NCBI GenBank assembly: GCA_017470935.1
Contig: JAFUXG010000003.1
Coordinates: forward strand, 1-58,089
Direction of reading: 5' to 3'
Length of the DNA: 58,089 nucleotides
Origin: Lachnospiraceae bacterium
GTDB taxonomy: Bacteria; Bacillota; Clostridia; Lachnospirales; Lachnospiraceae
Below, one piece after another: positions 1-58,089 of the stretch. Below the pieces are notes generated by a model. It was not told the origin of the DNA. It ran no database searches and was given only the letters and a program-made list of their open reading frames with translations. Positions within the stretch are counted from its first letter, which is position 1. Every line of letters starts with the position of its first letter. Both the position numbers and the translations under genes were made by a program.

Positions 1-399
1 ATCACCATTTACGATGAGAAGACCGGTGACGTTGTTCCGGGAGCAAAGATCACAGTCACAAGTCCAAGCGGTAAGGAAACAAAATACACCACCAATGATG
101 ACGGACAGGTAACTCTTAAGAATATTGCAGCGGGAGAATATAAGGTTACAGTTACAGATGTGCCGGAGGGATACACCGTTACAGAAAATGCTGAGGTATC
201 CATCCAGGTCGTTAAGAATAAGACAACCAAGGCCCAGGTAAGGATCGACAAGGACGGCGAGGTTTCAGTATCCTCTAAGACCACCAAATCCGCAACAAAG
301 ACCGGTGACACAGTTCCGGTTGTTCCGATCGCAGCAGCATTTATCATTGCGGTGCTGGGACTGGTGATCCTGATGTTCAAGAGACGTGAGAATGCATAA
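1..399 (+). CDS. C-terminal part of a SpaA-like surface protein (partial)
   Basis: The frame is open from the first base, so the gene starts before the window; 132 codons and a stop are visible. The first 65 or so residues form a prealbumin-like/SpaA repeat (YDEKTGDVVPGAKITV, then GEYKVTVTDVPEGYTV), a fold that makes stalks in Gram-positive surface proteins. It ends with a Ser/Thr/Lys linker, SATKTGDTVP, one membrane segment (about residues 103-124) and the basic tail FKRREN. That is the layout of a cell-wall sorting signal, with ATKTG in place of a canonical LPXTG. Whether a sortase cuts it is inference. The ligand-binding part lies outside the window. Confidence 0.75.
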   Translation: MTIYDEKTGDVVPGAKITVTSPSGKETKYTTNDDGQVTLKNIAAGEYKVTVTDVPEGYTVTENAEVSIQVVKNKTTKAQVRIDKDGEVSVSSKTTKSATKTGDTVPVVPIAAAFIIAVLGLVILMFKRRENA

Positions 400-580
400 T
401 GAATGTTTGATGATAAGATTTCATATGAATGCCTTCCCTTCTTATAGGGGCGCAGGTGATCCTGTGGATGACGGGTTTGCGAGGGAGCGAAGACAGGTGC
501 CTGAAGGGCGGATGAGGGTGTGACCAGCCATAAGCTGTGACGAAGTCATATTAAAATAAGGATGAAGAATTAGAAAAAAT
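400..580. other. Non-coding gap, GC-richer than neighbours
   Basis: No convincing gene between the surface protein and the mecA terminator. Bases 450-540 are noticeably richer in G than the other intergenic regions here and carry scattered short complementary blocks, but I cannot fit them to a known RNA family. Confidence 0.4.
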
Positions 581-605
581 AATGGGGCAGCTTCGGCTGC
601 CCCAT
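581..605 (-). terminator. Rho-independent terminator of mecA
   Basis: Perfect hairpin AATGGGGCAGC-TTCG-GCTGCCCCATT with a UUCG-class tetraloop. Read on the minus strand it is followed by ATTTTTTCT, so it mainly terminates mecA. It also lies downstream of the plus-strand surface-protein gene and may act on both. Confidence 0.85.
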
Positions 606-651
606 TACTGTGTAAATGTGTATTATCAATATCCTAATGTCCTGTGTTACA

Positions 652-1506
652 TTAAATGCTTGCCAGTGTCTGAATGGCATCCTTCTTGATGATCAGGGTA
701 AAATGCTCTGAGAAATAATATGGCATAGCATAATTGCCCTTAACCTTAGTGCCGTATTCACTCAAGAGATTACAGGTGCGCTGATAGCTCTCTGTGTCAC
801 CATTCTTGTTATGGACAATAAGATAATACAGGTTGTCGATCGGGCTCTTATACAAAGAGTTGTCATCCTGATAGATCGAAGACACCATGCCTGCAGCTTT
901 GCTGATATCGTTGATATTCTGGAAGGAGAATATACGGTAAGAGGTGCTGACAGCCTCCTTCTTCTTTGCCTTCCCCTTATCCTGCTCCTTAGCAGCCTTG
1001 GCTGCATTCTCACGAAGGGAAGCAGAAAGCGGAATGAAGCTGGCAGAACCATTAGCCTCTGACTGCTTCTTGGCATGCTCTATATTCTCAACGATACTGG
1101 ACAGCGTATCCAGTATGGTATTGGTGGTATCAAGCAGTGAGAAGTCATCATCAGACCCGTCGGCTTCTTCCTCCTCATCCTCGATAATATTGCCATCCTC
1201 ATCGATCTCAATATCAGTATACTTTGAAAATCTCGAGAAACGTGTATCAAGCTCCTCAGGATCCTCCACCTTTGTTATTATCAAAATTAGACATTCCGGT
1301 GAAATGGGAATAGCCTCTATCATAAGAGGTATGTCATTAGCCTCAAAGCCCAGCTCCACCGAAGCCTGCTCCATCATATCACGGAAAAGCTCCTTTGCCT
1401 TATCTGTACCATATGCCAATTCATTAAGCATCAATTCTCTGTCAGCCAAATCTGCTTTATTCAAAGTACAGCGAATCTGATTCTCGCTTAACCGCTCTAA
1501 TTTCAT
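652..1506 (-). CDS. mecA: MecA-type adaptor protein for ClpC
   Basis: A 284-residue protein that starts MKLERLSENQIRCTL and has the two-domain MecA layout. An N-terminal substrate-binding domain (about 1-95) is followed by a very acidic linker (EDEEEEADGSDDD, about 108-122) and a C-terminal ClpC-binding domain (about 190-284) containing YRIFSFQNINDI. In Bacilli, MecA delivers substrates such as ComK to ClpCP and activates ClpC hexamers; the clostridial substrate is unknown. The start follows AAGGAGATGATTCT, a good ribosome binding site. It is a single-gene unit ending at the hairpin at 581-605. The linker is longer than in Bacillus MecA. Confidence 0.9.
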   Translation of the reverse strand: MKLERLSENQIRCTLNKADLADRELMLNELAYGTDKAKELFRDMMEQASVELGFEANDIPLMIEAIPISPECLILIITKVEDPEELDTRFSRFSKYTDIEIDEDGNIIEDEEEEADGSDDDFSLLDTTNTILDTLSSIVENIEHAKKQSEANGSASFIPLSASLRENAAKAAKEQDKGKAKKKEAVSTSYRIFSFQNINDISKAAGMVSSIYQDDNSLYKSPIDNLYYLIVHNKNGDTESYQRTCNLLSEYGTKVKGNYAMPYYFSEHFTLIIKKDAIQTLASI

Positions 1507-1766
1507 AGAATCATCTCCTTGTATAATATAATTAAATGTTGCATATTAGTCATCTCTATATTAGTATATCATGATTCATTTAAAAAAATGATTAGATATA
1601 TCTGCCTTATATTATGTACTATAATATTATATATCATATCCGAACCGAATAACAGACCCTACTATATAATATATCGAACACAATTAAATGTGTGATTAGG
1701 TTTTATAAAGAAAAGTCTTGTAGTATAGTTTATCATAAATTTCAAATAAGTAAAGTTTTTCATCAA

Positions 1767-1880
1767 AAATACATAATTATGTATTTTTTTTCATAATTTA
1801 CATAGAAATTACATAATAAAAATTAAATTTACACTATTTTTCACTGAATTTACATTGAAGTTCATAATTTTATCATGTAT
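1767..1880. promoter_or_regulatory. Palindrome and TTACATA half-site array
   Basis: A perfect 20-bp palindrome AAATACATAATTATGTATTT (1767-1786) is followed by CATAA and several TTACAT-type half-sites (TTTACATAG, ATTACATAA, TTTACATTG). The same core, flanked by TTCATCA and TTTTCATAA, occurs at 43817-43855 upstream of the Tad promoter. Probably an operator for a dimeric regulator shared by both loci (inference). Confidence 0.5.
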
Positions 1881-2006
1881 TATTTTATCAAGGTCTTTCG
1901 AAATACCTCGGGTGCTTGACCGGCACAAAAAATCGTACGAATATTAGTTTTATGCACATACAGATTTTCATTTATGGATATAGGTCAAAACAAAATGAGA
2001 GGAGAG

Positions 2007-2051
2007 ATGCCTATAGGAAATTACGGAAATTTTTTGCTATCGATCATATAA
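2007..2051 (+). CDS. Possible 14-residue peptide
   Basis: Reads MPIGNYGNFLLSII, preceded by AGAGGAGAG close to the ATG. It sits downstream of the palindrome array and upstream of the hairpin at 2253-2289, so it could be a peptide gene or the leader of a short transcript. It is very short and could easily be chance. Confidence 0.2.
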   Translation: MPIGNYGNFLLSII

Positions 2052-2252
2052 ATAAAAGTCTGTTTTCTTGGGAAAAGAGGAGAAGTAATGGACGTATTAT
2101 AAATAACAAATTATGGAGAATATATATTAAGACATTACATGTGAAGGATTAATGGGTCTGCCTATATTGTCATGAGGCAGGCATAGCATAACGATCATGC
2201 GATCGTAGTCATTAGCGTCTCTGATCGTAAGCTTGAATAAGTAACAATATGG

Positions 2253-2289
2253 CCCTGGGCGACCGGTTGGAATGGTCGTTCAGGGTTTT
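2253..2289 (+). terminator. Terminator-like hairpin
   Basis: Stem CCCTG-GG-CGACC pairs with GGTCG-TT-CAGGG across an internal GG/TT loop, followed by TTTTGTGTTG. No annotated gene lies just upstream, which suggests a short untranslated or peptide-encoding transcript ends here. Confidence 0.6.
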
Positions 2290-2378
2290 GTGTTGTGGGG
2301 TGGGGAATGCGCTGCGATTGATGGTAGAAAAAATAAAAATTGATGTTATAATCTAATATAAGGATGGAAGTGTTGATC

Positions 2379-2501
2379 ATGTGTTTAGCGATGGAAAAGA
2401 AAGCACAGAAAGATGAAATTAAAGGTACAATAAAAATATTACGTTCTTTGGGTACATCGGATAATGATATAGTACAAAAGATTCTTGAACTTTTGATGTA
2501 A
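2379..2501 (+). CDS. 40-residue protein, possibly a detached transposase/nuclease tail
   Basis: ATG follows AAGGATGGAAGTGTTGATC, with TATAAT at 2347-2352. The product starts MCLAMEKKAQKDEIKG and ends DNDIVQKILELLM. This resembles the C-terminal tails (MCKAMEDMR..., helical ...DIVQKI...) seen on Lachnospiraceae PD-(D/E)XK/Rpn-family transposase-like proteins, from memory. The catalytic part is absent. It may be a remnant of such a gene or an independently retained small gene; the hairpin at 2581 could terminate it. Confidence 0.45.
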   Translation: MCLAMEKKAQKDEIKGTIKILRSLGTSDNDIVQKILELLM

Positions 2502-2580
2502 GCAAAGAGTATGTTACCGCATTATTATCACCTAAGAAAGTATAAAATATTATAAATACAATTTTATTAAGCAATCAAGA

Positions 2581-2617
2581 AACATCAATTCATATAAATG
2601 ATGAGTTGGTGTTTTTT
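2581..2617 (+). terminator. Rho-independent terminator
   Basis: A 13-bp stem with two G-U pairs (AACATCAATTCAT / ATGAGTTGGTGTT), a 7-base loop and a T tract. It lies 80 bases after the 40-residue ORF. Confidence 0.75.
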
Positions 2618-2962
2618 GCTTTTAAGGAGTGTTACGTTGTAAGCACAATATTTGATATAATATAAATATTCAAAGTGATTATTCTTTATTAAAAAGAGTT
2701 TGAAATATTTTTGGAAATTTGCAGAAATCTGGCAGGGGTATATAGTATAATGAAAGATGTAACATATCACGTTATTTGTTAACTTCGTGTGTTTATATCT
2801 TTATTTGCCGAAGATAGTAGTTTGTGATAGAATGAGCAGAGTGGGTTCTGTTCGTGCTTGCACGCAATAGAAAACATTTTGCGAATGATAACACGGAGCT
2901 CACAGGCGATGTATAATAATAAGTATAATGGCAACAAAAAATCTTGAGTTTGGAGGAGAATT

Positions 2963-4555
2963 ATGGCAATACCAACCAGTATTCATAATTTACTTTCAGG
3001 AAAAGTAGTTGAATGGGCACGAATTGAATTTAAGACCACATGGGATCCGGAAGCATCCTTGAAAACTATCTGTGCATTTGCTAATGATCTGGATAACTGG
3101 GGCGGAGGATATGTTGTCATAGGCGTTAATGAAAAGGATGGTATTCCGTTGCGCCCATTAGTTGGTGTTCCTTTGGACAAGGTTGATGCATGGCAGAAGA
3201 ACATATTTGAAAAATGCAAGTTGATCAGCCCCGATTATACACCCATTATAGGTATAGAAGAATATGAGAACAAGACATTTATTGTGGTATGGTGTCCCGG
3301 AGGTTACGGAAGACCTTATTCCTCTCCCAAAACAATGGCTAAAGGTAATCGGGAGAAGATAAGCTATATTCGAAAGGGCTCTCTGACGGTAGCACCTAAT
3401 GAAGACGAGCTAAAGGATCTGTATTCTCTTTCAAATAGAACACCTTATGATGACCAGGTGAATCATAAGGCTGAGATAACCGATTTGAATTATACGCTTA
3501 TCAAGTCTTATCTGCATGAGATAGGGAGTGAAATGTATGCTGATGCCGATAACATGGATTTTACAGAGCTATGCCGTAGCATGCATTTGATAAGTGATCT
3601 GCCGGAATATGTGAAACCGAGAAATGTTGCACTGATGTTCTTTAATTCAGAACCGGAGCGGTTCTTCCCCTATGCACAGATAGATGTAGTGCAGTTTCCT
3701 GACGGAGAGGGCGGCGACAAGATTGTGGAGCAGATATTCAAGGGACCGCTGCATGAACAATTGAGAACAGCATTGCGTTATATTAAAAATGTTATAATCA
3801 CGGAAAAGATAATCAAATACCCAGATCGCGCAGAGGCAGACCGTTTCTATAATTATCCCTATGCGGCAATTGAAGAAGCGTTGGCAAATGCAGTATACCA
3901 CAAGGCATACGATGAACGGGAGCCGATAGAGGTACGTGTCACAAGAGACATGATAGAGATAATCTCGCATCCCGGACCGGACAGATCAGTTACAATTGAG
4001 GGTCTGAAGACATTTAAGGTGTATAGCAGAAGATACAGAAACCGTCGTATAGGCGAATTCCTAAAGGATCTTCATCTGACTGAGGGACGAAACACTGGTT
4101 TCAAGAAAATATTAGATGCTTTAAAAGTAAATGGTTCCCCATTGCCGGAATTTGAGACTGATGAAGCACATGATTATTTTGTTTCCCGCTTTTTTGTTAG
4201 AGAGGGATTCTATGATGATATAGATTCTGAGGGAAATGAGAATACATCTGAGAAAAAAGTTGCGATAAAAAGTGGCGAAAAAAAGCGACGGAAAAAAGTA
4301 CTGAAAAAAAGTACTGAAAAAAAAGTACCGAAAAAAAGTACTGAAAAAAAGATTACCGAAAAAACCATGCAGAATTATTATGCTATATTAGATTATATGC
4401 AGTACGGAGAATGGTATAAAACATTAGACTTTATTGAGGTGCTTGATGTTAAGGATTCTCGTATAAGAAAAATTCTTAACGAATTAGAAGCAAAGGGAGA
4501 ATTAATATCTAAAGGATCAACTAAAGGGAAAGTATATCAGAAGGTTGAAAAATAG
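2963..4555 (+). CDS. AlbA_2/Schlafen-type ATP-binding protein with winged-helix tail
   Basis: 530 residues. The N-terminus (about 15-150) is an AlbA_2-type putative nucleic-acid-binding domain (EFKTTWDPEASLKTICAFAN, GGGYVVIGVNEKDG). Residues about 270-410 match the RecG-like HATPase_c_4 region (AIEEALANAVYHKAYDEREP). A Lys-rich linker (about 430-475) with the repeat KKSTEKKVPKKSTEKK leads to a winged-helix-like end (YYAILDYMQYGEW...KILNELEAKGEL). Proteins of this class are often regulators or defence-associated; the substrate is unknown. A strong GGAGG site precedes the ATG. The next gene begins 31 bases downstream, so it is probably the first gene of the island operon. The A-runs coding for the linker are slippage-prone. 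Confidence 0.75.
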   Translation: MAIPTSIHNLLSGKVVEWARIEFKTTWDPEASLKTICAFANDLDNWGGGYVVIGVNEKDGIPLRPLVGVPLDKVDAWQKNIFEKCKLISPDYTPIIGIEEYENKTFIVVWCPGGYGRPYSSPKTMAKGNREKISYIRKGSLTVAPNEDELKDLYSLSNRTPYDDQVNHKAEITDLNYTLIKSYLHEIGSEMYADADNMDFTELCRSMHLISDLPEYVKPRNVALMFFNSEPERFFPYAQIDVVQFPDGEGGDKIVEQIFKGPLHEQLRTALRYIKNVIITEKIIKYPDRAEADRFYNYPYAAIEEALANAVYHKAYDEREPIEVRVTRDMIEIISHPGPDRSVTIEGLKTFKVYSRRYRNRRIGEFLKDLHLTEGRNTGFKKILDALKVNGSPLPEFETDEAHDYFVSRFFVREGFYDDIDSEGNENTSEKKVAIKSGEKKRRKKVLKKSTEKKVPKKSTEKKITEKTMQNYYAILDYMQYGEWYKTLDFIEVLDVKDSRIRKILNELEAKGELISKGSTKGKVYQKVEK

Positions 4556-4586
4556 AAGATAGAAAAAAGATAGTTGAGGAAACATC

Positions 4587-6314
4587 ATGATAGAGAGAAT
4601 TTGCCCGGTACATCTTGTTCCAATGAAAGGAACTAAGTGTACGAAAGAGGGTTGTGATGCAAAGTTAATAACATCTATAACGATATATTGGTGTCCGGAA
4701 TGTAATGTGCCATCTTTCGAGAAGAAATGTGCATGCTGCGGGACAGAGGGAAAGTATATAGCTACTGATATTCGTCCGGTGTTTCCGGAGGAGAAGCTAT
4801 TGCTTGCAATCATTCTGAAAAAAGATACGCCCTTTGCATTTGATAAATGCTCGGTGTGGAATAGCAGCAGCGGCTATTTTATAGATGGGGAGAAACAGAC
4901 CATTTCCATTGAGGAGCTGAACAGATTACCGCTTGATGAGATTCGGAAGATTAAAGACATATATGATGAAAATGTTGATAAGATAGATCGAAGCTATCAT
5001 GACAAGATTGTTCGGAAATTTGTTGAGGTTAATGAAAACAGGTATTATGAGTTGACTGATGAGGCGATTGCATATATACAAAGCTTTGAAGAAAAATATT
5101 CTTTGGAGGATATGTTTGTATCATTTAGCGGGGGCAAGGATTCCACAGTTACTTCTGACCTGGTGACAAGAGCCTTTGCAACTAATAAGGTAATACATAT
5201 ATTTGGTGATACAACGCTGGAGTTTCCAACTACATATGAATATCGTGCAAGATTTGCAAAGGAACACAGGGTGATCCGGGCGAAAAACCATGAGAAGAAT
5301 TTTGAGGAAATGTGTGAGCAGATTGGACCACCTAGCAGAATGATGAGATGGTGTTGTACCGTATTCAAGACGGGAGCAATCACAAAGACCTTATCACAGG
5401 TATTCAAGGATAAGACTAATGTGCTCACATTTTACGGGATAAGGAAGAGCGAGTCCGCAAGCCGTAGTAAATACGAGCGTGAGTCTGAGAGTCCGAAGAT
5501 CACGAAGCAGACGGTGGTTTCACCGATCATTGAGTGGATTGATTTTGATGTGTGGCTTTATATATTGACAACAGGAATAGACTTCAATGAGGCGTATCGT
5601 CTGGGGTATTCCAGAGTGGGATGCTGGTGCTGCCCCAATAATGGAGCATGGTCAGAATTTCTGTCGAAGATACATATGTATGACAAGTATGTTCACTGGC
5701 ATGAGATTCTTGTGAATTTTGCAAAGCGGATTGGGAAGCCGGATGCAGAGGAGTACATTAACAGCGGTAACTGGAAAGCCAGACAGGGTGGACAGGGCTT
5801 GGAGATTGCCAATACTTCAGTTGTGAAGTTTGAACCATGTGCAACAGAGGATAATGCATTTAATTATGAGCTACAGAATGTGATTACCGAAGATCTGTAT
5901 GAGTTATTCAAGCCATTTGGGTATATCAATAAGGACTTGGGTAATTCAAGACTAGGCGAGGTATACATTCTTGATAAGCAGGGCAGGGTAGTTCTTGTTC
6001 TTCAGGGAAGAATAGGAACTAACAGGCTGAAGGTGACAATTAAGAATCCACATATTGCAGGGGCAAAGAATATACAGACAGCGGAGGGCAAGATTAAATG
6101 CCAGCTAACAAAGTACCAGATGTGTCTTGGCTGCAAAGCCTGTATGAGTGTGTGTAAACACAATGCCATAGCAGTTCATGTTCAAGGTGATGACGAGGAT
6201 GGCAAGCTGATATACCGCATTGATGATGATAAATGTGTACGATGCACGGAATGTGTGAATCATTTCAATGCGGGATGTTATATGAGGAAAGTGTTGACGA
6301 TAAAGAGAGGGTAA
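4587..6314 (+). CDS. PAPS-reductase-family protein with zinc ribbon and ferredoxin domain (SspD/DndC-like)
   Basis: 575 residues in three parts. An N-terminal Cys-rich zinc-ribbon-like segment comes first (about 5-52, with WCPEC and CACCG). The adenine-nucleotide alpha-hydrolase/PAPS reductase core has the PP-loop SFSGGKDSTV at about 180 and later WCCTVFKTG, YGIRKSES and GCWCCPNNG. A C-terminal 2x[4Fe-4S] ferredoxin-like region (about 512-570) has CLGCKACMSVCKHNA and CVRCTECVNHFNAGC. In DNA phosphorothioation, DndC/SspD use this fold to activate the DNA backbone for sulfur transfer. The neighbouring DUF4007, large ATPase and cysteine desulfurase support that role. The ferredoxin tail is an addition relative to a plain DndC. 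Sulfate assimilation is less likely in this context. Confidence 0.75.
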   Translation: MIERICPVHLVPMKGTKCTKEGCDAKLITSITIYWCPECNVPSFEKKCACCGTEGKYIATDIRPVFPEEKLLLAIILKKDTPFAFDKCSVWNSSSGYFIDGEKQTISIEELNRLPLDEIRKIKDIYDENVDKIDRSYHDKIVRKFVEVNENRYYELTDEAIAYIQSFEEKYSLEDMFVSFSGGKDSTVTSDLVTRAFATNKVIHIFGDTTLEFPTTYEYRARFAKEHRVIRAKNHEKNFEEMCEQIGPPSRMMRWCCTVFKTGAITKTLSQVFKDKTNVLTFYGIRKSESASRSKYERESESPKITKQTVVSPIIEWIDFDVWLYILTTGIDFNEAYRLGYSRVGCWCCPNNGAWSEFLSKIHMYDKYVHWHEILVNFAKRIGKPDAEEYINSGNWKARQGGQGLEIANTSVVKFEPCATEDNAFNYELQNVITEDLYELFKPFGYINKDLGNSRLGEVYILDKQGRVVLVLQGRIGTNRLKVTIKNPHIAGAKNIQTAEGKIKCQLTKYQMCLGCKACMSVCKHNAIAVHVQGDDEDGKLIYRIDDDKCVRCTECVNHFNAGCYMRKVLTIKRG

Positions 6315-6318
6315 TGTG

Positions 6319-7194
6319 ATGGCTAAAATAAGAATAAGAGGACACGAATCGTTTATGGTTCGTGAGGGGTGGCTAAGTAAAGGTTTAATTTGTGTAGCTG
6401 GCGACAATTTTCTTTTTAGGAATGTTATTCTTGCTGCTGAAAAATTGGAAATTGGTGTTAATATGGTAAAATCAATACGATATTGGATGTTGGCTTTTGG
6501 CTTGATGGAAGAAAGAAAGAGCAATGGAGTTTTTTTGAGCGATTTAGGACTTAAGTTATTGAAGTATGATTGTTATTTAGAAGATTCTTTTTCATTATGG
6601 TTGCTACATTCCAATATTGCTAAAAATAAAGAAAAAGCAACAACATGGTATATATTTTTCAATAAATATATTATTAATGAATTTTCAAAAGAGCAACTTT
6701 TCTTACCATTAAAAAGAGAGTTGATAACTTATACTGAAAACAATGATTTTGCAGACGGATCTCTGAAATCAGATATTGATATATTACTTAATATGTATAG
6801 TAAACAAGGGGATGATGACGATCCGGAAGATAAGAACCGATGTCCGTTCGCAAGACTTGGTATTATCAAAAACGAAGGTGATGCGTATATAAGACAGCAG
6901 CCAAGGTTAAATCGATTCAATGATTATGTGATTTTATATGAACTAAGTTGTGAATTTCAAGATGATGAATCGGGAAATGGGGCAATAAAGGAATCTGTTA
7001 GTATAGACAAAATAGCAGAAACTGCATTTAATATATACAATTTAACCAGAGTTAGTATTAACACAATTTTAGATAGGCTGGATAATGAAGAATATATTAG
7101 AGTTGATAGGACAGCGGGTTTGGATGTTATATATCCGCTTAATATTAAAAAACCATTAGAGGTTATAGAAGAATATTATACAAACCGACATTAA
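6319..7194 (+). CDS. DUF4007 family protein (SspB-like)
   Basis: 291 residues starting MAKIRIRGHESFMVREGWLSKGL, typical of DUF4007. A C-terminal winged-helix-like region (about 225-290) includes AFNIYNLTRVSINTILDRL. From memory, DUF4007 proteins sit in ssp-type phosphorothioation clusters, where SspB is reported as a DNA nickase; I see no obvious nuclease motif here. I chose the ATG at 6319, seven bases after GAGAGGG, over the GTG at 6316. It begins almost directly after the upstream stop, indicating translational coupling. Confidence 0.7.
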   Translation: MAKIRIRGHESFMVREGWLSKGLICVAGDNFLFRNVILAAEKLEIGVNMVKSIRYWMLAFGLMEERKSNGVFLSDLGLKLLKYDCYLEDSFSLWLLHSNIAKNKEKATTWYIFFNKYIINEFSKEQLFLPLKRELITYTENNDFADGSLKSDIDILLNMYSKQGDDDDPEDKNRCPFARLGIIKNEGDAYIRQQPRLNRFNDYVILYELSCEFQDDESGNGAIKESVSIDKIAETAFNIYNLTRVSINTILDRLDNEEYIRVDRTAGLDVIYPLNIKKPLEVIEEYYTNRH

Positions 7195-7261
7195 AAACAA
7201 TAACAGTTATGTTTCCATGTGAAAATTTGAATAATACTATAGAAGTGGGCGGTACAAATCA

Positions 7262-10200
7262 ATGGCACAGTTAAAAGATTATATTAATGTGAATAGCAAT
7301 TTTCAGAATTCAATCAATCTTTATCTTGATTTGAATAATACGCAGAAAATTAATAGTTATATACCAACAAAATCTTCTGTTAATATACTTGATAAGTATT
7401 TGACGGCGGTGTTGGATAATAAGCAGCAGGCAACATTGTTGATTGGACCATATGGAAAAGGTAAATCGCATTTACTGCTTTTGTTGTTGGCGGTGCTGTC
7501 ATTAGAAAGGAATACAGAAAACAAGAAGATTATCAATGCTTTGATAAAACGTATTAAAGCCACAGACAAAGAGGTGTCTGAAAAAGTAAGCGATATATGG
7601 AAGAACAAGGGAAGATTTCTTCCTGTTCTGATCATGAGTACACAGGGAGATTTGAACCAGGCATTTATGATAGGTCTGAATGAAGCATTGAAGAGAGAGG
7701 GACTTACTGAATTATCTCCAGAGACATATTTCACTTATGCTGTCGATAAAATAAATCAATGGGAAAACGAATATCCAGATACATATAAAGCGTACAAAGA
7801 GTTATTGAAGCAACATAATATTACCGGCAAGGATATGATGAAAGGATTGCTTGGTTATGATAATGATTTTTTAGATGTATTTAAGGATATATTCCCTAAT
7901 CTTTCGTCAGGGGAACCATTTAATCCTTTGGTAAATTCTGAAGTGCAACCCATGTTCAAAAATATTGCTGACAAACTACGTGAGGATTACGGATATAGTG
8001 GAATTTATATTATTTTTGATGAGTTCAGCAAGTATATTGAAGGTCAGGATAAAAAGACCTCTGGTAATAATATGAAGATTCTACAAGATGTGTGTGAGCT
8101 TGCCAATAATTCAAAGGAGTCACAGGTGTTTATCACAATGGTGGCTCACAAGAGTATTAAGGAATATGGAAAATATTTATCTGTAGATACAATCAATTCA
8201 TTTACGGGTATAGATGGCAGAATAGATGAGGTATTCTTTGTTACATCTACAAAAAATAATTATGATTTAATTAGAAATGCTATTGAAAAGGATACAGATA
8301 AACTCGCAAAGGATAAGCATGTTATTCCTTATTGGGATTCAGAGATAATAGATCGTCATTATGAGATGAAAGCATTTTCTATGGAACTTGTCAGAGAAGA
8401 CTTTGAGGAAACAGTTGTAAAAGGTTGTTATCCGTTAAGTCCAACAAGTGCGTATCTGTTACTTAATATTAGTGAAAAAGTTGCACAGAATGAACGTACA
8501 CTGTTTACTTTTATTTCAAAGGATGAGCAATACAGCATGGCAAATTATATTAATAATGCTACTGCCCGTTCAAAATGGATAATAGATGCTGATCTAATAT
8601 ATGACTATTTTAAAAATCTTTTTAAGAAAGATGTTATGAATGAGCATATTCATAATGAATGGCTTAATGCGGAATATGTTTTGTCTATTATTAATGACGA
8701 GAATGAAATCAAGATTATTAAGACTTTAGCAATCATTAATATTGTTAATAAACCTGATGAAGTAATTGCAAACGAGAAGTATATTGAGTTGGCTTCTGGT
8801 GTTGATGATGTATCAAAGACATTAGGTAAATTAGAAAAGGATGGCTACATATATAAGAAGGGCTCAACACAATGTTATGTGTTTAAGACCAGAGCGACAT
8901 CTGAACTTAAAACAGAGATTAAGAAACGTAGAGACATAAAAGACGGACGTGTCAATATAAATGGTGTTTTGAATCAGGTTTCTGAAGTGAAATATGTCCT
9001 GCCACGAGAATATAATACTAATTTTTCTATAACAAGGTATTTCCGTTATGAATATATGGATGTAGAAGATTTTCTGGAAATAAATGACCTGAATGTGATT
9101 TTTCAGGATGGCAATTTCTGTGATGGAAAGGTAGTAGCATTGTATTCAATAAAGGACATTGACTGTACCAATGAAATTATAGAAAAACTGCGAAATAATA
9201 ATATTCAAAAATTGGTAGTTATATATGGGAGGGTTGTACTAAATGTTCTTGAACAAATTGAGGAATATGAAGTTGTTCAAGAACTGAAGAATGATATTGC
9301 CTTCTTTAACCAGGATGAAAATAAAGTTTTACAAAAAGAAATTCCTGTGATTGAAGAAGATTTAGAAAAAGAGATAGAAAGTTATCTGCAAGATAATTTT
9401 GGTAGTGGTAATAATAGTATATTTTATATTGATAGAAATGAAGTTATTCATGAAGAAGATTACAAACTCAGCGATATAGCAAATCATCTGTGTCGAGAGA
9501 TATACAGCATTGCATTTGCTGTCAGAAGTGAATTGATCAATAAAGAAGAAGTGAAGACAGGTGTAATTAAAACTGCCAGAAAAAATATCATTGCAAGATT
9601 GCTCAATAAAGAAGACTTTTCAGATGACCTTGATAAAACAAGTGTTGATGCAACATTATTCAGGGCATTGTTTACATCAAATGGAATATTCGATGGTACC
9701 GCCGGAGAATCGGTAATGTACGTTTTGAACGTGTTTAATGATTTCATTGATGGTGCTGCCGATGATAAAAGAGTAATGACAGAGTTGATAGATGAGTTGA
9801 CATCTGCACCCATTGGAATGAGACGGGGGGTTATTCCTGTATATCTCGCATATGTTATAAGTAATCGAAAAGAGGATATAATAGTTTACTTTGGTGATAA
9901 GGAAGTATCTATTACAGCGGACATCATACTTAATATGTGCAGCTATCCGAAGGACTACTCATTATATGTCTCATTGGAAGATGTTGAAAAGGAAAAATAT
10001 ATTAGTGGACTATGTGAATTGTACAAGATAGCAGAACTTGATAATCAGCAGGATTCAAGAATTAGCATAATTGTGTATAACATGCAAAAGTGGTTTAGAG
10101 CACTTCCGCAAGTGACTAAGAATATAAGAAAACAAGATAAGTATTTTGGTGATGAATCACTTGCAAAGGCGTATGCCGGTTATAAGAAATTAATGCAGGA

Positions 10201-10843
10201 TATAGAACCGAACCCGTACGAGATATTGTTCATTGATTTGCCGAAAGTATTTAATACTGATACAGATTATGAAGAGTTACTTAGATTGTTAGAAAAAATG
10301 AAAAGCAAGCTTCAAAAGTATTATGATTATCTCAGAAAAGAAGCTATTAAAGCTACAGTAAAAGTATTCGATACAAAGTCAAAACAAGATTTGAAGCACA
10401 CCTTACTAGAATGGTACAACAAGCAGAGCGATCTTGCAAAAAATGGACTTCATTCAAAGAGAATAACAGATTTTCTTGGCTGTATTACTAGCAACAGATC
10501 TTACAATGATGTGGATGTGATCGAGAAAGTTGCAAAGGCTGTTACTGAAATATATATGGATTCTTGGAATGATACCACATTTACAGGATATTTGGATTCA
10601 TTAAAGTTATTGAAGGAAGAAATAGAAGCAATAAACGACAATACACAGAATACTGGAATGTATGAACTTTTATTTATGGGAAAAAAGGGTGAAATTAAGA
10701 AATATTATGAACCCGTAGAAGAAGGAACTGGAGCCATTCTTAAAAGTATTATTTCAGATGCATTAGAGGATTTTTCTGATATGTCGGTAAATGATAAAAT
10801 TGCAATATTGCTTGAGATGATTGAAGATCAATTGGGGGGATAA
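7262..10843 (+). CDS. Large P-loop ATPase (SspC-like candidate)
   Basis: 1193 residues. Walker A GPYGKGKSH is at about 62-70, and a Walker B-like IYIIFDEFSKYIEG at about 246-259. TMVAHKSIKEYG after it resembles the sensor region of AAA+/STAND-type enzymes. The remainder is long and largely helical with no motif I recognise. Large P-loop ATPases of this sort occur in Ssp (SspC) and in BREX (BrxC/PglY) systems. The position between DUF4007 and a cysteine desulfurase favours the Ssp reading. The ATG follows GGGCGG; a 67-base gap separates it from the DUF4007 gene. Very AT-rich codon use. Confidence 0.65.
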   Translation: MAQLKDYINVNSNFQNSINLYLDLNNTQKINSYIPTKSSVNILDKYLTAVLDNKQQATLLIGPYGKGKSHLLLLLLAVLSLERNTENKKIINALIKRIKATDKEVSEKVSDIWKNKGRFLPVLIMSTQGDLNQAFMIGLNEALKREGLTELSPETYFTYAVDKINQWENEYPDTYKAYKELLKQHNITGKDMMKGLLGYDNDFLDVFKDIFPNLSSGEPFNPLVNSEVQPMFKNIADKLREDYGYSGIYIIFDEFSKYIEGQDKKTSGNNMKILQDVCELANNSKESQVFITMVAHKSIKEYGKYLSVDTINSFTGIDGRIDEVFFVTSTKNNYDLIRNAIEKDTDKLAKDKHVIPYWDSEIIDRHYEMKAFSMELVREDFEETVVKGCYPLSPTSAYLLLNISEKVAQNERTLFTFISKDEQYSMANYINNATARSKWIIDADLIYDYFKNLFKKDVMNEHIHNEWLNAEYVLSIINDENEIKIIKTLAIINIVNKPDEVIANEKYIELASGVDDVSKTLGKLEKDGYIYKKGSTQCYVFKTRATSELKTEIKKRRDIKDGRVNINGVLNQVSEVKYVLPREYNTNFSITRYFRYEYMDVEDFLEINDLNVIFQDGNFCDGKVVALYSIKDIDCTNEIIEKLRNNNIQKLVVIYGRVVLNVLEQIEEYEVVQELKNDIAFFNQDENKVLQKEIPVIEEDLEKEIESYLQDNFGSGNNSIFYIDRNEVIHEEDYKLSDIANHLCREIYSIAFAVRSELINKEEVKTGVIKTARKNIIARLLNKEDFSDDLDKTSVDATLFRALFTSNGIFDGTAGESVMYVLNVFNDFIDGAADDKRVMTELIDELTSAPIGMRRGVIPVYLAYVISNRKEDIIVYFGDKEVSITADIILNMCSYPKDYSLYVSLEDVEKEKYISGLCELYKIAELDNQQDSRISIIVYNMQKWFRALPQVTKNIRKQDKYFGDESLAKAYAGYKKLMQDIEPNPYEILFIDLPKVFNTDTDYEELLRLLEKMKSKLQKYYDYLRKEAIKATVKVFDTKSKQDLKHTLLEWYNKQSDLAKNGLHSKRITDFLGCITSNRSYNDVDVIEKVAKAVTEIYMDSWNDTTFTGYLDSLKLLKEEIEAINDNTQNTGMYELLFMGKKGEIKKYYEPVEEGTGAILKSIISDALEDFSDMSVNDKIAILLEMIEDQLGG

Positions 10844-10847
10844 ATAA

Positions 10848-11984
10848 ATGATCTATCTTGATAATGCTGCTACAACATTTCCTAAACCGAATAGCGTATA
10901 TGATGCATTAGATAAGGCAAATAGAGAATTCGCATTTAATACCGGACGAGGATCTTATAAAGCGGCCAGAGAGGCAACAAAGATCATTGATGAAACCCGA
11001 ATTGCATTGATGAAATTAGTAAATGCTGAAGGGTTGGGAGATGTGGTGTTTGCCCCATCAATAACAATAGCACTTAATCAAATAATTAATGGAATTGATT
11101 TTGCGGCGGGAGATAATGTGTATGTTTCGCCATATGAACATAATGCGGTGGCACGTCCGATTAACTTGATTAAGAAACTAAAAAATGTTAATATAATTGA
11201 AATGCCAGTTGTAGAGGATACACTGGAAATTGATCTTGAAAAATTAAAATATATGTTTACACAACAACCACCTAAATGTGTACTATGTATTCACATAAGT
11301 AATGTGACAGGTTACATTTTGCCAGTAAAAGATATCTTTTCGCTGGCGAAAAAATATGATTCTATTACGGTATTGGACACGGCTCAATCTCTTGGCTTGA
11401 TGAGTGTTGAAATGAACAATTTAAATGCTGACTTTATAGCGTTTGCCGGACATAAGAGTTTATATGGTCCGTTTGGAGTTGGGGGCTTTATTACAACAGG
11501 TAAAGTTAAATTAAATGAATATATTGTTGGGGGAACGGGAAGCGATTCGTTGAATCTGAATATGCCGGAGGGTTATCCATATAAATACGAATCAGCAAGT
11601 CCAAATATTGTAGCTATTGCAGGATTAAATGCAGCAATAAAGGATTTAGACATTGAAACAATATATGATCATGAAAAAGAATTAACAGATTACTTAGTAG
11701 AGAAATTGTCAGAGATCCGGGAAGTGACGATGTATCTGCCGCCAAAGGACAAACATGTTGGAATTGTTTCATTTAATATCAAGGGTTATAGAGCGGAAGA
11801 CGTTGGGATGATATTAGATGAAGATTATGATATAGCTGTTCGGACCGGTTATCATTGTGCTCCGTTTATACATAAGTGGCTGAAAGATGAGGAGTATGTG
11901 GGAACAGTAAGAGTTGGGATTGGTAGGTTTACAAAGAAAGAAGAAATAGACAGTTTAATAAGAGATATCAGAGATGTTATATAG
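10848..11984 (+). CDS. Cysteine desulfurase (SspA/DndA/NifS-like)
   Basis: 378 residues, class V aminotransferase fold, starting MIYLDNAATTFPKP. The PLP lysine is K203 in FAGHKSLYG. The catalytic cysteine is C337 in RTGYHCAPF. The enzyme takes sulfur from L-cysteine as a persulfide and passes it on. Starting four bases after the ATPase stop, it is almost certainly dedicated to the PAPS-reductase-family partner(s) here rather than to housekeeping Fe-S assembly. General cysteine desulfurase activity is secure; the acceptor is inferred. Confidence 0.85.
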   Translation: MIYLDNAATTFPKPNSVYDALDKANREFAFNTGRGSYKAAREATKIIDETRIALMKLVNAEGLGDVVFAPSITIALNQIINGIDFAAGDNVYVSPYEHNAVARPINLIKKLKNVNIIEMPVVEDTLEIDLEKLKYMFTQQPPKCVLCIHISNVTGYILPVKDIFSLAKKYDSITVLDTAQSLGLMSVEMNNLNADFIAFAGHKSLYGPFGVGGFITTGKVKLNEYIVGGTGSDSLNLNMPEGYPYKYESASPNIVAIAGLNAAIKDLDIETIYDHEKELTDYLVEKLSEIREVTMYLPPKDKHVGIVSFNIKGYRAEDVGMILDEDYDIAVRTGYHCAPFIHKWLKDEEYVGTVRVGIGRFTKKEEIDSLIRDIRDVI

Positions 11985-12029
11985 AATCAAAAGTTAACTT
12001 ATACGCGCGATGTTGATAAGGAGAATGGT

Positions 12030-13760
12030 ATGGGAAACTATTTAGATGACATGTATGGTTTTAGTCATACAGAGTTAAAGGATTATTTAGGAAAGAATGT
12101 TGTAAATACACTGATTGAATGGACGCCAAAAGGTGACACAGCATTAACAAAACAGAGACTTATAAAGATGATTGACAGTGTATACGGAACTAACATATTG
12201 AAAAATTCTAGCTTCAGAAAAGATTTGTTGTTACAAATGAAAGAAACACAGATCTATGAGATACGGGATGAATATTTGAAGGGGAATGAGAAAAGAGAAA
12301 CAAATTTACAGAATATTGTTAAGTATATCTCTTCAAAGCCATGGGGAAATAATAATTTATCAAAAAAACTTTTGGAACTATGGGGGGTAACAGAAAATAT
12401 ATTTGAAAAAAAAGAAGATGATTCAGTAGTTGAAAATGATATAAATGCTGAGGAACAATTTTATGAATTATTGGATTATCAATATTATATAAAACAAAGG
12501 GTATTATTTAATTTAAATTCAGATAACTTACAAGAAAGAATGTTGGTACATATGCCCACGGGAACAGGAAAAACAAAAACATCAATGCATATAATAGTTA
12601 ATTATATTAATTTCACATTAAAGAAAAAGGGATTAATTATATGGGTTGCACATACATCAGAACTATTACAACAGGCATATGACACATTTGTTAATGTGTG
12701 GAATCATCTTGGAGATGGCTGTATTAAAGCATATAAATTATGGGATAAACGAATAATTGAAAAAACAGATCAACCTTTAGATGGTATAGTTTTTTGTGGG
12801 TTACAAAAACTGATGTCTATAAGTGAAAATGATTCAAAGTTATTTGAAAGATTAAAATTAGATTGTAGATTATTAGTGTTTGATGAGGCGCATAAGGCTT
12901 CAGCTAATATTACACAGAAAGTTATTGAATCGATTTTACGCATGCCGGAGGGATATGAGAACAGGGCATTGCTAGGACTTACAGCAACTCCTGGGAGAAC
13001 AACGGAAGAATCTTATGATAATAATTTATTGACTAATATGTTTGGTAACAAACTAATTTCTATTGATTCTGATGTTTTGAATCAAATAAATATGGGAAAA
13101 CTTCGCGCATTAAATACTGATGCTGAAAAAAATATAATTAAATATTTTCAGAAGCGAAGAATATTAGCAAAAATGAATTCTGAGCGACTTGACTACAAAA
13201 AAGAATTTTCAGAACATGATCTAAAGATATTAAGTTCTGAATTAAAAGATTTAGGGTTTAATGATAAAGAGTACACAGAAAAACAATTGCAGGTATTAGC
13301 GCAAAATAAAAACAGAAATTTTGCTATCATGAAAAAGATTAGGCAGTTGTATTCAGAAGGTGTTCCGACGATAGTATTTGCATGTTCTGTAGAACATGCA
13401 CAAATGTTATCAGCTATGTTGACACTTGAAGAAATACCAAATAGTTTAGTTGTTGGATCTATGAATCCTATTGATAGAAAGAAAGCAATTAATGATTTCA
13501 AGGATAGGGATAATGATGTGAATATTATTATAAACTATGAGGTTCTTACAACGGGCTTTGATTCTAAGAACATTCGTTGCGTATTTATAACTCGACCAAC
13601 TAAGTCAGTGGTTCTTTATAGTCAAATGTTAGGAAGAGGATTGAGAGGACCGCTAATGGGAGGCAATGAAGAATGTTTGTTGGTTGATATAGAAGATAAT
13701 TTGAAATCGTTTGATAATGAAACAGCATTTTCACATTTTAATGATTATTGGATAAGATAG
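12030..13760 (+). CDS. SF2 DEAD/DEAH-box helicase of the restriction type
   Basis: 576 residues. Motif I MPTGTGKTKT (about 174-183), motif II VFDEAHKA (about 284), motif III-like GLTATPGR, motif V TTGFDSKNIR (about 507) and motif VI QMLGRGLRGP (about 533) are all present, so the ATPase core looks intact. The 140-residue N-terminal region is specific to this protein. Similar translocases power type I/III restriction and SspFGH/Dpt-type modules. It is followed 12 bases later by a GHKL ATPase gene and then a PLD-type nuclease gene, which suggests a three-subunit DNA-targeting complex (inference). RBS AAGGAGA. Confidence 0.75.
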   Translation: MGNYLDDMYGFSHTELKDYLGKNVVNTLIEWTPKGDTALTKQRLIKMIDSVYGTNILKNSSFRKDLLLQMKETQIYEIRDEYLKGNEKRETNLQNIVKYISSKPWGNNNLSKKLLELWGVTENIFEKKEDDSVVENDINAEEQFYELLDYQYYIKQRVLFNLNSDNLQERMLVHMPTGTGKTKTSMHIIVNYINFTLKKKGLIIWVAHTSELLQQAYDTFVNVWNHLGDGCIKAYKLWDKRIIEKTDQPLDGIVFCGLQKLMSISENDSKLFERLKLDCRLLVFDEAHKASANITQKVIESILRMPEGYENRALLGLTATPGRTTEESYDNNLLTNMFGNKLISIDSDVLNQINMGKLRALNTDAEKNIIKYFQKRRILAKMNSERLDYKKEFSEHDLKILSSELKDLGFNDKEYTEKQLQVLAQNKNRNFAIMKKIRQLYSEGVPTIVFACSVEHAQMLSAMLTLEEIPNSLVVGSMNPIDRKKAINDFKDRDNDVNIIINYEVLTTGFDSKNIRCVFITRPTKSVVLYSQMLGRGLRGPLMGGNEECLLVDIEDNLKSFDNETAFSHFNDYWIR

Positions 13761-13772
13761 GAGGATATACAA

Positions 13773-15584
13773 ATGGGAAAAAGTATTGTTGATATTCAGA
13801 ATATGGGAGATGCACTTAGGAATACGGGATATAAAAATATTGAAAGTGCAGTATCGGAGATAATTGATAATTCTATTGAAGCAGAGGCAAAGGATGTATT
13901 TATTATTATTAGCGAGGGCGTTGATCGAAAATCAGGCTGGAAGGTTGTTAATGAAATCGGATTTCTTGATAACGGAATAGGCATGGATTTCGATACATTA
14001 GGTGCGTGTCTGGGAATAGGTGCAACTACAAGACAAGCTCGCAAAGGAATGGGAAGATTTGGTGTTGGTTTACCACAAGCATCTTTGTATGCTTGCCCTA
14101 ATGTAGTTGTTTATTCATGGCAAAACGGTATAGAAAATTGCAAAAAAGTATTTTTAGATATTAATATGGTAAAGGATGGAACACAGACAGAATTAGATGA
14201 TCCACAACAGTGTGCTGTGCCAGATAAATATTTAGGCTATATTACATATAAAACTCAAGAGAAGGAGTATGATTTTTCTCATTCAGGTACATTAGTTGTT
14301 TGGAAAAAATGTGATAGAATTCAACCCAAAACAAGTGGAGCATTAATACCAAGATTAGAATTTGCACTCGGTCAAAAGTTCAGATATTTTATAAGCAGAG
14401 GTATTTCTAATTTAAGAATCATAAATGACAATAATCAGGATAATTCTTTCGATATCTGTCCTAATGATCCGTTATTTCTCATGGATAATAATTATGTTTT
14501 AGGAGATCCTGAATCCCCGGGAAAACTAATAAAAACAAAGAATTTTAATAAATATGAACCTGTGTTTGAACCATATACAGGAGATGGTGCTAGTGACGGA
14601 ACCGAAATAGTTCCTGTAAAATATTATGATAAAGATGGTAATATTGCAGAATCTACAGTTACTATTCGGTTTTCAATTGTAAAACCTAAATTTTATGATG
14701 AAACCGCATTTCCAAAGGGGAAAAACCCTGGAACATCACAATTTGGCAAGTATGCTGCTAAACTAGAAGGTATATCTGTTGTGCGCGCCAATCGGGAAAT
14801 TGATTTTAGAAAATTTGATTTTTATGACAATTTAAATGAACCACAGCATAGATGGTGGGGTTGTGAAATAGAATTTGGTCCCGAGCTTGATGAGGTTTTT
14901 GGTGTTGCAAATAATAAACAGTACGTAGAATTAAAGAAAATAGAAGAGGAAGATATAGACTATAATGAAGAAATACAGCCAATTTGGTTAAAGCTTGATG
15001 AAATAATCAGACCAACCATAAAGGCTATGTATAATAAAAATGAGGAAACGAGAAAAAATACCCGTTCATTTGATGATACAATATCTGCATCAACAGATAT
15101 TATTAATGTAGTTGAATCTGATGATGAAAATGATATAGATGAGAGAAATGAAGATGGCGAGATTGCTGCTACAGAAGAAGCACCGACATTAGAAGAAATA
15201 GTAGAAGCAGGAAGACGGGAATTAGAAAGTCAAGGATATGAGGATACAACAGATGAGCAAGCAGTTCAATTTATTAATAATAGAGTAAATTTTGTGTATA
15301 TGGATTTAGGTGAACGATCACCGGCGTTTGATTACGGATTTGTTTTTTCGATGACTAAAATTACAATAAATACTAGTCATAGATTTTATACAAACTTTTT
15401 GAGCAAAGTCTATGAAAACGATGAAGCAAAAGTGACTTTTGAATTGTTGTTGGCATCATTAATACAATCCATTAGAAAATTAGATGTATATCAAAAAGTT
15501 GAAAATGATAGATTAGTAACTTTGTGGTATGAAAAGCTTAACAAATTTATACAAGAACAATTTGAACCTAGAGATGTAAAGTAG
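13773..15584 (+). CDS. GHKL (HSP90/MORC-like) ATPase, first copy
   Basis: 603 residues. The Bergerat ATP-binding fold is clear at the N-terminus: N-box SEIIDNSIEA (about 28-37), G1 DNGIGM (about 66-71), and G2 GMGRFGVGLPQ (about 91-101). The middle has a transducer-like domain, and a strongly acidic stretch lies around 445-475. The C-terminus is helical. MORC- and MutL-like ATPases of this kind act as ATP-gated DNA clamps in several defence systems. The gene overlaps no neighbour but has only 12- and 8-base gaps, so it is co-translated with the helicase and PLD genes. RBS AGGAGGATATACAA. Confidence 0.75.
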   Translation: MGKSIVDIQNMGDALRNTGYKNIESAVSEIIDNSIEAEAKDVFIIISEGVDRKSGWKVVNEIGFLDNGIGMDFDTLGACLGIGATTRQARKGMGRFGVGLPQASLYACPNVVVYSWQNGIENCKKVFLDINMVKDGTQTELDDPQQCAVPDKYLGYITYKTQEKEYDFSHSGTLVVWKKCDRIQPKTSGALIPRLEFALGQKFRYFISRGISNLRIINDNNQDNSFDICPNDPLFLMDNNYVLGDPESPGKLIKTKNFNKYEPVFEPYTGDGASDGTEIVPVKYYDKDGNIAESTVTIRFSIVKPKFYDETAFPKGKNPGTSQFGKYAAKLEGISVVRANREIDFRKFDFYDNLNEPQHRWWGCEIEFGPELDEVFGVANNKQYVELKKIEEEDIDYNEEIQPIWLKLDEIIRPTIKAMYNKNEETRKNTRSFDDTISASTDIINVVESDDENDIDERNEDGEIAATEEAPTLEEIVEAGRRELESQGYEDTTDEQAVQFINNRVNFVYMDLGERSPAFDYGFVFSMTKITINTSHRFYTNFLSKVYENDEAKVTFELLLASLIQSIRKLDVYQKVENDRLVTLWYEKLNKFIQEQFEPRDVK

Positions 15585-15592
15585 GTGATGGT

Positions 15593-16495
15593 ATGTCCAT
15601 CTTAATGGCAAATGAAATAATAAATACACTTGCACAAGAATTAAAATGTGCTGATAAATCCATACAAATAGTTACAGCTTATTGTAAACTAAAAACAATA
15701 AAGTATCTAAATTCCAATATTTCATGTTCAGTTACGGATAAGAGGATAATGTTACGTTTTCAACTGCAGGACATTATTAAAGGCAGTACTGATTTTGGTG
15801 TGCTTGAATATTGTATTGTAAATGGGTGGAATGTATTTATTAGATTTGATTTGCATGCAAAAACATACATTGTTGATAATAAAAGGGGAATTATTGGAAG
15901 TGCAAATGCCACAAATCGGGGATTGGGCTTGGGCGGAAATGGAAATCTTGAAATTGCTGTGTTTTCTGACATTGAAGAGAAGGATTTGGTAAAGATTGAA
16001 TCATTATATGATGATGCAATTTTCGTTGATGAAAGTATATTTAATGAACTTAGAAATAATTATCAAAATACAAATCTAGAAAATGTTAGTGGGAAAACAG
16101 TAAAATGGAATGAAAAAATACAAGCATTATTTAAACCAAAAATCAAATCACTTTTCTCATATGAGTTACCGGATGAGATTGATATCAAATCGGAGAATCC
16201 ATTAGGTTATCTTACAGAAGGTAATGTTATAACCGAAGACGAATCTCGCGAGTTATTTAGATGGAGTAATGCATACCTTTGGTTGTTAGATACCCTCGAG
16301 CAAAATGATGGCTGTCTGTATTTTGGTGAATTGTCAGAAAAATTACATAATGCTCTTGTGTCGGACCCAAAGCCGTACAGAAAAGATGTAAAAATATTGT
16401 TGGCAAATTTATTGAAACTTGTTGATAGGTTGAATATGGATGAGGTTGTCATTGACAGACCAAATTATTCGCAGAGGGTAAGAGTAAAAATATAA
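15593..16495 (+). CDS. Phospholipase D-like (HKD) nuclease candidate
   Basis: 300 residues with a single HKD-type motif HAKTYIVDNKRGIIGSANAT at about 88-107 (H-x-K followed by G-S-x-N). Single-HKD proteins dimerise to build the active site and include endonucleases such as BfiI and Nuc. The C-terminal half (about 200-300) looks like a helical partner-binding domain. It follows a helicase and a GHKL ATPase and is the only visible nuclease candidate of that trio. Nuclease activity is inferred from motif and context. Confidence 0.7.
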   Translation: MSILMANEIINTLAQELKCADKSIQIVTAYCKLKTIKYLNSNISCSVTDKRIMLRFQLQDIIKGSTDFGVLEYCIVNGWNVFIRFDLHAKTYIVDNKRGIIGSANATNRGLGLGGNGNLEIAVFSDIEEKDLVKIESLYDDAIFVDESIFNELRNNYQNTNLENVSGKTVKWNEKIQALFKPKIKSLFSYELPDEIDIKSENPLGYLTEGNVITEDESRELFRWSNAYLWLLDTLEQNDGCLYFGELSEKLHNALVSDPKPYRKDVKILLANLLKLVDRLNMDEVVIDRPNYSQRVRVKI

Positions 16496-16604
16496 ATGAA
16501 TTGTAATAAAAAAATTAATGATATAATTATGTTTGTATGATATTATGTACTTTGAAGAATTAGGAAAGGAAACAATATTTATTTAAATATTGAGATTAAA
16601 AAAT
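16496..16604 (+). promoter_or_regulatory. Probable promoter of the second three-gene module
   Basis: A very AT-rich 109-base gap with TATAAT at about 16521-16526 and AGGAAAGGA at 16562-16570. This is the longest break inside the island after 7.2 kb, so the last three genes may have their own promoter. No good -35 element can be assigned. Confidence 0.35.
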
Positions 16605-17606
16605 ATGAATCTTGATGATATTTTAGATCAAGCACCTCAAAATAGTTTGATTGGAAACTCTTTGATAATTACATATGACAAGATACGAAAATATGACAAA
16701 ATATTATGTTCTGTTAGTGGTGGAAGTGATAGTGATATTTTGGTTGATTTATGCCAAAAATATGATGACATTGATAAAATTACATATGCTTTTTTTGACA
16801 CAGGATTGGAATTTGCAGCAACGAAAGAACACTTAGATTACTTAGAGCAACGATATGGTATAACAATACAGAGAATACGGGCGAACAAATCAGTTCCATT
16901 ATGTTGTAAAACATATGGTCAACCATTTATTTCCAAACAGGTTAGTGAATGGATTGAAAGATTACAAAAGCACAATTTTCAATGGGAAGATGAACCGTTG
17001 GATATTTTAGAAGAACGTTATCCAAACTGTAGAGCAGCGTTAAGATGGTGGTGTAATGATTTTGCAAGCAAATCCGGTGGAGAAGAGAGTAGTTTTAATA
17101 TTGCATATAATCAATATTTAAAAGAATTTTTGGTTGAATATCCTCCTCAATTTCATATTTCTAATAAATGTTGTCATTATGCAAAGAAATTGGTGGCAAA
17201 AAAATATAAAGAAAATGGTGGATTTGATTTAAATATTTATGGTGTACGAAAATCTGAGGGTGGAGTTAGGAGAAGTGCTTATAAAACTTGCTTTTCTTCA
17301 AATGACGAAGAATGTGATGAATACAGACCTATTTTTTGGTATTTGGCAGACACTAAAAATTTATATTATAAGCATTATAATATACAAAATAGCAGATGTT
17401 ATTGCGAATATGGGTTAAAACGAACAGGTTGTGCTGGGTGTCCATTTGCAAGAAATTTTGAAGAGGAATTGGAAGCAATGAGAAGGTTCGAACCGAAGTT
17501 GTATGTTGCAGTAAATAATATTTTTGCAGATTCCTATGCATATACGCGAAAATATAGGGATTTTATTCGAAAAAAAAGGAATAATAATAACGAAGGAGAT
17601 GAATAA
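16605..17606 (+). CDS. Second PAPS-reductase/DndC-family protein
   Basis: 333 residues. PP-loop SVSGGSDSDI at about 36-45, then FDTGLEFAAT, ALRWWCNDF and YGVRKSEGG, all typical of the DndC/PAPS reductase family. A C-terminal Cys cluster (CYCEYGL, then GCAGCPFARNFEEE, about 264-285) could hold an Fe-S cluster. It differs clearly from the 4587-6314 protein: no zinc ribbon and no ferredoxin domain. No second cysteine desulfurase accompanies it, so it may share the one at 10848. The start is uncertain: TTG 16590 and ATG 16605 are in frame and neither has a good SD; I give the ATG. Next gene starts 3 bases after the stop. Confidence 0.75.
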   Translation: MNLDDILDQAPQNSLIGNSLIITYDKIRKYDKILCSVSGGSDSDILVDLCQKYDDIDKITYAFFDTGLEFAATKEHLDYLEQRYGITIQRIRANKSVPLCCKTYGQPFISKQVSEWIERLQKHNFQWEDEPLDILEERYPNCRAALRWWCNDFASKSGGEESSFNIAYNQYLKEFLVEYPPQFHISNKCCHYAKKLVAKKYKENGGFDLNIYGVRKSEGGVRRSAYKTCFSSNDEECDEYRPIFWYLADTKNLYYKHYNIQNSRCYCEYGLKRTGCAGCPFARNFEEELEAMRRFEPKLYVAVNNIFADSYAYTRKYRDFIRKKRNNNNEGDE

Positions 17607-17608
17607 AA

Positions 17609-18931
17609 ATGGATAATAATATCGTGAAAGCAAGCCCTACAAAAGAGTTTTTTGTTAATATGTTGGTAAGAGACATAATGTTAAAACAGGCAATTATCGA
17701 ATTGATTGATAACAGTATAGATGGGGCAAGAAGCATACGGAATAATAATGAATACTCTGGACTTAATATAAATGTGTCCTTTAACAAATTATCGTTTAAG
17801 ATTGAGGATAATTGTGGTGGGATTCCATTAGATATTGCTGCAAATTATGCTTTTAGATTTGGAAGACCAAAGGGGTTTGATAAAAAAGATGTGGAATCTA
17901 CAGGCATTTTTGGCATTGGGATGAAAAGAGCTTTATTTAAGATTGGGAAAAAGTTTTCTATTCATTCTATTACTAACTCTACAGAATTTCAGCTAGATGT
18001 TGATGTTGACGAATGGTTAAAACAAGATGATAACGATTGGGATTTTCGATTTACAAATTTTGAAAACAATATGTATAATAATGATAATGAAGTAGGAACT
18101 AGCATTATTATTACTCAATTAAATAATGAAATAGCTGGAGAATTAGATAATTCAGAATTTGAAAAAGAGGTTATTGAACATATTCAAAGAAGAGTAGGCT
18201 TAGATATATCATATGGTATTAATATTGTTGTTAACGGAAAGAAGCTGGTAGGTAATAATATATCGTTAATTAATAATGATCAAATAAAACCAATTAAAGA
18301 AGAATATACAGATAAGGATATTAAGGTCACAATTATATGTGGAATTGCGTCTCGTGAAGGTAAAAATTATCCACCAGAACAAGCAGGTTGGTATATATAT
18401 TGTAATGGTAGGTTAGTTGTAGCTGCTGATAAAAGTTCATTAACAACATGGAAAGACATGGAAAATAAAAGTAGTGGAGTGATTTTTCATAATAATTATG
18501 CTGGCTTTAGAGGAATTGTTTATTTTAACTCTAATTATCCCGCTGAATTACCTTGGAATACAACTAAGACCGGTTTAGATGAAACCTCATTGGTTTATTT
18601 ACGTGCAAGAGAAAAAATGAAAGAGTATTTTATTATTGTTAAAAATATTATTGATGAAATTAGAAATAATACGAATGAAAATGATGATGGTATAGAGGAA
18701 ACCATTGCACATATGCCTGGAACAGAATTGACACTAAAAAATATAGGTAAAATAAAAGATAATAGAATTATTACCATTACTAATGTCTCTTTATCTACCG
18801 TTCCTAAAGTCACTATTAGTTATAAAAAAACTAAGAAGGAAGCTGATGAAATTAAAGAGCAATTAAATGTAAAGACATACAAAGAAGTTGGTGAGAAAAC
18901 CTTTGAATACTATAAAGATGCGGAGTGTTAA
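17609..18931 (+). CDS. GHKL (HSP90/MORC-like) ATPase, second copy
   Basis: 440 residues. N-box AIIELIDNSIDGA (about 30-42), G1 IEDNCGGI (about 68-75), G2 GIFGIGMKRALF (about 100-111). Conserved YCNGRLVVAAD and ELPWNTTKTGLD in the second domain are typical of MORC-like bacterial ATPases. It is shorter than the copy at 13773 and not a recent duplicate: beyond the ATP-binding motifs I see little shared sequence. The last 7 bases reach past the in-frame GTG of the next gene, so the two are translationally coupled. The substrate is unknown. Confidence 0.75.
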   Translation: MDNNIVKASPTKEFFVNMLVRDIMLKQAIIELIDNSIDGARSIRNNNEYSGLNINVSFNKLSFKIEDNCGGIPLDIAANYAFRFGRPKGFDKKDVESTGIFGIGMKRALFKIGKKFSIHSITNSTEFQLDVDVDEWLKQDDNDWDFRFTNFENNMYNNDNEVGTSIIITQLNNEIAGELDNSEFEKEVIEHIQRRVGLDISYGINIVVNGKKLVGNNISLINNDQIKPIKEEYTDKDIKVTIICGIASREGKNYPPEQAGWYIYCNGRLVVAADKSSLTTWKDMENKSSGVIFHNNYAGFRGIVYFNSNYPAELPWNTTKTGLDETSLVYLRAREKMKEYFIIVKNIIDEIRNNTNENDDGIEETIAHMPGTELTLKNIGKIKDNRIITITNVSLSTVPKVTISYKKTKKEADEIKEQLNVKTYKEVGEKTFEYYKDAEC

Positions 18932-18933
18932 AT

Positions 18934-19893
18934 ATGCCAGGAAGTGACCAAAAAATTAATTATCAAATACGTCCAGCAAAATCAATAGAAAGAAAAATGC
19001 TTTGTGATTTGATTCGTGAAATACAGTTATTGCGATCGAACGGTGAAATGCGATATATTGGATTAGGTGCTAAGTACTTTACAGATTTTCTTTTATTGCA
19101 TAATGAATTTGGAATTACTGATATGATCAGTATAGAGGCACAAAAAGAAAGACAAATGAGATATGAGTTTAATAAACCGCTCAAGTATATTCAAATGTGG
19201 TATGGTTCGACAAATGAGGTTCTTCCACAGCTCGATAATTTTGACGATAAAATGAATCTTATTTGGTTAGATTACGATAGTATGTTTAATGAAACGATGC
19301 TAAAAGATGTTGAAACGATATGCAAAAAATTATGTGTTGGAAGCATGTTTTTTTTATCATGTAACTGCTCTTTTAGTGGTACACAAACTGATAAAATGAA
19401 AGCATTCAAAGAAAATGTTGGAGAATATTTTGATGAAAGCACAGAAAAAAAACAGTATTCGGCTAATAATATACCTTATACTATTAAATCATTAATAGAC
19501 AAACAAATTAAAAATAGTATTGAAATGAGAAAAAGAATTAATAATGATAATTTAGAATATCTTCAGTTGTTGTTTCTGAAATATAAAGATGGTGCTCAAA
19601 TGCTTACTATTGGTGGTGTTATAGTGGATGAAAAGTTGAGGAATAATATTGAGAACAGTAGGTTGTTTAATAAATATGATTTTATTTCTATAAATAATAA
19701 CTTATATTCTATAGATATTCCGCAATTAACTAATAAGGAGATACAGTTAATATTAAAGAATCTTCCGATTTCTGAGGAAGAATATATAATTAATCAAGAT
19801 AAGTTTTTTGGTATAGAATATGATGAGATAGCGAAATTTCAAAAAATATACCGATATTATCCATTTTATTCAGAAGGTGTATATAGAACGTAA
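18934..19893 (+). CDS. Rossmann-like protein, possibly a methyltransferase, in the second module
   Basis: 319 residues with an uncertain fold. RPAKSIERKMLCDLIREI is followed by MRYIGLGAKYFTDF, which resembles a class I methyltransferase glycine loop, then DMISIEAQ (acidic strand-2 position) and LIWLDYDSMFN (motif IV-like DY). That order fits an O-methyltransferase-like fold, but no specific family is recognised. I start at the ATG after GGAGTGTTAAAT; a GTG at 18925 is also possible. Being the third gene of a tight trio, it should be functionally linked to the PAPS-reductase-family and GHKL proteins. Confidence 0.5.
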   Translation: MPGSDQKINYQIRPAKSIERKMLCDLIREIQLLRSNGEMRYIGLGAKYFTDFLLLHNEFGITDMISIEAQKERQMRYEFNKPLKYIQMWYGSTNEVLPQLDNFDDKMNLIWLDYDSMFNETMLKDVETICKKLCVGSMFFLSCNCSFSGTQTDKMKAFKENVGEYFDESTEKKQYSANNIPYTIKSLIDKQIKNSIEMRKRINNDNLEYLQLLFLKYKDGAQMLTIGGVIVDEKLRNNIENSRLFNKYDFISINNNLYSIDIPQLTNKEIQLILKNLPISEEEYIINQDKFFGIEYDEIAKFQKIYRYYPFYSEGVYRT

Positions 19894-20063
19894 TACATAT
19901 AAGGGTCTAATCCATCAGATGATTTTTTATATTAAAGTAGGGGCTAAGTAATAAATTATTTAAGCATTCCTTTTGATTTTACAAACGGGTTATAGTTATG
20001 ATACAAAAAGATGAATTTTGAATAGCAAAAAGTAATTATGTTTTTACATTTGGAGGGAAGACC

Positions 20064-20582
20064 ATGATTGAGAATTTAAAACTAGTATTAAAAGAAGATG
20101 TCTTGGCAACTTATGAGCTTGATGGAAAAGAGAGTAAACTTCCATTAGAAGCTATTCGTAAATATTGGGATTATGCTAATGAAGCTGATCTGGAGGGCGC
20201 AAAGCTTTATACAGATGATAATAATGTTGTTGCGCTGCTGGCCACAGCATCTGATCAGGGAGGAGTTGTGGTTATCTGGGATGCGGCTTCGGAAGAGATA
20301 ACGCATATTTCTGATGCTTCCTATACTGTTGCTGTTGACATCTATGAAGGTAAAGTATTTACGTTATCATTTATACAAAGCTTCGGCACACCTCTTACGG
20401 CGAAGATGTTTATTGAACCTGTAGGAACTATGGATGCATTTAAGGAAGCAGATGAGGATAGAAATTTTGAATTTGAGGAACTGTCAGATTATGATGGGGA
20501 TGCTTCTGATGTTTCATTAACAGTTGATGCTGACAATTATATCATTAATATTAAGGATAAAGAGTTTGTGGTAAATAGATGA
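20064..20582 (+). CDS. Hypothetical acidic protein
   Basis: 172 residues, strongly acidic, predicted mostly beta (VVALLATASDQGGVVVIWD, ISDASYTVAVDIYEGKV). No signal peptide or membrane segment. I do not recognise the family. It has a good SD (GGAGGGAAGACC), its own 170-base upstream gap and a strong terminator, so it is probably monocistronic. The strand pattern could be a small beta-propeller-like or immunity-type fold, but nothing supports a function. Confidence 0.6.
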   Translation: MIENLKLVLKEDVLATYELDGKESKLPLEAIRKYWDYANEADLEGAKLYTDDNNVVALLATASDQGGVVVIWDAASEEITHISDASYTVAVDIYEGKVFTLSFIQSFGTPLTAKMFIEPVGTMDAFKEADEDRNFEFEELSDYDGDASDVSLTVDADNYIINIKDKEFVVNR

Positions 20583-20627
20583 TATAGGCAGCATTTATTA
20601 AATGATCAACTATTCGAGTATGTTAGA

Positions 20628-20653
20628 GGGGGAGCGGGAAGCTCCCCTTTTTT
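20628..20653 (+). terminator. Rho-independent terminator
   Basis: GGGGAGC-GGGAA-GCTCCCC followed by six T. It ends the hypothetical gene at 20064. Confidence 0.9.
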
Positions 20654-20663
20654 GAAATAACAC

Positions 20664-20692
20664 TTTACAAGGCGAACGTTTGTTTGTATAAT
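20664..20692 (+). promoter_or_regulatory. Sigma-A promoter of rhuM
   Basis: TTTACA (20664-20669), a 17-base spacer, TATAAT (20687-20692), 75 bases before the start codon. Confidence 0.7.
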
Positions 20693-20767
20693 GTATTTGT
20701 GAATATTATTACATTGTTTATGCTGTGAGTAGAAATTATCCAGAGGTAGAAAGGAGAAGTCTCAGTA

Positions 20768-21805
20768 ATGGCAAAAAAGAAGGAAATTACAATTAAATCA
20801 TCTGCGGCGGAGTATTTGACATATGTTGCTGCTACGGGAGATAACTCTGATAGTTTTGAAATGCGATATGTGGAAGAAAACATTTGGCTGACTCAGAAGA
20901 TGATGGCGGCTCTGTATGATGTGGCTGTTTCAACAATAAATGAACACATTAAAAAAATATATGAAGATGGAGAACTAGATGAGATGTCAACTATTCGGAA
21001 ATTCCGAATAGTTCAACAGGAAGGTAGTCGAGATGTAAGTAGGGACGTGACTCATTATAATCTTCAGATGATAATAGCTGTGGGATTTAAAGTAAATAAC
21101 GAACGCGCAGTACAATTCCGTAAATGGGCCGGGCAAATTGTAAAGGACTATACAATTCAAGGCTGGACTATGGATGTCGAAAGACTAAAAAAGGGACATA
21201 GGTTTACTAATGAATTCTTTGAACGTCAATTACAGCAGATTCGTGAAATCAGACTGTCGGAAAGAATGTTTTATCAGAAAGTTACGGATTTATATGCGAC
21301 GGCATTTGATTATAATAAAGATGCACCTACAACAAAAGCTTTTTTTAAGACCGTTCAAAATAAGATGCATTATGCTGTTCACAGGCATACAGCTGCTGAA
21401 TTGATTGTAGAACGTGCTGATGCTAATAAAGATCATATGGGTCTAACGACATGGGAGAATGCTCCTGATGGTAAAATTATTAAAGCGGATGTCAGCATTG
21501 CTAAAAATTATTTGAATGAAGAAGAAATGTCGTATCTTGAACGAATCGTATCTTTGTATCTGGATTATGCGGAATTGCAGGCACAGAGGCACATTCCTAT
21601 GAGTATGGAAGACTGGTCAAAACGTCTTGATGGTTTTTTGGAATTTAATGGAAATGAGTTGTTGGTTGGTCCAGGTAAGATCAGCGCAGAGCAGGCCAAG
21701 CTCCATGCAGAAACAGAATTTGAAAAATATAGAATTGTTCAGGATCGGCTTTTTCAGAGTGATTTTGATCGTTTTTTGGAATTGGAAGAGTCTGTTAAGA
21801 AATAA
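20768..21805 (+). CDS. rhuM: RhuM-family protein
   Basis: 345 residues. N-terminal part has the RhuM signature: VEENIWLTQKMMAALYDVAV, TINEHIKKIYEDGEL, and SRDVTHYNLQMIIAVGFKVN (Fic/KilA-N-like helix-turn-helix context). The C-terminal half is helical (FFERQLQQIREIRLSERMFY, AELQAQRHIPMSMEDW). RhuM was named from a Salmonella pathogenicity island and homologues are common in mobile and defence islands; the biochemical role is unknown. Length is normal for the family. RBS AAAGGAGAAGTCTCAGTA. The gene has its own promoter. Confidence 0.85.
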   Translation: MAKKKEITIKSSAAEYLTYVAATGDNSDSFEMRYVEENIWLTQKMMAALYDVAVSTINEHIKKIYEDGELDEMSTIRKFRIVQQEGSRDVSRDVTHYNLQMIIAVGFKVNNERAVQFRKWAGQIVKDYTIQGWTMDVERLKKGHRFTNEFFERQLQQIREIRLSERMFYQKVTDLYATAFDYNKDAPTTKAFFKTVQNKMHYAVHRHTAAELIVERADANKDHMGLTTWENAPDGKIIKADVSIAKNYLNEEEMSYLERIVSLYLDYAELQAQRHIPMSMEDWSKRLDGFLEFNGNELLVGPGKISAEQAKLHAETEFEKYRIVQDRLFQSDFDRFLELEESVKK

Positions 21806-21870
21806 AATACTCAAGTAAGTCTGGATAAAGGAATTGTTTGGCTACGAAAATAAAGGGAGGTTAACATACT

Positions 21871-22842
21871 ATGAAAGCATATGTTTTAAAAGTAACCATT
21901 AAGAATACTCATCCCCCAATTTGGAGGAGAGTTATAGTTCCGGCGGGGATAAGTTTCTCGCAGCTGAATCTAATCTTAAATACCGCGATAGGATGGTGTG
22001 GTTATCATCTTAGCTCATATGAGTTTAAAAATTATTATGTGAATATTGTGGACGATCCCGATGAATTTAGATTCGGAGGGGGTCCTAATGAATATATTGA
22101 TGCTGCTAATACCTGCATTGATGATTATTTGGATGACGAAGATATTAAGTCTTTCACATATACTTATGATTTTGGAGATGATTGGACTCATACCGTACAG
22201 ATAGAGAAAAGGTTAGATGATTATTCGGGTCCGTGTCCGATTGTTGCAAAGTACAAAGGAGATACACCATGGGAAGATTGTGGAGGAGTATGGGGGTTTT
22301 ATAATTACCTTGAAATACTGAATAATCCTCAGCATGAAGAGTTTAATGAAATAAATGAATGGACAGGCGGCAAAGTTCCGGAATACGACATGGAATTAGT
22401 TAATGATGAACTGTCCGGAATTATTCTGTCAAAAGAAAAGCGTCCACCTATGTCAACAAGTGAAGTTTATGATGCTTATTTTAAAAATAAAAAGCTGTAT
22501 ACTATCGAGTTTGATACTATAAATGATAGTTTTATGTCTTATGGTACGGATGTCTATAGCTTATTTTCAGAGATGGTAGAAGATTTTGGTGAGATTGATG
22601 AAAGGTTATCAGACATTTTATCAAAGAAAAGCATCAATGAAGAAGAAAAGTATGAAATCCATAATTTCTTATTCAGTGCAAATATGAATACAATTCTGGC
22701 GATGATGATAAATGATAAATTGTCTAAAAAGTTAGCAGAGCTAATGGGAGAAGACTCTGTGCCTTTTATTGACGAAGTAAATAACAGCGCAATCGATGAA
22801 TTGAATCGAATAATGGAAGTTATTATGGGTGAAGACGATTAA
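21871..22842 (+). CDS. Plasmid pRiA4b ORF-3-like protein
   Basis: 323 residues. The first 180 or so match the pRiA4b ORF-3 family: YVLKVTIKNTHPPIWRRVIV, then YTYDFGDDWTHTVQIEKRL and PWEDCGGVWGFYNYLEIL. These proteins are found on plasmids and in genomic islands; function unknown. The last 140 residues (from about 195) are an extra acidic helical extension. RBS AAAGGGAGG. It lies 65 bases after rhuM with no terminator between them, so read-through is possible. Confidence 0.8.
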   Translation: MKAYVLKVTIKNTHPPIWRRVIVPAGISFSQLNLILNTAIGWCGYHLSSYEFKNYYVNIVDDPDEFRFGGGPNEYIDAANTCIDDYLDDEDIKSFTYTYDFGDDWTHTVQIEKRLDDYSGPCPIVAKYKGDTPWEDCGGVWGFYNYLEILNNPQHEEFNEINEWTGGKVPEYDMELVNDELSGIILSKEKRPPMSTSEVYDAYFKNKKLYTIEFDTINDSFMSYGTDVYSLFSEMVEDFGEIDERLSDILSKKSINEEEKYEIHNFLFSANMNTILAMMINDKLSKKLAELMGEDSVPFIDEVNNSAIDELNRIMEVIMGEDD

Positions 22843-22933
22843 CGCATTATACTTACTTAAGGAAGGTGATAGTTACATAAAGAATTGGGATAATGCATCA
22901 TTGGAATATGGTAAACCAAGGAGGATTTACACT

Positions 22934-23488
22934 ATGCCACAATACAACACACAACAGACAAGCAAATTCATAAGCCTTATATTAAGGCACAAGCCTGAGA
23001 CTATTGGAATCACTCTTGACGAGCATGGCTGGGCTAATGTGGAGGAACTGATCAAGGGTGTTAATGGGACGGGCAGGAATCATTTAGATATGGAGCTGCT
23101 GGAGGAGATTGTGAGAACTGATAACAAGCAGCGATACTCCTTCAATGAGGACAAGACATTGATACGGGCTAACCAGGGGCATTCCATTCCGGTGGATGTG
23201 GAGCTTCCTGTGAAGGTGCCGCCTGAGTTTTTGTGGCATGGAACCGGGGAGAAGTATGTGGAGTCCATTGATCACCGGGGACTTGTACCGAAGTCACGAT
23301 TGTATGTGCATTTATCCGGTGATGTGGAGACTGCGGAGAATGTGGGAAGACGCCATGGGAAGCCTGTTATCTATAAGGTGTTAAGCGGGAAAATGCAGGA
23401 GGATGGATATACATTTTATCAGTCGGTTAATGGTGTGTGGCTGGTGAAGGAGGTGCCAGCCAAATATTTGGAGAAGATGACAATGTGA
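22934..23488 (+). CDS. kptA: RNA 2'-phosphotransferase, KptA/Tpt1 family
   Basis: 184 residues. KptA features: SKFISLILRHKPETIGITLD, GWANVEELI, RYSFNEDKTLIRANQGHS, LWHGTGEKYVESI, and HLSGDVETAENVG. The Arg-His-Arg-Arg set expected for NAD-dependent removal of an internal RNA 2'-phosphate appears present. The frame is open further upstream, but the ATG at 22934 has a perfect AAGGAGG eight bases away and gives the standard family length. In bacteria the substrate is uncertain; such phosphates arise after healing and ligation of cleaved RNA. Nearby SfsA and two RlaP-type nucleotidyltransferases fit an RNA-repair theme. Confidence 0.88.
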   Translation: MPQYNTQQTSKFISLILRHKPETIGITLDEHGWANVEELIKGVNGTGRNHLDMELLEEIVRTDNKQRYSFNEDKTLIRANQGHSIPVDVELPVKVPPEFLWHGTGEKYVESIDHRGLVPKSRLYVHLSGDVETAENVGRRHGKPVIYKVLSGKMQEDGYTFYQSVNGVWLVKEVPAKYLEKMTM

Positions 23489-23507
23489 TGCATAAAGGTT
23501 GTGAATT

Positions 23508-23585
23508 ATGAAAGCTTCAAAGACAAATATAACTCTGAAGCAGCCTCAGGGCATAAATGCAGATAATAAGGATATGATCATATGA
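23508..23585 (+). CDS. Possible 25-residue leader ORF
   Basis: ATG to TGA reading MKASKTNITLKQPQGI..., with its stop overlapping the next start as ATGA. The weak SD (AAAGGTTGTGA) and short length make this tentative; the overlap hints at translational coupling. Confidence 0.25.
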   Translation: MKASKTNITLKQPQGINADNKDMII

Positions 23586-23830
23586 ATGAAGATTTAAGAA
23601 TGAGTGTCTCATCTATGACACGGACAAAGGACAAGAAGGCGCTGTATGTTTTGTTTCAGGATGACACGAGAATGGCGGAGTTTGAGCTGCCTGCCTGCAG
23701 GGTCGTGAGCAATAAAGGGTTTTCGGAGGATGAGCTCAAGCAGCTTTTGGATTATGTGGATGGGCAGAGGGAGTACATTTATTCCCTGGGAAAGAAGCTT
23801 AATCCCATCAAGGCTATGATGAAGGATTGA
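23582..23830 (+). CDS. Small hypothetical protein
   Basis: 82 residues: MNEDLRMSVSSMTRTKDKKA, then FSEDELKQLLDYVDGQREYIY. An N-terminal beta part and a C-terminal helical part can be seen; no motif is recognised. The SD is AAGGATATGATCAT. It lies between kptA and sfsA on the same strand, so it may belong to that operon. It looks like a real gene by codon use and start context. Confidence 0.55.
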   Translation: MNEDLRMSVSSMTRTKDKKALYVLFQDDTRMAEFELPACRVVSNKGFSEDELKQLLDYVDGQREYIYSLGKKLNPIKAMMKD

Positions 23831-23915
23831 TATGATAGAGCCGGATTAATTATAAGGATAGCCGCAGGAAGGAATATTTGATTTTTATTATAATTTTTTA
23901 ATATGGTGTAGATTT

Positions 23916-24764
23916 ATGAAGTATAATAATATAACTCAAGCAACATTTATAAATCGTCCTAACAGATTCATCGCAGAGGTTGATATTAACGGCAGAAGAG
24001 AGATTGTTCATGTGAAGAATACCGGCAGATGCAAGGAGCTTCTGATTCCCGGATGTGAGGTGTGGCTTACGGAACCGGGTACACCGGGCAGAAAGACAAG
24101 ATATGATCTGGTAGCGGTAAGGAAGGACAACGGGATTCTTTTTAACATTGACAGCCAGGCTCCGAACAAGGTTGTAAAGGAGTGGTTGGCAGGGCAGGGC
24201 TATAGCAAGGTCGTGCCGGAGTACACTTATGGCAAATCCAGAATAGATTTCTATATGGAGAAAGCCCCGGATAATTTGCATGAAGGCTCAGAGCCGAAAC
24301 AGATATATATGGAAAATGTGGCAAGGAAACCGAAGCAGGAGCGATCAAGTGTCGATTTAGCGAATGAGGAATCAGGGCAGGAGCGATCAAGAGTCGATTT
24401 AGTGAATGAGGAATCAAGGCAGGAGCGATCAAGTGTCATTTCGATGGATGAGGAATCAGAGCCGGAACGATTCCTCATGGAGGTAAAGGGCTGTACCTTG
24501 GAAGTGGATGGCATTGGGTATTTTCCTGATGCGCCTACCGAGCGGGGAGTGAAGCATATCCGGGAATTGATAGGTGCAGGGAAGGCGGGCTATCATGCGA
24601 TTCTTGCATTTGTTATCCAGATGGACGGGGTATGTGAGGTGAGACCTAATATTGCTACACATCCGGAATTTGGAGTGGCTATGGATGAGGCGAGAGAGGC
24701 GGGGGTAGAGATATTATTCTTAACCTGTCATGTGGAGCCGGACGAGATTGTGATAACACTATAA
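23916..24764 (+). CDS. sfsA: SfsA family protein with an internal repeat insertion
   Basis: 282 residues against about 230 for the family. The N-terminal OB part (FINRPNRFIAEVDINGRREI, HVKNTGRCKELLIPG) and the C-terminal restriction-endonuclease-like part (FLMEVKGCTLE, YFPDAPTERGVKHIREL) are both intact. Between FYMEKAP and EPERFLMEVKG lies an extra segment of about 55 residues containing three 14-residue repeats (QERSSVDLANEES-like). It sits just ahead of the EVK catalytic-like motif. SfsA was named for an effect on maltose metabolism in E. coli and is a DNA-binding/nuclease-fold protein; its activity remains unclear. Start ATG 23916 has only a weak SD. Confidence 0.85.
   Translation: MKYNNITQATFINRPNRFIAEVDINGRREIVHVKNTGRCKELLIPGCEVWLTEPGTPGRKTRYDLVAVRKDNGILFNIDSQAPNKVVKEWLAGQGYSKVVPEYTYGKSRIDFYMEKAPDNLHEGSEPKQIYMENVARKPKQERSSVDLANEESGQERSRVDLVNEESRQERSSVISMDEESEPERFLMEVKGCTLEVDGIGYFPDAPTERGVKHIRELIGAGKAGYHAILAFVIQMDGVCEVRPNIATHPEFGVAMDEAREAGVEILFLTCHVEPDEIVITL
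24333..24458 (+). repeat. Three 42-bp in-frame tandem repeats in sfsA
   Basis: Units 24333-24374, 24375-24416 and 24417-24458, with a partial fourth. Each encodes 14 residues of the type (K/G/R)QERSSVDLANEES. The reading frame is kept, so copy number could vary without breaking the gene. Confidence 0.85.
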
Positions 24765-24783
24765 CAAAAGAGGCGTAGGATAA

Positions 24784-25809
24784 ATGATGGATTTCAAAGA
24801 AATTATGAATACAACTGAATATGATTTCCTTAGGACTAATGAGAGGCTTGGAGACAGGATAATGCTTTTGGGACTTGGGGGAAGCTATGCTTATGGAACG
24901 AATAATGAGGGCAGTGATATTGATTTTCGGGGAGTTACATTGCAGCTTCCTTCGGATTTGATAGGAATGACTGAGTTTGAGCAGTTTGAGGATGATAAGA
25001 CTGATACGGTTATATATGGGTTCAACAAGCTTGTGAAGCTTCTTTTGGAGTGTAATCCCAATACATGTGAGATGCTGGGACTGGATGAGGATCAATATCT
25101 TATCAAGTCAGAGCTGGGGCAGGAGCTGATCGATAACAGCAGGCTTTTTCTTTCCAAGAGGGCTATTAAGTCCTTTGGAGGGTATGCGGATTCGCAGCTT
25201 AGGAGATTACAGAATGCTATCGCAAGGGATACTCTGCCTCAAAGTGATAGGGAAAAGCATATATTAAAGTCAGTAATGAATTCACTTGAGGATTTTAACC
25301 GCAGATATGCCGGCAAAGAGAAGGGCAATATCAGGCTCTACATTGATAAAGCAGAGAATCCGGAATTTGATACGGAAATTTTTGTGGATGCTGATTATGA
25401 GCATTTTCCTTTGCGGGATTATACAAATCAGTGGGGGATCATGAAGAATGTTATTCGGGAATATGACAAGATTGGAAAGCGCAACAAGAAAAAGGATGAC
25501 AATCATCTGAACAAGCATGCCATGCATCTGATTCGGCTGTTTATGATGGCCATAGATATATTGGAGAAGGGTGAGATCCTGACACATCGCAAAGATGATC
25601 TGCCAACACTTCTTGCTATCCGCAGGGGCGACTATATGCTTTCTGATGGAACATTTTCACCTGAGTTTTATGAGCTGCTGGAGGAATATGAGCGCAGGCT
25701 TGATGAGGCTGCTGCAAAGACCGTCCTGCCGGATAATCCGGACATGGAGAAGGTGGAACATTTTGTAGAAAGAGTTAACAGATTTGCAGTTTTGGGAGAG
25801 TATAAATGA
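24784..25809 (+). CDS. RlaP/YcgL-type nucleotidyltransferase, first copy
   Basis: 341 residues. DNA polymerase beta-superfamily signature at about 35-50: GLGGSYAYGTNNEGSDID followed by FRGV, giving the GS...D-x-D metal-binding motif. Then CNPNTCEMLGLDED and a helical C-terminal half (LNKHAMHLIRLFMMAIDIL). This matches the predicted nucleotidyltransferase family PF10127, which Burroughs and Aravind named RlaP for its link to RNA ligase-based repair. The stop overlaps the next start by 4 bases (ATGA), so the two NTases are coupled. Substrate unknown. Confidence 0.8.
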   Translation: MMDFKEIMNTTEYDFLRTNERLGDRIMLLGLGGSYAYGTNNEGSDIDFRGVTLQLPSDLIGMTEFEQFEDDKTDTVIYGFNKLVKLLLECNPNTCEMLGLDEDQYLIKSELGQELIDNSRLFLSKRAIKSFGGYADSQLRRLQNAIARDTLPQSDREKHILKSVMNSLEDFNRRYAGKEKGNIRLYIDKAENPEFDTEIFVDADYEHFPLRDYTNQWGIMKNVIREYDKIGKRNKKKDDNHLNKHAMHLIRLFMMAIDILEKGEILTHRKDDLPTLLAIRRGDYMLSDGTFSPEFYELLEEYERRLDEAAAKTVLPDNPDMEKVEHFVERVNRFAVLGEYK

Positions 25810-26576
25810 GAGATGTTACCCTTGAGATTAATGAAAAATTGGATGAAATAGAGAGAAAAGAAGGAGTGCGGGTACTGCATGCCGTTGAGTCGGGAAGCAG
25901 AGCCTGGGGATTTGCTTCTCCGGACAGTGATTATGATGTGCGTTTTGTGTATGTAAGACCAAGGACGGACTATCTTCGTCTTAATGAGCCAAGGGATGTG
26001 ATCGAGTGGCAGCTTGACGAGGTGTTAGATATTAACGGATGGGATCTTAAGAAGGCACTTGGGCAGTTTGCAAGAGGCAATGCAACCCTGTTTGAGTGGA
26101 GCGGATCGCCAATCGTGTATCGCACTACAGAGGAGTGGGCGAGGATACGGGAGGTATCTAAGCAGTATTTTTCTGAAAAGGCAGCAGTCTGCCATTATTA
26201 TGGAACAGCTAACAGTACATTACAGGGATATCTGCTTGGAGAGACAGTCAGATATAAGAAGTACTTCTATGCTCTGAGACCTTTGCTTGCAGCACAGTAT
26301 ATTGAGAAGTATCATATAGCTCCACCGGTGCTTTTTGATGAACTTTTGAAGATGGATTTACCTGATAACCTGCAAAAATCAATTGATGAGCTGTTAGAGG
26401 TAAAGAAAAGAACAACTGAGGGAGAAGAGAATCCTCAGATGCCGGTCATAAGAGAATTTATCGCTTCGGAGGTGGCAAGACAAAAGGAGATTGCAGACAA
26501 TTTGGAGGATGATCACAACAAGGATTGGACGGCACTGGATAATATATTTTTAGAGATTATAAATGAGGCAGATTAA
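25806..26576 (+). CDS. RlaP/YcgL-type nucleotidyltransferase, second copy
   Basis: 256 residues, close to E. coli YcgL-like length. Catalytic signature at about 30-45: VESGSRAWGFASPDSDYD then VRFVYV. This is followed by DVIEWQLDEVLDINGWDLKK and a helical C-terminus. It is distinct from its upstream neighbour: only the fold-level motifs are shared. Two paralogous NTases overlapping by ATGA suggest a heteromeric or sequential enzyme pair. Role in RNA repair is inferred from family and from kptA upstream. Confidence 0.8.
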   Translation: MRDVTLEINEKLDEIERKEGVRVLHAVESGSRAWGFASPDSDYDVRFVYVRPRTDYLRLNEPRDVIEWQLDEVLDINGWDLKKALGQFARGNATLFEWSGSPIVYRTTEEWARIREVSKQYFSEKAAVCHYYGTANSTLQGYLLGETVRYKKYFYALRPLLAAQYIEKYHIAPPVLFDELLKMDLPDNLQKSIDELLEVKKRTTEGEENPQMPVIREFIASEVARQKEIADNLEDDHNKDWTALDNIFLEIINEAD

Positions 26577-26612
26577 AGGATTGTTTTACTATGACGTTAT
26601 CGGGGATACATT

Positions 26613-27962
26613 ATGAAGAATCATTTTGACATACACTACGTAAAAAGAATACTAGCTATTGCATTTCCAATTATGCTTTCCAACCTCATATCCCAACTGC
26701 AGATGCTCATAGACAGGGTGTTTATAGGCAGGCTGTCACTTGAGAGCATGAGTGCGGTGGGAAATGCATCAACACCCATGTGGACCACCATGAGTGTCAT
26801 GTTCTCCCTTACAACGGGAGCCACGATTCTGGTGAGCCAGGCCTATGGTGCAGGAGAAAATGAAAGAGCAAGGACAGTTCTTGCAGCGCTTTTCAAGTAC
26901 AATAATGTGATGGGAATAGTGCTGTTCCTGTTCTGGTTTCTGTGTCCGCAGGTGGCCTTTCGTTTGATGGGCGTGGATGAGAGCATCATAAGTATGAGTA
27001 TCGACTATGCAAAGTACTTTGCACCCATATTCATCCTTACGGGAATCGGTGCTTCTGTAAGCTGCCTTCTTGAGGTAAGCCAGAAGACACAGATAATGAT
27101 ATGGTACGGGGTGTCCAGATCCCTTACCAACATAGTGCTGGACTATGTAATGATCTTCGGACATTTTGGCTTTCCTGCCATGGGGGTAAAGGGAGCAGCG
27201 CTGGCCACCACCATAGCGGAGCTGCTAGGAGATATGATAGTTTTAGTATATGTGCTAAGAGCCAAAGAGCTTAAGATCAAGCCTTCCATTTCCCAGACCA
27301 TAGAATCAAAGCTTAGGCCTTATCTGGATACCATAAGACTTGGACTGCCTGCAGCATGTGAGGACTTTGCATGGAATATGGGCAGTCTCTATCTTATTGT
27401 AATGCTCAACAAGGTATCGGTGGAGGCGGCGGGAATACACTCTATCATCTTTGGAGTGGAGCTTATAGCAGTGGTGCTTGTTTCCTCCATAGGAACAGCC
27501 ACTCTTACACTTTCTGGCTTTGAAACAGGGAGTAAGAATCCTAAGGGAGTGTGGGTGGTTGCCCTTAACTCAGCATTTTTAAGCTGGGGTATCTCTTTGG
27601 TGAACTTAATTGTATTCATAATATTCCCGGCGCAGATACTGGGACTGTTTACAAAGGATGCAGCCGTTATAAATGCAGCCCCATTGTATCTGTTGATTGT
27701 AGGCTTAGACCTGTTCCCAAAGAGTGGGAATATCATTTTCGGTTCGGGCATCAAGGGATATGGGGAACCGAGCTGGATGCTGAAAACTCAGCTTTTTGGA
27801 ACCGCATTTGTTGTCATATTAAGTACGGTTATGGTCATGGTATTTCACATGGGCATCACCGAGATATTCTGTCTTGTGGTGGTGGACGAAACATTAAGGT
27901 TCATGTTAAATGCGTGGAAGCTCCGCAGTATACGAAGGAAGGCAGAGCTGGCAGAAAATTAA
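26613..27962 (+). CDS. MATE family multidrug/cation efflux transporter
   Basis: 449 residues, about 12 membrane segments, starting MKNHFDIHYVKRILAIAFPI. MATE-type features: LISQLQMLIDRVFIGRLS, GATILVSQAYGAGENERA, and GVKGAALATTIAELLGD repeated in the second half. It exports cationic compounds using a Na+ or H+ gradient; substrate unknown. No nearby intact regulator is seen. It lies only 36 bases after the nucleotidyltransferase gene but has its own weak SD (CGGGGA), so co-transcription is possible. Confidence 0.9.
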   Translation: MKNHFDIHYVKRILAIAFPIMLSNLISQLQMLIDRVFIGRLSLESMSAVGNASTPMWTTMSVMFSLTTGATILVSQAYGAGENERARTVLAALFKYNNVMGIVLFLFWFLCPQVAFRLMGVDESIISMSIDYAKYFAPIFILTGIGASVSCLLEVSQKTQIMIWYGVSRSLTNIVLDYVMIFGHFGFPAMGVKGAALATTIAELLGDMIVLVYVLRAKELKIKPSISQTIESKLRPYLDTIRLGLPAACEDFAWNMGSLYLIVMLNKVSVEAAGIHSIIFGVELIAVVLVSSIGTATLTLSGFETGSKNPKGVWVVALNSAFLSWGISLVNLIVFIIFPAQILGLFTKDAAVINAAPLYLLIVGLDLFPKSGNIIFGSGIKGYGEPSWMLKTQLFGTAFVVILSTVMVMVFHMGITEIFCLVVVDETLRFMLNAWKLRSIRRKAELAEN

Positions 27963-28057
27963 TGGTAGTTGTGGGAAGTCAGAGAATGTGGGCATTCTCC
28001 TAATGCATGAATTTTGTTAAAATTAATCAAAAATCCCCTTGCGTCAGGGGTTGCTTG

Positions 28058-28070
28058 TGACGCTGCGTCA
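28058..28070. promoter_or_regulatory. MerR-type dyad
   Basis: Perfect dyad TGACGC-T-GCGTCA in a context (TTGCTTG ... TAAGGTATTTTTG) like MerR-family operators lying in an extended spacer. The gene it once controlled seems to be lost: what follows is decayed sequence. Confidence 0.35.
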
Positions 28071-28104
28071 TAAGGTATTTTTGACGTGAAGGAGGTTCCC
28101 GCTA

Positions 28105-28209
28105 ATAGGGAGGTGATGCCAGACTTCTTGGCCCGGCATCTAACGGAATTGTTTCGGCACTGCCGTTCCTTATTATCGGTGCAGTTATGTTAGCGAGAGG
28201 GGAGAAATG
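28105..28209 (+). pseudogene. Coding-like remnant of a membrane protein C-terminus
   Basis: Frame open from just after TAATAG to the TGA at 28207-28209, reading GDARLLGPASNGIVSALPFL then IIGAVMLARGEK. This looks like the last membrane segment and tail of a transporter. There is no upstream partner, so I treat it as a remnant; a chance frame is possible. Confidence 0.3.
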
Positions 28210-28471
28210 ATGAACTACAGAGTTATTGATAGAGAAACCTATTACAGGAAGGGTGTGTTCCGGCATTTTACAGAGGACTGTAAATGCTCAACTTCCATGA
28301 CAGCGAGAGTTGATGTGACGGAGCTTGTTCCTGCCGATCATTAACTGGGGGAGATACCGGGAGGAAAATGACAGACTGATGATGCCGATATCGGTTCGCA
28401 TGAATCATGCCGTGGCTGACGGATATCTGGTGGCGAATGTATTCCGCCTGCTGGAAAAAGAAATGGCTTAG
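28207..28471 (+). pseudogene. cat: Chloramphenicol acetyltransferase remnant with internal deletion
   Basis: The first frame gives MMNYRVIDRETYYRKGVFRH then FTEDCKCSTSMTARVDVTEL, the N-terminus of a type A CAT, and stops at TAA (about 28340). In another frame, from about 28342, comes WGRYREENDRLMMPISVRM then NHAVADGYLVANVFRLLEKE, the CAT C-terminus with its catalytic His and DG. Roughly 110-130 central residues are missing and the two ends are out of frame, so no enzyme can be made. SD GAGGGGAGAA and both termini are preserved, which suggests a fairly recent single deletion. Confidence 0.85.
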
Positions 28472-28592
28472 TTTTGCAATAGTAAATAGAATAGCGGGAA
28501 TTACCTGGACAAATAAAGGCAAGAAAAGTCGGGGAGGCAAGTAATCTATGAGATAAGATAGCCACATAGCAAGTGAAGGGAGGCAGGTTGCC

Positions 28593-28982
28593 GTGGAGTG
28601 GATGGCAATAATCGGTGATTCGATTCAGTATATTGAAGAGCATATCACAGAGGATGTGACAGCTGATGAAGTGGCAAAGTCAAAGTCTGTAGGCGTATCG
28701 CCATTTTATTTTCAGAAGGGATTTGCCATGCTCTGTGGATTCAGTGTGGCTGAGTATATCATTTACTACCGTGGAAAAGTGGTCGGTGGTATATACGATG
28801 ACCGATTTCTAGTGAAGAATATCAAGTCGGCAGTAGAGAAAATGTCTGAAGCGACATTGGAACTGCCTTATGATGGAGCAAAGGAGATGCTTCTGGTGGA
28901 TGATATCGAAAACAAAGAGTTTCTGCGAGAACTTCTGGAAGCGATGTATGATGAATTACCGGCACTGAAGAAACGAAAATAG
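28593..28982 (+). CDS. AraC-HTH/TfoX chimeric protein (fusion of two gene fragments)
   Basis: 129 residues from a GTG start with AGGGAGG upstream. Residues 1-52 are the N-terminal helix-turn-helix of an AraC-type regulator (SIQYIEEHITEDVTADEVAK, FYFQKGFAMLCGFSVAEYI). Residues 53-129 are the later part of a TfoX N-terminal-domain protein (YYRGKVVGGIYDDRFLV, YDGAKEMLLVDDIENKEFL). The junction is at AEYI/IYYRGK, where both families have a similar E-Y-I string. The second AraC HTH, the AraC effector domain and the start of TfoX are missing. It may be expressed but is unlikely to keep either original function. Confidence 0.75.
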   Translation: MEWMAIIGDSIQYIEEHITEDVTADEVAKSKSVGVSPFYFQKGFAMLCGFSVAEYIIYYRGKVVGGIYDDRFLVKNIKSAVEKMSEATLELPYDGAKEMLLVDDIENKEFLRELLEAMYDELPALKKRK

Positions 28983-29167
28983 GGAGGATTTTACTTTCCG
29001 TAGCTTGTTATATGGCGTCTACTGTAATATAAATAATGAGTATGTGTATTCTAGTTGTGTTAATAGTGACAAATGACACTTTCATATAAATCTCTTAAAT
29101 CATATAATAAGCCCATAAGATAAAACATTTAATATCACTTGAGGCACAGTATGAAAGGAGATAAAAA

Positions 29168-29444
29168 ATGAATAAGAAGATTATAGCAATAATAACAGAA
29201 TTAATTCCGATTGTTTCAGCAGTTACATCATATACATTGATAGTGTCAAACATTGATTCGGTACTTGTAAGGAAAGTGATATCTGTAACCATGATACTGG
29301 CATTTCTTGGTTTCGTGTTTTTCTTTATAGGACGCAGGCTTTCTAAAGAAGACAAGGCGGTACGCATTTTGGGGTACTTGACCTGTTGATGACGGTGCTT
29401 GTTATAGGATTTTATGTTATTGCATTCATGAGTGTTGGAATGTA
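29168..29444 (+). pseudogene. Small membrane protein gene with a frameshift
   Basis: ATG 29168 (SD AAAGGAG) gives 73 residues with two membrane segments and stops at 29389 (ILGYLTC). Inserting one base in the GGGG run near 29370 gives ILGVLDLLMTVLVIGFYVIA, a third hydrophobic segment, stopping at 29444. The two-part structure points to a single-base deletion in a homopolymer. It may also be a sequencing error. Family not recognised. Confidence 0.55.
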
Positions 29445-29480
29445 AAGTTGGGAAAGATATATATGTTCAATAATTATTTT

Positions 29481-29516
29481 AAGAAAGCATTCGCGTTGAT
29501 GTGGGTGCTTTCTTTT
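29481..29516 (+). terminator. Rho-independent terminator
   Basis: AAGAAAGCA / TGCTTTCTT stem with a 16-base loop, followed by TTTT-AT. Ends the small membrane protein gene. Confidence 0.7.
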
Positions 29517-29537
29517 ATGTCAAGGCAAAATATTATA

Positions 29538-29622
29538 TTGACAACAAATATAAATGAATATAAAATAATCACAGAAATATAAATGAATATAAATATAATT
29601 AATAAATATAAACGAATATAAA
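29538..29622 (+). promoter_or_regulatory. Promoter with three 29-bp-spaced direct repeats
   Basis: TTGACA (29538-29543), 17 bases, TAAAAT (29561-29566). Three copies of AAATATAAATGAATATAAA start at 29546, 29575 and 29604 (third with one change), exactly 29 bases apart. The first overlaps the spacer and -10, and the third ends just before the AAAGGAG site. The arrangement suggests repression of the ATPase gene by a protein binding one face of the helix. Confidence 0.65.
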
Positions 29623-29631
29623 AGGAGCAGT

Positions 29632-30678
29632 ATGAAGAATATCAACCCATATACATTAATGTTTGGAAAAGAGCCAGTTCAGATGATTTCAAGAATTGGT
29701 GAAACAGATGAAATATACCGCAATTTTCTTGCGGATGTATCACCCCAGCAGGTCTATATGATTACCGGAGTGAGAGGATCGGGAAAAACAGTTCAAATGA
29801 CGGAGATATCAAAAAGGATTCAGAAAGAGGACAACTGGATCGTAGTGGAACTGAATCCGGCCAATGACCTGCTTATTGATCTTGCGGCGAAACTATATAA
29901 TGAGAGCAAAGCCGGCGAGATTATTCGAAGCGCTAAGCTTAATCTGTCATTTTGGGGCATTGGTATCGAATTAGATAATTCCGAGAAGCTTACCAATATA
30001 GAGGTGGCGGTAGTCAAGATGCTGGAAAGCCTTAAGAAGCATAACAAGAGAGTTCTTATTACAATTGACGAGGTGACTAATTCGCAGGAAATGAAAGTAT
30101 TTTCAAGTGCATTTCAGATATTTGTCAGAAAAGATCTTCCAGTATATCTGGTCATGACCGGGTTATATGAGAATATAGATGCTTTGCAGAATGAAAAGAC
30201 TCTTACATTTCTATATCGTGCTCCTAAGATTTTTTTGAAAGCACTTAACATGGGTAGTATAGCAAGACAATACAAGAAGACCTTTGAGCTTACGGACGAA
30301 GAGGTCAGGGAAATGGCCAGAATGACCAAGGGGTATTCCTTTGCATTTCAAGTGCTGGGTTATTGCACATATGAGATTAAGGGTAATTACAAAGGGGCTT
30401 TTGATAAATACAGAGAGTATTTGGATGAGTATGTATATAATAAAATATGGTCGGAGCTGTCTGCAAAGGATAAGAAGATAATGTATGTCATTGCAACCAC
30501 GGAAGGTGGGAAGATCAGTGATATACGTGAAAAGCTTGATATGAAGTCTAATGAGTGGAGTCCATATAGAGAGCGTCTTATAAGAAGAGGGTTGTTAAAT
30601 GGTAATGAGCGGGGATATATAAGCTTCGCATTACCTTGTTTTGAGGATTATGTGTTAGATAATTATTATATGGATTAA
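29632..30678 (+). CDS. AAA ATPase of the archaeal/STAND-like type
   Basis: 348 residues. Walker A TGVRGSGKTVQM at about 44-55, Walker B VLITIDEVTNS at about 141-151, sensor-like YLVMTGLYEN, and a C-terminal winged-helix-like part (AKDKKIMYVIATTEGGKISD, RLIRRGLLNGNERGYISFAL). These ATPases are common, variable genes in Lachnospiraceae, sometimes paired with a nuclease domain. This one has no nuclease domain. The upstream triple repeat suggests autoregulation. Function unknown. The gene is convergent with the amidase, 22 bases away. Confidence 0.8.
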   Translation: MKNINPYTLMFGKEPVQMISRIGETDEIYRNFLADVSPQQVYMITGVRGSGKTVQMTEISKRIQKEDNWIVVELNPANDLLIDLAAKLYNESKAGEIIRSAKLNLSFWGIGIELDNSEKLTNIEVAVVKMLESLKKHNKRVLITIDEVTNSQEMKVFSSAFQIFVRKDLPVYLVMTGLYENIDALQNEKTLTFLYRAPKIFLKALNMGSIARQYKKTFELTDEEVREMARMTKGYSFAFQVLGYCTYEIKGNYKGAFDKYREYLDEYVYNKIWSELSAKDKKIMYVIATTEGGKISDIREKLDMKSNEWSPYRERLIRRGLLNGNERGYISFALPCFEDYVLDNYYMD

Positions 30679-30700
30679 CTGTATTTGCAGGAAATAGTAC

Positions 30701-31378
30701 TCATCGCCCATTCAAAAACCTGCACACTCCCACAGAAATAGCATAAGCCAAATCCTTCTGGTAATTGGAATCGGTAAGTCTTGCTGTTTCCTCGGAATTA
30801 GAGAGGAAGCCGCATTCTACTATTACAGCGGGAACAGAGGTGTTTTTCAGCAGATAATAACTGTCATTAGCCTTTGCCTTGCGCTTGTTGGTGGAATCTA
30901 AGGAGAGCAGGGAGTCCTGAACATTTTCTGCAAGCAGCTTACTGTCCTCCCTTCCCTTGAAGTAGAAGGTCTGGGCTCCGTGCTGGGATGCGTCGGGGTA
31001 GCTGTTCTGATGAACGCTTATAACAAGGTCGGCGTTTTTATCCTTGAAGAATTGGATTCGGTTATTGAGATCGGATCTTTTTTTGTTGGAAACATTGTCA
31101 TCATAAAGTCCTCTGTCGGTATCTCTTGTGAGATAGACAGTATAGTCCTGAGCTATGAGATAGTCCTGGAGATATTTTGCGATGGCGAGATTCACATTCT
31201 TCTCTTCAGTGCCGTCGGAACTTACCTTGCCGGGATCATCTCCTCCATGTCCCACATCAATGACCACTACGGCAGATTTCATTTTTACAGAGAATACATC
31301 TTCGGAAATTCTCTCTGACATAAGGGGGATAAACAAAAGTGAAGTGATGAAAAGAGCGGAAAGAATGTATTTTTTCAT
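30701..31378 (-). CDS. N-acetylmuramoyl-L-alanine amidase (CwlD-like, Amidase_3)
   Basis: 225 residues. N-terminal signal/anchor (MKKYILSALFITSLLFIPLM). Zinc ligands and catalytic residues of Amidase_3 are in place: VVIDVGHGG (His), EEKNVNLAIA (Glu), LVISVHQNSY (His), VIVECGFLSN (catalytic Glu). It cleaves the lactyl-amide bond between MurNAc and the stem peptide. The single-domain form with a membrane anchor matches CwlD, which makes muramic-delta-lactam in spore cortex, so sporulation is the likely setting. SleB-like protein at 34219 fits. Confidence 0.85.
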   Translation of the reverse strand: MKKYILSALFITSLLFIPLMSERISEDVFSVKMKSAVVVIDVGHGGDDPGKVSSDGTEEKNVNLAIAKYLQDYLIAQDYTVYLTRDTDRGLYDDNVSNKKRSDLNNRIQFFKDKNADLVISVHQNSYPDASQHGAQTFYFKGREDSKLLAENVQDSLLSLDSTNKRKAKANDSYYLLKNTSVPAVIVECGFLSNSEETARLTDSNYQKDLAYAISVGVCRFLNGR

Positions 31379-31447
31379 GGGACAGGAAGACCTATAAGTA
31401 TTATTATGCAGTATATGAGGCTGCTGCCCCGAATATGCAGGAATTGG

Positions 31448-31476
31448 TTGCAGATTTTCAAAATGTGGGTTATACT
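31448..31476 (+). promoter_or_regulatory. Sigma-A-type promoter of the Sua5 gene
   Basis: TTGCAG (31448-31453), 17 bases, TATACT (31471-31476), about 92 bases before the start. A GC-rich imperfect dyad GCGCGAAAGAACGCG follows at 31481-31495. Confidence 0.6.
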
Positions 31477-31568
31477 AGGTGCGCGAAAGAACGCGTTTGA
31501 TTAATGACAATGGAGCAGGGCATTCTTGGGATTAATAATTATTTGGGATTAAGACTTATTAAGAAAGA

Positions 31569-33059
31569 ATGTCTCAAACAAATAATTGGATGTTACACAT
31601 GAATAGTACAGATACAGTAAATGATACAAAAAAGAATACAATAATCATTAAGGCTATAGATGATGACTTTGAAGAAGGAAAAGTCATTAATGCAGATGCC
31701 GGGAGCGACAACTATGATATAGGTAAAGACAGCAAGAAAACTGACATGAGCAGACTTCTGGCGGATGCGGCCCTATGTCTTAAAAATGGCGGACTGGTAG
31801 CATTTCCAACAGAGACAGTGTATGGGTTAGGGGCTGATGGACTTAATCCTGAGGCGTCTAAGAAGATATATGCAGCCAAGGGAAGACCATCAGACAATCC
31901 CCTTATTGTGCACATAGCGGATCTTGATGCCTTAGAGGAGCTGGCATACACCAATGAAAAGGCGTATACGCTGGCGCATGCATTTTGGCCGGGACCACTA
32001 ACGATCATTCTTCCGAAGAAGGATATCGTTCCCAAGGAGACTACGGGAGGACTTGATACAGTGGCTGTACGCATGCCATCCCATCCTGCAGCCCAATCCC
32101 TTATAAGACAGTCGGGCGTCTATGTGGCTGCGCCCTCTGCCAACATTTCCGGCAGACCATCACCCACTAAGGCGGAGCATGTTATAGAGGACATGCAGGG
32201 AAGGATTGATTATATTATAGAAGGGGGAGCAGTGGGAATTGGTATCGAATCCACTATTGTGGATCTGACAGGCGAAGTACCCATAATCCTTCGCCCGGGA
32301 TACATTACAAAGAAAATGTTAGAGGAAATGATAGGGGAAGTGGCTATGGACCCTGCCCTTGAAAGACCGGTAGAGATGGAGGCCAAGGGAGTTCATCCTA
32401 AGGCACCGGGAATGAAATATACCCACTATGCACCGAAGGGGGAGCTGACACTTGTGGAGGCAGATGTGGAAGAGGGCAATATACCGAGTATTGATGTTAA
32501 AGAAGTGTCAGATAAGAATGGACAGCCTGGTCTCGAGTTGGTATTAGATAAAAAAGAAGGATCGGATAGGAAAGAGGCAGAGGAAAAAAACAGCCAGTCG
32601 TATCTTGAAATGGCATCAGATAAAAAAGAAGGATCGGACAGGAAAGAGGCGGAGGAGAAGAACAAACAGCCTGATCTCAAAAGAACATCAGAAAGAAAAC
32701 AAGAACTAGACAGGAAAGCTCCAGAAGAGAAGGACAGCAAGCCTGTGAACAGCATAGATGCGGTTGTAGAAAAGATCCGCCAGCTTGCGGTCGAAAAACA
32801 GGAGCAGGGCTTCAAGGTTGGAATCATGGCACCTAAGGAAACATTATCACTATATGAAGGCTATGCTGATGTGGTGGTCTGTGTTGGGGACAGAAGCAGG
32901 CAGGCAACTGTGGCAGCGGGACTATACGCAGCCCTTCGGGAATTTGATGAGCAGGGTGCCCAGTATATATATGCGGAAAGCTTCCGTGGCGACGGCATTT
33001 CCTACGCCATTATGAACCGTCTCCTAAAGGCAGCGGGACACAGGATCATAAAGGTATGA
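31569..33059 (+). CDS. L-threonylcarbamoyladenylate synthase, Sua5 type
   Basis: 496 residues; usual Sua5 is about 340. The YrdC core is at about 60-265 (GGLVAFPTETVYGLGADGL, KGRPSDNPLIVHI, PSANISGRPSPT, ESTIVDLTGE, LRPGYI, APGMKYTHYAPKGEL). A C-terminal Sua5 domain runs from about 398 to 496 (EKQEQGFKVGIMAPK ... FDEQGAQYIYAESFRGDGI). Between them sits an insertion of about 75 residues with 24-residue tandem repeats. Another acidic insertion is near residues 33-58. It makes threonylcarbamoyl-AMP for tRNA t6A37. The upstream ATG is kept because TIIIKA resembles the normal family N-terminus. AAGAAAG is a weak SD. Confidence 0.88.
   Translation: MSQTNNWMLHMNSTDTVNDTKKNTIIIKAIDDDFEEGKVINADAGSDNYDIGKDSKKTDMSRLLADAALCLKNGGLVAFPTETVYGLGADGLNPEASKKIYAAKGRPSDNPLIVHIADLDALEELAYTNEKAYTLAHAFWPGPLTIILPKKDIVPKETTGGLDTVAVRMPSHPAAQSLIRQSGVYVAAPSANISGRPSPTKAEHVIEDMQGRIDYIIEGGAVGIGIESTIVDLTGEVPIILRPGYITKKMLEEMIGEVAMDPALERPVEMEAKGVHPKAPGMKYTHYAPKGELTLVEADVEEGNIPSIDVKEVSDKNGQPGLELVLDKKEGSDRKEAEEKNSQSYLEMASDKKEGSDRKEAEEKNKQPDLKRTSERKQELDRKAPEEKDSKPVNSIDAVVEKIRQLAVEKQEQGFKVGIMAPKETLSLYEGYADVVVCVGDRSRQATVAAGLYAALREFDEQGAQYIYAESFRGDGISYAIMNRLLKAAGHRIIKV
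32547..32762 (+). repeat. 72-bp in-frame tandem repeats in the Sua5 linker
   Basis: Two nearly identical 72-bp units at 32547-32618 and 32619-32690 (DKKEGSDRKEAEEKN...), a diverged third at 32691-32762 (ERKQELDRKAPEEKD...), and a partial unit before the first. They encode a charged linker between the two enzyme domains. Confidence 0.8.
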
Positions 33060-33093
33060 ACAGTAATATAAAAAAGAAAGCGAGGACAAGAAC

Positions 33094-33519
33094 ATGATAG
33101 CATTGGGCTGCGACCATGGTGGATATGGTCTTATGCAGGAGGTTAAGAAGCATTTGGAGGAAAGAGGCTTTGAGTACAAGGACTTTGGCTGCTACTCTGA
33201 GGAATCGGTGGATTACCCTGTGTATGGCAAGAAGGCTGCGCAGGCGGTTGCCTCAGGTGAGTGTGAGCTTGGGATCATTATATGCGGAACGGGAATCGGC
33301 ATCTCTATTGCCGCTAATAAGGTCAAGGGAATCAGGGCAGCTCTTTGTCATGACTGCTTCTCGGCGGCAGCGACCAAGGAACATAACAACGCCAATATGC
33401 TTGCCATGGGTGCCAGGGTCATAGGACCGGGACATGCACTTAAGGTTGTGGACACATTTCTTGATACACCATTTTCTAATGATGAGAGACATGTAAGAAG
33501 AATATCTATGATAGAGTAA
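33094..33519 (+). CDS. rpiB: Ribose 5-phosphate isomerase B
   Basis: 141 residues, normal length. RpiB/LacAB signature: MIALGCDHGGYGLMQEVKKH, VDYPVYGKKAAQAV, GIIICGTGIGISIAANKV (catalytic Cys), ALCHDCFSA and EHNNANMLAMGARVIG. It interconverts ribulose 5-phosphate and ribose 5-phosphate in the pentose phosphate pathway. It follows the Sua5 gene by 34 bases, with SD GCGAGGA, and is probably in the same operon. A sugar-specific isomerase of the same fold (LacAB) is less likely, as it is a single unpaired gene. Confidence 0.9.
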   Translation: MIALGCDHGGYGLMQEVKKHLEERGFEYKDFGCYSEESVDYPVYGKKAAQAVASGECELGIIICGTGIGISIAANKVKGIRAALCHDCFSAAATKEHNNANMLAMGARVIGPGHALKVVDTFLDTPFSNDERHVRRISMIE

Positions 33520-33640
33520 TGACTGGCAGATTAAGTTGAGCTGATTCATGAAAAGCTACATATCGAAAAATAATTTTGATTGTTACATGGAATAAAGGCT
33601 GGTGGATAACAAGATAAGGAATAGATGAAACAGGAGGTTT

Positions 33641-33901
33641 ATGCTCATGAAAATGCTTGCGCTGGTCAGTCAGCTTGCAATATCCATGCTGACCGCAATT
33701 CTCATATGCGGTGTAGTGGGTTATGCTGTGGACTATCTGTTTGAGACCAATCTGTTTATATTCTTTCTTATTCTAGGTGTGGCCGGGGGATATAAGACCT
33801 GCTACAACGTTATATGCAAATTTCTGGGAAGAAAGAGTCTGTTCCATAATGAGGATGCAGAGGAAATGGATGAGCAAACGACAGAAATGGATAAAAATTA
33901 G
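33641..33901 (+). CDS. AtpZ/AtpI family membrane protein
   Basis: 86 residues with two membrane segments (about 5-28 and 35-54; GVVGYAVDYLF, FFLILGVAGGYKTCYN) and an acidic tail. This is the AtpZ/AtpI fold, normally the first gene of the ATP synthase operon and linked to Mg2+ handling or c-ring assembly. Here no atp gene follows; the next gene encodes a cell-wall hydrolase, so it is an orphan or the operon has been split. SD CAGGAGG. An alternative start is the ATG two codons in. Confidence 0.75.
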   Translation: MLMKMLALVSQLAISMLTAILICGVVGYAVDYLFETNLFIFFLILGVAGGYKTCYNVICKFLGRKSLFHNEDAEEMDEQTTEMDKN

Positions 33902-34179
33902 CAAAAGGGAGAGATTTTAAGAAAAAGTTCTCGACAAAATATTACATAAATGTTACAAAATACACGACATAATTGTTACGAATTTGTTTATAATCTGTCG
34001 AAATATGCCTTAAACATCCTGAAACAACGCTAAAAAGTTGACATAAAACAAATTTGGGGTTGACAAATAGGGCTTATCGTGGCATAATGTTACAAAAGTG
34101 TTACAGAAATGTTAAAGGATATCTAAAGAGAGGCAGGATATCATTTAACATCTGTAACAAATAAAAAGTAAAGGAGTGT
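33902..34179 (+). promoter_or_regulatory. Promoter region with WalR-type boxes
   Basis: TTGACA (34060-34065), 17 bases, CATAAT (34083-34088) is the best promoter. TGTTAC-N5-TGTTAC-N5-TGTTAA runs at 34088-34115, matching the WalR/YycF consensus (TGTWAH-N5-TGTWAH) with an extra repeat. A further pair TGTTAC-N5-TGTTTA is at 33974-33990, overlapping TATAAT (33989-33994). Control of the downstream hydrolase by WalRK is likely; the box downstream of -10 could be a repressing site. Confidence 0.6.
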
Positions 34180-34218
34180 ATGCCATTTATCCTAATAAGG
34201 TGCATGGCAAATAATTAA
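34180..34218 (+). CDS. 12-residue leader peptide before the SleB-like gene
   Basis: ATG with AAAGGAG seven bases upstream reads MPFILIRCMANN and its TAA directly abuts the ATG at 34219. The main gene has no good SD of its own, so its translation probably depends on re-initiation after this peptide. Confidence 0.45.
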   Translation: MPFILIRCMANN

Positions 34219-35160
34219 ATGAAAAAGATAGTAACTGTTACTGCAGTTTGTCTTGCTTGTATTTTTATGGCGGGATTAGATGTTCAGGCAACTGCTACAT
34301 CAGCTACTACCGATGAAAACATTGTTGAAAGCACAGAATTAGAAGAGAAAAAAGAAGAACAGCCGGATATTCAATATTTGTATGAAATAGAAAAGATAAG
34401 TGATAAAGACAGTAGCACTAGTGTGAGTGGCAATAATAAAGCAAAGAGTAAAGGTGAAAAGAGTAAGGCAACAGGTAACAAAACAAAAAGCAAGTCGAAA
34501 AGCAAAAAATCAAAGAGCAAAACGGTAAGCGATAAGGCTAAGAGTAACAAGACAAAGAGCAAGGGAAAAAATAAGACAACAAAGATAGCGTCAGTAAAAT
34601 CAGAATTATCAGAAGGTATTGCTGTTGATAATAATCTTGTGGATGTAGGGCGACTTCAGGAGGCCGCCATAAATGACAACATTGCTATAAACTCAGATGA
34701 TATAAGTGCTGTGGCAGTTTCTGAGAAGAAAAAGCAGGTTGAAAAAAATAAGAAAAATAAATATACACCCGCAGAGCTTAAATATATGACATGTATTATT
34801 TATTGTGAGGCGAGAGGAGAGGAATATGCAGGACAGATGGCAGTGGGAATTGTTGTTATGAATCGTGTAAAAAGCGAGGATTTTCCTGATACCATCAAGA
34901 AGGTTATATACCAGCGAGGCCAGTTTACACCAACTGTTAATGGCAGTATGTCGAGAGCACTTTCTCTTTACGAAAAGTACGACGATAACGGAAAATTCAA
35001 GGGAGAGATGGTAAGCTGCTATAAGGCAGCCAAGGAGGTGCTTTCCGGCACCACCACCGTTAAGGTAGATGGTGAGGAGAAGGAGATGAAGAAGTACCTG
35101 TATTTTTCACGATATATTAGAGGTGCTAAATATACGTTAGGAAGTCATCAATTTAAATAA
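34219..35160 (+). CDS. SleB-like cell wall hydrolase (Hydrolase_2)
   Basis: 313 residues. Signal peptide (MKKIVTVTAVCLACIFMAGL, cut near VQATA). A long Lys/Ser-rich linker (about 75-130, KSKSKKSKSK). C-terminal SleB catalytic domain (about 190-313): MTCIIYCEARGEEYAGQMA with the catalytic Glu, VGIVVMNRVKS, VIYQRGQFTP, YLYFSRY. The family comprises lytic transglycosylases for spore cortex or vegetative wall. No peptidoglycan-binding repeat is present, so the basic linker may serve to bind the anionic wall. WalR boxes upstream suggest vegetative growth control rather than purely sporulation. Confidence 0.88.
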   Translation: MKKIVTVTAVCLACIFMAGLDVQATATSATTDENIVESTELEEKKEEQPDIQYLYEIEKISDKDSSTSVSGNNKAKSKGEKSKATGNKTKSKSKSKKSKSKTVSDKAKSNKTKSKGKNKTTKIASVKSELSEGIAVDNNLVDVGRLQEAAINDNIAINSDDISAVAVSEKKKQVEKNKKNKYTPAELKYMTCIIYCEARGEEYAGQMAVGIVVMNRVKSEDFPDTIKKVIYQRGQFTPTVNGSMSRALSLYEKYDDNGKFKGEMVSCYKAAKEVLSGTTTVKVDGEEKEMKKYLYFSRYIRGAKYTLGSHQFK

Positions 35161-35172
35161 AGTGTGTGTAAG

Positions 35173-35203
35173 AAGGTCCGGTCAGTTATTTGACCGGGCC
35201 TTC
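35173..35203 (+). terminator. Rho-independent terminator
   Basis: 12-base arms AAGGTCCGGTCA / TGACCGGGCCTT (one mismatch) with a 6-base loop. The following TTCCTGCATTTTA is a poor T tract, so efficiency may be modest. Confidence 0.7.
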
Positions 35204-35298
35204 CTGCATTTTACGGCCGCCTGCCATATTTCTGTTCTTATTCCGGAAAAAATGAATATATATAACATAGATTGATCATATTGGGGAGGTGTGTTGTT

Positions 35299-35730
35299 AT
35301 GGGAAGCTTTTTGCGGAGGAGACGTTATAAGATATTAGTGGTTTTTCTATTCGCCTTTCTTCTGAGTGCCCTTGCAGGGTGCGAATTTTCCGAAACAAGC
35401 GAGAAGAAGCTGAAGGACCTGGATTACACGGTCTGTGATGAAAGCAGGCTGCCACAGGAGTTAAAGAATCTGATAAATGAGAAGAAGAAGGAACCATTTA
35501 AATTCACATACAGAACCAATGATTATCTGTACATTGTCGTGGGCTATGGCGCCCAGGACCGCATGGACTTAAATGTTGTAATGACGGAGCTGTATCTGAC
35601 TGAAAATGCAATATTTGTGGACACCGATCTCACAACGAAGGAGACCTCCGTACTTGAAAATGGCCTGGTGAGCTATCCCTGGATTGCGGTAAAGTGTGAG
35701 TTATATGACCTGCCGGTGAATTTTAAATGA
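35299..35730 (+). CDS. Lipoprotein with PrcB-like C-terminal domain
   Basis: 143 residues from the ATG 9 bases after GGGGAGGTG; an in-frame extension to 35272 lacks an SD. Basic N-terminus, hydrophobic stretch and lipobox LSALAGC (Cys about 29). The rest has the beta-strand pattern of the PrcB C-terminal domain (DYLYIVVGYGAQ, LVSYPWIAVKCEL). PrcB-like domains are found in secreted proteins; the role is unknown. Monocistronic between a terminator and trmB. Confidence 0.7.
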   Translation: MGSFLRRRRYKILVVFLFAFLLSALAGCEFSETSEKKLKDLDYTVCDESRLPQELKNLINEKKKEPFKFTYRTNDYLYIVVGYGAQDRMDLNVVMTELYLTENAIFVDTDLTTKETSVLENGLVSYPWIAVKCELYDLPVNFK

Positions 35731-35915
35731 GGTTAAATTTTGCTTAACCTCTTGAAGCAATTAATAACCTTTGATAAAATATGCAGTTGTTGATACAAGG
35801 CATGCAGAAGCGAACACAATAGGTGATTGGATAACTATTTTGCCTGCACAAGGGCTTGTAACATATATTGGTTTGACAATTACATGAATCGCAAAAGGAG
35901 AAAAGAGGACTGATA

Positions 35916-36566
35916 ATGAGACTTAGAAATGTACCGGGCTCCCGGGATGTTATTGCCGAAAGCCCATATACCATAAAGGACGAGACAACCAGGAAGGGGA
36001 CATGGGGAGAAATTTTTGGAAATGATAATCCCATTTATATTGAGATAGGAATGGGCAAGGGACAGTTCATAATGGAGCTTGCCAGATCTAACCCTGACAA
36101 GAATTATGTGGGTATCGAAAAGTATTCCTCTGTACTTGTGAGGGCTTTGGAAAAGCAGGATGAGGAGCAGTTTCCAAATATATATTTTATAAGAATGGAA
36201 GCGGAGTATATTGCTGATGTGTTTGCGGAAAATGAGGTGGCGGGCATCTATCTCAATTTCTCTGATCCCTGGCCTAAGGACAGGCATGCCAAGAGAAGGC
36301 TTACCTCAGTACAGTTTCTTGAAAGATATGACAGGATACTTGCACCGGAGGGACATATTGTATTTAAGACTGATAACAGGGAGCTGTTTGACTTCTCCCT
36401 GGAGCAGGTGGAAATGGCTGATAAATGGGAGCTCCTTAACCACACCTATGATCTGCATAATTCACCCTATGTTACGGGCAATGTTATGACAGAGTATGAG
36501 ACAAGGTTTGTTGCCAAGGGTAATCCCATATGCCGCATGGAAATATGCCGAAGGGAATCCTGGTAG
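35916..36566 (+). CDS. trmB: tRNA (guanine-N7)-methyltransferase
   Basis: 216 residues, normal length. Class I methyltransferase: IYIEIGMGKGQFIMELA (SAM loop, about 41-57), NYVGIEKYSSVLVRAL, LNFSDPWPKDRHAKRRL (catalytic Asp motif, about 114-130), and C-terminal TEYETRFVAKGNPICRME. It makes m7G46 in tRNA variable loops. SD AAAGGAG lies 18 bases upstream with a nearer GAGGA. Followed by a strong terminator at 36684. Confidence 0.92.
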   Translation: MRLRNVPGSRDVIAESPYTIKDETTRKGTWGEIFGNDNPIYIEIGMGKGQFIMELARSNPDKNYVGIEKYSSVLVRALEKQDEEQFPNIYFIRMEAEYIADVFAENEVAGIYLNFSDPWPKDRHAKRRLTSVQFLERYDRILAPEGHIVFKTDNRELFDFSLEQVEMADKWELLNHTYDLHNSPYVTGNVMTEYETRFVAKGNPICRMEICRRESW

Positions 36567-36683
36567 GACAAAGCAGTATACAAAGAATGCCATATGCCGT
36601 CGGGAGATGTTCCTGGTGTTTGGATAATGTGCCAAGATGCTGGAGATAATACAGGCAGCCCCTTGAAAATTATAACGAAATAT

Positions 36684-36722
36684 ATACCCTCCTCACCTGG
36701 GAATTGGTAAGGAGGGTATTTT
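36684..36722 (+). terminator. Rho-independent terminator of trmB
   Basis: ATACCCTCCT / AGGAGGGTAT stem extended by ACC/GGT, followed by TTTT. Confidence 0.85.
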
Positions 36723-36749
36723 CATGCAGTATGGCAGTGGGTGTAATGT

Positions 36750-36986
36750 GTGCAAAAATCCTGGCGCAATAATTACGTAAAAGCATATAATATATTAAGA
36801 GAGCTGATTGATAAATGTGTTATGGGTATTTGTTGTAAGCTTGCAGGAATCAAATATGATCTTGAAAACCGTTATCCCCTGATCATGAAGCTTGAGAGAA
36901 GAATGTGCACAGTGGAAAGGGAGCTCAATAGAAATAATCCATGTCTTGATAAGAAGGGTAAATGTGGCAGCAAAGGCTGCAGATAG
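36750..36986 (+). CDS. Small Cys-containing hypothetical protein
   Basis: 78 residues from a GTG, or 54 from ATG 36822 (MGICCKLAGIKYDLENRYPL). The C-terminus has C-x6-C-x4-C (PCLDKKGKCGSKGCR), possibly metal-binding. No clear SD precedes either start. TATAAT at about 36785 could be a -10 for the shorter form. Unrecognised; codon use is plausible. Confidence 0.35.
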   Translation: MQKSWRNNYVKAYNILRELIDKCVMGICCKLAGIKYDLENRYPLIMKLERRMCTVERELNRNNPCLDKKGKCGSKGCR

Positions 36987-37163
36987 TTTTAATGGATGGC
37001 CGATTATAACTGATTGTATTTGCTTATAAAAAGTGGTATTATAGGAATATGCTTTTGACTGGAAGACTGTGCGAGTCAGAGCTTGACTGGAATCCGGCTG
37101 GCCGGTTGGAATTAGAAAAATGATTGTGTTTAAGAATTGATATAAAGGATTAATAGATGTATC

Positions 37164-40100
37164 ATGAAGTTTCGACCATGTATAGATATACACAATGGAC
37201 AAGTTAAACAGATAGTAGGCGGTTCGCTTACAGACGCAGGCAATCAGGCGACAGAGAATTATGTATCAGAGCAGGATGCGGCATTTTATGCGCATTTATA
37301 TAAAGAAAGCGGAATTGCCGGTGGGCATATTATATTGTTAAATAAGGCAGGAACACCGGAGTATGAAGCGGATATTGATGAGGCAGGGAAGGCCTTAAGG
37401 GAATATCCCAAGGGACTCCAGATCGGCGGAGGTGTCAATGCTGACAATGCCAAAGCTTTTATTGACATGGGAGCCTCCCATGTTATTGTGACCTCCTATG
37501 TATTCCGGGAGGGGAAGATTGATTATGAACGTCTTGACAAGCTTGTGAGTGCAGTGGGGAAAGAGCGGTTAGTGCTTGACCTGTCCTGCAGGCGAAAGGG
37601 CCAGGTGTCACAACAAGCGAAAACAGATAATACAGTGGATGAAGCGAATAAAGAACAGCTGCATAGTACCGTTGATGAGGGACAGTATTATATTGTCACA
37701 GACCGTTGGCAGCGCTTCACGGAGGAGCCTCTTACAAAGGAGTTATTATCAAAGCTTTCGTCCTATGCAGATGAGTTTCTTGTCCATGCAGTTGATGTGG
37801 AAGGAAAGGCTTCCGGTGTGGAGCAGGAGCTGGTGTCACTGCTGGCAGATTCCTGTGATATTCCCATAACCTACGCAGGAGGCGTGGGAAGCTATGAGGA
37901 TATTGAGCTTATAAGGAAGCTTGGGAATGGCAGGATTGATGTTACCATAGGCAGTGCCCTTGATCTCTTTGGAGGAACACTGGAATATGATAAGGTTCTT
38001 TCCATGATGGATGACAGTGATACAGAAGAAGCCCCGGAGTATAAAGATACCGTAACGGATGAGTATATTGAGTCGGGGAAACAGGGCAGAGGTGTCTGGA
38101 GCTTTGTTAAGAACCAATATGTCTATGTACTCACATTTATATTTGCTTTTGCTATGATGGCAGGAGCCTGGATAATCGGTGATGTAGGACCCTTTGGAGG
38201 CAAATGCCTTGTGGTGGTGGATGGAGTGCACCAGTATCTGCCCTTCTTTTCCGAGTATCAGGAAAAGCTGACACATCTTTCGGATATACAGTACACCTTT
38301 GATGTGGGGATGGGCAACAATTTTATCTCACTTTGGTCATATTACCTTTCAAGCCCATTTAACCTTATCATAATGCTGTGCTCAAAGAGCCATCTGCCTA
38401 TGGCCCTCAACATTATAATCAGTACTAAGATAATTCTGGCGGCTCTTTGCTTTGCTTATTTTCTTATGCATTACTGGAAGAAGCCCTCAAAGGATATGGG
38501 GGTTGTGGCCTTTTCGCTGTTATATGCATTTTCAAGCTATGTGGTGGGCTATTACTGGAATCTCATGTGGCTTGACTGTATCTTCATCTTTCCAATTATT
38601 ATTCTTGGGATGAAGAAAATGTTAAATGAAAAGGACAGCCGCTTGTATGTGCTTGCGCTTTTGTACGCATTTATATGTAATTACTATATCAGCTTTATGA
38701 TATGTATGTTTCTGGTGCTGTGGTTTTTCACCTTCAGCTTTAAGAGTGTTTCGGACTTTTTCTTTAAGGGAGTACGCTTTGCAGTGGCTTCCATTACTAC
38801 AGCGATGCTTTCTGCGGTGGTGCTGCTGCCGGCATATAAGGGTATCATGACAACGGCATCTGCAGAGTTTGAGCTGCCGGAATGGGAGTTCTATGGGACC
38901 TTTGCGGATACTCTCCGTTCCCATCTTTTCTGCTCGGAGGTGCTGACCAACCAGATTGGGGATGCGGGAACTAACCTGTATTGCGGAATGCTGACCATTT
39001 TGTTTGCAGTTGTCTTTTTCCTCATGCCGGGAATCAAGGCAGAGAAGAAGGTGAAGTACTTAGCCCTTCTTGCGCTGTTTGTTGTCAGCTTTAATAACAT
39101 TGAGCTTAACTATATCTGGCATGGATTTCATAACCAGTATGGGATTCCTAACAGATTTGCATTTTTATATATTTTTGTGCTGCTGCTGATGGCTTATGAG
39201 GTGTACAGGAAGCGGGAAGGCTTGAAATGGCCTATGGTCATCATTTCCTACACCATATCAATGCTTTTTGTTATATTCTGTTACTTTAATGCAGAGACTA
39301 TATATGATGATAAGACCTATATGCTTTCGGCTCTGCTTCTTACGTTATACATGGTGCTGCTTGTGCTTTTCTGTATGGCAAAGGGTGCCAGAAAACCGTT
39401 AATAATAATTGTTTCTTTTGTTGCAATATTTGAGATGGCAATTAATGGGCTCTATGGTTTTTACCAGGATGGAAGCTCTGAGCCGGATTATTATTATGGC
39501 GATACTGAGGCGGTGGCTGAGCTTAGGAAGCGTAATGGCGGCTTAGGTGATGATAATACACAGTTCTATCGGGAGGATGTGCTGCAGCCCTTGTTCGTGG
39601 ATGAAGCCACGTGGCATAATCTAAAGAGCGTGGGAATATTCGGCTCCACCGTGCGGGGTGAGATGGTAGATATTATGGGGGATTTGGGCTTTTACACGGG
39701 AGCTAATGAGTATCTGTATTATGGGGCGACTCCGGTTACCAATGCACTTTTTGGAGTAAAGTATGTGTATACCAGAAGGTATGATTTTGTAAATGTTGAC
39801 ACTGATATGATAAAGGTGGATTCCCAGGAATCTCCTTCAAGCACTGTGTCAGTATATGAGAATCCCAATATTCTTCCGGTCGGATATATGGTTAATGAGG
39901 ATATTCTTGATTTTGAAACCTACGATAATGGACCATTTACAGTGCAGAATGAGCTGTGCGGTGCTCTTACTGGAATTGAGCCCATATTTGTGTCAATACT
40001 GGATGATATGAAGGTGAATGTATACGGCACCAACATGGATATTGAATTGATCGATGACAATAATGCAAAGTACAGCAATGCAAACCCCAGTGCCCGTGGT

Positions 40101-40694
40101 GATATGATATATACGGTGCCCCATGACATGGATCTTTATGTGAGTACCCGAGGAAGCAATATTCACAAGGTTGCTATTCTCATTGACGGAACAGAGGTAG
40201 GTTATGACAGGTATCATGGCCAGCTCTGCCATATAGGGGATCTTAAGGCAGGCCAGCTTGTGGATATACAGTTTGAGCTTGGAGATAATGATGATATGGA
40301 TGGAGAGCTTTACTGCTATCCTATGGAGTTTAAGAAGGACCAGTTCAGGGATTTTTATAATGTTATGCTTAACCGAGGAATGCAGGTAGAGACCGTATCG
40401 GATACTAAGATCACAGGCAAGGTCAGTGCTAAGGATGGGGAGGTTTTCATGACCTCCATACCATATGATGACGGATGGAGCGTGTATTGTGACGGGGATA
40501 AGGTGGAGACCCTTGTATTGTTAGACGGTTTTTTGGGTGCGGACATTCCTTCCGGAGAGCATGAGATAAAGCTGGTGTTCAGGAGTCCTGGAAGCAGAGA
40601 GGGGCTTTTGCTGACGCTTGCAGGTGTAGTGTTCTTTTTGATACTCATTTATTCTGAGCGTGGGAAAAAGGAAAGGAAAAGTGCTTCGCAGTAG
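37164..40694 (+). CDS. HisA (eukaryotic HIS6-type) fused to a YfhO-family membrane protein
   Basis: 1176 residues, one uninterrupted frame. Residues 1-280 are a ProFAR isomerase of the HIS6-like type: MKFRPCIDIHNGQVKQIVGG, LQIGGGVNADNA, HVIVTSYVFREG, LVLDLSCRRK, YYIVTDRWQRFT, FLVHAVDVEGKASG, ITYAGGVGSYEDI and TIGSALDLFGG. The active-site Asp at position 8 and the second-half Asp (HAVD) are present. A 20-30 residue insertion follows CRRKG. A short acidic linker (about 285-305) leads to about 870 residues of YfhO type: some 12 membrane segments starting at YVYVLTFIFAFAMMAG, WNLMWLDCIFIFPIIILGMK, and a C-terminal extracellular beta domain (VFMTSIPYDDGWSVYCDGDK). YfhO proteins act in lipid-linked sugar or lipoteichoic acid glycosylation. 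No other his gene is near. Confidence 0.85.
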   Translation: MKFRPCIDIHNGQVKQIVGGSLTDAGNQATENYVSEQDAAFYAHLYKESGIAGGHIILLNKAGTPEYEADIDEAGKALREYPKGLQIGGGVNADNAKAFIDMGASHVIVTSYVFREGKIDYERLDKLVSAVGKERLVLDLSCRRKGQVSQQAKTDNTVDEANKEQLHSTVDEGQYYIVTDRWQRFTEEPLTKELLSKLSSYADEFLVHAVDVEGKASGVEQELVSLLADSCDIPITYAGGVGSYEDIELIRKLGNGRIDVTIGSALDLFGGTLEYDKVLSMMDDSDTEEAPEYKDTVTDEYIESGKQGRGVWSFVKNQYVYVLTFIFAFAMMAGAWIIGDVGPFGGKCLVVVDGVHQYLPFFSEYQEKLTHLSDIQYTFDVGMGNNFISLWSYYLSSPFNLIIMLCSKSHLPMALNIIISTKIILAALCFAYFLMHYWKKPSKDMGVVAFSLLYAFSSYVVGYYWNLMWLDCIFIFPIIILGMKKMLNEKDSRLYVLALLYAFICNYYISFMICMFLVLWFFTFSFKSVSDFFFKGVRFAVASITTAMLSAVVLLPAYKGIMTTASAEFELPEWEFYGTFADTLRSHLFCSEVLTNQIGDAGTNLYCGMLTILFAVVFFLMPGIKAEKKVKYLALLALFVVSFNNIELNYIWHGFHNQYGIPNRFAFLYIFVLLLMAYEVYRKREGLKWPMVIISYTISMLFVIFCYFNAETIYDDKTYMLSALLLTLYMVLLVLFCMAKGARKPLIIIVSFVAIFEMAINGLYGFYQDGSSEPDYYYGDTEAVAELRKRNGGLGDDNTQFYREDVLQPLFVDEATWHNLKSVGIFGSTVRGEMVDIMGDLGFYTGANEYLYYGATPVTNALFGVKYVYTRRYDFVNVDTDMIKVDSQESPSSTVSVYENPNILPVGYMVNEDILDFETYDNGPFTVQNELCGALTGIEPIFVSILDDMKVNVYGTNMDIELIDDNNAKYSNANPSARGDMIYTVPHDMDLYVSTRGSNIHKVAILIDGTEVGYDRYHGQLCHIGDLKAGQLVDIQFELGDNDDMDGELYCYPMEFKKDQFRDFYNVMLNRGMQVETVSDTKITGKVSAKDGEVFMTSIPYDDGWSVYCDGDKVETLVLLDGFLGADIPSGEHEIKLVFRSPGSREGLLLTLAGVVFFLILIYSERGKKERKSASQ

Positions 40695-40746
40695 GGCGAT
40701 TTCGTTCGCGAGTATAATAAAGGATAAGAAAGAAGGAGAGACGGAC

Positions 40747-41640
40747 ATGCACAGAAAACAGATTAAAAAGGCGGTGATTCCGGCGGCGGGGCTGGGAACA
40801 AGATTTCTTCCTGCCACAAAGGCAATTCCTAAGGAAATGCTTCCGCTGGTTGATATACCTACTATCCAGTATATCGTAAAGGAGGCAGTGGAAAGCGGAA
40901 TTGAAGAGATATTAGTGATTACCAATTCCAATAAGCACTGTATGGAAAATCATTTTGACAGATCCTATGAATTAGAGAGCAGACTTCTTGAATCTGATAA
41001 GAAAGAGGAGTATAATATGATATGTGATATTGCCAACATGGCTAATATCTATTATGTCAGGCAGAAGGAGCCGAAGGGACTGGGTCATGCAATCCTTTGC
41101 TCCAAATCCTTTATAGGTGATGAGCCCTTTGCAGTTTTGCTTGGAGATGATGTGGTGGAAAACCATGATGGAAAGCCTGCATTAAAGCAGTTGATTGATG
41201 CTTATAACCAGGTGCAGGCGTCTATTGTAGGGGTTCAGACAGTGCCGGAGGAGGATGTCAGCAAGTACGGTATTGTGGAGCCTGCAAGGGGAGAGGATAT
41301 TGAGAACAAGAGGGTTAAGCTAAGATCCATGGTAGAGAAGCCTAAGATGCAGGATGCTCCAAGCCGAATGGCGGTTCTTGGCAGATACGTTCTGACACCG
41401 GAGATATTTGACTATCTTGAGACCCAGACACCGGGAGCAGGAGGAGAGATCCAGCTTACCGATGCCATCAAAAACCTTATGATCAGCCAGTCGGTATATG
41501 CCTATGATTTCGAGGGCATCCGATATGACGTTGGAGATAAATTCGGATTCATTAAAGCCACTATTGAATATGCTTTGGAGCGGGAGGAATTAAGGGATAA
41601 GCTTCAGGGATATCTGAAGGAGCTGGCAGCAACATTTTAA
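40747..41640 (+). CDS. galU: UTP-glucose-1-phosphate uridylyltransferase
   Basis: 297 residues from the ATG 9 bases after GAAGGAGAG; the frame extends back into the upstream gene's end but lacks an SD there. GalU/GtaB signature: KAVIPAAGLGTRFLPATKAI, PKEMLPLVDIPTIQYIV, EPKGLGHAILCSKSF, FAVLLGDDVV, VEKPKMQDAPSRMAVLGRYV, and GIRYDVGDKFGFIKATIE. It produces UDP-glucose for glycolipids and polysaccharides. Its position directly after the YfhO part suggests a shared role in cell-envelope glycosylation. Confidence 0.92.
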   Translation: MHRKQIKKAVIPAAGLGTRFLPATKAIPKEMLPLVDIPTIQYIVKEAVESGIEEILVITNSNKHCMENHFDRSYELESRLLESDKKEEYNMICDIANMANIYYVRQKEPKGLGHAILCSKSFIGDEPFAVLLGDDVVENHDGKPALKQLIDAYNQVQASIVGVQTVPEEDVSKYGIVEPARGEDIENKRVKLRSMVEKPKMQDAPSRMAVLGRYVLTPEIFDYLETQTPGAGGEIQLTDAIKNLMISQSVYAYDFEGIRYDVGDKFGFIKATIEYALEREELRDKLQGYLKELAATF

Positions 41641-41674
41641 CATGTAATCTTATTATTAACGGGGGTTATAACGC

Positions 41675-43483
41675 ATGGATAAGAAGGATGGTTCATTTAA
41701 GGTAAAAATTATTTATGCAGTATTAGCAGCAGTACAGGTTTTGGTAGCTATTGTTGGCCTTATAATGGTTGCTTCAAAGTTTGCAGGTGCCGATGGCAAG
41801 AGCACAGTTGTTGCATTAATGCTTGCTATTATAGTATTGGGACTTGGAATGGCTGTAGTAATGCTTAAGCTGGTGCAGGACGAGGAGAAGGAATCAGCGG
41901 TGAAGAGCGATAAGTACAAGAAGCTGTTTCTTAATCTTCCTGTTGGATTTGCCCAGGCTCAGATACTTAAGGATCCCGCCAGTGGAAGGAATATGGGATA
42001 TAGGATATCGGATGCCAACGAGACCTTTGGAAGACTTTTCAATCTTGATATCTCTGATTACTATAACAAGGTAATCTCAGACAGTAAGGTTGAGGTGCTT
42101 CAGGATATAAATGCATGGTTTGAGGCATATAACAATTCCGGCACTAAGCAGGGTGAGCTTCTTGCAGTAGAGATCACAATGGAGAAGCTTAATAAGGTAT
42201 TCAATACAGTTATGTATAAGTCGGAGGCCGACTATATCAACATGGTTGTTATTGATATCACCGAGCAGAAGGAGACAGAGAACAAGCTTTCCAAGGCAAT
42301 TAAGGATGCCAATGCTGCTTACAAGACACAGTCAGAATTCCTTGCAAACATGTCTCATGAGATAAGAACCCCAATTAACGGAATTCTTGGAATGCTTCAG
42401 CTTACACTGATGTCAGAGGATCTTCAGGCTGACCATAGAGACAATTTGACCACGGCCAAGAACTGTGCCGATACATTGCTCCGTCTTATTAATGATATTC
42501 TTGATATTTCTAAGTTAGAGGCAGGCAAGTACAATCTCCGTGAGGAGAACTTTGATGTCAAGGCAGCTATTGAGGAGACAATTGCTGCCCAGGTTCCTAT
42601 CGCACAGAATAAGGGGCTTACCCTTGACTGCAGCTTCGGAAGTGATATTCCTAAGCTTGTGCGCGGTGATGAACAGAGAATCCAGCAGGTGCTCAATTGT
42701 CTGTTGTCTAATGCTATTAAGTTCACCAGTGAGGGCGGTGTCCGTGTAAAGGTTGCATGTCTTGATGATGTGCTTGATAAGATAAGACTTCGGATTGCCG
42801 TGGCAGATTCCGGTATCGGTATCTCTGATGCAGACAGAAATAAGCTGTTCATCAGATTTTCCCAGGTTGATGCCTCTGATACACGTAAATACGGCGGCTC
42901 AGGACTTGGCCTTGTAATCACAAAGCAGATTGTAGAGCTTATGGGTGGTAATATAACAGTACAGAGTAAGGAAGGAATAGGCTCAACATTTATTGTTGAG
43001 GTTCCGTTGAAGATAATCAAGCCGTCAGAAGCTGCTGCTGAGGAAGAGGCTAACGAGCAGGACCAGGATCCAGCAGTATTCTCACTTGCAGGACATTCAA
43101 GAGCAAGAATCCTTGTGGCAGAGGATGAGCCTGTTAACCAGCAGGTTATCGGAAAGCTTCTTGGCATGGCAGGGTATTCTTATGACATTGCTGAGAATGG
43201 AGAGAAGGCAGTTGAGCTCTTCAAGCAGAAGGAGTACAAGGCAGCACTCTTTGATGTGCAGATGCCTGTAATGGACGGACTTGCCGCCACTCAGGAGATC
43301 CGCGCAATTGAGGTTAGGGAGAATCGCAAGCGTCTTCCTATCATTGCGGTAACAGCAAGAGCCATGTTTGGAGATAAGGAGAGAATCCTTGAAGCAAAGC
43401 TGGATGACTACATAGCAAAGCCATATAATCTTAATGATGTGGTGGAGACCCTTAACAAGTATGTGGATGCGGAAGAGAAGTAA
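41675..43483 (+). CDS. Hybrid sensor histidine kinase/response regulator
   Basis: 602 residues. Two N-terminal membrane segments (about 10-32 and 43-66) with almost no external loop. A PAS-like domain follows (about 85-200). HisKA has phospho-His in NMSHEIRTPING (about 228). HATPase_c is at about 340-450 (N-box NCLLSNAIKF, DSGIGI, YGGSGLGL). C-terminal receiver domain (about 475-600) has VAEDEPVNQQV and phospho-acceptor Asp in FDVQMPVMDGL, plus Lys in YIAKPYN. No separate output protein is adjacent. Given the lack of an external sensor it likely reads membrane or cytoplasmic signals. It lies just upstream of the Tad locus but is separated by a terminator. Confidence 0.9.
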   Translation: MDKKDGSFKVKIIYAVLAAVQVLVAIVGLIMVASKFAGADGKSTVVALMLAIIVLGLGMAVVMLKLVQDEEKESAVKSDKYKKLFLNLPVGFAQAQILKDPASGRNMGYRISDANETFGRLFNLDISDYYNKVISDSKVEVLQDINAWFEAYNNSGTKQGELLAVEITMEKLNKVFNTVMYKSEADYINMVVIDITEQKETENKLSKAIKDANAAYKTQSEFLANMSHEIRTPINGILGMLQLTLMSEDLQADHRDNLTTAKNCADTLLRLINDILDISKLEAGKYNLREENFDVKAAIEETIAAQVPIAQNKGLTLDCSFGSDIPKLVRGDEQRIQQVLNCLLSNAIKFTSEGGVRVKVACLDDVLDKIRLRIAVADSGIGISDADRNKLFIRFSQVDASDTRKYGGSGLGLVITKQIVELMGGNITVQSKEGIGSTFIVEVPLKIIKPSEAAAEEEANEQDQDPAVFSLAGHSRARILVAEDEPVNQQVIGKLLGMAGYSYDIAENGEKAVELFKQKEYKAALFDVQMPVMDGLAATQEIRAIEVRENRKRLPIIAVTARAMFGDKERILEAKLDDYIAKPYNLNDVVETLNKYVDAEEK

Positions 43484-43562
43484 GGGGTTAATGCCAATTC
43501 CCCGAGAGTTGGAAAGATGCCGGCGAGGCAGACGGCGGTGGGGGCTTTCAAATTATACTAGC

Positions 43563-43638
43563 TACACTTAATAGCTGCCGCAGGCAGGTATTCTAGTGTA
43601 ACTGCATATACCGCGGAGACAGATTGTAATCGGCAGCT
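43563..43638 (+). ncRNA. Pseudoknot-like structured element (candidate)
   Basis: Two crossing pairings: TACACT (43563-43568) with AGTGTA (43595-43600), and AGCTGCCG (43573-43580) with CGGCAGCT (43631-43638). The crossing order would make an H-type pseudoknot or two mutually exclusive stems. A terminator follows at 43670. It is after the kinase gene, so it could be a 3' UTR element or a separate small RNA. Confidence 0.35.
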
Positions 43639-43669
43639 AATTATATTCGCGAGCATAATAAGCAGGTTT

Positions 43670-43707
43670 AAGGACTGTGAATCAGAGATGGTTTGCGGTC
43701 CTTTTTC
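43670..43707 (+). terminator. Rho-independent terminator
   Basis: 14-bp stem with several G-U pairs (AAGGACTGTGAATC / GGTTTGCGGTCCTT), loop AGAGAT, then TTTCTT. Ends transcription from the kinase gene or the structured element. Confidence 0.8.
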
Positions 43708-43792
43708 TTATGCACAGAGCTGCGTTAGGAATTATTTCGATATGCTCGAACGCAGCTCGCGCGGCGTATATGGAAGATTATATCATGCGATA

Positions 43793-43940
43793 AATTATGT
43801 AAATTTATACATAATTTCATCACAAAAATACATAAAGTTATGTATTTATTTTCATAAAATCAGGCTAATTATGTAAAAACTATTTTTATTTTGTAACTTT
43901 GTACATAATTGTAGACAAGGGGCGAGCCTGGGTATATAAT
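43793..43940 (+). promoter_or_regulatory. Tad-locus promoter with ATGTA operator array
   Basis: TAGACA (43912-43917), 17 bases, TATAAT (43935-43940). Upstream are AATTATGTA-N6-TACATAATT (43793-43816, perfect arms), AAATACATAA-AG-TTATGTATTT (43826-43847, perfect arms), AATTATGTA (43867-43875), and TACATAATT (43902-43910) ending one base before the -35. At least four sites for one dimeric regulator, two phased near the polymerase. The second palindrome and its flanks recur at 1767-1795. Confidence 0.7.
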
Positions 43941-44075
43941 GCGAAAACACAAGGAGAGAGGAAGCGAGGTAAGGATAGAAACTACAGGTAAATAGCGCGC
44001 TTTTATATATTATATATGACATAAGTAAATAAAAGGCGGGCGTTTTCTGGGGCTATATTATGAAAGGAATGTGGT
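43941..44075 (+). other. Leader of the Tad operon
   Basis: About 130 transcribed bases before the prepilin peptidase start. AAGGAGAGAGGAAGCGAGG near 43953 has no start codon at a suitable distance with a sizeable frame. I see no match to a c-di-GMP riboswitch. Confidence 0.4.
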
Positions 44076-44525
44076 ATGTGGTTACAGTTTATATTATTGA
44101 TGCCGGTGCTTATAAGGGCGGTGTTTACAGATATAAAGACGGGAAGGATAGAGAACAGGCTGATGCTTACGGCTATAACAGGAGGACTGGCAGTTGATTA
44201 TTATATTGGAGGCACAGGCTATGTTCTTCAGGGGCTTAAGATGGCTGTCCTTATGACGGGAGTGCTCTTTGTATTGTTCCTTGTGAAAGGTCTGGGGGCA
44301 GGTGACATCAAGCTTTTATCTGCGGTTGGCATTTTCATGCCGGAGCAGGCTGTGAGGATCACTGTGGCTGCATTTATTATGGCAGGGCTCTTGTCACTGG
44401 CAAGAATTATATATAGAGCTATCAAGAGGGATCAGATCCTTGTACCCGGCGAGACCATACATTTTTCTGTTCCAATACTGCTTTCAGTGTGTGTGACAGC
44501 ATGTATGGCAGCAAGGCTTGGTTAA
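44076..44525 (+). CDS. tadV: Prepilin peptidase, TadV/CpaA type (A24)
   Basis: 149 residues, about five membrane segments. The two catalytic aspartates of A24 peptidases are in VFTDIKTGRIENRLM (about 18) and GLGAGDIKLLSAVG (about 73). It lacks the N-methylase domain, as usual for TadV. It should cleave the Flp pilin and TadE-like proteins encoded downstream. SD GAAAGGAATGTGGT. First gene after the Tad promoter. Confidence 0.88.
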   Translation: MWLQFILLMPVLIRAVFTDIKTGRIENRLMLTAITGGLAVDYYIGGTGYVLQGLKMAVLMTGVLFVLFLVKGLGAGDIKLLSAVGIFMPEQAVRITVAAFIMAGLLSLARIIYRAIKRDQILVPGETIHFSVPILLSVCVTACMAARLG

Positions 44526-44693
44526 GGGAAAGCGTATGTATTAAAACTATTTTATCCTGGTGTACTTTGACAATTTAATATAAGTTCTGCAATTATTTGA
44601 AAAAGTGTGATATACTGTCTCTATGATAACTAAACAATAGATAGTTTGTGAAAACCTTGTTGAATTGAGGTATTATAGAGGGTGGTGATAAAG

Positions 44694-44849
44694 ATGGGAG
44701 ATGAGAATATGAATCAGAATGAATTGGCTGTTTTTGCCTATGCATGCCAGCTGCTCTTGAAGAATCAATTATATGACGATCTCAATAGTTTGTTGGAATT
44801 TGCAAAGAATAAGGGTGTAACAGTAACAGCACCTGTAAGTAACAGGTAA
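44694..44849 (+). CDS. Small 51-residue protein inside the Tad locus
   Basis: Reads MGDENMNQNELAVFAYACQL, then LLKNQLYDDLNSLLEFAKNK; a helical protein with a good SD (AGGGTGGTGATAAAG) and its own terminator at 44870. Promoter-like TATACT at about 44612. No known family. Possible pilus regulator or unrelated small gene; not obviously a secreted peptide. Confidence 0.6.
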   Translation: MGDENMNQNELAVFAYACQLLLKNQLYDDLNSLLEFAKNKGVTVTAPVSNR

Positions 44850-44869
44850 TAAAACAAAGCAATAGTAAG

Positions 44870-44899
44870 AAGCAGAGCTTTATGGGTTCTGCTTTTTTT
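44870..44899 (+). terminator. Rho-independent terminator
   Basis: AAGCAGA / TCTGCTT stem, 11-base loop, seven T. Lies between the 51-residue gene and tadZ, so tadZ and later genes need read-through or another promoter. Confidence 0.85.
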
Positions 44900-45008
44900 A
44901 ATTATTGAAAGAGTCGCCGAAGTAATACATATCAGCCTGCGCTGACCGATGGCTTACAGGCGATAAGTGAGATAGGACCGATTGAATAAATGAAAACAGA
45001 GGGGGACT

Positions 45009-45992
45009 ATGGTTATGATAAGAATTGGAATAATGGATAGGGAAACGGAATACGTCACCAGGCTCTGTGCCTATCTTAACAGGTATGGAAAGGGTATATG
45101 GAGTGTCTCTGCATTTACTGAAAAGGAAGCCTTAATGCGGTATATGTCGGATAAGCGGCTGGATATGGCAGTGGCAACCGACAGTGATGTTCTTATGCAA
45201 ATGAAGGATACATTTTCCGACAGATGTTATGTGCTTCTTTCTGAGGAACGGGAGCACAAGAGTGTGGGAACCTCTGAGAAGAAAATCTACATGATATACA
45301 GATACCAAAGCGCAAGGCTTATAGGAGAAGCATTAAGGGATATTGTGGAGTATCTTGGCATGCTGATGAAGGCAGATAAGAAAAGTGCAGTTATCTATTC
45401 ACCTGTTGGAAGGTGTGGCAAGACAACCCTTGCTATGGGCTTTGTCCGGGCAGCTGCAGGTGAGAAGTGGCTATATGTGGGGATGGAGGATTATAGCGGT
45501 AAATGGGACTATAGTGGTAATGATGAAGAAGGTGGAAGAGGAATAGGTGCTGATAAGGAAATCTATAGGGATGCCCCAGGAGGCATAATCACAGAGGATT
45601 TTATATATTACCTGAAGGAAAGAGATGAGAAAGCAGTGCTTGGTGTTATTTCAAGATGTGGAGGCATCCTTGCCTCAGCATTTTCGCTTTTTGACACAAG
45701 GCTTGTGGACAGGGAGGATATGAAGTGGTTTTTTGAAGTGTTTGAGAAGGTGGTGGAATACCGTGGAGTGATAATCGATATGGGAACAGGAATACTTAAG
45801 GATATTAATGTGCTTTCAGAATTCAAATATATTATTGTTCCGTATATTAATAACAGCATTTCTCTGGCAAAGAAAAAGCAGTTTGAGGAGCTTGTAGTAG
45901 CGTATGAGCTGGGCGGGATAAGGGATAGAATCAAATATATTGAAATGTCAGGAGAAGGGCTGGTGCAGGAGCTTAGGAAGCTGCTTGCATGA
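45009..45992 (+). CDS. tadZ: TadZ/CpaE-like ATPase
   Basis: 327 residues. N-terminal receiver-like domain (about 1-110: IGIMDRETEYVTRLCAYLNR). ParA/MinD-type P-loop YSPVGRCGKTTLAMGF at about 131-146, in which the Walker A is divergent. Later IIDMGTG (about 258-264) takes the Walker B position. TadZ places the pilus machine at the pole or on the membrane. It overlaps the next gene by ATGA. SD GAGGGGGACT. Length and order (tadZ-tadA-tadB-tadC) are standard. Confidence 0.8.
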   Translation: MVMIRIGIMDRETEYVTRLCAYLNRYGKGIWSVSAFTEKEALMRYMSDKRLDMAVATDSDVLMQMKDTFSDRCYVLLSEEREHKSVGTSEKKIYMIYRYQSARLIGEALRDIVEYLGMLMKADKKSAVIYSPVGRCGKTTLAMGFVRAAAGEKWLYVGMEDYSGKWDYSGNDEEGGRGIGADKEIYRDAPGGIITEDFIYYLKERDEKAVLGVISRCGGILASAFSLFDTRLVDREDMKWFFEVFEKVVEYRGVIIDMGTGILKDINVLSEFKYIIVPYINNSISLAKKKQFEELVVAYELGGIRDRIKYIEMSGEGLVQELRKLLA

Positions 45993-47323
45993 TGTTGTTT
46001 ATAGAACCCTGGTGGCTATTTGACCGGATAAATTTACAAACACATGGTATGGTGTGTTGTGGGCAAATACCAGGTGTGAAGGATGACAGTAAGGAGTACA
46101 TAATGAGCAGGTTAGAAAAGGAAAAAGAGTATCTTTCAGAGCAGCTGTTTATAAGGCTGGGCGGGCAGGGAGAATTTTCGGATGAAGAGATATTTGAAAT
46201 AATAGAGGAAGCTATTCTTACAAGAAGCCGCCAGGTATATATATCCGTTGAGGAGAAAAGACAGCTGAAAAAGGAGCTGTTTAATGTGTTCAGGCGGTTG
46301 GATGTGTTGTCAGGCTACTTAGAGGATGAAGATATATCAGAAATAATGATTAACGGATATGACCATATATTTCTTGAAAAGCATGGAAGGCTTGTGAAGG
46401 CTGAAGAAACCTTTTCCTCTGAGGAGAGACTTAGAAATGTTATACAGCAGATTGTCAGCAGCTGTAACAGGATAGTAAACGAGACCAGCCCCATAGTAGA
46501 TGCAAGACTTAAGGATGGATCCAGGGTTAATGTTGTTCTTCCGCCTGTGGCACTTAACGGAGCAACAATGACCATCAGGAAATTCCCTAAGGAATTTTTT
46601 ACCATGGAAAAGCTGATACAAATGCAGTCCATTACAAAGGAGTGCGCAGAGTTTCTAAGAAAGTTAGTGGTTGCCGGCTACAATGTTTTTATCAGCGGAG
46701 GGACCGGCAGCGGGAAGACCACATTTTTGAATGTGCTGTCTAACTATATTCCTGCAACAGATAGGGTGATAACAATAGAGGATGCAGCGGAGCTGCAGAT
46801 TCACGGAATTCCCAATCTTGTAAGCTTAGAGACAAGGAACGCTAATGTGGAGGGGGAAAATGCCGTCACAATGTCGGCACTTATTAAGGCGGCTCTCAGA
46901 ATGAGGCCTACAAGAATCATAGTGGGAGAGGTAAGGGATGCAGCGGCAATGGATATGATGAATTCAATGCTTACAGGCCATGATGGCTCCCTATCCACCG
47001 GACATGGCAACTCCGCAGCAGAAATGATGCTAAGGCTTGAGACCATGATATTGATGGGATATGACATGCCGGTGGCTGCCATAAGGCAGCAGCTTGCGGC
47101 GGCTATAGATATAGTAGTACATCTGGGCAGGCTTCGGGATAACAGCAGAAGGGTGTTGGAGGTATGTGAGGTAATGGGAGTAGAGGAAGGAGTAATAAAG
47201 CTTTCTCCCATATATGAATTCAGAGAGAGTGGGGAAGATAAGGGTAAGGTATGTGGTGAGCTTGTTAAATGTGGAGAGCTTAAGAGTGTGGACAAGCTGT
47301 TAAGAAGTGGGATAAGTGTGTGA
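45989..47323 (+). CDS. tadA: Secretion ATPase TadA/CpaF
   Basis: 444 residues. GSPII/IV E-type ATPase: N-terminal helical domain, VDARLKDGSRVNVVLPP, MTIRKFPKEFF, Walker A SGGTGSGKTTFLNVL at about 236-250, Asp box ITIEDAAELQI, Walker B-like TRIIVGEVRDAAAMDMM, and His box LTGHDGSLSTGHGNSA. It powers assembly and perhaps retraction of Flp pili from the cytoplasmic side of the membrane. ATGATG start overlaps the tadZ stop; true start could be the ATG at 46103 (MSRLEKEKEYL), since the first 38 residues are atypical. Confidence 0.92.
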   Translation: MMLFIEPWWLFDRINLQTHGMVCCGQIPGVKDDSKEYIMSRLEKEKEYLSEQLFIRLGGQGEFSDEEIFEIIEEAILTRSRQVYISVEEKRQLKKELFNVFRRLDVLSGYLEDEDISEIMINGYDHIFLEKHGRLVKAEETFSSEERLRNVIQQIVSSCNRIVNETSPIVDARLKDGSRVNVVLPPVALNGATMTIRKFPKEFFTMEKLIQMQSITKECAEFLRKLVVAGYNVFISGGTGSGKTTFLNVLSNYIPATDRVITIEDAAELQIHGIPNLVSLETRNANVEGENAVTMSALIKAALRMRPTRIIVGEVRDAAAMDMMNSMLTGHDGSLSTGHGNSAAEMMLRLETMILMGYDMPVAAIRQQLAAAIDIVVHLGRLRDNSRRVLEVCEVMGVEEGVIKLSPIYEFRESGEDKGKVCGELVKCGELKSVDKLLRSGISV

Positions 47324-47409
47324 GTATGAGAAGTCTCAGTGATAGGGGCTGATATATGTATGCTTGATGGACGTTTTTGGCGGTATTAATAAAAGCATAA
47401 GCATAGAAA

Positions 47410-48201
47410 ATGATTGACGAAAAAATGAAAATTGAAAGGAAAGGAGCTGGTACTTTAATGGGAACAGATTATAGAAGCTATCATTTTACCTGGAAGGATT
47501 GGGTTCAATATATATTAAAAATAGCGGTGAAGGGAGCAGTAATAGGATACCTGTTCTATGATTCCATGAAAATGTGCGTTATCTGCATTCCGTTTTTTGT
47601 TGTGGATTACAGAGAGCTTAAGAAGGACAAGCTCAAAAAACAAAAGCGGGAGCTTACTATGGAGTTTAAAGCCATGATGGAGGCACTGGTAACATCCCTT
47701 ACAGCTGGCTATTCTTTGGAGCATGCATTTACGGATGCCAAGAGGGATCTGTCCTTTATCTATGATAAAAATGCAATGATATTCAGGGAGCTTGATGAAA
47801 TAATCGCAGGACTGAAGGTTAATATTCCTATTGAGAAGCTTCTCAGTGATTTTGGTGACAGAAGTGGGGTGGAGGATATAGAGAACTTTGCAAATGTGGT
47901 GGCGGCCGCAAAGAGAAGTGGCGGTAATCTTATCAGAATCATCGAAAAGACTGTGAGAAGCATATCCGACAAGATCAGTGTTGAGGAAGAGATGGAAACA
48001 TTGATAGCCTCTAAGAAATTAGAGGAAAAAATAATGATGGTAATGCCCTATGGAATACTGCTTTATCTACGGGTGAGTAATGGGGGCTTTTTGAATGTGC
48101 TGTATCACAATGGACTGGGGATAATACTTATGACAGTATTTTTGATAGGGGTATATATTGCTAACGCATGGGCCGCGAAGATTATGGATATACCGGTGTG
48201 A
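47410..48201 (+). CDS. tadB: TadB-like inner-membrane platform protein
   Basis: 263 residues; GSPII_F domain at about 85-215 (MEALVTSLTAGYSLEHAFTD, NVVAAAKRSGGNLIRIIEKT), flanked by membrane segments (about 32-60 and 217-258). The domain contacts the TadA ATPase and the pilus base. ATG 47458 (MGTDYRSYHF), preceded by AAAGGAG at 11 bases, may be the real start; ATG 47410 has no obvious SD. 87 bases after tadA. Confidence 0.82.
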   Translation: MIDEKMKIERKGAGTLMGTDYRSYHFTWKDWVQYILKIAVKGAVIGYLFYDSMKMCVICIPFFVVDYRELKKDKLKKQKRELTMEFKAMMEALVTSLTAGYSLEHAFTDAKRDLSFIYDKNAMIFRELDEIIAGLKVNIPIEKLLSDFGDRSGVEDIENFANVVAAAKRSGGNLIRIIEKTVRSISDKISVEEEMETLIASKKLEEKIMMVMPYGILLYLRVSNGGFLNVLYHNGLGIILMTVFLIGVYIANAWAAKIMDIPV

Positions 48202-48366
48202 CACAGAACATGGAGATACAGCATATAAAGCTCTGGCGGTACCGTAGGACTGGTGAGGCTGCTTTTATGAAAGAAAATATGGAGACAATAGCCTACATGA
48301 AAGAAACACGAAGGCGACACCGCATGATATTAAAAAAAGGCCAATTCTGGAAAGGAAGGTTATGGA

Positions 48367-49692
48367 ATGTCAAAAATTACAATATACATAGTTGTCTATG
48401 TTGTGCTTATTACGCTTATGTTGTACTGCTTTTGCTTTAAGCATAAGGTTAACAGACAGTGGGTGAACTTTGTGCAGAGACACCTTTCGATCATGCTTCT
48501 TCTCCTGGCAGTCAATACTGTAAGCTTTGGACTTTCTCTAAAAAAACAGGAGGCAGACTATTACATAAAGCGAGGTGAGCCCTACGAGCAGGAGAAGCAG
48601 TATTCCTTCCAGGCCATCTTTGATAAGAAACCTGTTAATTTTTCCATCAATGTTCCACCTAGAGGGTTAAAGCCAAAGGAGGCACAGGAGAAGTTTGAGC
48701 AGGCATTTATTTATCTAGATAACAACATTATGGGGGAGAACGAGGGTCTTGACCACATAAACAGTAATCTTGATCTGTCCCTTGATCATAAGGAGTATCC
48801 CTTTGATATGGAGGTGAAGACTGCAGACTACAGCTTGATTGATGATGAAGGGGTTTTACGAAATGAGGAGGAGCAGCTTAAAGCATTGGGATATACAGCG
48901 AAGGATTTTCTCTCAGGTATCCCGTCAAGTATTGTTGTCAAGCTTTCTTATGGGGATATGGAAAAGGAAAAGACCTATGACCTTGTGATCTTCCCAAGGG
49001 AGAAGTCAGACATTGAAAAAACTGTTTCTGAAATAGAAAAGCTTTATGATAGAAAGGAAGAGGAGTCACCCTATGAGGAGGGCTTTTACCTGCCATCAAA
49101 ATATAAGGACATTGGTATTGAGTATCCAGCGGGAGAGAGTGTCAGGCCGGAAGTCATATTGCTGCTTGGGTTTCTCGTGGCAGGACTTTTGCTTCTTAGA
49201 GAGGCAGAGGGAAAAAGAAGTGAGGAGCTAAGGCTTAGGCAGGAGCTGCTGCAGTCATATCCATGGTTTATTAATGAGCTGGTATTACTTATGGGAGCAG
49301 GCATGCAGGTTAGAAATGTGTTCTCACAGCTTATTATCGATTACAGGGATCAGCAGGATTACAGGGCTTTTCTGATAGAAGAGCTTAAGCGTGCAAAGCA
49401 TAATTTTGAAATCGGAATGTCCGAGGGGAGAATATATTATGAGCTGGGAAGAAGGCTTAAGCTTCCCTGCTATATCAAGGTACTGACGCTGCTAGAGCAG
49501 AATGTCACAAAGGGTTCCAGGGGAATAGTGGAGGTGTTAGAGCAGGAGGAAAGAGCTGCATTAGAGGAGAGGATGAATCTTGTGAAAAAGAGAGGAGAGG
49601 AGGCCGGTACTAAGCTGTTGGGCCCGATGATACTTCTTTTGCTCATTGTCATGCTGATGATCATGGTTCCTGCATTTATAAGCTTTATGTAA
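48367..49692 (+). CDS. tadC: TadC-like platform protein with a large extra domain
   Basis: 441 residues, longer than the usual 300. Two N-terminal membrane segments (about 4-22, 36-56). A mostly polar domain of about 190 residues follows (60-250, YSFQAIFDKKPVNFSINVPP), then a membrane segment (about 258-276). The GSPII_F domain is at about 300-410 (YPWFINELVLLMGAGMQV, LKLPCYIKVLTLLEQNVTKG), with a last membrane segment at 418-440. The extra domain is predicted outside the membrane and could contact the wall or pilus. SD GGAAGGTT. Confidence 0.8.
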   Translation: MSKITIYIVVYVVLITLMLYCFCFKHKVNRQWVNFVQRHLSIMLLLLAVNTVSFGLSLKKQEADYYIKRGEPYEQEKQYSFQAIFDKKPVNFSINVPPRGLKPKEAQEKFEQAFIYLDNNIMGENEGLDHINSNLDLSLDHKEYPFDMEVKTADYSLIDDEGVLRNEEEQLKALGYTAKDFLSGIPSSIVVKLSYGDMEKEKTYDLVIFPREKSDIEKTVSEIEKLYDRKEEESPYEEGFYLPSKYKDIGIEYPAGESVRPEVILLLGFLVAGLLLLREAEGKRSEELRLRQELLQSYPWFINELVLLMGAGMQVRNVFSQLIIDYRDQQDYRAFLIEELKRAKHNFEIGMSEGRIYYELGRRLKLPCYIKVLTLLEQNVTKGSRGIVEVLEQEERAALEERMNLVKKRGEEAGTKLLGPMILLLLIVMLMIMVPAFISFM

Positions 49693-49887
49693 TCACATAG
49701 CTTATCAAAACGTATATTGAACAGCAAAATCCCTATCCCTTAACGAATGCTTACATGAGCTTAGGGACAGAGCATGCCCTGGCTGCGTGCCTGTGTCGGA
49801 ACTATATAGTGTTCACAACAAAAAGGAGCATTTGAGTTTTACAATTAATTGCCCGGTACATTTCACTTATGAAAGGAGGTGATGCAT

Positions 49888-50070
49888 ATGAATGTGATAA
49901 GGCAGGCATGGAAGGATTTTCTTAAGGATGAATCCGGTATGGGCGTTGTTGAGATCATACTGATTATTGTGGTGCTGATCGCAATGGTGATCATCTTTAA
50001 AGAACAGATCACAACGTTAGTCAATAATATATGGAAATCCATTAATGAAAGTGCCAAGAAGATTTATTAG
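49888..50070 (+). CDS. flp: Flp-type (type IVb) pilin
   Basis: 60 residues: short leader, then FLKDESGMGVVEIILIIVVL with a hydrophobic helix (about 20-38). Cleavage is expected after the Gly of ESG, by TadV. Glu at +5 of the processed form (GMGVVE numbering from Met) is present as in type IV pilins. The ATG at 49888 lies 8 bases after AAAGGAGGTG; GTG 49879 and ATG 49882 are too close to the SD. The strong SD fits a highly made structural subunit. Confidence 0.88.
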   Translation: MNVIRQAWKDFLKDESGMGVVEIILIIVVLIAMVIIFKEQITTLVNNIWKSINESAKKIY

Positions 50071-50178
50071 TAAACAGTAACTATTGTCATAGTAATTATT
50101 TTTTTCATTAAATGCATTAGCTGTCTGCTGGCAGGTGACAGTGCAAAAATCCAATATCAGTCTCCAGGGAGGTGTGTT

Positions 50179-51672
50179 ATGAAGAACAAAGGCCAGACCA
50201 CTGTTTTATTTTCTTTAATAATAAGCATTCTATTATTGTTCACTTTGTCTGCGCTTGAAGTGGGCAGGATTTATTGTGGGAAAATGAAGCTCAGGGCAGT
50301 TCTTCATAGCGCACACTCTAGCATTCTTGCTGATTACAACCGGGAGCTGTTTGAGAGATATCATTTATTATTCATGGACCCAACATATGGCACAGGAAGC
50401 TGTGCCATGGTGGAGGAAAAATTCAAGAATTATTTGGAGGCGTCCTTAAATGGTGAAGAAAGTGCGGAGGGCTTGTATAGCTTTTCTGTGGAGGAGGTGG
50501 CTCTTTCAAGCTACAGCACTATAACTGATAACCACATGAGGCTTTTGAAAAAACAGATAATGGAGTATGAAAAGGGAGCGGGAGCTGTTAATAAGCTAAC
50601 TGAGCTGGGAAGAAGAGCAGCAGATACTTCAAGGCAGATAGAAAAGGCAGGAGAGCATACAGAGCGTAATGCCACAACACTTTCGGAAAATACTGAAGAA
50701 GCTGCTGGTGAGGGTCTAGAGGATGCTTCAAAGGAAGAGCCTTCGGAGGAGCCCCCAAAAGTAGAGGACCCGAGAGATGTTTTGAAAAACTCTCTCTCGC
50801 TGGGATTGTTAACACTATTGCTTCCTGAAGGGGCGCAGGTGTCAAAGGAGCCACAGGATTTCTCTCATGGGCCCTCAAAGGCATATTCTGTTCTTGCTGA
50901 TAAAGAAAAGGATTCAGATTTTCAGGATGTGTCTAAGCTTGTGACGATTCTTGGAGATTCAGCAAAGGAGGATCAGAATACATTTACATCCCTTGGAGAA
51001 AAGGCGGCATTCTGTGTATATGTGACAGATCATTTCTCCCACCAGGGAGTATATAAGGATAGTGTTATGCACTGCGAGGCTGAATACATATTGAAGGGTA
51101 AGGACAATGACTACGATAATCTGGAGGCGGTGCTATCAGACATTATCTGGATGAGAATGCCTGTTAATTATATATATCTTCTGCAGGATGTTGAAAAGCA
51201 GAGTGAGGCATTAACTCTGGCTACAGCCATATGCAGTGCAACCGGCACAATGCCTATGGTGGAGATCGTCAAATACCTTCTGTTAGGCTGCTGGTCCTAT
51301 GGGGAATCAATATATGAGGTGAGAATGCTTATGCATGGTGAGAAGCTGCCCTTTATCAAAACCGCTATGGATTGGAATACCGACCTCAAAACTCTAAAGA
51401 CTAATAATCAGGCGGCCTCTGCAACTGTTGGCATGGATTATGATGATTATCTTAAAGTTATGCTTGCAAGGAAGGAAAGCAAGGATGTGACATATGGAAG
51501 AATGTTGGATCTTATTGAGCTTAACCTGAAGCAAGGTGATGAAAAACTGACTGTGGTTAATTTGTGCGGAGCCTTTTCAATACAAGGTATGATAAGACTT
51601 GAGCCTTTGTTGGTTAAGGATAGGGATGCAAGTGTATATGAGCATTATTTTCAGGAGGACTTTGCATATTGA
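50179..51672 (+). CDS. Tad-associated DUF5702-like pseudopilin
   Basis: 497 residues. N-terminal TadE/TadG-like helix (KGQTTVLFSLIISILLLFTL, about 5-24) followed by SALEVGRIYCGKMKLRAVLH, which fits DUF5702. The large exported part has a Glu/Ser/Pro-rich low-complexity stretch (about 160-200) and a helical C-terminal half (FIKTAMDWNTDLKTLKTNNQ). Probably a pilus-tip or base component exposed outside the membrane; the function is inferred only from location between the pilin and TadE-like genes. SD GGGAGGTGTGTT. Confidence 0.75.
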   Translation: MKNKGQTTVLFSLIISILLLFTLSALEVGRIYCGKMKLRAVLHSAHSSILADYNRELFERYHLLFMDPTYGTGSCAMVEEKFKNYLEASLNGEESAEGLYSFSVEEVALSSYSTITDNHMRLLKKQIMEYEKGAGAVNKLTELGRRAADTSRQIEKAGEHTERNATTLSENTEEAAGEGLEDASKEEPSEEPPKVEDPRDVLKNSLSLGLLTLLLPEGAQVSKEPQDFSHGPSKAYSVLADKEKDSDFQDVSKLVTILGDSAKEDQNTFTSLGEKAAFCVYVTDHFSHQGVYKDSVMHCEAEYILKGKDNDYDNLEAVLSDIIWMRMPVNYIYLLQDVEKQSEALTLATAICSATGTMPMVEIVKYLLLGCWSYGESIYEVRMLMHGEKLPFIKTAMDWNTDLKTLKTNNQAASATVGMDYDDYLKVMLARKESKDVTYGRMLDLIELNLKQGDEKLTVVNLCGAFSIQGMIRLEPLLVKDRDASVYEHYFQEDFAY

Positions 51673-51946
51673 AATACTGAAATGATGAAATGACAAGATA
51701 ACAAAATAAGCGCTGCCATACTCTAAAAGCTCTTACAGGAGGCTTAGTAAACCCCAATAATCACATATATATATGGCTGTCCTTTTCAAAAAAATTTAAA
51801 TTCTCCAAGTACGGCAAGGGTAGGCTTTTTGTAAGGGTTTTTAAAGTATGGTAATGGAATCTATACAATATTCACAATACAATATATTTTATGATGAGTT
51901 TCGTAAACGCATATATAGTGTAGTAATAGGAGAAGGAAAATAAGGA
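51673..51946. other. Intergenic gap within the Tad locus
   Basis: AT-rich, no gene seen. Possible -10 elements TACAAT at about 51879 and 51885 may start transcription of the TadE-like genes. Confidence 0.35.
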
Positions 51947-52861
51947 ATGAAAAGAAGGAACGAGGGCTCGGCGGTGGTTGAAGCCTGTGTGGTGATACCG
52001 CTGTTTCTGTTTTTTATGCTGTTTATCATTTATTTATACAGAATGATCTATGTTGATGCCCATATTCATCAATGCTTGTGTGAGGCGGCGGTGTATTGTG
52101 CAAAGCGCTGTTATCTTGAAGACAGACTGATGAAGGAGGGAGAAGGAGGAAATACAGGTGGTAAGGCGGCTGTAACCGACACCGCTGCTCCGTTGCAGGA
52201 TGGTGGAAACGATATTGGAACGGGAGGATTATTAACCGCAGAACCTGGAATATATACAGAAGGATCGTCTTCGGCAGGGTCTGGGGAGTCAACAGAAGGA
52301 TTATCTCTGGCAGAGCTTGGTGTGTCCACTGGAATCATCTATGCACAGTTTAACAAGTATATGGGCAATGATCCTATGGTTAAGCAGGTTGTGGCAGGGG
52401 GACAGAAGGGAATCCTTATTACAGTTGAGGCTGACGAGGCTGACAGGAATACCTTCGTCGCTAAGGCAAGCTATATGACAAAGATAGATGTTCCCATATT
52501 TGGAAGCTTTATGTTTCCTAGAAGTAACGAAGTGAAGCAGAAGGCATTTCTTGGATACAGCAGTGAGGATGGGGTGGATGAGGATGAGTCATATGTATAT
52601 GTTACGCCCAATGAGTCCGTGTATCATGTGAGCCGTAGCTGCTCTCATTTAAAAAGGAGTGTTAGGGCTGTGTCAGGACATGGGGGCTATGAGCCGTGTA
52701 AATTTTGTGGGAAGGAAGAATCAGGGGGACAGGTATATGTGACAGAAAACGGGGATGCATATCATTGTAACCTTAAGTGTCTAGGGCTTAAGAGAACAGT
52801 TAAGAGAGTCAGGAAGAAAACGGTGGCAGGGCTTAGAGTGTGCAGCCTGTGTGGAAGATAA
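51947..52861 (+). CDS. tadE: TadE-like protein with two Cys-rich C-terminal repeats
   Basis: 304 residues. TadE start: RRNEGSAVVEACVVIPLFLF (about 3-22), then one membrane helix. A Gly/Ser/Thr-rich region (about 60-120) follows. The C-terminus carries two similar modules: YVYVTPNESVYHVSRSCSHL...EPCKFCGK (about 219-259) and VYVTENGDAYHCNLKCLGLK...RVCSLCGR (about 264-304), each with Y-H, C, LKR and a terminal C-x2-C. These may bind zinc or form disulfides outside the cell. This end is unusual for TadE. SD AGGAGAAGG. Confidence 0.78.
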   Translation: MKRRNEGSAVVEACVVIPLFLFFMLFIIYLYRMIYVDAHIHQCLCEAAVYCAKRCYLEDRLMKEGEGGNTGGKAAVTDTAAPLQDGGNDIGTGGLLTAEPGIYTEGSSSAGSGESTEGLSLAELGVSTGIIYAQFNKYMGNDPMVKQVVAGGQKGILITVEADEADRNTFVAKASYMTKIDVPIFGSFMFPRSNEVKQKAFLGYSSEDGVDEDESYVYVTPNESVYHVSRSCSHLKRSVRAVSGHGGYEPCKFCGKEESGGQVYVTENGDAYHCNLKCLGLKRTVKRVRKKTVAGLRVCSLCGR

Positions 52862-52867
52862 GAGGAA

Positions 52868-52905
52868 CAGGGTTCAGAGTGTATGGTCTGTGTGGAAGGC
52901 GAAGC
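52868..52905 (+). repeat. Imperfect duplication of the preceding gene's 3' end
   Basis: CAGGGTTCAGAGTGTATGGT and the following CTGTGTGGAAGGCGAAG copy, with about eight changes, the last 36 bases of the TadE-like gene (CAGGGCTTAGAGTGTGCAGC...). It encodes the C-x2-C-G-R end and lies just past the stop. Confidence 0.6.
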
Positions 52906-52993
52906 AGACAATACAGCTACATAAACTGTGAAAGGATGCCCGGTTTTGTTGGTATGTGCGGTTGATCTAAAGAAAGATGAGGTGATGAATGTC

Positions 52994-53317
52994 ATGAGAC
53001 GTAATAGAGGAAGTGCAGTGGTGGAGGTGACGCTGCTGGTGCCAATTATGCTTGGCTGTATTTACTTTTATATAATGAGTATGCTATATCTGGTGGAGCA
53101 TGGCAGGGTGGTTAATAGTCTTTCGGAAAGGCTTTATGAAGCAATAGACAGCACAGAGGAGAAATCCACAGGAGAAGGTACATTGGCAAAGGGTGGCGTG
53201 GAGAGCTTTGAGGAACGCTTTGAAAATTACACTATTTCTCTGACACTGCAGGCGGATGACAGTGATCCTGTAAAAAGCTTAAGGAGGTGGCAGCTGATTG
53301 CAGACACAGTTCGTTAG
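52994..53317 (+). CDS. Second TadE-like minor pilin
   Basis: 107 residues from the ATG 9 bases after GAGGTG. MRRNRGSAVVEVTLLVPIML is a typical TadE N-terminus, then FYIMSMLYLVEHGRVVNSL with one membrane helix. The rest is polar, with a Glu/Lys/Gly stretch. It is processed by TadV and probably forms a heteromer with the TadE-like protein at 51947. An in-frame start at 52928 exists without an SD. It overlaps the next gene's TTG start by 20 bases. Confidence 0.78.
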   Translation: MRRNRGSAVVEVTLLVPIMLGCIYFYIMSMLYLVEHGRVVNSLSERLYEAIDSTEEKSTGEGTLAKGGVESFEERFENYTISLTLQADDSDPVKSLRRWQLIADTVR

Positions 53318-54929
53318 AGAGGGCATGAAAAATTATTTGGTGATAAATGACATAGAATTATGGGACAACGAGTATGAGATCAATCTGTTTCGCAATCAGA
53401 ATATTCCATGCTTTATGGCCTGTGAGCTTAGAGAGGTGAACGGGAAAGCACAGCTTTATTATAAGCTGCAGTATAGAACAAGTCTGAAGGAAGTCTTTGG
53501 ACATATAAGCTTTACCGCTGAGAAGATCAACAATATTATGCGCAGCATTGTGAAGGCCTTAGAGGTGTGCGAGGAATTTCTTCTTCTGCCGGATAATATA
53601 ATATGCACTCCCGACAAGGTTTTTATGGAGGTTAATACAGGGAGGCTGTTGTTTGGCTATTGCCCATGCATGTCTGGCGGTAGAGGGTCGCTGCAGGAGC
53701 TGGTCATGGAGATTTTACAGAATGTTGACAGAAGATATGAGAAGGGAGCTATTGATCTTCTACAGTTTTATAACCTTTTGACAGAAGCCGACTGCAGCAT
53801 TGAAGGGCTGAAGAATGTTACCATTTATGGCGGCAGGTGTGATAGGGCTGATGTGGATGAATATGGGAGAAGGGATGATGAAGAAAGGTATAATAATATT
53901 ATAGTAACAAAGGACAAGCGGGGTAAAGATAAAGAGCATATTAAGAACAAAAAAGAAGTCCATGATGCCGTAAATGATAATAATGCAATGGGTGTGAGCA
54001 AGAATGTGAATAAGAAGATATATAGGAGAATTAAAACAAATGAAGGCAGTAAGATTATGCAAATGATAGTGAAAACAGGAATGGCATTGACTGCTGCTGT
54101 TGATATATTACTGCTGGCAGGATTGGTCTTTAACGTGTTGACCTATGAAAAAACAGGATTTCTTTTTGTGGGCATGGCGGTGCTTATTGTATTGGTGATT
54201 ATCTACATGCAGGTGGAGCCTTACGAATCGCCGGATGAGATAATGGAAAGCTATATGAAGGAACGGGAGGGGGAGAATATCAGAATACATGATCAATATG
54301 GAAATGATGGAAGAGGTGTTCAAAACCTATATAATCAGGAAGGCAGCGGTGGTCAAAACCTATATGATCAGGAAGGCAGCGGTGATCAATACCTATATGA
54401 TCAGGAAGACAGCAGTGATCAATACCTATATGATCAGGAAGACGGCAGTGATCATGACAAATATAAGTATAACGAATGTTTTCATGATAGCATAGGAGCT
54501 TCGGTGAAAGCTGCCATACCAATGAATAACGCACAGGGCGGAGACATAGATGGGGAGACAGTGCTTCTTACAAAGGAAACGGAGGATAAGACGCAGCTGG
54601 TAAAGGAGGACAGTCCTGGCAGCTTATATCTTATTCCTGTGGAGGGTGACCGATATGATTCCTTCTCCATAGAAAAGAGCAGCCTTGTTGTTGGGAGTAT
54701 GAGGGGAAGCTGCGACCATGTTATATCGGCAAGGGGAGTCAGCAGGCTTCACGCGAAGCTTTTCCGTAAAAATGATGGGATATATATTATGGACATGAAT
54801 TCGACTAATGGTACTTATCTAAATGGAAATATACTTACCCCGTGTAAGGAATATAAGTTGGAGCTAGGTGATATGGTATCATTTGCAAAGGTAGAATATA
54901 TAATCTCGGAGAAAATGCAAGGTAAATAG
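53298..54929 (+). CDS. FHA-domain membrane protein with DUF6382-like N-terminus
   Basis: 543 residues. N-terminal cytoplasmic domain (about 1-180: FRNQNIPCFMACELREVNGK, LLFGYCPC) matches DUF6382. Two membrane segments (about 260-300; LTAAVDILLLAGLVFNVL, LFVGMAVLIVLVIIYMQVE) follow. A repeat region (about 344-387) and a C-terminal FHA domain (about 440-540; GSMRGSCDHVI, VSRLHAKLF, MNSTNGTYLNG) complete it. FHA domains bind phospho-Thr, so a Ser/Thr kinase likely controls this pilus. The TTG start has AAGGAGGTGG eight bases upstream; ATG 53325 is a weaker alternative. Last gene of the Tad locus. Confidence 0.82.
   Translation: MQTQFVREGMKNYLVINDIELWDNEYEINLFRNQNIPCFMACELREVNGKAQLYYKLQYRTSLKEVFGHISFTAEKINNIMRSIVKALEVCEEFLLLPDNIICTPDKVFMEVNTGRLLFGYCPCMSGGRGSLQELVMEILQNVDRRYEKGAIDLLQFYNLLTEADCSIEGLKNVTIYGGRCDRADVDEYGRRDDEERYNNIIVTKDKRGKDKEHIKNKKEVHDAVNDNNAMGVSKNVNKKIYRRIKTNEGSKIMQMIVKTGMALTAAVDILLLAGLVFNVLTYEKTGFLFVGMAVLIVLVIIYMQVEPYESPDEIMESYMKEREGENIRIHDQYGNDGRGVQNLYNQEGSGGQNLYDQEGSGDQYLYDQEDSSDQYLYDQEDGSDHDKYKYNECFHDSIGASVKAAIPMNNAQGGDIDGETVLLTKETEDKTQLVKEDSPGSLYLIPVEGDRYDSFSIEKSSLVVGSMRGSCDHVISARGVSRLHAKLFRKNDGIYIMDMNSTNGTYLNGNILTPCKEYKLELGDMVSFAKVEYIISEKMQGK
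54327..54458 (+). repeat. Four 33-bp in-frame tandem repeats in the FHA protein
   Basis: Units at 54327, 54360, 54393 and 54426, each coding for 11 residues of the type LYDQEGSGDQY. They make a flexible acidic linker between the membrane segments and the FHA domain. Confidence 0.85.
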
Positions 54930-55199
54930 TATTCCAGTTATTAAATTGTTTGATATTAATTATCTAGGTATAATTTATATAGCACAAATATGGCTTACAA
55001 ATGAAATGGATGGGCATCTGAGGGGATAAAAAGATGGATCTTGGATATATTATTAGAAAGGATGATTAGATGTTGAAAAATTAAATACGTAATTTTAAAA
55101 ATAAAAAAATATTAAAAATCAGAGACTATTAGGAAAGTTTAAATGTATTACCGCTAGGTGATAATAATAAAGATGAAAAGAATGAAAGGATGATAAAAT
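54930..55199. other. AT-rich gap
   Basis: 270 bases without a gene of note between the Tad locus and a small gene. AAAGGATGATAAAAT at the end is the ribosome site of the next gene. Confidence 0.4.
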
Positions 55200-55436
55200 A
55201 TGGATGTAGTATATGTTTTATATGAGGAGCGAGAATCTAGTCAACTCTGCGGAGTAAGAGGAGTTTGGGATAACCGTGAAAATGCTATTAATGAAATGAA
55301 ATCATTAATTCAAAGAAATGATTTGTATTCGGAGTTTAGTGAAATAAATTATGAAAAGGGATATTCGGAAAGTGATCCGATATATTCTGAAGATGAATAT
55401 TCTAATTACTATATTAAACAGATAGAAAAGAAATAG
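55200..55436 (+). CDS. Small hypothetical protein
   Basis: 78 residues: MDVVYVLYEERESSQLCGVR, then GVWDNRENAINEMKSLI, and an acidic Tyr-rich end. It resembles small proteins often found alone in islands (pattern of DUF7336 type, tentative). SD AAAGGATG at 8 bases. Ends at a strong bidirectional terminator. Confidence 0.6.
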   Translation: MDVVYVLYEERESSQLCGVRGVWDNRENAINEMKSLIQRNDLYSEFSEINYEKGYSESDPIYSEDEYSNYYIKQIEKK

Positions 55437-55444
55437 AAATAATT

Positions 55445-55481
55445 GAGCAGTTCATTTAATATATAAATGAACTGCTCGCAG
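55445..55481. terminator. Bidirectional terminator
   Basis: Perfect 13-bp stem GAGCAGTTCATTT / AAATGAACTGCTC with loop AATATAT, followed by GCAGTTTT on the plus strand and by AATTATTT on the minus. It separates the convergent small gene and restriction endonuclease gene. Confidence 0.85.
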
Positions 55482-55483
55482 TT

Positions 55484-56110
55484 TTAATCTAAATATTTTT
55501 TTAAGTACTTATTGAAATGATTAACTAAAGACTGCCCATCTTCACCTGGTCGCCACATGAAATAATTTTTGTCGTATTTATCAAACCAAAAAGCAATTTC
55601 TCTGTTTCTTTTTGGATCCCTTGTTATATCACCTTCTAAAACAACCCAAAATGGGAGAATGGATAAATCAGTAATTTTACTTTTTTCACGATATACTCTC
55701 ATTAGTCCAGGAGTGAATAATTTGCACATACGTTCATGAACGTTTCCTCGGCCATCGTTAGGTTTACCGCCCTCAACCCAGCCGTCTTGACGTTTGATTT
55801 CACCAAAAATAGTTTTGCCTGTTTTTGAATTGGTTATAGAAAAATCAGGAGAAACACCCCAACCGCGTTTTTTAATTTTGGACATAGTTTTTTTGTCAGG
55901 ACAATATATTTGAGAGAGAGTTTCTTCAGATAAAATAACGTTTTCATATAAATGCTTAAAATCTTTAGGATGATCCGAAATCACATATTTTGTTCCTTTA
56001 AAAGCTTCCTTAAATACAGCGATTAAGTTTTGTTCTGCAATACCTGCTTTACCACTTGGTCCAGATTCAGTTTGCCAGTTATCTCTTCCCTGTAAATCTT
56101 TTTTTGCCAT
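55484..56110 (-). CDS. Type II restriction endonuclease, MunI-like
   Basis: 208 residues. PD-(D/E)XK core: GVSPDFSITNSKTGKTIFGE then IKRQDG (about 91-113), i.e. P-D...E-x-K. Overall layout (LQGRDNWQTESGPSGKAGIA, GGKPNDGRGNVHERMCKLFT) recalls R.MunI, which cuts CAATTG. The MT-A70-like methyltransferase at 56460 agrees, since M.MunI belongs to that family. Recognition of CAATTG is inferred. SD GAGGTG. Probably co-transcribed after the XRE gene on the minus strand. Confidence 0.75.
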   Translation of the reverse strand: MAKKDLQGRDNWQTESGPSGKAGIAEQNLIAVFKEAFKGTKYVISDHPKDFKHLYENVILSEETLSQIYCPDKKTMSKIKKRGWGVSPDFSITNSKTGKTIFGEIKRQDGWVEGGKPNDGRGNVHERMCKLFTPGLMRVYREKSKITDLSILPFWVVLEGDITRDPKRNREIAFWFDKYDKNYFMWRPGEDGQSLVNHFNKYLKKYLD

Positions 56111-56119
56111 AAGTACACC

Positions 56120-56325
56120 TCACATATTTTTGAATAATTCTTCAAGTGAAACCCCGAAACCATCGGCTATTTTTTGATATTTTTAATGGATACATTTCGC
56201 TTGCCGGCTTCAACGGAAGCGTAGTAAGTTCTATCCATATCAATTTTTAAAGCCATTTTCTCTTGGCTTAGCCCTTTTTGGTGCCGAAGTTCTTTGATTC
56301 GATTTGCGAAATCGTCTACTATCAT
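56120..56325 (-). pseudogene. XRE-family controller (C protein) gene with a frameshift
   Basis: From ATG 56325 the frame reads MIVDDFANRIKELRHQKGLS, then QEKMALKIDMDRTYYASVEA and GKRNVSIKNIKK, ending at TAG 56167-56169: 52 residues. Adding one A to the run of six gives IADGFGVSLEELFKNM and a stop at 56120, the normal end of a C-type XRE helix-turn-helix. The truncated form loses the last helix. It lies directly upstream of the endonuclease gene, as C genes do. Real mutation, phase variation or a sequencing error are all possible. Confidence 0.75.
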
Positions 56326-56376
56326 AAAATCACCTCACATAAAATATTGTATTGATATTCTTTATATAAGGCAACG

Positions 56377-56416
56377 GGTTTTAAGTCACATGGTTATTGA
56401 CTTTAAAGTTAATTTC
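56377..56416. promoter_or_regulatory. Candidate C-box between divergent R and M genes
   Basis: TTTTAAGTC (56379-56387) and GACTTTAAA (56399-56407) form an imperfect inverted repeat with an 11-base gap, and TTGACTTTAAAGTTAA is itself near-palindromic. GACT/AGTC cores are typical of C-protein operators. TATAAT at 56425-56430 is the likely -10 of the methyltransferase gene. Confidence 0.5.
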
Positions 56417-56459
56417 GATTATTCTATAATCACATTGCTATATAGAAAGGATGATACAG

Positions 56460-57218
56460 ATGTCTCACAAAGAAAAGTCAGATGTTACAGCGTATTCTAT
56501 TTATAATGTTGAACAGAAGAAAAGGACAAAGGTTAATCCATTAGAAGATATTTACCCCAAATTACCAGAAAAAAAATATCAGGTTATTTATGCAGATCCA
56601 CCTTGGGATTACGGTGGAAAGATGCAATATGATAAATCTACAATTAAGGATGAAAATGCAGGTTTTGAAAAGAAAATTTTTATTAGTTCAGCATCATTTA
56701 AATATCCTACTGTAAAATTAAAACAATTAAAAGAGTTAGATGTAAACGCCATTGCTGCTGATGATTGTATTCTGTTTATGTGGACAACTGGACCTCAGAT
56801 GGCTAATTCAATAGAACTCGGTGAAGCATGGGGATTTGAATATAAAACTGTAGCATTCGTTTGGGATAAAATGGTACATAATCCTGGAAGATATACGTTA
56901 AGCCAAACGGAGTTTGTTCTTGCATTTAAGAAAGGAAAGTTTCCTCAGCCAAGAGGAGCAAGAAATGTACGTCAAATGGTTACTATACACAGAGGGGATC
57001 ATAGTGTAAAACCTGTTGATGTAATTGAAGGAATAACAAAAATGTTTCCAGAGCAGGATAAGATTGAGCTTTTTGCCCGTAATAATTACGTTGGATGGGA
57101 TAATTGGGGACTTGAAATACCTGATGAAAAAATTGAAATTAAGACGGCGGGTGAAATTGATAGAGAGTCGCGTAAAAAAAATCCGAACGGAGAACAGCAA
57201 GTTTTAAAGTTTGGATAG
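56460..57218 (+). CDS. MT-A70-family DNA adenine methyltransferase (M.MunI-like)
   Basis: 252 residues from the ATG eight bases after AGAAAGGATG; ATG 56451 is too close to the SD. Catalytic YADPPWDYGG (about 42-51), then DCILFMWTTGPQMANSIELG, FVWDKMVHNPGRYTLSQTEF, GDHSVKPVDVIEGITKMFP and the SAM-related LFARNNYVGWDNWG near the end. It should make N6-methyladenine protecting sites cut by the adjacent endonuclease. Divergent from R and C genes. Complete. Confidence 0.85.
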   Translation: MSHKEKSDVTAYSIYNVEQKKRTKVNPLEDIYPKLPEKKYQVIYADPPWDYGGKMQYDKSTIKDENAGFEKKIFISSASFKYPTVKLKQLKELDVNAIAADDCILFMWTTGPQMANSIELGEAWGFEYKTVAFVWDKMVHNPGRYTLSQTEFVLAFKKGKFPQPRGARNVRQMVTIHRGDHSVKPVDVIEGITKMFPEQDKIELFARNNYVGWDNWGLEIPDEKIEIKTAGEIDRESRKKNPNGEQQVLKFG

Positions 57219-57590
57219 AAGTATTTTTAAGCAGATATGTGTAATAAGCTAATCTGGATTAGTTGTTTTATATCTTCAAGAAGGGTTGAGGAAGAATAGA
57301 GGGATTTATATTTTATTTTTAGGGATACAAATATAAATCCTGAATTGAAAAAGTAAATTCCGTATGAAACATTAAATTCCACATGGTGCTCAAAATCTAA
57401 GAAAATATTAAAGTTTATTAGCTGTTTTGCTGTTTTTGTGATAGTATATAAGTGAAATTTTTCAAAATATCCGTATTTTAGGGCATGCCAAAAACACCGC
57501 TGAAATTGTGCTGTGAAAAACTAAATTCCACCGGTGCTGTATGAAAATGTGAAATTTTTGTCCTAAGCGGTGTTTAGAAAAATTTAGGGT
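57219..57590. other. Gap between methyltransferase gene and IS coding region
   Basis: No gene. A weak terminator (CTAATC-TG-GATTAG then TTGTTTTAT, 57249-57270) follows the methyltransferase gene. From about 57350 the sequence carries several TAAATTCC copies belonging to the IS end. Confidence 0.5.
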
Positions 57591-58089
57591 TTATTTAAGC
57601 AGCTTCGGTGTTAATGTGACATCATCCGGTGCCACATACCGGAGCTGTAATTCCATATGGCATATGCGTTTGCCGTACTTATCCATAGCAAGCATATAAG
57701 GTGTATTACCGTTAAGGGCAGCTCGTGGTGTGGCATTGATGTGATTTACACATTTACGTACATCCCATTGCGTCAGATCAGTGAATACAGTACCTTTGGG
57801 AATGATCATTCTTAGCATAGTGTGCACTTGCTCTATGCCGGCTTTCTGACAACTTCGCATGGGGTCACAGTAATAAATGCTGGAGCGCTGCAGATCATTT
57901 ATACCGGTTTCGAGGCGCCCGGGATCGGAGAATTCACTTCCCCGGTCGGTAAGGATTATTTCAAATACAGTCTGGAAGTCATATGTCCCCATGGTGTTCT
58001 CGAGCTGGTCAAAAACTGCACGAACGGCACCTTTGCTGCAACGCGGAATAAGTCTTGCATAGAAGAATTCTATTTCAGGATCATAGAAA
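57345..58089 (-). mobile_element. End of an IS30-like insertion sequence (runs off the window)
   Basis: It contains the C-terminal part of a transposase and a non-coding end of about 240 bases with three TAAATTCC motifs, two of them followed by CAC-GGTGCT (57374-57392 and 57515-57541). The exact terminal inverted repeat and target duplication cannot be fixed because the other end is outside. Confidence 0.6.
57591..58089 (-). CDS. IS30-family transposase, C-terminal part (partial)
   Basis: The frame is open to the window edge, so the N-terminus is missing; 165 residues seen. DDE integrase core: FYDPEIEFFYARLIPRCSKG, then EIILTDRGSEFSDP (second Asp), RSCQKAGIEQVHTMLRMIIP (catalytic Glu) and VNHINATPRAALNGNTPYML, all IS30-like. 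The stop is followed by the IS end. It may be a complete, active copy; only part is visible. Confidence 0.85.
   Translation of the reverse strand, partial: FYDPEIEFFYARLIPRCSKGAVRAVFDQLENTMGTYDFQTVFEIILTDRGSEFSDPGRLETGINDLQRSSIYYCDPMRSCQKAGIEQVHTMLRMIIPKGTVFTDLTQWDVRKCVNHINATPRAALNGNTPYMLAMDKYGKRICHMELQLRYVAPDDVTLTPKLLK

Follow-up and report, generated by a model that had tools for sequence, protein, structure and literature searches.

The island at positions 2963-19893 of the window (the whole 58,089-nucleotide stretch of Lachnospiraceae DNA analyzed) contains two separable modules in tandem, module A (4587-16495) and module B (16590-19893), preceded by one gene that shows no sign of belonging to them. 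Judging from its genes, it is probable that module A is a phosphorothioation-based restriction system with a further kind of arm, and that module B is a methylase-type module in which the modification enzyme has been swapped for a sulfur-type one.

Results

The island contains eleven closely packed genes in two modules. All eleven open reading frames were verified on the + strand, at the positions and lengths listed below. The original prediction had described them as co-directional, tightly spaced and AT-rich, which agrees with a G+C content per kb of about 0.27-0.43 over 3-20 kb of the window; most kb-blocks between 23 and 55 kb have 0.40-0.48, with exceptions near 29, 34, 44, 51 and 54 kb. 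Its domain calls (AlbA_2, PAPS reductase with 4Fe-4S, DUF4007, desulfurase, helicase, two GHKL ATPases, PLD and a second PAPS-type enzyme) were also recovered by our scans, and signature motifs were found in every island enzyme examined. The last gene had been called Rossmann-like, and its fold does resemble that of SAM methyltransferases; its identity is now Methyltransf_35. The single composite island that had been proposed gives way to two modules, with the first gene probably in neither.

2963..4555, +, AlbA_2 and HATPase_c_4 protein, probably in neither module (domain scan)
4587..6314, +, SspD/BrxP-type PAPS reductase with C-terminal 4Fe-4S, module A core (PF01507 2e-36, Fer4_7)
6316..7194, +, SspB (DUF4007), module A core (PF13182 2e-74; SspB 5e-50)
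7262..10843, +, SspC-type ATPase of 1193 aa, module A core (SspC 2e-103; GPYGKGKS at residue 62)
10848..11984, +, SspA-type cysteine desulfurase, class-V aminotransferase (PF00266 7e-76; SspA 8e-40; DndA 1e-39; HKS and GYHC motifs)
12030..13760, +, SF2 helicase, trio arm (ResIII 1e-23, Helicase_C 9e-14; GTGKT, DEAH, QMLGR)
13773..15584, +, first GHKL ATPase, MORC-like, trio arm (HATPase_c_3 2e-18; N, G1 and G2 boxes)
15593..16495, +, PLD-family nuclease with one HxK motif, trio arm (PLDc_2 5e-9; HAK at 88, GSAN at 102)
16590..17606, +, g8, PAPS-reductase-like PP-loop enzyme, module B (PF01507 6e-11; SGGSDSD)
17609..18931, +, g9, second GHKL ATPase (GHKL2), module B (HATPase_c_3 3e-13; phrog_20521 7e-78)
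18925..19893, +, g10, Methyltransf_35 protein, module B (PF20553 9e-96; phrog_19983 8e-32)

The window's own genome (G000) is 78% complete. Relatives were searched for an empty site that would mark the ends of the island; in a genome of the same genus (G1011), matches to the MecA-side and SfsA-side flanks lie at most about 1.8 kb from the starts of different contigs. A promoter scan returned 105, compared to 98.6 in shuffles (sd 9.9), and therefore no excess.

A complete Ssp-type core is predicted in module A. The PADLOC library was searched with ten island proteins and Pfam with 20 proteins. By PADLOC profiles, homologs of sspA, sspB, sspC and sspD occur together in the island, and module A is accordingly annotated here as holding a complete putative phosphorothioation core of SspD, SspB, SspC and SspA. 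An Ssp-like core had been foreseen, and the three proteins on which that forecast turned (designated 4587, 6319 and 7262) all matched the expected profiles (SspD/BrxP, SspB and SspC, respectively). The first of these, which carries SGGKDS at residue 181, matched BrxP (1e-79) as well as SspD (1e-14). Going by the published Ssp biochemistry, SspA would take sulfur from cysteine, SspD would hand it on, and SspB and SspC would introduce phosphorothioates into host DNA at a short site. The core also resembles BREX type 4, as portrayed in passages of PMC12839542, in its ferredoxin-bearing BrxP-like PAPS reductase, DUF4007 protein, BrxC/SspC-type ATPase and cysteine desulfurase, but differs from it in that neither PglZ nor BrxL was found among the 20 Pfam-scanned proteins, a set that reaches to 28 kb of the window except for the ORF at 25806-26576.

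The helicase-GHKL-PLD trio recurs beside Ssp cores. A tblastn search with the first GHKL against 72,556 plasmid records gave 45 records, and twelve loci were examined (L061-L072). In seven, the trio genes adjoin DUF4007 and a large SspC-like ATPase, partly on opposite strands (Treponema L061, Mesorhizobium L062, Trichormus L064, Hymenobacter L065, Roseobacter L067, Planktothrix L068 and Pannonibacter L072). A PAPS reductase is annotated in six of the seven (all except L061) and a desulfurase is present in five, with none within the stretch of L065 or L068. The gene orders differ from that of the island while the gene set is the same; in L068, one gene sits between GHKL and PLD. Two further plasmid loci, L063 (adjoining ssp genes) and L066 (adjoining SspF, SspG and SspH), are variants: their helicase lacks the usual motifs, and a different protein stands where PLD would be. 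No ssp cluster was found in the listed stretch of the other three (L069-L071).

We also scanned a collection of 84,980 species genomes with a profile of the first GHKL built from ten sequences, nine of them beside ssp core genes. This gave 356 relatives, of which the best 80 were kept, representing 79 distinct loci (L085 is the species of L061). Within this best 80 of 356, sspB, sspC or sspD lies within about 10 kb of the GHKL in 71 of 79 loci, at least two of them in 68 and all three in 57; the first figure is no base rate, because the profile is mostly Ssp-linked and only the best relatives were kept. Gene by gene, the same 79 loci (best 80 of 356) contain sspD in 62, sspB in 64, sspC in 70, a desulfurase in 61, a helicase in 75 and PLD in 56, the 23 without a PLD match including many from cyanobacteria. 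The linkage spans differing gene orders and strands, and the motif boxes are kept (GHKL 69-75 of 75, PLD 51 of 55, helicase Walker A 62 of 64 and helicase DEAH 54 of 64). Judged by their record titles, the loci include Bacillota, Spirochaetota, Bacteroidota, Actinomycetota, Cyanobacteriota, Pseudomonadota, Acidobacteriota and Myxococcota. By this distribution the trio appears to be a conserved Ssp partner that recurs across many bacterial groups, and the linkage lends support to the earlier guess that it is a restriction arm.

Relatives of the AlbA_2 gene were found at none of the 79 arm loci. This test is weak, since only 31 of the 57 loci with a + strand sspD show at least 1 kb upstream; the gene at 2963-4555 probably lies outside both modules.

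The arm does not match those known from Ssp systems. The original prediction had been unable to map the trio one-to-one to SspF, SspG and SspH, and PADLOC likewise found none of these, nor SspE, in the trio or in any of the ten island proteins. The same library detected SspF/G/H in L052 and L066, SspE in L065 (E 5e-53), and both PbeA and PbeC, matched fully, next to the Ssp cores of L053 and L054. The island helicase matched PbeA weakly (E 3e-19), at 236-616 of the 672 profile positions, which is the helicase part only, and no PbeC match was found. A trio consisting of SspFGH, SspE or Pbe was ruled out by profile search with a positive control for each.

It is thus very improbable that the island is an ordinary SspABCD-SspE or SspABCD-SspFGH system, or an Ssp core with a Pbe arm, whose effectors have diverged. 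The match of the core to SspABCD and the weak PbeA match fit such an origin, but the idea is largely refuted by the controls that match in the same library, by the missing SspE/F/G/H matches of the trio, and by L065, which holds both arms: there, the trio and an SspE-like gene stand beside one core and are therefore different things.

The island shares features with several described systems and differs from each of them. SspABCD-SspE has an Ssp modification core, and SspE is a DUF262 protein. The core is alike in the island, whereas the trio has no SspE match and can stand side by side with SspE, as in L065. SspABCD-SspFGH of Vibrio anguillarum FF-93 shares the modification core with an adjoining three-gene ATP-dependent partner, but passages of PMC8092258 describe an SspF with a Walker A motif and an SspH with an FtsK-like end, where the island has an SF2 helicase, a GHKL ATPase and a PLD protein. 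PbeABCD likewise combines a PLD/HKD nuclease with an SF2 helicase, PbeA being a fusion of the two according to passages of PMC10853773; in the island, the nuclease and the helicase are encoded separately, and a GHKL takes the place of the Pbe ABC ATPase. MORC/paraMORC restriction-modification operons also join a GHKL ATPase to an SF2 helicase and a nuclease, but the modification genes of module A are those of phosphorothioation, of which the passages of PMC2292703 make no mention. The first GHKL profile matched nine PDB sequences, all nine MORC and over about 100 residues only, so that in this segment its GHKL domain is most like MORC among solved structures.

SspFGH damages DNA without the mark (passages of PMC8092258), and MORC-type proteins have been proposed to loop DNA between recognition and cleavage sites (passages of PMC2292703). 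By analogy with these, the helicase of the trio may track along DNA, the first GHKL may clamp DNA or form loops in it, driven by ATP, and cutting of DNA that lacks the phosphorothioate mark would fall to the PLD protein. Module A comprises a seven-gene linkage with intact motifs; we infer that the trio is a dedicated restriction arm of the Ssp core, its cutting blocked by the mark.

The core and the helicase-GHKL pair form semi-independent blocks. Pairwise-identity matrices were compared for 39 rows in which all seven genes are of full length, namely the window and 38 loci, and for a subset of the 26 rows nearest the window. In the full set, correlations were 0.86-0.97 inside the core, 0.97 between helicase and GHKL, and 0.69-0.82 across the blocks; in the subset they were 0.94-0.96, 0.96 and 0.32-0.48, respectively. 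Resampling put the cross minus within difference at -0.77 to -0.37 (26 rows) and -0.28 to -0.13 (39 rows). These values describe two apparent blocks, the core and the helicase-GHKL pair. Compared to the window, L082 has 85% identity in SspD and 66% in SspC but 51% in GHKL, and L073 has 44% in SspC but 66% in GHKL. Together with the block correlations, these identities suggest that the arm has been partly exchanged between cores, as would be the case if what it senses is shared by several cores. We also considered whether PLD tracks the core more closely than does the helicase-GHKL pair (0.69 vs 0.56 in 26 rows, interval -0.09 to 0.36; 0.81 vs 0.83 in 39 rows); since the interval spans zero and the 39-row means are equal, no claim is made.

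Such partial co-inheritance of core and pair (r about 0.4 in 26 rows) would also fit a trio that is a stand-alone MORC-type restriction system, which shares defense islands with Ssp and leaves the phosphorothioate mark unread. Operons of a MORC-type GHKL, an SF2 helicase and a nuclease are known from methylase-based systems (passages of PMC2292703), and some relatives have no ssp gene in the stretch seen, namely three plasmid loci and eight of the 79 (L116, L128, L137, L138, L142, L144, L145 and L150). Six of these eight are partly explained: L128, L144 and L150 are on 5-7 kb contigs, the GHKL of L142 is 2.7 kb from the contig start, L138 has SspFGH relatives in place of sspB/C/D, and L116 still has a desulfurase and a helicase. 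A stand-alone trio is unlikely given this, the 71 linked loci (best 80 of 356) with their differing orders and strands, and the distances of core and pair, which still correlate more highly than in all 500 permutations. A dedicated arm of the Ssp core remains the reading that we prefer.

Module B belongs to a family of methylase-linked GHKL modules. The original prediction had seen here an extra module that might share the Ssp desulfurase; that it is of the methylase type, with the place of the methylase taken by the PAPS-reductase-like g8, goes beyond it. Of 398 sampled genomes of the phylum, four have Methyltransf_35, that of the window among them, and in all four a relative of the second GHKL directly adjoins it. 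The gene before this pair encodes a cytosine-5 DNA methylase in L161 and L162. In Microvirga L155, an MmeI-type methylase precedes the pair inside a DISARM cluster; in L163, a methylase-profile match follows the pair and Methyltransf_35 is broken; and the pair of Pseudomonas phage PfAC20, with a Methyltransf_35 that matches Pfam at 8e-86, has a cytosine methylase after it.

A scan of viral contigs with the GHKL2 sequence alone found nothing, and the same scan with a GHKL alignment as query gave 72 loci. With seven further loci, and after two duplicates were dropped, the GHKL2 set numbered 79, in 49 clusters at 90% identity. A cytosine methylase lies within 3 kb of GHKL2 in 45 of the 49 clusters, Methyltransf_35 within 3 kb in 44 and a PAPS-type enzyme in one, counts that were unchanged when the Methyltransf_35 profile was built without PfAC20. 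The four clusters without a methylase are L038 (a g8-type enzyme), L154 (an IS66 transposase inside), L155 (the MmeI-type enzyme adjoining) and L207 (GHKL at the contig edge), and in the five without Methyltransf_35 the GHKL is longer, at 573-586 aa. Vsr nuclease was present in 5 of 32 representatives of these relatives, which recalls the MORC/paraMORC operons, in which passages of PMC2292703 also describe a GHKL with a cytosine methylase and Vsr. Module B itself differs in having a PAPS-reductase-like enzyme in the methylase's place, of which those passages make no mention. In the island, g9 (GHKL) is next to g10 (Methyltransf_35), and no cytosine-5 methylase stands beside them, no methylase profile being matched at E 1e-3 in the window. 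By its relatives, this pair belongs to a kind of module in which a cytosine-5 DNA methylase is usually present.

A PAPS-reductase-like enzyme holds the methylase's place in three genomes. In the window, G195 (L038) and G816 (L350), g8 lies directly before GHKL2, where the methylase would be. These are only three genomes, and G816 and G195 are of the same genus. The three g8-linked GHKLs form one clade (100/100) within an otherwise methylase-linked 12-row group (98/88) of a tree of 36 rows chosen from 81; the group is made up of eight methylase-linked rows, L154 and the three g8-linked rows. A long branch (1.27) leads to the g8-linked clade. Because the tree is midpoint-rooted, the direction of the swap (from methylase to g8) is only a likely one. 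The window's GHKL2 has an unusual letter make-up. Between L038 and L350, dN/dS is 0.08 for g8, 0.05 for g9 and 0.08 for g10, indicating purifying selection. In a tree of 51 rows whose bootstrap did not settle, the three module-B g8 genes are one clade; most of its relatives are from viral contigs, in a sample that leans to phages by design. With the place occupied in three genomes, one clade and purifying selection, the exchange of the methylase for g8 appears to be a functional swap.

The predicted structure of g8 (mean pLDDT 93.9) has APS/PAPS reductases as its nearest PDB folds, followed by the TtuA/NcsA thiolases, with TM-scores to the query of at most 0.46 among the 50 rows listed; a PDB sequence search found no match. 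Cysteines C194, C195, C234, C281 and C284 are invariant in 44 sequences. For g10 (mean pLDDT 88.2), the best structural match is the tRNA methyltransferase Trm1, followed by other SAM methyltransferases. Phage-type relatives of g8 were examined at 87 loci (86 distinct places, for the most part with 6 kb of flank); this GHKL and Methyltransf_35 are absent from all of them, and 19 of the 87 have a methylase-profile match in the stretch.

Module B is predicted to be independent of the Ssp core. G195 carries module B and has no DUF4007 match, and therefore module B can do without the Ssp core; none of the 79 arm-bearing loci (best 80 of 356) has a relative of g8, of g9 or of g10. On these two grounds g8-g10 as part of the Ssp system was ruled out, and neither a tie of the extra module to Ssp nor a need for its desulfurase was supported. 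Module B behaves as a putative independent three-gene unit; a common SspA is possible and not required. The same absence of g8 from all 79 loci, the lack of DUF4007 in G195 and the mostly viral relatives make it highly unlikely that g8 is a second SspD feeding the same core and widening its specificity, although both enzymes are PAPS-reductase-family proteins in one island with a single desulfurase gene among eleven.

On the simplest reading, the phage-type g8 would take the methylase's place and make the mark, and from that place it probably modifies DNA by sulfur chemistry. We tentatively propose that module B is restriction-modification-like, with a mark (sulfur on base or backbone) that is made by one phage-type PP-loop enzyme, replaces 5-methylcytosine and would be read by the GHKL-Methyltransf_35 pair. 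A serious possibility, if short of probable, is that g8 does not modify DNA, being either a sulfur-metabolism passenger or the neighbor of a pair that uses a cytosine methylase encoded elsewhere. Cytosine methylases do occur elsewhere, at one place in G000 and as several pieces on three contigs in G195, so that a methylase may act in trans. Also in favor of this reading, PHROG assigns the g8 family to its auxiliary metabolic gene category, and the nearest solved folds of g8 are those of APS/PAPS reductases. Against it, g8 lies directly before the GHKL in three of three genomes, under purifying selection, and exactly where L161, L162 and others carry the methylase.

Discussion

A survey described in passages of PMC8092258 found neither sspFGH nor sspE beside 2,211 of 2,678 sspBCD clusters and considered that other restriction partners might exist. 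Searches of a literature library without subscription papers and most preprints turned up no published account of the trio beside Ssp, nor of a methylase position occupied by a PAPS-reductase-like enzyme. For some of the sspBCD clusters without sspFGH or sspE, the helicase-GHKL-PLD trio offers a specific and widespread candidate partner. Module B bears on the role of the many phage PAPS-reductase-like proteins, because one such enzyme, recruited into the place of a methylase, is predicted to modify DNA. If the proposal for module B is true, a single genome would carry two distinct sulfur marks, both written by the island and each guarded by a separate GHKL ATPase.

Gene content at Ssp loci

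In some Ssp loci (L077, L078, L093, L099, L101, L120, and L129), DndB/DGQHR-like genes adjoin the trio of SF2 helicase, MORC-like GHKL ATPase and PLD nuclease. The Nostoc-type loci (L110, L114, L118, L122, and L133) look as if they were decaying: the ssp genes, the GHKL gene and the desulfurase gene are retained, the helicase or SspC is often shortened, and a search of these neighbourhoods returned no PLD match. A variant of the trio lies directly upstream of SspF-SspG-SspH in L066 (5705-18286) and L138 (8418-21610). In this variant, the helicase lacks the usual motifs, and the place of the PLD nuclease is taken by another protein, for which a Pfam scan gave no match.

Other arms were also located beside Ssp cores. 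On a Hymenobacter plasmid (L065:2134-15068), the trio and an SspE-like gene both adjoin one core. Homologues of PbeA and PbeC, an arm customarily described with Dnd, adjoin the cores in L053:1080-14587 and L054:2299-18243.

The window's flank and modules with a relative of its second GHKL ATPase

Downstream of the island in the window (20768-25809) are genes for RhuM, a pRiA4 ORF3-like protein, the RNA 2'-phosphotransferase KptA, SfsA, and an RlaP nucleotidyltransferase. In genome G816, the g8-bearing module, which encodes a PAPS-reductase-like protein, adjoins a gene (L350:253-3171) for a 973-aa protein that matches the profile of a type IV methyl-directed restriction enzyme (E 3e-227).

Methylase-GHKL-Methyltransf_35 modules occur commonly on contigs of the prophage type (L166-L237). 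At 50% identity, 33 of the 79 loci with a module-B-type GHKL fall in one cluster, two members of which have phage structural-type neighbours. Searches of PADLOC, NCBIfam, and PHROGs assigned no function to the GHKL or Methyltransf_35 protein of L178. A longer GHKL (573-586 aa) occurs with a methylase and without Methyltransf_35 in L225, L226, L227, L229, and L233. In Microvirga (L155:4728-20987), a DISARM cluster holds the GHKL-Methyltransf_35 pair between an MmeI-type methylase and drmA.
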